From: Diplocarpon mali
Lineage: Eukaryota > Ascomycota > Leotiomycetes > Helotiales > Drepanopezizaceae
Direction of reading: 5' to 3'
Length of the DNA: 44,701 nt
Assembly (NCBI GenBank): GCA_024741835.1
Contig: JAENRP010000350.1
Location: 1 to 44,701 of the forward strand
Shown: positions 1 to 44,701 of the stretch, one piece after another
Layout of the letters: every line of letters begins with the position of its first letter
Numbering within the stretch: position 1 is the first letter of the stretch
Program-made: the position numbers and the translations under genes
Notes under the pieces: generated by a model
What the model saw: the letters and a program-made list of their open reading frames with translations, nothing else
Told to the model about the DNA's origin: nothing
Databases searched by the model: none

Positions 1-380
1 GCTATACTAGCTAAGTTGGATTAGAAATCATAGCTATACTAAATTTAGCTATGAACTCTATATCCTAGCTATAAGTCATAGTTCTATATTTAGCTATGAC
101 TTATAGTACTAAGCTTAGCTAAAACTATATTACAAATCAAAGGATTACGTATTGCATTACGTATACCTATATTGATTTATAATCTAGTATAACTCCAATA
201 TACTAGAAGGTTCTAGAAGCTCAAGATATTTTGTATATATAGATTGCTTTGCTCTTGTAGTTAGGAATCAAGCCTCCTAAGCCTCCTAAGTCTCCAAGTT
301 CTTCAACAACTACTACTATTACTTACTACTCAATACTACCTTATACTCTCTTTACCATATCGGCCAGCCCTTATATTTCA
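1..380 (+). mobile_element. Element X, left copy: 3' end of a probable LTR
   Basis: This stretch ends at 380 with ...atatttca, after which the DNA is ORF1 of element E2, beginning in mid-gene. Positions 265-380 recur in inverted orientation at 44589-44701, again stopping exactly at the same base, so 380 is a true element terminus. A CA end, a TATA-like run (tatatatag, about 233-241) some 140 bp upstream of the end, and the lack of any coding frame fit an LTR. The part 1-264 is AT-rich and full of short agctat words. No partner LTR or target duplication is visible, so calling it an LTR is inference; it could be the end of another element type. Confidence 0.5.
69..106. repeat. Perfect 13-bp inverted repeat in X
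   Basis: ctataagtcatag (69-81) and ctatgacttatag (94-106) are exact reverse complements around a 12-base AT-rich loop. They could form a hairpin in U3 or be a paired factor site; the function is unknown. Confidence 0.6.
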
Positions 381-1034
381 CAACCTTTAGTACTTTGATA
401 GATTAACACAAATAGAACTACTATACCTTTCAAGGCAGCTTTTCATCTTAAGAACTATAGCAGCCTCTCTAAAGCCATTATTAGTCAACGCTCTTAAACA
501 GATCCCTTAGTTATAAGCGAAGTACAGAAGTTGTTTCTTCTTAATAAAGACGAATTAAAAATCCACCTTACAGAACATAATCAAAAACTCTTTAACGCCT
601 TTATTAATGCTTAGATAAACGTTATAAACACTAAGTTGCTTCTTTATAAACTTAAGTCTTAAGGATAACGCGATAAAGTAAATGCTATCTAAGAGCCCGA
701 TGCACTAATTGATAAAGATATTATTATAAGAAAATTCGGAAAAGAGACAAGCTGTAATACTAGCATAGTGCTAGACCCTGATTTAGGAACTAATCCCTTG
801 TTTTTACCCTTAAGATTAGAAACGCTAAGACTGACTCGCGAGCCTAGCCCGCAAGTAAGGTTAGACTTGGCTAGCTTTAGCCTATAAGATAGTTCGGATG
901 AACTTCGGCTATTAAATCTAGGAATACTAATAGAAGATCCTTTAAAAGAGGTCCCTAAAGCTGAGAAATCGCTAAGAAGTGAGAACTAGCGCAAGAGAAG
1001 AAGGCTCTAAAGTGACGATAAAACCGACAATTGA
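381..1034 (+). pseudogene. ORF1 of element E2, C-terminal part
   Basis: The 654 nt match 19699-20352 of E1 base for base in length and in frame, ending in the same genuine stop TGA (1032-1034). The protein is the last ~217 residues of the unrecognised ORF1 product: a mostly hydrophilic region with an Asn-Lys-Asp-Glu stretch, a palindrome-encoded segment at 834-856, an acidic/Ser-Leu stretch, and a very basic C-terminus rich in Arg and Lys that looks like a nuclear-localisation or nucleic-acid-binding tail. In-frame TAA/TAG codons are consistent with RIP of Gln codons. The N-terminal four fifths were removed at the X junction. Function unknown. Confidence 0.75.
834..856. repeat. 23-bp palindrome, copy 1 (ORF1 of E2)
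   Basis: Arms actcgcgagcc and agcccgcaagt around a central t. It lies before the basic tail of ORF1 and is the counterpart of the copy at 20152. Confidence 0.75.
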
Positions 1035-1597
1035 GTCGAGTGATCTAGAGAATCTAGCCTATTACTTTTAAAGAGGACCATTTAAAGAACTTATAAATTA
1101 GAGTTGAATTTTTTTTAAAATTATCTACTTCTTATATACTAGTACCTCTTTATTCTCTATTTATTATTCTATTCTATGCATATTCTTTACTCTACTTCGT
1201 TCTTTATATAATCTATTCCTTAATTATTTCCTTTATATGCAACTTTCTAACGCTTACCTTTAAAATGTTATCTTTACCTTTAATAAATTATCATTTACCA
1301 ATTATAGGTCCTTATATATATCACACCCTACTTTTGTTCCTACTTCCAGGCTTATTATGCCCACTTTTCCTTTGTATACTAATACGATTCTAAACTCTAT
1401 AAATAAGCCTTTCTCTGCATTATAATTTTACTTCTTTTACTTCTTCTATAACCCTATTAGTACTAGCACTAATAATACTACTAGTATTATCTTTCTATTA
1501 TCAATCTTTTCTAATCTAAGCTTCTAATCTCGATAAATTCTTTCTAGAGATTTACTCTTTAATAAGAAACCCTATCACTTTTATTAAATAATTCATT
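1035..1597 (+). other. ORF1-ORF2 spacer of E2
   Basis: Pyrimidine-rich, AT-rich DNA without a coding frame. It aligns along its length with 20353-20922 of E1. It holds many ttctact/cttta words and short C-rich runs such as those common upstream of fungal start sites, so it may carry a promoter for ORF2; no specific site is proven. Confidence 0.6.
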
Positions 1598-1725
1598 ATA
1601 GCCCCCCTTAGCATAAGTAAAAAGGTCACACCTAAGAAGAATATATCACTTATTGCCTTAGGTAGTAAGTCTTCGGCAACATCTAGTAATAAACTAATAT
1701 TAGAAGGTAGATTCTTATAAGATAG
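1598..1725 (+). pseudogene. ORF2 of element E2, segment 1 (N-terminus)
   Basis: The first 128 nt of ORF2. The start codon is read as ATA at 1598-1600, a RIP-altered ATG: the E1 copy has ATA at the same place, followed by a short hydrophobic run, a second M-like codon and a Ser-Lys-Lys motif. The frame is cut at 1725 by E1 and resumes at 24991; ATAG is duplicated on both sides. The product is unrecognised; see the fuller description at 20923-24396. Confidence 0.75.
1722..1725. repeat. Target-site duplication of E1, left
   Basis: ATAG directly before the 5' LTR; the same four bases follow the 3' LTR at 24987-24990. Joining the flanks over one copy restores the ORF2 frame. Confidence 0.8.
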
Positions 1726-1971
1726 TATAGAGACCTGAGATGGATAGGTCTTATGACATATATCACATAATCAGCGCAGGATAGTAAGAGGATAAAAGGG
1801 CCATCTTCTGTATATAGAGACAGCGCGCATCGCCATAAGTACTGAATATACCCTATACTTAGGACTTATTCCTAATATCTTATCTAAGAGAGCCCGCTTA
1901 TAGTACTTCCTCCTTTTGTTTTTAAGTCTTCCCTTAGGCCTATTCTTATATTATCTCCCTTTAGTTTTATA
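1726..1971 (+). repeat. 5' LTR of E1 (246 bp)
   Basis: Begins tatagagacc and ends agttttata, read as RIP-altered TG...CA ends. It has the same length as the 3' LTR and is nearly collinear with the E2 LTR at 35679-35925. It contains a conserved GGATAAAAGGG block, a tatatagaga block about 20 bp later, and GCGCGC. Confidence 0.85.
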
Positions 1972-2500
1972 TTAGTGACTTACGCAAGGACCGATTTCTT
2001 AAGATTTCCATCCTTATATAACCTTATCAATCTCTTAGTTTGCAAATAAGAGATCGGCCTTTAAAATACATCTTTGAAATACTTATAGCATTTTGATCAA
2101 CTTTAAAAACCTTATCCTTAATCGCCTATTTACTTAAAACTATCGATTTTCGTTTAGTAATTATTAATAACTTCAGATTTTCCCTTTTCGGCTTTGCTTT
2201 AAAAACCCCTATTTTCTTCCTTAACTCTGAGATTTTCGGAATTTTCGGCTTCTTAGTATAAAAGGTTTGGCGAACCTTATAATAGCAATCTCAAATAGTA
2301 GTAGTTTTAAGTACTTAAGTAATACTAAGCGCAAACTCTAACTAGAAGTACCTCTTTAGAATCTTTAGAAATCCGAATCCGATAATTCAGCTGCCTCGGC
2401 TTAATAGAACTTTAAAAATTGCCTTAGAATTGTCTCTAGAGACCCCTTTATTCTAAGGACTAATAGGAATTAGCCTAAAGGCTAAGAAGAATCTTAAATA
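1972..2500 (+). other. Leader of E1 with primer-binding region
   Basis: The bases after the LTR read ttagtgacttacgcaagg, where the tRNA primer site is expected; I cannot name the tRNA. The rest is AT-rich leader with no clear frame until gag. The exact gag start is lost, so the right-hand border is approximate. Confidence 0.5.
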
Positions 2501-2643
2501 TAAACCTTATTTTAGAAATTAGTCTTTAATTAAGTAAACCTTATCTTATTACAATTAATTATAATACTCCTATTAGCTATTTAACACTTACTTAAAATCT
2601 CTTAGCAAACTTAGATTAAACTTTTAATAGAATCCGGAATTCT

Positions 2644-2666
2644 ACTCTTAGGCCTAGCCTATAAGT
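2644..2666. repeat. 23-bp palindrome, copy 2 (gag N-terminus of E1)
   Basis: Arms actcttaggcc and agcctataagt around t. It reads through in the gag frame as LLLGLAYK-like residues. Confidence 0.75.
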
Positions 2667-3652
2667 AAGAGGATAAAAAGATATCCTTAAACAACCTAGG
2701 ACTATTACCTACTTTTTTAATATTAATATTAGAAAATATTAAAAATAATAACAATTTTAAACTTTTCACTAACCCTTTATTTAAATCTTTTCAAATTTAT
2801 CCTAATTACTCTAAGATTAACTCGGATTTTAAACGTTCTTTAAGCCCTTTTAAATTTCGAAGTACTCCTTTTAGCAATTAATCTTATAATATTAAAGCTT
2901 CCCCTTTGCCTTCTATAAATTCTATCAATTTAAATAGTTAGTATAAAACGATAATAGCCGCATTTAAGGCTATTATTAATCACTTTCCCCTCTTTAGTTC
3001 CCCTAGCGCTCCTCACTTTATAAGCGCTAATATTACTGATTTCCTTAAGCAATATAAAGAAACTTATTATAATTTTAATATTATATAAGAGGATATGATT
3101 TTTCGACTTCCTTACTACTATGATTATATAAGTAAGGATATTATCAAGTCCCTCCTTAAATAGAAAACTTATAGTTTATAAGAACTCCTTATTAAAGCCC
3201 TTAAATCTGAATTCTGCAAATTTGATAGATAGTAGATTTATAATACCTTAGCTTTCTTAAAGGAATTTATTCTGATTACTTATACTCTTAAGGAACTTAA
3301 GAACTACTATCGGACTTTTACTTGTATATCAAATACCTTAATTAGCTAGAAAATACTTAATAAAGTTGAAAAAGGCCGCCTTTTCTTACTCAGATTACCT
3401 ACTGGCTTTTAAAATAAGATTATTAAGCATTTTAGGATTAATAAGCAAGACCTTATAACCTTTGCCTTATTTAAGGAATTCTCAACCTTTGCTTTAAAAT
3501 CAGATCTTAGTAAAAGAACTATTGATACTATAGAGTAGGAAAAAGCCCTTACTCCTTCCTATACTAAAGACCTTAAGAGCTTAGTCTAAGAATACTCGAA
3601 AGCTTTAGAAGTTATAAAAGAGGTAAAGAAGAACTTAATAGTTATACCTTTC

Positions 3653-3675
3653 ACTTGCGGGCCCGACTTAGGAGT
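3653..3675. repeat. 23-bp palindrome, copy 3 (gag of E1)
   Basis: Arms acttgcgggcc and gacttaggagt around c, in the region between capsid and Cys-rich cluster, where gag proteins usually have a flexible linker. Confidence 0.75.
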
Positions 3676-5619
3676 AAGATCTAACCTTAGAATTAAGGAA
3701 CTTAAGACCCAATTTATAAAACTCCGAATCTAAAGCTTAAAAACTAGAATTAATAATCTCTTATAAGAAAAATAGCATATTCCCTAGTTTAATAATAGAT
3801 AAAACTCAGCTATTATAAGCTAACTTAGTAGTTCCTATTACTAGACTCCTACTTCTTATCATTCGGAATAACCAGCTAATATAAGAACGCAACAGCTGGC
3901 TAAAGAAGGAGGAATTGATCCTAACTAGCACTCTACTAATATTAATGCTATAGGGTATTAAGGAAACGGTAATAGAAGACAACTAACCTGCAACTTTTAT
4001 AATAATAAAGAACCTAACTGCACTTTATATAAGTATTATAATAATTGCCCTCTTTTCCTTCATTTTATTAACACTAAGGTTATATATATTAATAAGTATA
4101 GAATGCTTTATATTAGAGATCCTAGGCCAGACGCTATCCTTATTAAAAAACACTAGAATCGTTTATAACTATAGACTATTCGAATAATAATATGCAGTAT
4201 AAAGTAGGATAAGGATTTGGCCGAATAGAAGCATATTATCGAAATCAACTTTAAAATCCCAACTTATATATATATATAAGTCCAGCTAGCAATCTACCTA
4301 AGGGAGTGCTTATTAACCAAACTTTAAACTAGACTACTATTAAAGTCAAAGGAATCTCTATTTTAAGGTAGGTTAATAATAATATATCTGCTAATATTAA
4401 TGCTACTTTTATATCTAAAAACCCTTAGAATACTCATTATCCTTCTAGATCTACTACTCCTTTAATACTAATAAAACTAACTAAAGTCCAGAAATTAATA
4501 TATGCAACTTAGGAATCTTAATATAAGGTCTAAATGCTAAAAGACACCTAATAGTTTAGAACTTTAGTAGATAAGGATAAAGCTAATATAGCAGACGAAT
4601 TGATTAAAGATATAATAAATAAAGATGGCTCTAAGCTTAAAGATTAAGAAGTTGAAGTTATTATATAGACCTTTGACCTTAAGCAAAAAAGACAAATATT
4701 GAAATAGGAAAAATTTATTAATAAATACGCTAGTTTAACTATAATAGAGAAAGCTATAAAGAATATTATAGCTTAGTAAATTAACCTCACTTTTAAAGAC
4801 CTATTTAGTTTAACTAGACGCTTTAATAAAGTGCTAGGAAAGCATATCCTAATTACCTTTAAAGATTTGAATAATAATAAGGAAATGGAAATTATAATAT
4901 AAAAGAACTTTAAGAAGCACCTAGCCTTAATCAAATGTCTTTAAATTATAAAAAATAAAGGAACCCAAAGGTACTATAATATTATAGTAATAGCCTTAAT
5001 ATCTTAAAATATCAATTGAAATTGTTTAGCAATTGCAATAAAAAGCCCTATTATTATTTATTTAATAAAAGAATCAGTTAAAGCAAAGGCTCTGATTAAT
5101 TATAGTTCAAAAGTTAATATAATAACTAGAAAAGTGGCAGAAATAGCTCAATTGATAATCGTTAGCGATCGACTTCTTATATATTCGACTATCTTTAGAT
5201 TAAAATACAATTTTAATAAATAGGTGAAAAACGTAAAGGTTAGAGTTAAAGGGATTATTAATTACACCGACTTTCTAATGATAGAGAATTCTTTAAACGA
5301 CATTCTTTTAAGAATGCCCTTTATTTTAAAATCTTAGCTAATATTTAACTATCCTAAAGATAGTCTTATAAAAGCTAGTCTTTAAAATACAGATCGATCT
5401 TTAAAAGGATAGATGGTTATTATAGGAAATATAGCCGAATTCTAAAACGAGGTTTTAGAAAACGATTAGCCAGCATAAGGGCTAGGCTTGATGCTAGTAA
5501 AGGACGGCACCTAGCGAGGAGTTATGGCGAAAGAAAGAAAAAAGAAAAATAAGATAGAGAAGAGAGTTCGTTTTACAAATTTCGATAATTCACCAATCAT
5601 TTTGAAAAACCTAAAAACC

Positions 5620-5642
5620 ACTCATAGGCCAGACCCGCGAGT
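5620..5642. repeat. 23-bp palindrome, copy 4 (protease-RT linker of E1)
   Basis: Arms actcataggcc and gacccgcgagt around a. It is translated in frame as THRPDPRV, inside a 252-nt stretch (5524-5775) with no stop codon. Confidence 0.75.
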
Positions 5643-7586
5643 GAAAAACAATAAAATTACTAAAAATATTTCCATCTACGCACTTCAAATTAACAACTTA
5701 GAAAATCTTTTATTTGTTTTTAAAAAGGAAAATTCGGACCGTTTTATAAGATTTAATAAAAAAGGAAAAAAGTAAAGAAGCATAGTATTAGCTAATATTT
5801 AAACTATATATAAAAGTAAGGCCGATAAAGTACGACTAGTGGATTAGGGAATCTTTAATAGCTTAAAGCTTAGAAGACTAAATGATTAGTTTGAATAAGA
5901 TAAGAAGCTTCGACCTCTAAAGCCGGGTGGCAAATTTAATAAGTTTATTATAAGCAGATTTTCTAATAAACCTATCGGATATCGGCTAATAAAAGAACAT
6001 TTTAATAGGCTAAAAATTAAAGAAGACTTGATAGAGTAAGAACGCAAACTACTTTATAAAACCTTAATAAATCGAAAGGACGCCTTAGCTTTTAATTAGA
6101 TAGAACTTAGCCAGATTCGAGAAGAGGTCACGCCTTATATTAAGATTAAAACAATACCCTATAAAGCCTAATAAGAAAAAACATTCGAGGTCCTTAAAGC
6201 TCTTTAAAAAAAGGTAATCGAAATATTAAAGGATAGGCTAAAGCAAGGTATTCTTAAGTTCTATAATAGCCTTTATAAGAACAAATAGTTCCTAGTTGCT
6301 AAGAAAGAAAAGGGAACTTATAAACTAATAATAGTAATAGTAAAGATAAACCAAGTAACTATTAAGGATGCTAACGTTCCTTCGAATATAGATAAGTTCT
6401 TAAATAAATTCGTAAGATTAACCTACAGCTCTCTTATTAACTTCTTCTTTAAATATAACTAATTCATTCTTAATATTAAATCAAAAGATATAATAGCAAT
6501 TTAAACCTTTCTTAAGCTACTTTAGATAATAAGATTACCTTAAAGGGCTATAAATTCGATCGCTCAATTTATCCGAATAATCTATAAGATACTAATAGAT
6601 TGTATACCTAATATTGCACTCCCTTATATAAATGATATAAGAGTAAAAGGATTAAGATCATTTTATAATTATAAAGAAGTTCTCCTTAATATATAATGAT
6701 TTATAATAGAATATATTTAAAACTTAGATTAAGTGCTTATATGATTCGAAAGGGCAAGAGTAACAATTGGTCTAAAGTTATAATACTATCTTCTATTAAT
6801 GGAAATTGTTAGTTTTATTATTAATTCTAATAGCCGAAGTCCTTAGAAGGCTAAAGTACTTAAAATCGATAAATAGAAGAGGTATAATAATATAGCAGAA
6901 GCTCGCGCGTTTATTAGCGTTATAGTATACTATCGCATTTAAATTAAGGATTTTACTAAAAAAGTAGTACCTATTTATACCTTATTTCGGAAAGGGGCTG
7001 AGTTTTAATAAGAAGAACCTTAAATAGAGGCTATAAAATAACTAAAGCAAGTATTACTTAAAGCGCTATATCTGATTAAAATAGACTATAAAGCCGACGC
7101 TAGGCTAATTATACTAATAGTTGATGCAAGCTTAATTAAATAGGGTACTATCCTTTAATAAGCTAATAGCTAATAGAAAAGATATCTAGCTCACTTTAAA
7201 AGTAGTCTTTAGAATCTAGTAGAGATAAAGTATAATGCTAGCAAATAGGAATGTAAAGGCGCCCTAAAGGTAATGAAAAAGATAAGAAGCGACCTTTATA
7301 GCACTTACTTCATCCTTAAAACTAATATTAAAGTGCTAGTAAAACAATTAAATAAAGCTATAAGCGACCTATTAAAAGCCTTACTAATAAAATAGATTAC
7401 TTAAATAAGATTAATAGACTTTAAAGTCAAATATATTTTAAGAATAAAAAATACTACTACTAATAGCCTTTTAAAAAGAACTCGTCCTTACCCCTTTGAT
7501 TTGATTAAAGAAGACGAAATAAATATTAATAAGTAAGTAGAGAATAAAATTAGTTATCTATTAATATATTGCTTTAAAAGGACTCG

Positions 7587-7609
7587 ACTCGCGGTCCTAG
7601 CCTATAAGT
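7587..7609. repeat. 23-bp palindrome, copy 5 (RNase H-integrase linker of E1)
   Basis: Arms actcgcggtcc and agcctataagt around t. The unrelated element G2 has a copy in the same linker (28807). Confidence 0.75.
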
Positions 7610-9021
7610 TAAATAAGAGAATTTTATTACCTAACTACTTAAGTGACTTTAAAGAAATTGCAAAGTTTTTAATTATACTTAAATAACTAAAGACAGTTGC
7701 TTTTAAGGATTTTTAGAAATTTCAAGCTAAAGCTTTAATTTACCTAATGTAAAGAAGACGATTATTTAAAAGGAGCAATAACTTATTCCTTATATAACTC
7801 TACTTAGATAATAAAAAACTAAAGGCTAAGGCTATCTAGGATATTTATAAGGAAACTGGCTACTAAGGAGCTAAGTCCACCTACTACTGACTCTTAAAGA
7901 AATTCTTTTAAAAGGGTTCTTTTAAGGATTGCAAAGCCTTTGTAAAAAGTTGCGTCCCTTATTAGAAATAAAAACCTGATTGTAAAGAGAATCCCCTATT
8001 CCTAACCTGGCTATTAGGCCTTTTTTATAAAGTCAATCTTAATATTATATAAGTACTAACAATTGAAAATAGGATTATATATTTTATTCTAGCAAAGGAA
8101 GACCTATTAAAATGGCCTAAAGGACAACCTTTAAGATCTGCTAACTTTAAATCTATTGCAAAGTTCCTTTAAGAAGATATAGTCTATTACTATAGACTTT
8201 TTAGCAGACTAACTATTAATAGAGGCCTTGAAAATAAAGGAGTAGTTAAAGCTTTTTTATGAAAATATAGCATTAAGTAGGTTCAAATCTTAGCGTATAA
8301 CTTAAAAGCTAATAGAGTAGTAAAGCAAGGACATTACGACATTCTTAATAGACTATCTAAAGTTACTTATAAAGGATTTAAGAATTAGATAAAACACTTT
8401 TATAAAATACTCTTCGCTTATTAAATAACAATCTATAAACCGACTAGAGTTATACTATTTTTCCTTATCTATAGTAAAGAGGTATAGCTCCCTTTTAAAT
8501 CCTAATAGCCTATTTAAAGATTATTCAACTATAGTCAAATTTAGAACTATTCTAATTTGCTTATAATAAGATGCCGATAACTTAAGCTCTAAGATATAGA
8601 TATAAAGGAAATCATTTTATAAAAGAAACGATATTAAGAAAAAGCTAAGGAAGCATAGGCTGCTTCTAAAGTACTTAAAATGCATCCTATTTGAAAAGAT
8701 AATCTCGTCCTAGTTTATAATATTGCAAAAAGTATTAATATATTAGCAAATACTAAACTTAACTATTAATAGCTTAGTCTATTTAAGGTTAAATTTAAGT
8801 AAAAAGAAAAGGGATACTATTCTCTTTAGGAAATTAATAAGGTTGATATTAAAGGAATATTCGCAGCTAATCGACTAAAGCGCTTTTATTAATGCAATTA
8901 AACCTTATTCCCTTTAAAAGACGAATCAGAAATTAATATAACCTCTGAATCTTTTATAAAAACTAATAGCAATATAAGCAATTTTGAACTCTTAAATGAA
9001 GACTAAGATTTTTCCAACTTA

Positions 9022-9044
9022 ACCTATAAGCCAGTCCTGCGAGT
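9022..9044. repeat. 23-bp palindrome, copy 6 (pol C-terminus of E1)
   Basis: Arms acctataagcc and gtcctgcgagt around a, beyond the integrase DNA-binding tail. Confidence 0.7.
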
Positions 9045-9190
9045 AAAGAATATTAAAATACCTAACTAATTGCAACCTTAAGTTATTATTCCTAAAATAT
9101 CTAAAGAATGTAAGTAGGAATATTAAACGATTTCCTAACCTATCAATTGTCCTACCTTCTTTTAATCCTTGTTTTTACATTTTTAGTAAG

Positions 9191-9459
9191 GTTGCCTCCT
9201 TTATTATTTAAGATATAGATTTTTTAAGATCACTTTAAATTCTTGCTTACTTTAACTTATTTTATATTCTTGATATTAGCCTTTAATTATAGTATTCCTA
9301 TTACTTTCCTTAAATAATAAATAAAAAGTCCAATTTCCTTAATATATATATAGTAAACCTATTATAGCTTATATGCCCTTTTAATTCTTATACCCTATTG
9401 AAATCTCTTATTTATATTCCCTATCTTTTATAAGTAATATACCTTTAAAGAACTTATAA
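9191..9459 (+). other. pol-ORF1 spacer of E1
   Basis: AT-rich, with no coding frame. It begins with the 18-bp motif that otherwise abuts the 3' LTR (9200-9217). It should contain the ORF1 promoter or translation-coupling signal, if any; I see no clear one. Confidence 0.5.
9200..9217 (+). repeat. Pre-LTR motif, internal copy
   Basis: tttattatttaagatata, identical to 24723-24740, which directly precedes the 3' LTR of E1. Its presence right after pol suggests that this was once the 3' end of a shorter element. Confidence 0.65.
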
Positions 9460-10284
9460 ATGGTTTTGTCTACTGCAATAGGGGATGAATAAGTACTAGT
9501 TATAAACTTCTCTTAGGACGGTAGAGCTATTGTATTGTTAAAGAGCTTTAAATCGACCTATATAGCTTTAGGAGATATAAAGTAATAAAAACTCCTTTTA
9601 ACTTATACAAATGCTATTAATAACCTTTTAACCTAAGTGGCCCTTAGAATTCTTTAATTTAACGACTTTTTAATTAAAGAATTAAGATTGAAGGGAATCT
9701 CTAAAGAGGAATTCTTAGCTAATGCAGATTAATATATAACCTTAGCTAATACTTTCAAAATAGATTAAGATAAAAGAGAAGAATCTATTTAATAATTGGA
9801 TAATTTAGCTATTAATAAAAGAGGACTCCTATTTCGTTTGCGCTTCTTAATAAATATTGATTCTAATAATAGAAGACAAGTATTATTAAAAATTCTTAAG
9901 GAAAACACTCCTACTGCTAGAGCTATTTAGATTCTTAATTTCTTTATTATTTAAGAAGGAGTAGTAAAATTCTAAGGTAATCGAATTTGCGGTCGCAGAT
10001 TTATAAGTCTATCTAATGCAGTACTTATAGCAGCTAATAGGATTATAAAAAGATTAAATTAGGCTGCAGATATTACCCTACCTAATAGTACTATTATTAA
10101 TATACTAGGGCTTTGCACTTCTACTTATAGTTTGCTTATTTTAAAAGAGAACTAGACTCCTATAATAGAATTTGGATAAGATTTCTTTAATAATAAAGAA
10201 GGGAATTAGTTATTTATAATTAAGCCTGCTTTAAAATTCGCTTCTTAGTCTAAAGATATAATAAGTGCTAATCCATATGATTTA

Positions 10285-10307
10285 ACTTATAGTCCTAGAC
10301 TAGGAGT
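10285..10307. repeat. 23-bp palindrome, copy 7 (ORF1 of E1, codon ~276)
   Basis: Arms acttatagtcc and agactaggagt around t. The ORF2 counterpart is at codon ~296 (21811). Confidence 0.65.
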
Positions 10308-10316
10308 TAGAAATAA

Positions 10317-10321
10317 GAATT
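10317..10321. repeat. Target-site duplication of C1, left
   Basis: GAATT before the left LTR of C1, repeated at 17913-17917. Confidence 0.85.
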
Positions 10322-10519
10322 TATGGTGCGGTCGGCTGGAGGGCCTTCATTAGGTCGCTTAGGAGGCTTGCTAATATAGATAAAGATGATTGATTATATT
10401 ATTATCTAGTATATATATAGTAAGGAGACTTCGGAAAGAAAAGGGGAAGTCTATAACTTAGTAGGAGTTATATAGAGGGTCTTTAGAATAAGTAAAGACT
10501 CCGCCTATTCTATATAATA
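10322..10519 (-). repeat. 3' LTR of C1 (198 bp)
   Basis: Starts tatggtgcgg and ends tatataata on the plus strand. Compared with the other LTR (…tgcacgaca) its end is strongly altered by C-to-T and G-to-A changes without any length change. Confidence 0.9.
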
Positions 10520-11995
10520 TATCCTTTAATTAGGCAATGCTCTTAGAATCGCTTAGCTATATAGATAAAATAAAAGAAAGAATAGTAGTTATAAGGAAAA
10601 GAGGCTTTATCTTACGTATTATTCCTTTAAAGGTTATTCCTTTTAAAATAAGAAGGGTTGCTATAGGTAATAAGCGCGCTTAAGAATCTTTGCGATTCTA
10701 TGCTAATGCTCTATTAGGCTTTCTATAGAGTATTTCTATCGCAGAGGTTCTCCTTCCTTTCTTTTAAAAATAACCCTCCTTTATTATTTAAAAATATCGT
10801 CTTTATATTAATAATTTTTAAATATAAAAGGAACTCCCGCTTATTATAGCCCTAGCTGCCCTCGCAAAGTAAGACCTTTAGAGTCCCTATACCCTATGTT
10901 ATACTAACTTTACGCTAGGTCGCTAGCGCTCCTTTAGGAGCTGCAATCCTAGCGCGATCGTCCTAGCGCCTGCTAGGCAATAAGCCGCCGCTGCTATTGC
11001 CTCTGCTGCTACTGCCGCTACCTAAGAGCCCTGCCCCTACTGCGCGCTGTATGCTTAAGCCTATAATAGAGCGCAATAATGCGTATATGCGTTATATCGC
11101 ACGCAAGAGTACCGGCAATCTCGATTATTAGTACTTTAATAGCACCTTTGGTATGCGTTGCGTTTATTATATAATACTAAGCAATAGCTACTAGCAGGCC
11201 AGCGGACCTCTCCTTGCCTTTTAAGAGGCTATTGTATCGGCCTGCGCCTATAGCGCCTCTAAGGAGGAGGTAGTACTACTACTTAATATAATAAAGGGTG
11301 CGCTTTAAAGCTTCTATAGTACGTTTATTAAGTCTTATTAAGTTTTAAGCTGATTTTAAAAGATAGAAGCGATTGGACCCTAGTGCTAAGAGGACCTGCT
11401 ACTCCTGCGAGTAGTAGTATTGCTGCCTCCTCTGCTTTTAATATACTGTTCCTATTTGCTCCTAAGCCCTTTGGCTTAGACCCGTTTGCCTTTGCTATTG
11501 CTGCTGCTGCTCTTATCCTATTTGCTGCTGCTATTGCAGCCGCTACTATAGTATCTCCCTTTGTCTCTCTTATCCTTACTCCTGCTATTGCCGCTTCTGC
11601 TATCGCTGCCGCCCTTGCTATCCTCGCCCCTATTGCCTCTGCTATACCCCTTGCCTTCGCCCCTGCTATTGCTAGTATATTTGCCGGCAGGCCTCTGGCC
11701 GAGGGAGTGCCTTCGGGCCTCTCTTAAGAGGAGATCTATGCAGAGCTTATAGCTATAGCTTCGCGGCTCCTAGCGCTAATTAAGAGGATCTAAGAAAGGG
11801 TTGCGCCTTATAATAGTGGCTTAGGAATATTACCTATCTTATATTTTTAAAAAAGGAGAGCTTTTGCGATACGCTTTATAAGAGAAAATAAATAAATGTG
11901 ACTATAAGAGAGTAAGAGCTTATAAGTATAAGTCTTTTAATAATAAGTAACTACTCGCTAGCAAGTATGAGTTATTAAACGATTATTTAAAAGCT
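10520..11995 (-). other. C1 3' region: GC-rich low-complexity island, possible extra Gln/Arg-rich gene
   Basis: About 1.5 kb separates the RNase H stop from the 3' LTR, much more than a normal copia 3' UTR. Between about 10900 and 11740 the DNA is markedly richer in GC, with GCTGCTATTGC-like words. On the minus strand one frame (about 11740 down to 10840) would give a Gln/Arg-rich stretch, a ~110-residue ordinary-looking segment and a second Gln/Arg run, with only TAA/TAG breaks. The plus strand also has an unbroken Ala/Leu-rich frame (11383-11727), but repetitive GCT/CAG DNA opens several frames at once. I cannot decide which, if any, was coding. It also contains tttattattta (10780), a word shared with the E elements. 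Confidence 0.4.
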
Positions 11996-14900
11996 TTAGA
12001 GGTTTAATAAATGAATAAAGCTCTTAAACTTCTAGCAGTTTAGGTTCTTAATAAGCCTATCTGCGTATATTTCCCTAATAAGGAGGTAGATTATTTAAAA
12101 GCTTCCTCTTTAATACTTTTAGCAGATCTATATATTACTAATTTTAATATATTAAAGGCTTATCTTGATCTTCTTATTTTTTATAATAATTAGCCGAATC
12201 GTTTATTAGTTATTGCAATATATATTCCATTTAAAGAGGGAGTTTATACGAATCTCCTTAAAAAGGCGTTTTATAGCTATTATCTCCTTTATAATAGAAA
12301 CTATACTATAGAGTTCTACTTTAGTAGAAGAGAGCGTGATAATCGCTTAGTGATTCGCTTTTTAAATAATCGGTCCTTTAAATAGGAAGAAGACGTATCC
12401 TTAAGAGGATCTGCAGGTCTCTCGGTCATCTTTAAAAGAAGCATCTAAAGACGCGACCAATTGGTATTCCTTAGCCTTAAAGTTATAAGCAATTCCTAAG
12501 AAGCGTATATTATATAGGTATTGAAGCGTCTAGTCCGCAGCTAAAAGGTGCTTAAAGCTTAGATTAGTTAGAAAGAAAGACAATTAGAAGGCTGCGAATG
12601 CAATGTCTAGGCGTATTATAATCGCTATATAGAGAATAGAGCCTATTTTCTCTTAGTACTCCTTTACCTTTTTTAAGGAAGCTTGCCTTAAGTTTTTAAT
12701 AAACTCCTTCTTTAGTAGTAAAGTACTAAGCACTCTCCTTATATTAGCTCTGAACTTTTAAGCGATCTTCTTAATATAGGTATTATAAACTAAGGAGATC
12801 CTCTTTGCCTTCCTATTTCGAATAATCCTTACTTTAAGGAATTAGGAGATATCTCTTATAATAGTAAGCTTATACGCCTTCTTTAGGTCTTTAATTAGAT
12901 AAGTCGCTTAATCTAGGTTAGACGCCTTATATAATACTTAAATATCGTTAATATAAAATGCTATAAAGACTATGCGATCCTTTATTATGAAAATACAAGG
13001 CTCCTTGCCTAGTAGCTTAAGTTAAAGGCCCTTAAGCGTTCTTGCGAAGTTCCTATACTATAGTGCTAAAGAGTCTTTTAACTTATAGAGCGCGCGGTTT
13101 AGTTCTACTACTATACTAGGGCGCTTAAAGCCATTTAATAGGAAGTATATGACTAGAGTACTCCTTAGGTCTTTAGGAGCGTTGACAAATGCATTAATAA
13201 TATCGAACTGCTTTACTTTTATATTAAAGTACGCGGCAAGCGCTATTAGTACCTTAAAAGACCTTACTATAAGCGTGGCTGCGTAGGTTAAGAAAATTGA
13301 AGCTTTATCTTAAAGATCTCCTTGCATAACTAGCTATAATCGGCACTTTAAAAGCTTGCTTAAGCTATTGACCTTATAAGTAAAAACCCATTTTAATAGT
13401 ATTAGTAGAGGCTTTGAATAATCCTTTTATATAATTCTTTAGCAACTCTGAGATTTTAAATTCCTAATCTCCTAGCGCCCTCCTTCCTTAAATCGTTTGC
13501 TAAAAGGGTGCTTCTCTAAGTCCTACTATCCTTTTAAAGGCTTTAGTAAAGAGCCTTAGTACTATAGGCGGTTAAGAGACTACGCTCTATCCTTTACCTA
13601 ATTATTAATTGCAACTTTAATAACTATATAAACTATTAAATAGTCCTTCCTATCCTCCCTTATTTATTCATTTGCTTAAAAGGTTGATACAAACTCTTAT
13701 ATATATAAGGAGCGGGGTAAATTAATATTACTTTAAAAGAGTATATGCTCTAAAGCGGTAGCGTACACTTTTAAAGTCTCCTATTGCTTAATGCTTAAGC
13801 GTCTTATCCTCTTTTACTTAAGAAGAGGGAGTTCCTCTTTGCGCTTTTCTTTATAAGTCTCCTTTTCTATTTTTATTATTGCTAAAGGTTCCTTTAAGAG
13901 TCTAGGTAGCTCTATCTCTTAAGCCTATAGTCTTTGAGCTAGTATTATAACTTAAGGTATTATATTATTAAGGCCTACTCCTCTTATTAGGTCGCTTCTT
14001 ATAAGACTATTAAAGCTCCTCCTAGATCTTAGCAGTAATGCCTTTAGCCTTTTACTAAAGTTCACTAGGGCCTGCCTTTATAATTAAAGACTTTATCTTA
14101 AAGCCCTTAAGCTATCTCTATTCTTATATAGAATAGCAGTTAAAGATCTGCCGATCGCCTTATAGAACTTATCTTTAAAGACTCCCTTAAAGTCGTCTAT
14201 AGTTCCTTCTTTAATAGGGCCTCTATAGGGAATTATTACCTTTAAGCTTTAGTCGCCATTTGCCTTTTTAAAGACTAGTAAAGTAGCTTTTAGTTCGCTT
14301 GCTTCTACCCCTGAGTTTTTAAGCAGGTCTCTTAGAGAATTTAGATTTAAGTTAAGGCCTTTTATATTATTAGTTAGAGGCTATAGAGCAGTATCGGTTT
14401 ATAATATAGGCTCTTTTTATACGGCGGCTTCTTTTGCAGCGATTGCGTTCGGCCTTGCGATAAGCTTCGATTCTTTAAAAATGCCTTCGAACTTAGTATT
14501 CTAAGCTCTTTCTCCTTCTCTAATCAATTAGAGGGTTATCTTAAATTCCTAGCGCGATATAGGGTTTACGCGCTCTGCTTCTAGACTATAGAAGAGAGAC
14601 TTATCGAATTCGATATTATAAGTTATTATTACTCGCTAGAGTATAAGAACCCAGATTCTATAAATATTAGAGGTAATATATTTAATTAAGTAACTTAAGT
14701 GCCCTTATAGTTTAATTTTAAAGGTTCGGCGGTCCCTTCCTGCCTCCCTTTTCCTAATTAAAGGGTATATGCAAGCGCTATATATATAAATGCGACTTTA
14801 GTTAGGCTTTAAGCTTGCTATTATCTACTTAATAAGTAGCGGCTTATAGAATTGAAAATACTACTTAAACTAATTATAAAGAGCCTTGCTTAATGAGATT

Positions 14901-17509
14901 ATCTTCTTCTTAGTAAGTAGGGAGATATTATAAAGGTATATAATAGCCTTTATAACCTTTGGCCAAAGGCTTACTAAAAGCCTAGCGTAGATTCTTATTT
15001 TAATAAAGCGCTTAATCAATTCCCTTTTTACTTGCTCTGTGCCTCTATTAAGTTGATATATATAGGCGGAAGTAAGCTTTAAATCAATTCCCTCCTCTTT
15101 TACCTATCTCTAGTACTTTATAAGAGAGTCTTCCCTTAGGGAGATTACTAAAGTATTATTATCTTACCTGATTTTGCAAATAGAAAGCCTATATTAGTGT
15201 TTCACTTATACTTTAAAGGCCTAGAGGACTTCTATAATTATATCTCTGCCCTTCGATCTTAATAGAAATGTCTAAAGTATACTACTATACTTATCTTTAA
15301 TTAAAAGAACCTATAAGCAACTATTATATAAATTGTTTAAAAAGTCAAAGAGATCCTAGGAGATCTTAAAGAAGGGCCTTAAAGATCGATTCTTAAAGGT
15401 AGCGTAAGAAATAACTTGCCTAGCAGACGCTACTACGTATATAGGGCACTTTAGCCTCTATATTCCCTTGATCTTCACTCCCTTAGCATACTTAACTAGC
15501 GCTTAAAGAGCCTTTGCGCCTAGGTGGTCAGCGCAAAAGTGCTAAGTATATACGTTGTTATCCCGTACCTTAATAGGTGCATAGCTAGACTAAAACCTAT
15601 TATAAAGCGTTGTCTTAGCTATAAGGAATGCTATTAAAGTAAAGAAGTTATATTAAAGCATATTTGAAAGATTTAAATAATTGATAGGCTTATATTTAAA
15701 GAAAATGAGATTATGGCAACGCTTTAACTAAGCTCGCTTTATAGAATCTCTAATACTCCTAAAGCGTAAAGTGAGGTCTACTCTAGAGTATTAAAAACCC
15801 TTGTTTGCAAGGAGCCTCTTTAAGATAATATTAGTAGTAAACTCCTTTATAATAGCAATATTATATAGTATTATCCTTATAAGAGAGCCGTTATACTATA
15901 AAAAAGAGTCTGCTATATATCTATTACCTCTCCTAATGATTAGGAGTCTTAAAGTACCTACTTTAATATATTGCTGCGAGTCGCCAAAAGGCTTAAAGGT
16001 GCCTATAATAAGTAAATCCTTCGAATTAATAATATAAGTAGCTACGCAATTATTAAAGAGCGTACTTAAGGAGAGCAGATAGCATTTTAGCTTAAAGAGG
16101 TAGTAGATATTAAACGATTCTTTAAAAGCGTCAAAGGCAAAGGGATCTATTATTATAAAGACTAATAAGTTCTCCCTTTTATTACCTAAACTGTCCTCCC
16201 TAAAGGCTAAAGCCTTTCCTTTGAATTTATCAATTGCTATTACTATAATATCATTCTCCTTAAGCTATGCTCGAAGACCCTTGAACTAGTCTTTTGCGTT
16301 TAACGCCTTTTGTATTCGTAAGACCTCCTCTCGCAAGGGGAGAACCTTTATATTTTCCTTGTGCCTATCTATAGCATATAATAGTTTCCGATAGTCCTAG
16401 GGCTTCTAATAGTGATTTTTAAAGCCTTTATAAGGGCACTTAGGCCTAATCTCCCTTTTAAAGCTTATAGAGCGATTTTAGGAGCTGCTTGCTAAAGCTT
16501 GCGAAGGGGTTTCGGCATCTAAGAGAGACTCTTAAGTAGTAAAAACTGCTAGCCCTTTATTATCGATCGCTCTATTAGATTCAATGCTTACTAGGGCGCG
16601 GCTTAGCTGCATTAGGTCGTACTTATATAGGGTTCCCATTTGCTTATTAGTAATGATTTCCTCCTTTAGGCGAGTCGCTTAACTCAGATTGATCTTTACT
16701 ATAACTAAGTCTAAAAAATCAATAACTCTTAGTCTCCTTTTAATCTTAAGGAGATTGTATTATTCTATTAAGCAGTACGCCTCCTACTACTCCCAGATCT
16801 ACTATTAAGTATTAGTTCTCCTAGTTTTGCCTTAGTATAATATATCGCAGTACTAGAGCCTTGTCTAAGACTAAATAGCCTTATCGGAAGGCGTAATATC
16901 ACGCTTTAAAATAGATACTAAGCCTTAGAGTAAGAGTTGCTAGTTTACTAAATTAATATATAGGTCGTTAGCAATAGTTCCACTTATAGGAGTATCTCTA
17001 TTAAGTATTAAGAAGGAGAGCTTCTTAGCTTAGATTTATACTTAAGCTATTGCAGAAGCTAAGAGCGTTCTATCAACGGTCTTAGAGACCTATTCTAAGA
17101 GTAGCTTATAGTATTTGTATTAGGTCTTCTAAGTCTCCTTGCGTATATAGTGCTCCTTTATTAGAATTTCATATTTATCCTTAATATCTTTATAAGAAGC
17201 CTATAGAAGAGGAGCTTTTAACAGGTCTCCTAGGGGAAAGCAGGCGTAAATCTATTTAAATAGAGTCGCTATATACTCTTTATACAACCTCGCGTATGCT
17301 ATGCAAAGGTTAGCCGTTTCCAATTCCTTAAGCTCCTATATAGAGGGAGCTTAAGGCTTAGTCTTTATAATTGACTTAAATAGGAGTCTCGGATTGGCAA
17401 AAATAGTGATATTATAAAGCTTAGCAAAGAATATATATTTATTAAACTACTTTACTTAAAAGGCAGAGGTATTAAGGTAAGGCTTAGAGATGCTTAAAGA
17501 GTCAGATAT
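11996..17509 (-). pseudogene. gag-pol of C1 (Ty1/copia)
   Basis: Reading right to left, gag starts at an ATA (RIP-altered ATG) at 17509-17507, followed by SDSLSISKPY; the gag part extends to about 16300, and no clean CCHC knuckle is visible. The gag-pre-integrase region is near 15350-15560 (HLGAKAL and a CPI/CVVAS-like Cys motif). The integrase core lies about 14800-15350, with its last block reading LNRGTEQVKREL then LWPKVIKA. Reverse transcriptase lies about 12900-13900, with YIND for YVDD at 12944-12955. RNase H has its Asp-Ala-Ser-Phe at about 12450 and the closing motif ADRL-KNL near 12060, stopping at TAA 11996-11998. Frames are kept; the stops are RIP-type. Confidence 0.8.
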
Positions 17510-17714
17510 ATTAAATAGAGTTTAGTGAAAAAGGTTAAGTATATAAATGAAGTTTGCAAATAAGGTTCGATCGGAAATTAGAGATTTATTAATTGAAAAT
17601 AAAGGTCCTTTAAGTCGTTATAAATACTCGAAAAGTCGGTCAGGAGCTTAAAGGGCCCTTTAGCCGGTTGCATATAAAGAAAAAGCATATTAAAATGCTT
17701 ATAAGGCTTATAAC
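17510..17714 (-). other. C1 leader and primer-binding site
   Basis: Between the 5' LTR and gag. Read on the minus strand, the first bases after the LTR are gttataagccttataagc, the usual place of a copia primer-binding site; the TTAT(A/G)AGCC core also starts the C2 internal region (41258). Confidence 0.55.
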
Positions 17715-17912
17715 TATAGTGCGGTCGGCTAAAGGGCCTTCATTAGGTCGCTTAAGAGGCTTGCTAATATAAATGAAGATAATTGATTATATTATTATCT
17801 AATATATATATAGTAAGGAGACTTCAGAAAGAAAAGGGGAAGTCTATGACTCAGCAGGAGTCACGTAGAGGGTCTCTAGAATAAGTAGAGACTCCGCCCA
17901 TTCTGCACGACA
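17715..17912 (-). repeat. 5' LTR of C1 (198 bp)
   Basis: Starts tatagtgcgg and ends ctgcacgaca on the plus strand. It retains the CA end and is less mutated than the 3' LTR. Confidence 0.9.
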
Positions 17913-17917
17913 GAATT
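17913..17917. repeat. Target-site duplication of C1, right
   Basis: GAATT, matching 10317-10321. Confidence 0.85.
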
Positions 17918-19266
17918 TTAAAACTAGACCTAACTTGCCTTTTGCTAAAATGATTTTAGAAACTGCTATTAAATAAACTGCCTAAACGCTTAGCGCAGCC
18001 TCTTTAGAGTTTTCAGAATCTTTAAAGGACTTTCCTTTAGCTAAATAACCCATTTTGGCTTAACCTTTAAGAAGGATGGATCATTTAATAGCTACCTTAG
18101 CTAATTTGCAATTTGAAATTAAGGAATTGCGCGCTTGCTTAAACTCCTTCTTTAATAACTTAAAGGAGCTAGTTCTTGACTTCTTTATATTTATATATAA
18201 CTGTTTTAAAAACGATAATATAAGGGAAGACCCTATTCCTACTACTTTAAAGACAATTAGAAAAGCCGTTAGATAGATTTAATAGCTTATCTTAAACGAG
18301 TTCGCTCTTATAGATATTATTTAATTCTTTAATAATTATAAAAGTTAAGAACCTAGTCTTTCAAATGCTAAGCGAGACTATTTTATCTTGCGAGAAAGAG
18401 AATGCGAAGAGGAATCTATTAATTAGGATATTTATAATTATAGCAATGTGCCTTAATTGGTCATTTTCAACCTTAAGCTTAAAGAATAATATAATATTCA
18501 AGTATCCTTTATAATAAAAACTCGCTTTTAATAGTATCTTTTTAGTATAGGAATCAAAGGGAGAAGACTTTGCGACCTTTATATTCGCTCTCTTTCAGTT
18601 TACTATAGTCTTAATTATAAAGGAATTAATATTAACGAAACTATTGAATACCTCGAACTTCTTTATATAGTAGAAAATATCGATCTTTTTCTAATCTATC
18701 TTAATAATCAATTCTTTATCTTTTTAAAGATACGCAAATCTAACCTATTAATAATAGAAGCATCTTTAAATACTATAAAATTCAAGGCTGATCCCGAAGC
18801 CTTAAAAGCGTTAGAGCTGATTAAATAGAACAATTCCTTCTTATCGATATTATTAAGCAATAAATAGTAAGAGGAAATAGAGGAAGAAGGGTCAATTGTA
18901 ATGCCTAAACCTTTTAGATGCCGCTTCTTAACCGACAATTTTACTATTAATAATAGTACTTTTATAAGTATATTCCTCTCTATTATAAGATAAGAAGTAG
19001 AGATGTATCTTTATCACTTCCGCCCTATAGATAGCGCGACCTTTATACCTTCTTATTTTCTTTATAATATAATATTTAATCTTACTTAATAAGTCCTTCG
19101 AATGTACTATAGACTCTACCTCTTAGCTATAATAGCAAGAAGTAGAGGAACCTATTAGCTTATAGCCTACCTTAAACCTCCTTAATTGATTGGCCTTAGT
19201 CTTTATAATTAAGTCGTTTTAATAAAGAGAGATGTAAGTGCTACTAATAAAGAAATTCCGATTTTC

Positions 19267-19289
19267 ACTCGCGGTTCTAGCTTATAAGT
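19267..19289. repeat. 23-bp palindrome, copy 8 (ORF1 of E1, codon ~738)
   Basis: Arms actcgcggttc and agcttataagt around t. Confidence 0.75.
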
Positions 19290-20151
19290 TAATTTTATTA
19301 AAAAGCAAGTCTTAGATTATCAGATCTTATTAATCGGATAAGGGCCAGCTTTTAGAAGCCTTAATAGGTAGGTCGGCTCTTAGTTGAATATAAAACTTAC
19401 TCTATTTATAAAGAAGATAAGTCGATAGACTTCTTAAGCACTCGGTTTAGAATCTCAATTAGCTTAAATAATTGTAAAATTAAAGCGAAAGGAGATCTTA
19501 CGACCTATTACTAATAATAGTAATCCAATTATAGTAATAACGAAATAGGAATACCTTCTTAAAATGCTTTCGGACAATTCTTATAAGACTAGTAGTTTTA
19601 TAACCTTTTGTAATAACTATATAACTATCTGCGATAAGAATACTTTAGAAAATAAGACTTAAATCTCCGATCTTATCTTTTTAATCTTTGCTTTAAAGCA
19701 ACCTCTAGTACTTTAATAGATTAATGTAAGTAGAACTACTATACCTTTTAAAGCAGCTTTTTATTTTAAAAACTGTAGCAGCCTCTTTAAAGCTATTATT
19801 AATCGATACTCTTAAATAGATCTATTAGTTATAATTAAAGTATAAGAGTTGTTTCTTTTTAATAAAGACGAATTGAAAATCCACTTTAAAAAATATAATC
19901 AGAAGCTCTTTAACGCCCTTATTAAGGCCTAGATAAACATTATAAATACTAAGTCGCTTCTTTATAGACTTAAGTCTTAAAGATAATGCGATAAAGTAAA
20001 TGCTATTTAAGAGCCTAATATACTAATTGATAAAGGCATTATTATAAGAAGATTCGGAAAAGGGACGAATTAAGACGCTAGTATAGTATTAGATCCTAAT
20101 TTGGAAACCAATCCCCTGTTTTTACCTTTAAGCTTAGAAACGCTAAGACTG

Positions 20152-20174
20152 ACCCGTAAGCCTAGCTTGCAAGC
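20152..20174. repeat. 23-bp palindrome, copy 9 (ORF1 of E1, codon ~1033)
   Basis: Arms acccgtaagcc and agcttgcaagc around t. It is the counterpart of the copy at 834. Confidence 0.7.
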
Positions 20175-20352
20175 AAGGATAGACTCGGCTAGCTTAAGCC
20201 TATAAGATGGTTCAAATAAACCTTGGTCACTAAATCTAGGAGTACTAATAGAAGATCCTTTAAGAGAGGTCCCTAAAGCTAAGAAATCGCCGAGAAATAA
20301 GAACTAACGTAAGAGAAGAAGACTCTAAAGTAATAATAGAACTGACAATTGA

Positions 20353-20922
20353 GTCGACTCGATCTAAAGAATCATAATCTACTCCCTTTGAAAACCATTT
20401 AAAGAGATTGCAAATTAGATATTGAATTTTTTTTTTTAAGATTATTTACTTTCTATATACCTGCACCTCTTTATTCTTAACCTATTATTCCATTCTATAT
20501 ATATTCTTTATTTACTTTACTCTTTATATAATTCATTCTTTGATTATTCCCTTTATATGCAACTTTCTAACGCTTACCTTTAAAATGTCGTCCTTACCTT
20601 TGACAATTGTCATTTACCAATTGTAGGTTCTTATATGCGTCATACCCTACTTTTGTTCCTACTTCTAGCCTCTTTATACCTACTTTTCCTTTATGCACTA
20701 GCGCGGTTCTTATCTTTATAAATAAATCTCTCCTTGCACTATAATCATACTTTTTTTTACCTTTTCTATAACCTTACTAAACCCTAGTACTAGCACCAGC
20801 AGCACTACTACTATTATCTTTCTATTATCAATCTTTTCTAATATAAGCCTCTTATATCGTTAATCTTTTTTAAATAATCATCTCTCTATTTAAAACTACC
20901 CCTCCCTATTAAATAATTCATT
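20353..20922 (+). other. ORF1-ORF2 spacer of E1
   Basis: 570 bp, pyrimidine-rich and without a frame; it matches 1035-1597. It contains the inverted pair gacaattgtc (about 20600) and C/T-rich runs. It is the most likely site of an ORF2 promoter, but no defined element is seen. Confidence 0.55.
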
Positions 20923-21810
20923 ATAGTACTACTAACCATAAGTAAAAAGGCCATACCTAAGAAGAATATATCAGTTATTACCTTAGGCAGCAAGTCCTTA
21001 AGCACTACTAATAATGAACTAATATTAAAGGGAGGATTTTTATAGGATAGCAAGTCACTAAGATCATTAGAAGATATAGTAAGCACTTATAGAACATTAG
21101 GTAAGACAGAATAGCAGGTATTCCTAAATTCATCTATTAAGGTGCTTAACCATAGAATTTCTACTATTAAGGAAGGATTCTTAGGTTTTAATGATTTCTT
21201 AGATAAGGAACTCCAAGGTAAAGGTATTAATTAAGAAAAGTTTTTACAAGAGTATTAAAAGTATGCTAATTTAATTGAATTGTTTTAAAAGAACTAAGAT
21301 AAGAAAAATAAGTGTATGAAAAGATTGATACAATTTATAAACAGCACTTATAGCACACTTTTCCAAACCCACTTTATAACTAATATTACTGTTAATAACG
21401 CCCTATAAGGGCTTAGTAAAATTTTTAAAATATACTAACCTATGGCAAAGGCCATATAGGTTTTAAACTATTTCACTATCTAAGAAGGTATAAAGAAGTT
21501 GCAAGGAAATAATATTTAAGGCAGAAGATTTATTAGATTCTTAAGTACTATCGTATACTCTACTATTTAAACTATAAAAGACAACCCTGCTTAGTATAAT
21601 AATTTTATACTCCTTAATCAAATAGTTCTAAATACGCTTAGCTTATAACAATTATAATGCGGTCTACTTATTATAAAAGAAAAGATGATTTATCTTACTA
21701 AGTATATTATAAACTACTTTAATAATAAAAAGGAAAGATAGGAGTTTATTATCCCTACCGCCGCAAAGCTACTACTACCTATGGCCGAATCAACAAACGA
21801 GCCCGACTTG

Positions 21811-21833
21811 ACTTGTAGGCCTGGCCTACGAGT
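21811..21833. repeat. 23-bp palindrome, copy 10 (ORF2 of E1, codon ~297)
   Basis: Arms acttgtaggcc and ggcctacgagt around t, translated TCRPGLRV. One of the best-preserved copies. Confidence 0.8.
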
Positions 21834-21996
21834 AGAAGAAGCATATAATAAAGAAGTCCCTAAGCATTAGGTGCCTATAATACTTAAAGTTTAAATAAAA
21901 GACTAGCCCGACTACCTATCTTCTAACTTAAACGAGTTTGAATCACTATCCCTAGAAATGCCTTAAATACCTTAAATACTAGTAGTAAATAAATTG

Positions 21997-22019
21997 ACTT
22001 ATAGGCCTAGCCCGCGGGT
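21997..22019. repeat. 23-bp palindrome, copy 11 (ORF2 of E1, codon ~359)
   Basis: Arms acttataggcc and agcccgcgggt around t, translated TYRPSPRV. It is 186 bp (62 codons) after copy 10 and in the same frame. Confidence 0.8.
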
Positions 22020-23226
22020 TAGTATATATAATAATATAGACTTAGAAGATAATCTAATAGATGAAGAGAATAACCCTATCACTAATATATTAGAAATTTT
22101 TAATAAAACTAAGAAGGATATATCTAATATTATATAAACTTTGCCTAAAGACTTGCAAAGGTTTATTTTAAAATTCTATAAGTCAATAATAAAGCATTTG
22201 AGAAAGGAAGGTCGAGGAGAAGTTTTATTAGCGCAAGAGGCAATAGCAAGAGCTATTAAACAGATTATAAAACTGCAATAAGACGAATTCTCTATAGATA
22301 ATATTATACAGTTCTTTATCAACCATAAGAAATCAAAAGGTAACTACTATATGCTTAAGGAGAAGCCAGAAGACGCTATAATAATAATCTCTATAGAATA
22401 TTATTAAGTCCCTCTTAATATTAAAATAATACTATAGTATAATAATAGATTTAGAATTATAATAATATTAGAAATGAAGACACGCTTAAGTAAATTCTTA
22501 ATAGGGATGTTTAAAGACTTCCATTTTAAGAAATTTTATACCCTTTATAAACGATAATATATACTATACTATAGACTAGCATTAATAGGCATTACTAATA
22601 AAGAGGTATTATCTAATATTTATAAATTTTATATTACTCCTGATCTAAAACTATTCTTATTATACCTTAGAAACTATGCAATTGTAGCTACTAATAATAG
22701 AATAGCTAATTAGGTTAAGAAAGATATATTATTAAGTTTCTTTAAGTTCTAAGTGGCACCTAAGGCCTTTAAATTGTTTTATAATATCGCTTGGACCCCC
22801 GCCTAATATAAGACTATATTAACTAATAATACCTTAATATCGCTCTATAGCAAAGGCTTCTTAAATATGCTTAAGCTGCTTAGCTATGCCTTTCTAAGTA
22901 CTATACGCATATATGGCCTTAGCTATTATAGAAAGAATTCATTTTTAACGTTAGCATAAGAGGAATTGGAAATGTACTAGTATTATTTTCAGAATTCTAA
23001 TAAAAAACTTTCGCCCCCTTCCGCATTTCTCTATAATATAACGCATAGCCTAATATAACAGACTTTAAGAATGTACTATAGGCTGTATCTTAATATACTA
23101 TTAACTTATTATAAGTCTTTATATAAGTTAGTAATATATCCCAAGCTTATATAGTTTATAAGCATTAACTACTATTTAAGAATTATTGCTATTAAGATTA
23201 ACGCTAACTTGCGATTTATTAAATCG

Positions 23227-23249
23227 ACTCCTAGGCCTGGCTCGTAGGT
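23227..23249. repeat. 23-bp palindrome, copy 12 (ORF2 of E1, codon ~769)
   Basis: Arms actcctaggcc and ggctcgtaggt around t, in the opposite half-site order to copy 10; reads TPRPG in frame. Confidence 0.8.
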
Positions 23250-24048
23250 CAACTCCCTTAATAATAGAACTATTAACTATTATATGATTCCTATTATAAA
23301 ACAATCGACTAAAGAATTTGCTATATAGGAAAAGTCTTATAAGTCATTTATACTTATACCCTATCGTCTTAAGAACTCTTAATAGATCTTATTAAATCTA
23401 GCATAGAGTATTATATAACGAAAAGAGCTAAATACTAAAGAGAAAATTGTCTTAAAGGAATATATTTCAAATAATACTACTCTATTCTTAATATTCATAA
23501 GATAAGGTACATTTATTAATCTTAATTTAGAATAGGAACTTAGAAAGGGCGGTTTTTTAACTATTAATAATAATTATATAGAAGTTATTAGTAATAATTC
23601 ACTTAAGAATAGCACTAACTTAGAAGATTTTCTTATTAACTCACTTAGTATAAAGAGACTAAGTATAGTAAGATAGGGTATAGTAAGAGAATCTTCTATA
23701 AAGTTCTATATAACCCTTAGGATAACGAAAGGCAGTCTATTATCAAAGGCCCTTATAGGTAGAAGATCATAGAATAACCAATTAGTAGTAATGGCTATAA
23801 AGGAGTTATTCTTAAAGGATATAGCACAATTGATAATATATCTAAAGAAATATAAGTAAGAACTTTTTAATAATTTTACTAATACTTAAAAGCTAGTGCA
23901 ATAACTAAAACTATAATTGTATAGCGATAAATCCTAGGTTAAGATAAAAGGCACTAATAATAATATTAAGGCTAATAATATAATTGATAAGACAATTCTT
24001 CTTAAGAAATATAGCACTAAGAAACCCTATATTAAAACTCCTAATACG

Positions 24049-24071
24049 ACTCCTAGGCCCGGCCCGCAACT
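24049..24071. repeat. 23-bp palindrome, copy 13 (ORF2 of E1, codon ~1043)
   Basis: Arms actcctaggcc and ggcccgcaact around c; reads TPRPGPQL in frame. Confidence 0.8.
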
Positions 24072-24473
24072 CAATTTGAATAAAGGTAAGGGTAAAGAAG
24101 TATTATCTAAAGAGCTACCTGCCTTATCTCCCTCCTTAATAGAAGACTCTTTAAAGGATAATAATAATAATAAAGAGGATAATAATAATAATACTATAAT
24201 ATAAGTCTCCCTCCCTATTAGCAAAAGCTATTAAATTATACTAGCATTTGTATAAAATACTAAAGCTCCCGCAATACTAAGACTAAACTCTTCTAATACT
24301 AATAGTAAACTATTAAGAAGAAGTAGGCGCTCTATAAAGAGAGTATTATCTAGTGATAGTTCTTCTTATCTCCTAAAGAGAACTAAGGAAAATTAACATC
24401 TAGGTTAGTACTATTTTTAATTGTTTTTACGACTCTATAGCTTATTTGTTTGTTTTGCTAGTTTCGTTTTCTA

Positions 24474-24496
24474 ACTCTTAGGCCCGGCCTATAGGT
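24474..24496. repeat. 23-bp palindrome, copy 14 (3' UTR of E1)
   Basis: Arms actcttaggcc and ggcctataggt around c. It lies outside any coding frame, so coding is not required for its presence. Confidence 0.8.
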
Positions 24497-24507
24497 AAAA
24501 AGCGTAT

Positions 24508-24560
24508 NNNNNNNNNNNNNNNNNNNNNNNNNNNNNNNNAAAAAAAAAAAAAAAAAAAAA
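24508..24560. other. Assembly gap (32 N) plus 21-A run
   Basis: N at 24508-24539 followed by A at 24540-24560. The matching place in E2 (about 35483-35500) has only a short tatataaaaa, so the A run and gap are probably an assembly or homopolymer artefact. Confidence 0.9.
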
Positions 24561-24740
24561 CCTCTTCTTTTTTTTCTTTTACCTTTAATAATAATATAGC
24601 CCTAGTTTAGGTCTTTTAATATATTAGTTTTCTCGCACTTAAGTTTTGCTAATAATTAATATACTATTACCTTAACCTATATTATTTTATATTCTTTGCT
24701 AATAGTAGTAGAGGCCACTACTTTTATTATTTAAGATATA

Positions 24741-24986
24741 TATAAAGACCTAAGATAGATAGGTCTTATAATATATATTATATAATTAGCATAGGACAAT
24801 AGGAGGATAAAAGGGCCATCTTCTATATATAGAGATAGCGCGCGTCGCTATAAGTACTAAATATACCCTATACTTAGGACTTGTTCCCAATATCTTGTCT
24901 AAGAGAGCCCGCTTATAGTGCTTCCTCCTCTTGTTTTTAGGTCTTCCCTTAGGCCTATTCTTGTGTTATCTCCCCTCAGTTTTATA
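24741..24986 (+). repeat. 3' LTR of E1 (246 bp)
   Basis: Starts tataaagacc and ends agttttata; the same length as 1726-1971. After it ORF2 of E2 resumes. Confidence 0.85.
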
Positions 24987-24990
24987 ATAG
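24987..24990. repeat. Target-site duplication of E1, right
   Basis: ATAG, matching 1722-1725. Confidence 0.8.
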
Positions 24991-25750
24991 CAAGACTCTT
25001 TAATTATTAGAAGATATTATAAGCACTTATAGAACTTTAGGCGAGATAGAATAATAAGTATTTCTGAACTCGTCTATTGATATACTTAACTATAGAATAT
25101 CTACTATTAAAGAGGGGTTCTTAGGCTTTAATGATTTTCTTAAAGGAGAGCTTAAGGTCAAAGGAATTAATTATGAAAAGTTTTTATAAAAGTATTAAAG
25201 TTACTTTATATTAATGGATTTATTTTAAAGAAACTAAGATAAAAAGAATAAGGGTATAAAAAGATTGCTATAATTTATAGGTAGCACTTATAGCACCCTC
25301 TTCTAAACCTACTTTATAACTGATATTACTGCTAATAATGTCCTATAAGGACTAGGCAAAATTTTTAAAATATACTAATTAATAGCAAAGGCTATATAGG
25401 TATTAAATCATTTTACTATCTAAGAAGGTATAAAGAAACTCTAAGGCAATAATATAAAAGGTAGAAAATTTATTAGTTTCTCAAGTACTATTATATACTT
25501 TACTATTTAAACTATAAAAGACGATCCTATATAGTATAATAGTCTAGCCCTTCTTAATTAGACAATTTTAAATACCTTTAGCTTATAATAGTTATAATAT
25601 AGTCTACTTATTATAAAAGAAAAGATAATCTATCTCGCTAAGTATATTATAAACTATTTTAATAATAAAATAGAAAGATAGGAATTTGTAGTTCTTATTG
25701 CCTAGAAAATGCTGCTACCCTTAATGGTACTAACTAATAAGGAAAATTTG

Positions 25751-25773
25751 ACTTATAGGCCTAGCCTATAAGT
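25751..25773. repeat. 23-bp palindrome, copy 15 (ORF2 of E2)
   Basis: Arms acttataggcc and agcctataagt around t; counterpart of copy 10, with both arms RIP-altered. Confidence 0.75.
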
Positions 25774-25936
25774 AGAATTAGTATATAATAAAGAAGTCCT
25801 TAAGCATAAGGTACCTATAATATTAGAAATACAAACTGCTAACTATTATAACCTCGAATTATTAGACTTAGATAAGTTTGAATTACTATCTTTAGAAATG
25901 CCTTAAACACCTCGAATACTAGTAGCAAATAAATCG

Positions 25937-25959
25937 AGTCGCGGGCCTAGCCTATAGGT
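25937..25959. repeat. 23-bp palindrome, copy 16 (ORF2 of E2)
   Basis: Arms agtcgcgggcc and agcctataggt around t; counterpart of copy 11, also 186 bp from its neighbour. Confidence 0.75.
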
Positions 25960-26903
25960 TAGAATATATGATAATATAGACTTAGAAGATAAGCTGACGG
26001 ATGAAGTAGATAGCCCTATTACTAATGTATTAGAAATTCTTAATAATATTAAGAAGGATATATCTAATATTATATAGACTTTTCCCAAAGATCTGCAAAA
26101 GTTTATTCTAAAATTCTATAAGTCTATAATAAAGCATTTAAAGAAGGAAAACCGAGGAGATGTTTTATTAGTACAAGAGGCAATAGCAAGAGCTGTCAAA
26201 TAAGTCATAAAGCTATAATAAGACGCATTTTCTATAGATAATATTATATAGTTCTTTATCGACTATAAGAGAATAAAAGGCGACTACTATATTCTCGAAG
26301 AAAAACTAAAAGACAGCATAGCAATTATCTTTATAGAATATTATTAAGTCCCCTTTAATATCAAAATAATACTATAATATAGCAATAGATTTAAGATTAT
26401 AATAATACTAGAAATGAAGATACGATTAGGCAGATTTATAGTAGGAATTTCTAAAGACACTAATAATAAAAAATTTTATACTCTCTATAAAAGACAATAT
26501 GCGCAGTACTATAGGTTAGCATTAATAGGCCTTAATAATAAAGATATATTATCTAATATCTATAAATTTTATATAGCTCCAGACTTGAAATTGTTCTTAC
26601 TGCATCCTGGAAATTATACTATTATAGCTACTAGTAATAGAATAGCGAACTAAGTTAAGAAGGATATATTATTAGGCTTCTCTAAGTTCAGAATGGCACC
26701 TAAAGCCTTTAAATTGTTCTATAATATCGCCTGGACCCTAGCCTAGTATAACGCCATACTAATTAATAATATCTTAATATCGCTTTGCAGCAAAGGCTTC
26801 TTAAATATGCCTAAGTTGCTTAGCTATGCCTTTTTAAGCACCGTACGCATATATAGTCATAGTAATTGTGGAAAGAATTCATTTTTAACGTTAGTATAAG
26901 AGG

Positions 26904-26908
26904 AGCTA
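26904..26908. repeat. Target-site duplication of G2, left
   Basis: AGCTA before the left LTR, matching 33945-33949. Confidence 0.9.
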
Positions 26909-27149
26909 TGTTACGACTTGCTCTGGAGCGTACAGAGGGGCGATAATCGAGTAACGCTGACTGTATTACCTCAAGAGGTACGCTATATAATAGAGAAGAA
27001 AAGATGAAGAAGAGAGAGTCTTTAGTAGAGCTCCTCTAGAATAAGTACAGGTGCTTTACTAGCGTATATATAATCTAGCCGCCTTGCTACCTTAGCGTGC
27101 ACCTGACTTTGATATATGATATAACTGTGCATATAATGCGGCTGTAATA
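26909..27149 (-). repeat. 3' LTR of G2 (241 bp)
   Basis: Starts tgttacgacttgctctggag and ends cggctgtaata on the plus strand; here the left end kept TG while the other end is RIP-altered to TA. Confidence 0.9.
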
Positions 27150-27165
27150 CTACCTCCCCCCTTTG
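27150..27165 (-). promoter_or_regulatory. Polypurine tract of G2, overlapping the pol stop
   Basis: On the minus strand: caaaggggggaggtag, touching the 3' LTR. In the pol frame it encodes Lys-Gly-Gly-Arg and then TAG (27150-27152), so the primer for plus-strand synthesis is part of the gene. Confidence 0.75.
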
Positions 27166-28806
27166 AAAAACTGCGCTTACGCAGTTGTATCTATAGGCGT
27201 ATTATCCTTTAGGTCCTTATAATCGTCAATTCTATTATTATATAACCTAAGCCAGCTTGATAGCGCCCTTAGTGGCCCCTTAGCTTAAGGCTTCTTTAGA
27301 TGGAAATCTTAAATAGTATGCGGCGCTATTATAGCATTAGAGCATAGGTACTATTTGAGGTCTTTATTAGCTCCTTTTTACTTAATCTAATATTCGAGCT
27401 TCTTAGCTTAAATACAGGATCCGATTATTTCTTCTATCTCCTATTCCTTTTGTTTTAGTAGTACTTTAATTAGGGCAAGAGGTTCCTAAGCTTAGCCTAG
27501 TAAAGGGTTGGGAACGTATTTCCGCAATAAGTGGGAGTAGAATATAAGGTAGATTGAAAAGAGCGAATCAGGCAATTGAAGCTTTTAGCTTTCTCTTAGC
27601 TTTTCTAGTACTTTTATTAAGCTATACTACTTATCAGAGAGCTTTCGGCTTAGCCGGTTCAGTTTCCAGTTTTTAATACTAATTAGTACGTCATCTTTTA
27701 TAGTCTAATCAACTGGCTGGCGGTAAAGGTCTATAAGCTATTTCATTTTAGCTTATTATACTTAAAGAGATAATTAAGCGAATTAGACTACTTTTTAAGC
27801 TTTAATAGCTATATAAAGTGCTGTTTTATGATTTAATCTCTCAGTTGCTATCTATAGAGGCTCTAGGTTAATTAAATTCCAAAAGAAGCGAGCTTTATAG
27901 CTATTTAGCACTTGGAAAGGGGAAATTTGCCCTAAGGATTCGTAAGGTAAGGTCAATTAGGCAATATTTATCAAAGGCAAGAGGCGACTCCAATTGTCTT
28001 AATAGTATAAGTAGAATAGTCTAAGGCGTTATTTTAAGTACTAGTTTATAATCTTAACTTAGCTATTAATATTAGGGTTATAAACTATAGTTAGCTTGAC
28101 CTTTGTACTTAATATCTAATAAAGCTCTTTTTAAAAGGTAAAGATAAATTAGGCGCCTTTATTTAATAGAATTGAGTTAGGCATATTAAAATGGTATATC
28201 TAGTAAGTTAAAAACAACTCTACAAGGCCTTTTGTATTAATTGTCTTATAGTATAAGATCGATACTACCTTCTTTAATAATCGGTCTATTATTACTAATA
28301 TAAAGTTGTAGCTAAGTTTATTAAGCGGGAGCTTTATAAAATCTATAATCAAGTGTTAATATACTCATTTAGGAATTGGTAAAGGTTATAGGAAACCTAG
28401 GGTTTTATTATAATAAGCTTTTATTCTCGAATAATAATAGTTCTAAATATAAGTGCTAATATCGCTATTAAGGCTTTTCTAATAGTATTTTCTTCCTATT
28501 AGAAGCCTTGTTTTCCTAATTCTAATATATATAACGCAAGGTTACTTATATATATAACGAATTAGGGCTATTTATAGTTTAGGAGGTTATAATAGCATAA
28601 CGAGTCTACTTTAAAAGAAGAGTTTGCCTTAGCTGAGTTCGTAGTCGAGGCTATGGCTCTGCGCCTTAACTCGGAACTTCTATAGCTTAAGGGAGGTCTT
28701 ATTAGCTTAAATGACCTCGTTGATAATATAGTAGTTCGCTATATTATACTTAACCCTAGACATTAAGTCGGCAGGTGCCTCTATTAGCGCGATTGGCACA
28801 CTTATC

Positions 28807-28829
28807 ACTTATAGGCCAGGCCCGCGAGT
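28807..28829. repeat. 23-bp palindrome, copy 17 (RNase H-integrase linker of G2)
   Basis: Arms acttataggcc and ggcccgcgagt around a; read in the minus-strand pol frame as STRGPGLQV. Confidence 0.8.
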
Positions 28830-30692
28830 AGAACTGCCTTTGGTGGCAAGTACTTTTATAAAAAGCTTATCGTCAGGCAAGAGCTGCTAGTAGCGTAAAG
28901 CTTATTTCCTAGCCTTAAGAGGGGTTAGCTCTTAGTCTTAATATAAGAGTATATTAGCTAATATATTCGTTATACCTATTTGGTATATAATAAGGAAGTT
29001 GAAATTAGTAAAGAACTCCGCCTAGCGAGCCTACCGGGCTATTAAGTCCTTAGTTATTATAAAGTACTTAAGGGCCTTATAATCTATATATACGCGTACT
29101 GTTTTCTAAGCCCTAAGTAGCTTTGTCTTATATTAGTAGAACGATCTAAAAATCGCTAGGAGCTCCTTATTATAAATAGGGTAATTCAGCTTAGTATTAT
29201 TCATAATCTTTAAGAAGTACCCGATTGGGTGGTAGTTATTATCTTCTTAGAGTTAGGAGAGTACGCTAGCGATTATACTATCGGAGGCGTTGGTCTTAAG
29301 CCTTATCTACTTCTAAAGGTAATAGTAGTATAAAATCGGGGTTGTTTAAAAGCTTAAGCATAGAGTTTCCTAAGCTTCTTTATAAGCGTTATTGAAATCA
29401 AAAGGAATATTCCTTATAAGAGCTATTAAGGGTCGGCAAATACGACTATAGCTTTAAATAAACCTTCGGTAGAAGTTACAGAACCCTAGGAAGCTCTATA
29501 CGCTGCATACATTCTTAGTATATTTCTACTCCTAAATGACTAAGACCTTATTAGGGTTTACCTCAATTTTATAAACTCTAATAATAAACCCTAGGAACCT
29601 AGTCTTAGTAACCCCAAACTCGCTTTTCTTAATATCTGCTTAAAGGCTATAATATTAAAGAATTCCTAAGATCTTCTTAATGTAAATCTTATAATTAAGG
29701 GAGTTTTCTAAGTAGATTAGAATATTATTTAAGTAAGTAGAGTAGAAATTGTTAAAGTACTTAAGGAGAATATTATTAATAAACCTTTAAAAGGTAGCAG
29801 GCCTATTTATCAGCCCGAATAGTAAAACCTTATACTTATAGGTCCTATAGCGCATGCGAAAGGTAGTTAGGTCCTTAGCATCAGCTGATATGCAAATATA
29901 GTAGAAAGCTTATTATATATCGATTTTTATAAAAATATAAGCTTTTGATATATATACTATTATCTTATTAATAAGTGGAATCAGGTAGGGGTCTTTCTTT
30001 ATTAAGGCATTTAGTTTCCGATAATCGATATATAAATATAAGGAGCTATTAGCTTTTCTAATAAAGAGGATTAGGGCTACCTAAGGGGAACTCGAAGCTT
30101 TAATAAATCCTTTGTATAGGTTCTTAAGAATATAGCTCTTAACCTTAAGAGCTATTTATTAATAAGGTAGCAAAAGGGTTCGATTATTAAGTTATTCTCG
30201 CCTATTAGTTCGATTTTATAATTTACCCTTAGCTTAGTTTCTAGCAGCTGATCAAAGGCCTAGCGGTTAAAGATGTTTTTAAACTTAGCGTACTAAGGCA
30301 GGAGCTTTTAATCTATTAGCTTATTATTGCTCTTATACTTAGCTTGCAGCGCCGAACTAAGGCCAAGGGAGCTAATTTCAGCTTGCTTAGCCGATTCTTA
30401 GCGATTAATCTCTTAGTCTAGATTATAAATAGAGCTTACGAATATAAACTCTTTAGGCGCCGGTTCTTAAGTTTGTATAGCTTATCTTACCCTAGTTATA
30501 AAGTAGTAGTAGAGGGCGCCGATTACTAAGGCTAAGATTAAGCTGATTTAATAAGCCGTCTTTAAAGGAGCGTTCCTCTTTATTAAAAGAGAGAGCAAAA
30601 GGTCTAGTACTTTTAATAAGGCCTTCTTTATATAATTCAGATCTCTTTTTAAGTCTTTAAAGAAACTGCTATCCTTAAGTTTGTAAAAGGCT

Positions 30693-30715
30693 ACTTATAG
30701 GCTAGGCTTAGGAGT
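30693..30715. repeat. 23-bp palindrome, copy 18 (protease-RT linker of G2)
   Basis: Arms acttataggct and ggcttaggagt around a; first unit of a 45-bp tandem duplication. Confidence 0.75.
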
Positions 30716-30737
30716 GGAATTTGAGTTTGCAGTTTTC

Positions 30738-30760
30738 ATTCGCAGGCTAGGCTTAAGAGT
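30738..30760. repeat. 23-bp palindrome, copy 19 (protease-RT linker of G2)
   Basis: Arms attcgcaggct and ggcttaagagt around a; exactly 45 bp from copy 18. Confidence 0.75.
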
Positions 30761-31299
30761 AGAATTCGAGTTATTGCTTGCTAGCACTAAGAGCTAGGCT
30801 TAGGCCATTCTTAGGTATTCGTCCTTAGCGTCTATTATAGCTGCTTAACGATCGACGTCTTATTAGGCTATTAAGGGTTTTATTAACTGCAAGAGATCGA
30901 TTAATACATATCGATTAAAGTAAGAGATAATAGGTATATCCTTAAGCTAAGATATACTATTTTTCCCCTTTCTATAGGACTATTTAAGGTTATAATACTT
31001 TAGGAACTTCCTATTAATTAAAACGTCAGTTACTCTTAAGCTTATAATTAGGAAAGGGAAGTTTATTTATCGCTTATTAATTATAAGGGTAAATAAGACG
31101 GCAAATCGAATAGTTTCTCCCTTAAGGCTATTATAACTAATAGGGGTAATCGGTTTAAGTAGTTTAATAAACTTCACTCTAAGTCTTTAAAAGAGCTAGT
31201 ATATTAAAGACGTCTTAATAATACTGAAAATATTAGCTCTACTATTAATATAAGTAACTGTTTTAATAAATGATCTATTTTAAGCTAGTTTTATATGAA

Positions 31300-32780
31300 T
31301 TAAAAACTAGCAGCTGCTTATTAATAGGCGGGAATCAAAATCTAAGTCTTTTTATAAATTATAATCTATACTATAGTAAGAGTCTTTACCATAACTTAAT
31401 AGTTTCCTAATAGTAGGTCGTTTTCTATCTTAACTTTAGCTATTATAAACTTACCCTGCTTCTTTAGCTTAAGGCAGTCTATTGCATAGTAATTAGGGGC
31501 TCTATAGTTATAGTAGAGACTAGACGACGGCTTTAGGCTAGCAGACCTTTCTTAATAGGCCGCTAGCAAGGGGAAATAATTGCAAGGAGCTAAGGAGGTA
31601 GCTATGGCTATAGGTCTTTATAACTCCCTTTTTAATATACTAAGGACGCGGTCCTTTAAAAGGGAGAATGCGATAGTAGGGGTAACTCGTCAAGTGTTAT
31701 AGGCTTCTTCTTACTTAATATTATAGGCTTCGCGGTCTATAATAGCTAAGAACTCATTTAAAGTAGTATAATTATTATTCATTTTATACTTCTTTACTTA
31801 AAGGTCGTTCTTTAAGGCTAAGGAGACCTTTTTATAGATATTATTAAACTAGCGAGTCTAATCGATTTTGCTAGCTATAGTAAAGGTAATAAACTTAGAT
31901 TAGAACTTATTATATAATATTAAACCTATAGTTAGCCTATTATATTTAAGCTTAATAGATTAAATATAGTTATAGTTAAAGAACCTTTAATCTAAGACCT
32001 TAAAGATATTAGCAGTATATATAAACTTATTAGTAAAGATAGGATTTATATATTATAAGATTAGGTTTTAAGCTTTATTTATTATATATTTAAAGTAGGT
32101 AGTGATCTAATCCTCTCTTAAAGTAAAGTTGCTTAAGTACTTTTAAATAAATACCTTTATAGCTATCTTCTAAGTGTTATAGGTGATTTTGCCCTAGTAG
32201 TTACTAAAATGGGTTTAAAGGTACTTAATTTAATAAGGGTCGACGGCTAAGACTAAAGGTTAGATGATTAAGAGGTAGTAGTCTAGGAAAGGCAGTAAGT
32301 TAGCGGTAAAGGACCGAGTATTCTAAGGGCTAGCACTTAAAGAAGAAGGGGCAGTAGTATTATTTTAAAAAGCGGTAGCTATAGTAGTGCTAATAAGGTT
32401 CGCAATTCTAGCCTATTAAGTAATTGAAAAGAGAGGGGCTAATATAGTAAAGGTAGATGTTATTAAAGAGAGTATATCTTCTTCTTTAACTTTAATTGAT
32501 AGTAATAGAGTATTTTAAGAATCTACTTATAGGCTAGGCTTAAGAGTAGAATCTATACTAAAGGAGGTTTCTTCTTAAGTAAGCTTAAGAGGGAGAATAA
32601 CTCTAGGACTAGGGTTAGTAGTAAGGCCTATAGAACTAGTGGCAATAAGGCCTAGTGAACTGGTAGTAGTAAGGCCTAGTAGTAAAAGTGCGGTTAACCT
32701 TTTACTTCTCTTAAGTGGTATAAGATTAAAGGTTATAAGTACTAACTCTTCTTATATTATCTAATTTAGTCTAAAGGGAC
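31300..32780 (-). pseudogene. gag of G2
   Basis: Minus-strand capsid gene. The N-terminal third is Ser/Thr/Leu-rich and carries a palindrome (32525). The middle (about 32330-31750) has the Tyr/Phe/Lys-rich helical pattern of a retrotransposon capsid. A CCHC zinc knuckle remains at about 31470-31520, with RIP-altered positions (C-x2-Y-x4-Y-x4-C, where the first Y would be Cys and the second His). The start codon is uncertain, so the right-hand border is approximate, as is the border with pol. The same gene is at 38500-39900 in G3. Confidence 0.7.
32525..32547. repeat. 23-bp palindrome, copy 20 (gag N-terminus of G2)
   Basis: Arms acttataggct and ggcttaagagt around a; G3 keeps it at 38707. Confidence 0.75.
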
Positions 32781-33703
32781 CTAATGCTAAATAGTGACCT
32801 ATTTAAAAGGGGGAAGATTAGTATAAGCGGAGCTGTATACATTTTTAAAGCCTTTTAATAGAGTATATATTAAGGTATTATAGGTTTATAGATCTTAAAA
32901 GAGAAGGTTTTACTTTAGGATCATATCTCTTTACTAATTAAGAGTTATAATAAGGTTATATAAGAAGGGGTATAGTGCAAATCTAAGGAAGTAAGGTCTA
33001 AAGCTTATCACTTTACTAAAGTTGACCTAGTCCTAAACGGTATAGTATAACCCACTAAGGCTAACTAAGTCTCTATATATATATATATAGGTATAAGTCC
33101 CTTAGTTTATACCTAAGGGTTTTAAAGAAAGGAGTAAGGAGCTTCGAAGAGTATAAGGAGAGTTGTTAATAAGTATAGGTCAATAGGGAGTATAGAGAAG
33201 GTCGATGACTTATTCGCAAAGAGGGTTTTTCGAAGAGTCGAGTTATATTCAAGGGTTTCGAAGGAGTAAAGAGCTTCGAAGAGTATAAGGAGAGTTATTA
33301 ATAAGTATAGGTTGATAAAAACGAGGGGTATAGAGTGTTTATAAGGGAGGGAGAGAGTCAAGAAGAGAAACGTTATTATACTACTCTAAGTAGCAGCCTA
33401 TGCTAGCAAAGCGAAGATATAGTAAATATATTTTTTCTTTTCAAATTGAAATTAAAGGTAAGTTTCTATTTATAAAGTAAAGTAGGTAAGGGTTTAAGAA
33501 AACGAGCTAATCTTATATTTAAAGGTTATTATTTAACTTTCTTTAAAAACTAAATCGATAAGATCTAAGCGCTATATACAAGTTGCTTAAGGCAGTTCGT
33601 AGTAAGAGAATCGAGGTCGAGTTGCTTAAGGCAGTTCGAAGTGACGATTCTAAAGGAAGTAGATATTAAGCTTCTTAGCAAAGGTTGAAAAGATCTTTTC
33701 TTA
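32781..33703 (-). other. Leader of G2 with 41-bp direct repeats
   Basis: About 920 bp between the 5' LTR and gag, non-coding. A 41-bp unit starting gagcttcgaagagtataagg occurs at 33139-33179 and 33271-33311, 132 bp apart. Similar blocks appear in the G3 leader (about 37930-38140). They could be packaging or promoter repeats. The open frame at 33122-33361 is an effect of these repeats. Confidence 0.6.
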
Positions 33704-33944
33704 TATTATAACTTGCTTTAGAGTATATAAAGGGGCGATAATCGAGTAACGCTAACTGTATTACCTCAAGAGGTATGCTATATAATAGAGAAGAAAAGAT
33801 AAAGAAGAGAGAGTCTTTAATAGAGCTCCTCTAGAATAAGTATAGGTGCTTTACTAGCGTGCACGTGATCTAGCCGCCTTGCTACCTTAGCGTGCACCTG
33901 ACTTCGACACGTGATATAACCGTGCACGTGATGCGGCCGTAACA
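33704..33944 (-). repeat. 5' LTR of G2 (241 bp)
   Basis: Starts tattataacttgctttagag and ends cggccgtaaca on the plus strand. Complementary RIP damage to the other LTR: this one keeps the CA end and the GC-rich half. Confidence 0.9.
33862..33932 (-). promoter_or_regulatory. Three CACGTGAT sites in the G2 5' LTR
   Basis: cacgtgat occurs at 33862-33869, 33908-33915 and 33925-33932; on the coding strand this is ATCACGTG. It fits the RTCACGTG core bound by Cbf1-type bHLH factors and other E-box proteins in fungi. The 3' LTR has lost all three by transitions; the G3 LTR keeps one intact copy and one altered copy. A role in transcription is inferred. Confidence 0.5.
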
Positions 33945-33949
33945 AGCTA
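33945..33949. repeat. Target-site duplication of G2, right
   Basis: AGCTA, matching 26904-26908. Confidence 0.9.
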
Positions 33950-34207
33950 GAAATATACCGATACCATTTCCGGACCTTAGATAAGAAGCCAAGCCCCCCC
34001 TCCGCCTTCCTCTATAATATAACTTATAGCTTAATATAGCAGACCTTAAGGATGCACTATAGCCTGTATCTTAGTGCTCTATTAACTTATTATAATTCTT
34101 TATATAAGCTAGTAGCGTATCCTAAGCCTGCACAATTTATAGGTATTAACTACTATTTACAAATTGTTTTTACTAAGATTAACGCTAATATAAGATTTGT
34201 AAGGTTG

Positions 34208-34230
34208 ACTCCTAGGCCTGGCTTATAGGT
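34208..34230. repeat. 23-bp palindrome, copy 21 (ORF2 of E2)
   Basis: Arms actcctaggcc and ggcttataggt around t; counterpart of copy 12. Confidence 0.75.
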
Positions 34231-35029
34231 CAATTCCCTTAATAGTAGAACTATTGACTATTATATAATCCCTACTATTGAATAGTCGATTAGAGAATTT
34301 GCTATATAGGAAAAGTCTTATAAATCATTTATACTTATACCCTATTGTCTTAAGAACTCTTAATAGATCTTGCTGAATCTGGCATAGAGCGCAGCTTAAT
34401 AAAAAGAATTAAACACTAAAGATAGAACAATTCTAAAGAAGTATATCTCTAATAAGACTACTCTATTCTCTATATTTATAAGATAAGGCACTTTCGTTAA
34501 TCTGGACTCTAATAGAGAGCTTAGGAAGGGTGGTTTTCTTGCTATTAGCAATAATTATATAGAAGTTATTAGCAATAATATACTTAAGAATAGAGCTAAT
34601 TTAAAGGATTTCCTTATCGACTCTATTAATATAAAGAAGCCTTAATTGTCAAGATAGGGCGTAGTCTATGAGTCTTCCGCGAGATTTTGAATAATAATCG
34701 GAATGACGAAAGGTAGTCTATTATCAGAAGCCCTTGTAGGTAGAAGATTATAGAACGATCTATTAATAGTGATAACTATAAAGGAGTTATTCTTAAAGGA
34801 TATAACTCAACTAATAATATACCTAAAGAAATATAAATAAGAACTTTTTAAAGATTTTACTAATACTTAAAAGCAGATTCAGCAATTAGAACTGCAGTTA
34901 TATAGAGATAAGTCGTAGATTAAAATAAAGGATTCTAGTGACGATATTAAGGCTAATAGTATAATTAACGAAGCCATTTTACTTAAGAAATATAGCACTA
35001 AAAAGGCTTATGCAAAAACACCTAATATA

Positions 35030-35052
35030 ACTCCTAGGCCCGGCCTGCAACT
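35030..35052. repeat. 23-bp palindrome, copy 22 (ORF2 of E2)
   Basis: Arms actcctaggcc and ggcctgcaact around c; counterpart of copy 13. Confidence 0.8.
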
Positions 35053-35377
35053 CAATTTATCAAAAGGCAAGACTAAAGAAGTAGTATCTGCTAAGTCTCC
35101 CGCCTTATCCCCTCCTATAGTAGAAGGCCCTTTGGAGGATGATAATAATAATGAAAAGGATAATAACGATAACGCCGCAATATAAGTCTCCCTCCCTATC
35201 GGCAGAAGTTATTATACTATATTAGCATTAGCGAGAAGCATAGAGACGCCTATTATACTAAGACCTAGTTCCTTTAATACTAATAGCGAGCCATTAAGAA
35301 GGAGTAGACGTTCCGCAAAGAGAGTATTATCTAATAATAGTTCTCCTTATCCTTTAAAGAGAATCAAGGAGAATTAA

Positions 35378-35678
35378 TATCTAAGTTAGTACTATTTTTA
35401 ATTATTTTTACGATTCTATAGTTTGTTTGTTTATTTTGCTAATCTCGTTTTCTAACTCCTAGGCCCGGCCTATAGGTGAAAAGGCGCATATATAAAAACT
35501 CTTTCTTTTTTTTCTTTTACCTTTAATAATAATATAGCCTTAGTTTAAGCCTTTTAATATATTAGTTTTCTCGCACTTAAGGTTTCCTAATGATTAATAT
35601 ACTATTGCCTTAACCTATATTATCTTATATTCTTTGCTAATAGTAGTAGAGGCTACTACTTTTATTATTTAAGACATA
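35378..35678 (+). other. 3' UTR of E2
   Basis: Matches 24397-24740 without the gap. It ends in tttattatttaagacata (35661-35678) directly against the LTR. Confidence 0.65.
35455..35477. repeat. 23-bp palindrome, copy 23 (3' UTR of E2)
   Basis: Arms actcctaggcc and ggcctataggt around c; counterpart of copy 14. Confidence 0.8.
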
Positions 35679-35925
35679 TATAGAGACCTAGGTATAGATG
35701 AATCACGTAACAAAAGTCATATAATAGGGCAGGGCCGATAGGAGGATAAAAGGGACCTCCTTTATATATAGAGATAAGCGCGCAGCGCTATAGTACTAAA
35801 TATACCCTATACTTAGGACTTGTTCCTAATATCTTGTCTTAGAGAGCCTGCTTGTGGTGCTTCCTCCTCTTGTTTTTAGGTCTTCCCTTAGGCCTATTCT
35901 TGTGTTTTCTCCCCTCAGATTTATA
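35679..35925 (+). repeat. 3' LTR of E2 (247 bp)
   Basis: Starts tatagagacc and ends agatttata. Third copy of the E LTR. The DNA after it is the remainder of a C2 copia LTR. Confidence 0.85.
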
Positions 35926-36068
35926 TTGCTTAGTTAGTAGGATATTAATACGTATATAGCTATAAAGAAGAAAGGGGTAACCTTCCTTCCCTAACTCTTA
36001 CTAATATATCGACCATCGACCTCTAGAAGCCTCCTTTACCTACTGCGCCGACTAACTTAAGTTCAATA
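35926..36068 (+). repeat. C2 copia LTR, 3' 143 bp (target of E2)
   Basis: Corresponds to bases 53-195 of the 195-bp C2 LTR (41115-41257), the same 143 bp in length. Its first 52 bp would lie left of E2, beyond the X junction. It sits inside gag of the old C1 copy, so it was probably a solo LTR or an element end there. Confidence 0.8.
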
Positions 36069-36759
36069 CTCTTAATCTTATCTTAGCGTAGTACGTCGTA
36101 GTATTAAAGCCTTATTTAGGATTAAATAGCCTTATTAAAAGGCGCAATATTACGCTTTAAAATAGATACTAAGCCTTAGAGTAAAAGTTGCTAGTTTATT
36201 AAATTAGTATATAGGTTATTAGTAGTAGTTCTACTTATAGGAGTATCTCTACTAGGTATTAAAAAGGAGAGCTTCTTAGCTTGGATTTAGGCTTAAGCTA
36301 TCGCAGAGACTAATAGCACTTTATTAATAATCTTAAAAACATATTTTAATAATAGATTATAATGCTTTTACTAAGGCTTTTAAGTTTCCTTATATATAAG
36401 GTATTATTTTATTAGGATTTATACTTATCTTTAATATCCTTAAATAAAGCTTATAAAGGTAGAGCCTTTAAAGGATTTTTTAAAGGAAAGCAGACGTAAA
36501 TCTATTTAGCTAAAGTAGCTGCGTACTCTTTATAAGACCTTATATACGCTATATAAAGGTTTGCTATTTCTAATTTTTTAAGCTTTTAAATAAAAGGAGC
36601 TTAAGGCTCTATTTCTATAATTGATTTAAATAGAAGTCTTAAATCGGCGTAAATAGTAATAATATAAAGCTAAGCGAAGAATATATATTTACTAAACTAC
36701 TTAATTTAAAAGGCAAAGGTATTAAAGTAAGGTTTAAAGATACTTAAAGCGTTAGATAT
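36069..36759 (-). pseudogene. gag of the second C1 copy, N-terminal part
   Basis: Starts at ATA (altered ATG) 36759-36757 and runs left to the C2 LTR. It is the same capsid gene as at 17509 leftward, about 230 codons, with many RIP-type stops. Its C-terminal part and pol are absent. Confidence 0.65.
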
Positions 36760-36962
36760 ATTAAATAGAGTCTAAAAAAAGGTTAGGTATATAAATGGAA
36801 TTTGCAAATAAGGTTCGATTAAAAAATAGAGATTTATTACTTAAAAATAAAGGTCTTTTAAGTTATTATAAATATTTGAAAAGTCGGTTAGAAGCTTAAA
36901 GGGCCCTTTAGCTAATTATATATAAAAAGAAAGTATATTAAAGTGCTTATAAGGCTTATAAA

Positions 36963-37159
36963 TATAGTATAGTTAGCTTAAGGGCCTTTATTAGATCGCT
37001 TTAAAGGCTTATTAAAGTAGATAAAGATAATTGATTATATTATTATTTAATATATATATAATAAAAAGACTTTAAAAAGAAAAGGGAGAGTCTATGACTT
37101 AGCAGAGTCACGTAGAAAGTCTTTAGAATAAGTGGAGACTCCCCCCATTCTGTACGACA
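36963..37159 (-). repeat. 5' LTR of the second C1 copy
   Basis: 197 bp, starts tatagtatag and ends ctgtacgaca; one base shorter than the C1 LTRs. Confidence 0.8.
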
Positions 37160-37293
37160 CAGGCAAAGGGCCTTAAGCTACTTATATATATAAGGAAGAA
37201 GGGCTCTCTTATAAGGAGGGTTCTTTAACTTCTTTATTTCCTTTACATTAGACTTATAGAATACGCCTTTTGCACCACTTCTTACTCTTATAC
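37160..37293. other. Short DNA between elements
   Basis: 134 bp between the C1 fragment and G3. No frame, repeat or recognised site; probably older target DNA. Confidence 0.4.
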
Positions 37294-37547
37294 TATTACG
37301 GCCGCATTACGTGCACGGCTGTATCACGTGCCGCCAAGGCTGTAGAAAGTCAGGTGCACGCTAAGGTAGTAAGGTGGCTGGATTATATATACGCTAATAA
37401 AGTACTTATACTTATTCTAAAGGAGCTTTATTAAAGACTTTCTCTTCTTTATCTTTTCTTTTCTATTATATAGTATACCTTTTAAGGTAATATAATTAGC
37501 ATTATTCGATTATCGCTCTTTTATATATTTTAAAGTAAGTTATAATA
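37294..37547 (+). repeat. 5' LTR of G3 (254 bp)
   Basis: Starts tattacggccgc and ends aagttataata. It is 13 bp longer than the G2 LTRs, mainly through a length difference near gccgccaaggctg (about 37340). It keeps one atcacgtg and one altered attacgtg. Confidence 0.8.
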
Positions 37548-38499
37548 TAAGAAAATATCTATTTAACCTTTATTAAAAAGCTTAATATCTACCTCCTTTA
37601 GGATTATCACTTTAAATTACTTTAAGCAGCTTAACCTTTTAATCTCGACTCTTTTATTATAAACTATCTTAAGCAACTTATATATAGCGCTTAGATCTTA
37701 CTAATCTAGTTTTTAAAGAAAGCTGAAAAACAACCTTTAAATATAAGATTAGCTCGTTTTTTCGACCTCTTACCTACTCTATTTTGCAAATGGAAATTCA
37801 CTTTTAACTTTCAATTTAAAAAAAAATATATATATATTTACTATACCTTTGCTTTGCTAGCATAGGCTACTGCTTAGAGTAGTATATTAACTTCTCTCTT
37901 CTTAACTCTCTTCCTCCTTTATAAATACTCTATAACTCTCGCTCTATACTACTCGCTTTTATCGACTACTTATTAATAACTCTCTTTATACTCTTCAATT
38001 ACTCTTCCTCCCTTTCGAAATCTTTAAATATACTTCGACCTTTTGAAAATCCCTCTTTGCGAATAAGTTATCGACCTTCCTTATACTCTTTATCGACCTA
38101 TACTTATTGACTCTTCCTTATACTCTTTAAAGCTCCTTACTCCTTCCTTCTTATACTTAAGTATAAAACTAAAGGACTTATACTTATATATATATAAAGA
38201 CTTAATTAGCCTTAATAGTTTATACTATACTATTTAAGACTAGGTCAACCTTAATAAAGAAATAAACTTTAAATCCTTAGACCCTACTTCCTTAGATTTA
38301 TACTATACTCCTTTTTATATAACCTTATTATAACTCTTAATTAGTAAAGAGACGTGATTTTAAAGTAAAACCTTCTTTCTTAAGATCTATAAATTTATAA
38401 TACCTTGATATATACTTTATTAAAAGGCTTTAAGAACGTATATAGCTTTGCTTATACTAATCTTCTCCCTTTTAAATAGGTCACTATTTAGCATTAGGT
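37548..38499 (+). other. Leader of G3
   Basis: Non-coding, T/C-rich counterpart of the G2 leader, with cttcg/ctctttatac-type repeat words at about 37930-38140. Confidence 0.55.
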
Positions 38500-38706
38500 C
38501 CCTTCAAACTAAATTAAATAAAATAAAAAGAGTTAGTACTTATGACCTCTTATCTTATACTATTTAAAAGAAGTAAAAGGTTAACTATACCTTTACTATT
38601 AAGCCTTACTACTACTAGTTATATAAGCCTTACTGCTAATCCTAATCTTAAAGATAGTCCCTCTCTTAAGCCTACTTAAAAAGCTACCTCCTTTAATACA
38701 GATTCT

Positions 38707-38729
38707 ACTTTTAAGTCTAGCCTATAAGT
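38707..38729. repeat. 23-bp palindrome, copy 24 (gag N-terminus of G3)
   Basis: Arms acttttaagtc and agcctataagt around t; the most decayed copy, recognised by position and length. Confidence 0.6.
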
Positions 38730-40496
38730 AGATTCTTAAAATACCTTATTACTATTAATTGAGGTTAAGGAAGAAGACGTACTCTTCCTAATAATATCTA
38801 CCCTTATTATATTAGCCCTTCTCTTTTCAATTACTCAATAGGTAGAAATCGCAAACCTTATTAGCGCTATTATAGCTACTGCTCTTTAAAATAATACTAC
38901 TGCCCCTTCTTCCTTAAGCGCTAGCCCTTAGAACGCTTAGTCCCTTATAGCCGACTTACTACCTCCCTTAGACTATTACCTCTTAATTATCCGACCCTTA
39001 GTCCTAGCCGTCGACCCTTATTAGATTTAGTACCCTTAAACCTATTTTAGCAATTATTAAGGCGAAATCACTTATAATATTTAAAAGATAGCTATAAAGG
39101 TATTTATTTAAAAGTACTTAAGCAACTTCACTTTAAAAGAGAATTAGATAATTGCCTACTTTAAATATATAATAGGTAAAGCTTAAAACTTAATCTTATA
39201 ATATATAAATCCTATCTTTATTAATAAGTTTATATATACTACTAATATCCTTAAGGTCTTAACTTAAAGGTTCTTTAACTATAACTATATTTAATCTATT
39301 GAGCTTAAATATAGTAGGTTAATTATAGGTTTAATATTATATAATAAGTTCTAATTTAAATTCGTTACCTTTGCTATAGCTAGTAAGATCGATCAGACTC
39401 GCTAGTTTAATAATATCTATAAAAAGGTCTCCTTAGCCTTAAAGAACGACCTTTAAATAAAGAAGTATAAAATAAATAATAATTATACTACTTTTAACGA
39501 GTTCTTAATTATTATAGACTGCGAGGCCTATAATATTAAGTAAGAAGAGGCTTATAACGCTTAATAAGTCGCCTTTGCCGTTGCGTTCTCCCCTTTAAAA
39601 GACTGCATCCTTAGTATATTAAAAAGGGAGTCTTAGAGACCTATAGCTATAGCTACCTCCTTAGCTCTTTGCACTCGTTCCCCTTCGCCAGTAGCCTATT
39701 AAAAAAGGTCTACTAGCCTAAAGACGTTATCTAGCCTCTACTATAACTAAAGAGCCCTTAATTACTATATAATAGACTGCCTTAAGCTAAAGAAATAAGG
39801 CGAGTTTATAATAGCTAAAGTTGAAATAGAAAACGACCTACTATTAGAAAACTACTAAGCTATAGTAAAGACTCCTACTATAATATAGATTATAATTTAT
39901 AAAAAGACTTAAATTTTAATTCCCGCTTATTAATAGGCAGCCGCTAGTTCTTAATTCCTTTAGAACTAGCTTGAAATAGATCATTTATTAAAATAGTTAC
40001 TTATATTAATAGTAGAGCTAATATTTTTAATATTATTAAAACGTCTTTAGCCTATTAGCTCTCTTAAAGACTTAGAGTAAAATTTATTTAATTGCCTTAA
40101 CCGATCACTCCTATTAGCTATAATAGCTTTAAAGGAGAAACCATTCGATTCGCTATCTTACTTACCTTAATAATCGATAGGCGATAAATAAACTTCCCTT
40201 TCTTAATTATAAGCTTAAGATTAATAGACGTCTTAATCGATAGGAAGTTCCTAAAGTACTATAACCTTAAATAGTCTTATAAAAAGGGAAAGAATAGTAT
40301 CTCTTAACCTAAGGATATGCCTATTATTCCTTACTTTAATCATTGCGTATTAATCGACCTCTTTTAAATAATAAAACCCCTAATAGCTTAATAAGACGTT
40401 GATCTTTAAACAGCTATAATAGATGTAGAGGACGAAGACCTAAGAATGGCCTAAGCCTAGCTCTTTATACTAATAGGTAAGAACGCCTCAAATTCC

Positions 40497-40519
40497 ACTC
40501 TTAGGCCCGGCCTATAAGT
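40497..40519. repeat. 23-bp palindrome, copy 25 (linker of G3)
   Basis: Arms actcttaggcc and ggcctataagt around c; first unit of a 45-bp tandem pair. Confidence 0.8.
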
Positions 40520-40541
40520 GGCCTTTGCGAAATTGGATTCC

Positions 40542-40564
40542 ACTCCTAGGCCTAGCCTATAAGT
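40542..40564. repeat. 23-bp palindrome, copy 26 (linker of G3)
   Basis: Arms actcctaggcc and agcctataagt around t; 45 bp from copy 25. Confidence 0.8.
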
Positions 40565-41062
40565 GACTTCTCGCAGACCTAGGGATAGCAGTTTCTTTAA
40601 AGATTTAAAAAGAGATCTGAACTATATAAAGAAGGCCTTATTAGGAGTACTAGACCCCTTGACCCCTCTCTTAGTGAAAAGGAACGCTCCTTTGAAATCG
40701 GCCTACTAGATCAGCCTGATTTCCGCCTTAGCAATTAGCGCCCTCTACTACCGCTTTATAACTAAAGTAAGACAAGCTATATAAACTTAAGAATTAGCGC
40801 TTAAAGAGTTTATATTTATAAGCTCTATTTATAATCTAAACTAAGAGATCAACTATTGAAAATCGGCTGATTAAGCTGAAATTAGCTCCCTTGGCCCTAG
40901 CTTAGCGCTGCAAGCTAAGTATAAGAGCAACGATAAGCTAATCGACTAGAAGCTCTCTCTTTAGTATGCTAAATTCAGAAACGTCTTTAGTCGCAAGGCC
41001 TTAGATCAGCTGCTAGAAACCAGGCTAAGGGTAGATTATAAAATCGAGCTAATAGGCGAGAA

Positions 41063-41257
41063 TGTTAAGATAGGTAATATAGCCATCACTCTAATGTATT
41101 ATCATATGACCCTACTGCTTAGTCAATAGCATATTGATACGTATATAGCTATAAGGAAGAAAAGGGTAACCTTCCTTTCTTAACTCTTATTAATATATTG
41201 ACTATCAACCTTTAAAAGCCTCCTTTACCTACTGCGCCGACTTACTTAAGCTTAATA
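41063..41257 (+). repeat. 5' LTR of the plus-strand C2 (195 bp)
   Basis: Starts tgttaagatagg and ends aagcttaata (altered CA end). It is followed at once by ggttataagccctag, a copia-type primer-binding site. Confidence 0.85.
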
Positions 41258-41381
41258 GGTTATAAGCCCTAGCTAGACTGATAACTGATTATTAACTTCC
41301 TTTAAAAAGCACTTGCACCGCAACTATTAATAAGAAGTTGAATAAGACTTATAGTAAAAGGCAAGCAATCGGCGAATAGGA

Positions 41382-41501
41382 GGTATAATTCCCTATTTAG
41401 CCAACCTATATTATAAAAGGTATAATTCCTTATTCTATAACCTTAGTACTATAAGAGGTATAATTCCTTACTTTACTATATTTTATAAGAGGTATAATTC
41501 C
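41382..41501 (+). repeat. Four direct repeats in the C2 leader
   Basis: ggtataattcc begins at 41382, 41419, 41457 and 41491, a spacing of 34-38 bp with variable DNA between. Regularly spaced leader repeats suggest a protein- or RNA-binding array; the role is unknown. Confidence 0.7.
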
Positions 41502-41639
41502 CTGCGTTATAACTTGAAAACCCTTTTCGATAAGAGGACTTCCTTCCTATTTAATACTTTTATAATACCTACTATTTAATCAATTTGATATTTCGATAGG
41601 AGGAGTACCTTTTACTATTTAATTAATTTAATTTTAATA

Positions 41640-41847
41640 TATGTTCTCTTTAAAATAGTAATAGCTTCCGATTCCGATCGAAATACTAGACTTAAAGACT
41701 TCTAACTCTTTTAAAAGAACTAGTAATAATAGTTCGACGATTTAAAGCTTTACTTTAAAAGCAAAGGCATTAAAATAGCAATTTAAAAGACACTTATTAA
41801 ATACGTAAGAATAGCCCCTTATACTCCTTTTATTAATTTATCTACTT
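41640..41847 (+). pseudogene. Start of gag of the plus-strand C2
   Basis: One frame reads with RIP-type stops (Asp/Ser/Arg-rich start, then a LYFKSKGIKIAI-like segment and YVRIAPYTPFI), resembling the N-terminal part of a copia gag. Cut after about 70 codons by the next C2 LTR. Confidence 0.5.
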
Positions 41848-42042
41848 TATTGAGCTTAAGTGAGTCGGCGCAGTAGGTAAAGGAGGCTTCTAAAGGTCGA
41901 TGGTTGATATATTAGTAAGAGTTAAAGAAGGAAGGTTACCCCTTTCTTCCCTATAGCTATATATGTATCAATATCCTATTAATTAAGCAATAGGGTTATA
42001 TAATAATATATTAAAGTAATAGCTATATCACCTATCTTAATA
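41848..42042 (-). repeat. 3' LTR of the minus-strand C2 (195 bp)
   Basis: The reverse complement starts tattaagataggtg and ends aagctcaata; the same length as 41063-41257. The two form a large inverted repeat around the fragment 41258-41847. Confidence 0.85.
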
Positions 42043-42050
42043 CCCCTACT
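42043..42050 (-). promoter_or_regulatory. Polypurine tract of the minus-strand C2
   Basis: agtagggg on the minus strand, immediately before the 3' LTR. Confidence 0.65.
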
Positions 42051-42182
42051 TAGACCTTACTCCAATTGACCTATAGTTAGGAAAAATAATAACTATCCTT
42101 TTGCGCTAATCTAATTCTTAGGTATTTCTTTAAATTAAAAATAATTAATTAATAGTAACCTCTATTGAAATTATTAAACTCC

Positions 42183-42205
42183 ACTTATAGGGTAGGACTA
42201 GGAGT
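42183..42205. repeat. 23-bp palindrome, copy 27 (C2 3' UTR)
   Basis: Arms acttatagggt and ggactaggagt around a. Confidence 0.75.
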
Positions 42206-42246
42206 CAATTTTCTTAAAAATGTTCCTTTATAAGACTACGTGATTT

Positions 42247-42269
42247 GACTTGCGGTCTAGGCCTAGGAG
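42247..42269. repeat. 23-bp palindrome, copy 28 (C2 3' UTR)
   Basis: Arms acttgcggtct and ggcctaggagt around a; it shows the two half-site types (cgg-type left, cctagg-type right) clearly. Confidence 0.8.
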
Positions 42270-42309
42270 TCGATTTAAAAAACTTTCCTTTATAAGACTA
42301 AGTGACCTG

Positions 42310-42332
42310 ACTTATAGGGCAGGCCTAAGAGT
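42310..42332. repeat. 23-bp palindrome, copy 29 (C2 3' UTR)
   Basis: Arms acttatagggc and ggcctaagagt around a. Confidence 0.75.
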
Positions 42333-42364
42333 CGTCCTTAAGCCTATTAAGCCCTTACTATCTT

Positions 42365-44588
42365 CTATAACCCTAGTATATCTTTAAATGCTTTAAACTT
42401 TATAACTATCTTTAATAGCTTTATAAATCCATCTACTACTATTCGATTGATTAAGATATAGGTAATTGATAACTTATTCTTTATAATAAGGTCGCAGATA
42501 AAGTAGTAGGTAATATTAATATATTTCGATCGCTTATATAAATATAGATTCTTTATAAGTGCAATTGCCCTTATATTATCTACTTAAAGATTAATATAGT
42601 TCCTATTTTATTTAATATACTTAGCGAAACCTATATTTTTTAAAACTTAGGCGATTTATAATCCTTACTTGCAATTTAATAATATTAATATATATTCGGC
42701 CTTAGTGCTTGCAGTAGCTACTGATTTCTACTTCCTACTTCCTTATAATATAAGTCTACTATATAGTACTACTACGCTTTTAAATATACTTTTCTAACCT
42801 TTTATATTTGCTTAATTAAAATTAATATATACTTTAAGCTTTACGCTTATATATTTCATTAGTCTATATCTTACCTTTTATATGATTATCAATTAAAGGT
42901 ACTTTCTAAGTCGCTTAATTGCATTTTTATATTAAATCGTCAGATCCTTTAGGTTTTGATTAAGTTACTTAATAATAAAGGCGATATCTGGTCTTATATA
43001 TACTATAGTATATATAATCGCTTTAATATCCTATTAATACTTCTTCAGATCTCCTCTTTACTCATTTTCATTAATAGGCTCTAACTTATTATACTTTCCT
43101 TCGATTGGAGTATACTTTAGCTTAAAGTTAAGAGTATAAGTAGAAAGTCCTATTCGGCCTAGGATCTTCTTAATATATTACTCTTAATTTAATTAAAGTT
43201 CTTAAGTGAACTAGTTCCTTATAATACAGATGCTAAAGATCTTATAAATTCCCCTTAGATCCTTAGTATTAAAACATTTCCGAATTATTATAAAGAACTA
43301 ATCTAATTAAGTAGTTGTTTTTATAGCTATAGTAATATTATCGATATATAGTAGCAATTTGATTCTACGCTTAATATAGGTAAATAGATAAGGGTTAGCT
43401 AGGCTTTAAACGAATCCTATTTCTATTAAAGCAGAGCTATATAAGAGGTTCTAATTATAAGCTGATTACTTAAGCCTATAGATACTATAGAGTATATATA
43501 AAGAGTGGCTAGCATATATAAGAATACTATTAAGTCAGGAGAGAAAAATCCGTTCCTTTATAATCGCTTTAGTAAATGCATTTTTAATATTATACTATTT
43601 ATATTTAAAGTCCTTAGCGGCTACTATTGCTATAAATATACAAAGGGTATCTATACGAACTATTAGCGTAAATGTATTAAAGTAGTCTTCTCTATACTAT
43701 TAAGAGAAGCCCTTAGCTATAAGCTTTACCTTATAATATTCTAAGGTCTTATTTATATATATCTTAATTATAAAAACCCACTTTGTTAATATTAGGTTTA
43801 CGTCCTTTAGCGTCGGTTCCTCTATCTATATACTATTTGCAATAAGAGAGCTTATCTCCTCTTAAATTGCCTTACTTTATACTACTCTATTCTCTAGATT
43901 ATTAATAGCTTTATTATACGTCTTTAGAAAAGAGATTTTCATTATCCCCTTAGCAGCTAGGAATATATTATCTTTATTAAAGCTCTATTAAAGTTCGAGC
44001 TTATAGATCTTATATACTATTATAGCCTAGATACGCTTAAATTTGCATTTATCTAAGGTATCTTTTAGTTTTAGGTTTCTATTCTTCTTTAAAGGCGTAG
44101 GTTCGGCTATAGGTTCTATAGGCTTATTATCTAAGGAACCGCTTTCTAATAGTAGAGGCTTATTATTACTTATACCTATTTTAGGAATATCCTTTACTAT
44201 AGGTACTTTAATTAAAGGGATAATAATATTAAAGTTATTTTATACTTTAAGTAGTTTGCAGACAATAGGAATAGTCTATTCGGCCTTTAAGTAATTAATA
44301 GGTTATCGATTAATAAGTGCGCTTGATATACCTAGGCTAAGAGAAAGGGGTTATTAGTTCGGCTTAATAGTGTTACTATCGAATAGTATACCTTATGAAT
44401 CTCTAGGTATATAAAGCTTTAAGGATAGCTTCCTCTTATTTTAAGATTTATTAAACTTAATTACTAAAGATATAATTACTCGCCTTAGATCTAGTACGTA
44501 TATTATCTACTGCTTTATTATCTATTTAATATACTTAATAAATATATACTCTTTACCTTAGTCTATTAGCTTCTTGCTCTTTATACTA
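42365..44588 (-). pseudogene. pol of C2, RT and RNase H (Ty1/copia)
   Basis: Minus strand. Near the right edge a TRSKA-like segment follows a YQ-rich stretch, typical of the linker after integrase. RT begins about 43830 with LTKWVFIIK, then an ARGF-like segment and a VRIDTL motif near 43660, an NAFT-type motif near 43570, and LLLYIDNITIA with YIDN for YVDD at 43348-43337. RNase H ends near 42365 with VVDGFIKLL and FKAFKDILGL, then TAG. Frame kept; stops RIP-type. Confidence 0.75.
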
Positions 44589-44701
44589 TGAAATATGAGG
44601 GCTGGCCGATATGGTAAAGAGAGTATAAGGTAGTATTGAGTAGTAAGTAATAGTAGTAGTTGAAGAACTTGGAGACTTAGGAGGCTTAGGAGGCTTGATT
44701 C
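44589..44701 (-). mobile_element. Element X, right copy, inverted
   Basis: The reverse complement matches 265-380 along its whole length, with one 3-bp difference (an extra aac at the left copy) and about one C/T change. It begins tgaaatatgag at the C2 junction, the same terminus as at 380. The rest of the element lies beyond the window. Confidence 0.6.

Follow-up and report, generated by a model that had tools for sequence, protein, structure and literature searches.

The window, which is the whole 44,701-nucleotide stretch of Diplocarpon mali DNA that was analysed, contains repeated copies of a 23-bp imperfect palindrome. Palindromes were ranked with a decay-aware score (threshold ≥20) and the reversed window served as control. 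The window held 30 such sites and the control 2 (1 at ≥24), which leaves about 28 as real; the initial annotation had counted 29, and its first and last coordinates, 834 and 42332, match ours. Hosts in the window are a Gypsy element (Gypsy A), a second reverse transcriptase (RT)-bearing element, and a stretch at 42183-42332 without element assignment. The features are given below, with strand for the element remnants.

834-856: palindrome, score 37.2; class L021:5277, in the second RT-bearing element (~14 kb); frame 0 from 10 copies
2644-2666: palindrome, score 31.0; class L018:263; frame ambiguous
3653-3675: palindrome, score 34.0; class L018:1272; frame 0 has fewest stops in one copy, ambiguous over 3 copies
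5620-5642: palindrome, score 36.5; class L018:3350; frame 0
7587-7609: palindrome, score 30.9; class L020:5399; sole frame-2 class
9022-9044: palindrome, score 25.3; class L018:6752; frame ambiguous
10285-10307: decayed palindrome, score 23.7; class L022:6759; frame 0
11999-13387, minus strand: Copia-like RT remnant; tblastn 26-29% identity to L031 pieces; no palindrome within the match
19267-19289: palindrome, score 27.7; class L015:4074 / L069:166; frame 0 has fewest stops in one copy, ambiguous over 8 copies
20152-20174: decayed palindrome, score 22.8; second copy of the 834 class
21811-21833: palindrome, score 34.0; class L015:6603; frame 0
21997-22019: palindrome, score 30.9; class L015:6789; frame 0
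23227-23249: palindrome, score 30.9; class L015:8019; frame 0
24049-24071: palindrome, score 33.2; class L015:8841; frame 0
24474-24496: palindrome, score 28.6; class L015:9266; frame ambiguous, perhaps non-coding
25751-25773: palindrome, score 29.4; second copy of the 21811 class
25937-25959: palindrome, score 26.9; second copy of the 21997 class
27147-30259, minus strand: remnant of Gypsy A pol with RT, RNase H and integrase; aligns by tblastn with the main L025 pieces at 67-72% identity; hosts the 28807 palindrome
28807-28829: palindrome within the minus-strand Gypsy A pol, score 36.5; RNase H / integrase zinc-binding interval by homology to L025/L026; frame 0 has fewest stops
30693-30715: palindrome, first of a tandem pair (45 bp), score 30.1; upstream of Gypsy A RT; frame ambiguous
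30738-30760: palindrome, second of the pair, score 31.7; frame ambiguous
32525-32547: palindrome, score 29.4, frame 0; lies upstream of the Gypsy A RT; flanked on each side by AGAATCT, an exact 7-bp direct repeat
32600-32622: weak, decayed palindrome-like site, score 21.3, close to background
34208-34230: palindrome, score 27.7; second copy of the 23227 class
35030-35052: palindrome, score 31.6; second copy of the 24049 class
35455-35477: palindrome, score 29.3; second copy of the 24474 class
38707-38729: palindrome, score 26.2; inverted second copy of the 32525 class; AGATTCT on both sides
40497-40519 and 40542-40564: palindromes, scores 32.6 and 31.7; inverted second copy of the tandem pair (30693/30738)
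42183-42205: palindrome, score 23.7; first of a cluster in which no frame is clearly open, units spaced 65 and 62 bp
42248-42270: palindrome, same cluster, score 31.6
42310-42332: palindrome, same cluster, score 28.6

The palindrome occurs more than 1,000 times in the D. mali genome. Allowing up to 3 mismatches, a search with the general form found 1,311 sites against 2 in the control. One specific form matched at 653 sites when up to 2 mismatches were allowed, and ACTNNNNGGCCNGGCCNNNNAGT matched exactly at 565; both controls were empty. Among the matches listed, these spread over at least dozens of contigs, including positions inside LTR-retrotransposon pol. No exact match to the general form was found in the bacterial and archaeal genome contigs searched, and no description of the unit appeared among the papers listed by literature searches, which covered few subscription journals. 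In undecayed form the arms read ACTC(G/C)CGG(G/T)CC, with 1 bp between them. Two half-site types had been described, and two forms do exist (ACTC-G-CGG-K-CC and ACTC-C-CGG-K-CC), but the types as first given are versions decayed by C-to-T and G-to-A changes.

The constant length of 23 bp held, as no undecayed half-sites were found at spacings of 2-31 bp genome-wide. In the fetched DNA, none of 52 exact half-sites had a poor partner (>3 mismatches), and by both measures no longer element with the palindrome's ends was detected. Poor partners accompanied 2/61 half-sites with one mismatch and 5/88 with two; six of these seven fall in GC-richer loci, as expected of background. The arms are not combined evenly: the 50 exact sites listed first comprise 44 C/G, 6 G/G and 0 C/C (p = 0.00005 assuming independent copies, an assumption that does not fully hold).

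The palindromes fall into 30-37 position classes with different flanks, hosted by at least three elements: Gypsy A, Copia and a further one bearing an RT. They are thus not confined to the homologous positions of one family, and the claim that they lie in different retrotransposons stands; in the window, however, the Copia-like RT match carries no unit, and the palindrome-bearing Copia elements are located elsewhere. Only the 23-bp unit and a degenerate flank are common to the host families. Independent entries are fewer than classes because some classes are tandem units.

In Gypsy A and Copia pol the palindromes occupy linkers separating domains. The Gypsy A palindrome is flanked by RT_RNaseH on one side and Integrase_H2C2 on the other, and the linker holds 1-4 units of 45 bp. 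The Copia hosts carry Pol_BBD, gag_pre-integrs and RVT_2 domains (SH3_retrovirus slightly below cut-off), with units ahead of a protease-like region and 1-4 units between integrase and RT (spacings among those listed of 45, 54, 72 and 87 bp). One locus, L092, has about 8 units, counted by eye, and copy number in the coding arrays varies in 3-bp steps. Units also occur where no frame is open, in the Copia 3' region (18 copies) and in the 42183-42332 cluster, so both coding and non-coding positions are occupied, as first noted.

A sense could be assigned to 25 of the 37 position classes, of which 16 were in frame 0, 1 in frame 2 and 8 ambiguous. Frame 0 therefore accounts for 16 of the 17 callable classes (p = 2.7e-7 if independent), and for 12 of 13 when six Copia array units are collapsed to two linkers (~1.7e-5, hand calculation). 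The undecayed unit has no stop in its frames 1 and 2, and both orientations of the palindrome were found in ORFs. The initial annotation had described the copies as interrupting genes; instead, one frame runs through the ORFs, and the in-frame residence that it had likened to Rickettsia elements was borne out. Target-like words in seven pol stretches numbered 32 in the frame-0 phase and 28 and 14 in the others. Target availability does not account for the frame preference, which weighs against an insertion reading. The frame-0 peptide is T-(R/P)-G-P-G-P-(R/G)-V.

Beyond the 23 bp there is a weak, symmetric extension that reads S-R-A-W-T-Y-S on each side, with a pyrimidine at position -2 in all 60 half-flanks of 30 classes; the extended 35-bp pattern (≤3 mismatches) gave 376 sites (control 0). 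Direct identity between left and right flanks was maximal at 7 bp (0.436 vs 0.341 shuffled, p = 0.0002; p = 0.0012 from best copies), with lengths 6 and 10 also giving p = 0.005-0.012 (37 classes throughout). When array classes were dropped (23 left) the 7-bp repeat gave p = 0.004, and length 11 also 0.007. Dropping low-complexity flanks too (19 left) gave p = 0.02 at 7 bp, alongside 0.025 for inverted identity at length 4, and with best copies replacing inferred ancestral letters in this strictest set the 7-bp repeat fell to p = 0.07. A perfect 7-bp repeat was present in 1 of 37 classes, and Gypsy A showed no clear target duplication. These weak 7-bp flanking repeats may point to target duplication, but they fade in the strictest set.

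We favour, tentatively, a reading in which the palindrome may well be an ultra-short, once-mobile insertion element that entered each retrotransposon family at AT-rich target words and would behave much as Rickettsia palindromic elements or mitochondrial GC clusters do. Insertion would duplicate about 7 bp of an SRAWTYS-like target, and the added 23 + 7 = 30 bp (10 codons) would keep the frame. Selection would remove host-gene and frame-breaking insertions. After entry, copies would be carried passively with the retrotransposon and multiplied locally by unequal recombination. The insertion enzyme would be supplied in trans by the retrotransposon or the host, since 23 bp cannot encode one. A bolder form of this proposal is possible but doubtful: a selfish palindrome, a parasite of parasites and of a smaller kind than any eukaryotic nuclear insertion element yet known, which would enter different retrotransposon superfamilies at SRAWTYS with a 7-bp duplication, adding exactly ten codons translated as the frame-0 peptide.

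The initial annotation had proposed, among other readings, a mobile element, and a comparison of filled and empty alleles. A short, constant palindrome at many positions agrees with the former. No empty place lay alongside 142 distinct homologous places with a 23-bp gap in this genome, and two joined-flank searches (40/175 and 40/161 candidates scored) gave no empty allele in it. One ENA protein (P0003; 79% identity over 45% of the query) lacks the unit in its Gypsy linker, where the boundary is uncertain, whilst P0004 ends short of the linker place. Mobility of the palindrome is plausible, inferred rather than demonstrated.

In-frame palindromic insertions and mobile palindromes are already known, from Rickettsia and from organelles respectively. 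Rickettsia palindromic elements, about 100-150 bp long, sit in-frame in many genes. They resemble the 23-bp unit in occupying many unrelated positions and in their in-frame coding residence, but they are bacterial, far longer and found in host genes, whereas the unit is apparently nuclear, eukaryotic and in retrotransposons, with no copy at score ≥28 in 90 kb of GC-richer DNA. Passages of PMC6649704 describe them as transposable palindromes within protein-coding sequence that do not abolish enzyme activity. The same paper describes Magnusiomyces mitochondrial bypass elements, palindromes interrupting protein genes that are untranslated, whereas the 23-bp unit keeps frame and would be expected to be translated. 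Yeast mitochondrial GC clusters (GC42) are likewise short GC-rich palindromes in AT-rich DNA, whose units merge and shuffle; unlike the unit in LTR-retrotransposon pol, they are mitochondrial with demonstrated presence and absence at homologous positions, and passages of that source give no frame rule (PMC4478555). Short direct repeats at the ends of GC clusters may have a counterpart in the 7-bp flank excess. Fusarium mitochondria carry palindromic (A)n/(T)n repeats, proposed to be mobile because they are optional between species (PMC7218506); these are also short fungal palindromes, but are mitochondrial microsatellites of other sequence. In fungal GalEa Copia elements, a conserved palindromic hairpin site also occurs, but it is of different sequence, 9 bp long and at the 5' LTR end (passages of PMC5445492). 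MITEs share inverted arms, possible target duplication (statistical here) and lack of coding capacity; the unit differs in several ways: it lacks an interior, its arms lie 1 bp apart, a longer same-ended relative was not found and no transposase is linked to it. REP/RAYT sequences are intergenic with a cognate Y1 transposase, whereas the units lie in transposon ORFs. The presence of such a unit in Gypsy and Copia polyproteins of one apparently nuclear genome would mean that transposons can host elements of this sort. It would offer a testable case of short-sequence spread between retrotransposon families otherwise without common surroundings, and its countable array units give an easily scored marker for inter-family exchange.

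It is unlikely that the palindrome is instead the core of an in-frame coding minisatellite (45-/54-bp steps), moved from one family to another through template switching or recombination with no insertion enzyme. The arrays in the Copia and Gypsy A linkers and in L092 and the single frame of the callable classes are what such a repeat would give, but spacers vary by family around the shared 23 bp and degenerate flank, and there are copies without an open frame, including a cluster whose spacings (65 and 62 bp) are not multiples of 3.

Inverted CGG triplets are the sites of fungal Zn2Cys6 factors, and by inspection the unit contains a similar CGG-N7-CCG. With its strict half-site spacing and symmetric extended flanks, it could be a DNA site for a putative dimeric protein, gathered and retained by retrotransposons for expression, silencing or integration. 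We consider this distinctly unlikely, as it does not predict Pol-linker residence, a single reading frame or the absent C/C sites; the palindromes evolve no slower than their flanks (transversions per 1,000: 10.7 inside copies vs 11.4), and no palindrome at score ≥28 occurs in 90 kb of GC-richer DNA.

A function of the peptide as a putative polyprotein processing or hinge signal seems quite improbable. The domain borders occupied in Copia and Gypsy A and the one frame accord with it, and variable positions 9, 12 and 15, being synonymous third positions in frame 0, are also compatible with selection on the peptide. However, third positions 3, 6, 18 and 21 are nearly free of transversions (0, 2, 1 and 0 in 292 pairs), units occur without an open frame and several to one linker, three Gypsy copies (L027-L029) have no palindrome in the stretch fetched, and a Copia copy has none between the protease-like region and integrase.

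An RNA or DNA hairpin retained for its fold, the former raised in the initial annotation, is very improbable: although 9 or 10 of 11 arm pairs are complementary in each of the 50 exact sites listed first, none is fully paired and 44 are mismatched at position 5. Of 163 fetched sites, 5 pair perfectly and belong to a single class; random joining of arms would be expected to give 5.5.

Using a score that tolerates C-to-T and G-to-A decay, we found 30 palindromes in the window (44.7 kb, AT-rich) at a score of at least 20, against two in the reversed window; the initial annotation had 29 copies. No open reading frame of 150 amino acids was present across the window. The proposed whole-genome scan was then run on the assembly (49.37 Mb, 676 contigs), and the general form, with up to three mismatches, matched 1,311 times, compared with two matches for its reversed control. 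One form was matched 653 times with up to two mismatches, the exact sequence ACTNNNNGGCCNGGCCNNNNAGT 565 times, and a 35-bp extended form 376 times with up to three mismatches (reversed controls all zero). Scanning for perfect palindromes alone was rejected, as decayed copies were missed. The general form had no exact counterpart in contigs of bacterial or archaeal genomes or of viruses.

The undecayed unit reads ACTC-S-CGG-K-CC-N-GG-M-CCG-S-GAGT. Its length is constant, as originally described, since the two arms were always 1 bp apart and undecayed arms spaced 2–31 bp apart occurred nowhere in the genome. This same zero led us to reject bigger transposons bearing identical undecayed ends up to 31 bp apart. 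In the DNA examined, every exact half-site (52/52) had a partner with at most three mismatches, whilst a partner was lacking for 2 of the 61 half-sites carrying one mismatch and for 5 of the 88 carrying two; six of these seven lay in GC-richer loci. At position 5, the first 50 exact sites listed were C/G in 44 cases, G/G in six and C/C in none, against 9.6 C/C expected (p = 0.00005 if copies are independent). Fully complementary arms were found in none of these 50, and the seven G/G exact sites of the whole genome all differed at position 9. Of the 163 fetched sites, 5 paired perfectly, all of one class, with 5.5 expected from randomly joined arms, so the absence of perfect pairing is shown by the exact set only. 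Undecayed sites with identical arms were not seen in the first 50 exact sites listed or in the seven G/G sites; random combination would place them in about a quarter of the 50, by a hand calculation from arm counts in which copies are not independent. Possibly, perfect palindromes are lost or are never mobile.

Sites were grouped by flank similarity into position classes. This gave 30 classes once eight singletons of the GC-richer loci were dropped, and 37 after further fetching (163 sites), some of them tandem units within one array. The class and frame counts exclude loci L002 and L003, which lie within other loci, and the class counts also exclude the nine GC-richer loci (L005–L013). The flanks favour S-R-A-W-T-Y-S oriented toward the unit, with a pyrimidine at position −2 in 60/60 half-flanks of the 30 classes.

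The presence of copies in different retrotransposons was confirmed for a Gypsy element (Gypsy A), a Copia element and a third element bearing a reverse transcriptase (RT). The unit of Gypsy A separates RNase H (RT_RNaseH) from the integrase zinc-binding domain (Integrase_H2C2); it sits 1,233 bases past the start of the RVT_1 match in the four copies listed (contigs C48, C82, C29 and C15). The Copia copy at L031 has two units upstream of the protease-like Pol_BBD region, two between integrase (an SH3_retrovirus match just below cut-off) and RVT_2, and one downstream of pol. The third element is placed as follows.

C1:430263-444568 (L018:263 to L019:4568), third element (about 14 kb); 14 units in fixed order, 13 scoring at least 22 and one more decayed

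Four of its classes recur on contig C12 at distances equal to within about 15 bases. The RT of the third element weakly resembles that of Gypsy (tblastn E 3e-6 to 8e-5), so this element may itself be Gypsy-like. RT-like motifs were also seen in L100. This locus is a less decayed stretch of the element, from C12. A Pfam search of naturally open pieces gave no credible domain.

Ten of eleven AT-richer 10-kb loci (L014–L024, several chosen for hits) had a site scoring at least 22, the exception being L016. The nine GC-richer loci (90 kb, GC 0.48–0.60, presumed gene-bearing, unannotated) had no site of at least 28, and eight at 22–26, which is background level. As these loci are a sample, absence of the unit from host genes is indicated only.

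The initial annotation had copies interrupting genes; this was not borne out, as one frame runs through both sides of the unit. Stops per frame were counted over copies with enough flank in 25 of the 37 classes, with sense taken from RT direction or flank homology (the 12 without assigned sense were left out). Sixteen classes were in frame 0, one in frame 2 (L020:5399) and eight were ambiguous. The shared frame means that the net insertion is a multiple of 3, which 23 alone is not. Counting stops automatically in all six frames, with the sense unknown, was set aside as uninformative, because antisense frames compete; it gave only two confident classes, both frame 0. Target availability as the source of the frame preference was also rejected. 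The undecayed unit encodes T-(R/P)-G-P-G-P-(R/G)-V whichever way round it lies, since frame 0 yields the same type of peptide on both strands.

The left flank was compared with the right, in direct orientation, over lengths of 3–12. Identity peaked at length 7, at 0.436 compared with 0.341 after shuffling (37 classes; p = 0.0002 with inferred ancestral letters and 0.0012 with best copies), and lengths 6 and 10 likewise gave p = 0.005–0.012. With array classes removed (23 classes), length 7 gave p = 0.004 and length 11 gave 0.007. Removing low-complexity flanks too (19 classes) gave p = 0.02 at length 7 and 0.025 for inverted identity at length 4; this strictest set with best copies gave 0.07 at length 7. 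One class has an exact 7-bp repeat, AGAATCT, on both sides of the palindrome at window position 32525. In a Copia joined-flank search, separate right-hand matches started at query 84–86 in 36 of 38 cases; this is inside the left 7-mer, where a duplication would put them. For Gypsy A the start was at 91–96 in 16 of 20, so there was no clear duplication there. These data are suggestive of a 7-bp target duplication, and a net 23 + 7 = 30 bp would keep the frame.

The suggested comparison of filled and empty sites was made in this genome and yielded no empty site: none among 316 near-copy alignments, none alongside the 142 different homologous places whose gap is 23 bp (no gap below 18 over a range of −15 to 160), and none in two joined-flank searches (40 of 175 and 40 of 161 candidates scored). 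Gaps of 18–28 in the examples shown were mostly of the T-rich Copia 3′ class. Among proteins related to the Gypsy linker region, P0002 (named Diplocarpon coronariae; this genome's best match to it is 94%) carries the peptide, and P0003 (ENA; 79% identical, 45% of query) has the linker without the unit, its boundary uncertain. P0004 ends before the linker place and is uninformative; the gene models P0001 and P0002 are incomplete. These matches make Diplocarpon or a close relative the probable host.

Our best explanation, held tentatively, is an ultra-short, once-mobile insertion element, since the unit is common to families with otherwise different flanks, in both coding and frame-less places, occurs in both orientations, and has two arm kinds and a target that is symmetric and AT-rich. 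Surviving copies would be those keeping frame. The fuller version, a 23-bp selfish palindrome entering retrotransposons of different superfamilies at SRAWTYS targets with a 7-bp duplication and so adding ten codons, is possible but doubtful. Of the tiny mobile element first proposed, the short constant unit in different families stands, but no empty site accompanies it in this genome. The unit works like Rickettsia palindromic elements (RPEs) and GC clusters, but is not classed as a member of either; the comparison literature was PMC4478555, PMC7218506, PMC6649704, PMC5445492, PMC11527701 and PMC2635572.

A coding repeat shuffled between families would suit Copia linkers with one to four units and coding arrays with listed unit steps of 45, 54, 72 or 87 bp, but copies also sit where no frame is open, and we regard it as unlikely. 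A putative protein-binding site is quite unlikely: across 292 unfiltered pairs there were 10.7 transversions per 1,000 inside the unit and 11.4 in the flanks, so copies are not visibly conserved after retrotransposon amplification, and a per-copy function in this decayed DNA is argued against. An initial slow-down inside the palindrome (9.0 versus 16.4 per 1,000) was rejected as a selection effect, because the sites had been picked by score. A putative peptide signal is improbable; variation at third codon positions 9, 12 and 15 is synonymous in frame 0, which also fits peptide selection, but positions 3, 6, 18 and 21 hardly vary by transversion (0, 2, 1 and 0 in the 292 pairs), which fits DNA conservation.

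The Copia integrase-RT linker (L074–L091, L093, L031), at 1 to 4 units per copy, forms a coding minisatellite. At L092 (C55:34260-34700), roughly eight TPxPGxRV units form an array that keeps a single frame and includes one stop; it lies some 1.5 kb upstream of an RVT_2 match. Neither the Copia linker (9 candidates) nor the L092 array (31 candidates) gave a match when used as a protein query. Words resembling CACCCCTTARTAA and GGGTGATTTTTT recur around the Copia 3′ palindrome (L021, L023, L024, L031, L033). A palindrome cluster and further repeat families were also recorded.

Window 42183-42332, L038:1037-1186 and L042:22-174, three-palindrome cluster with 61–66-bp spacing, without a clear open frame
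Window 16818-17904 and 36069-37152, palindrome-free repeat family
Window 35924-36068, 41113-41257 and 41848-41992, palindrome-free repeat family
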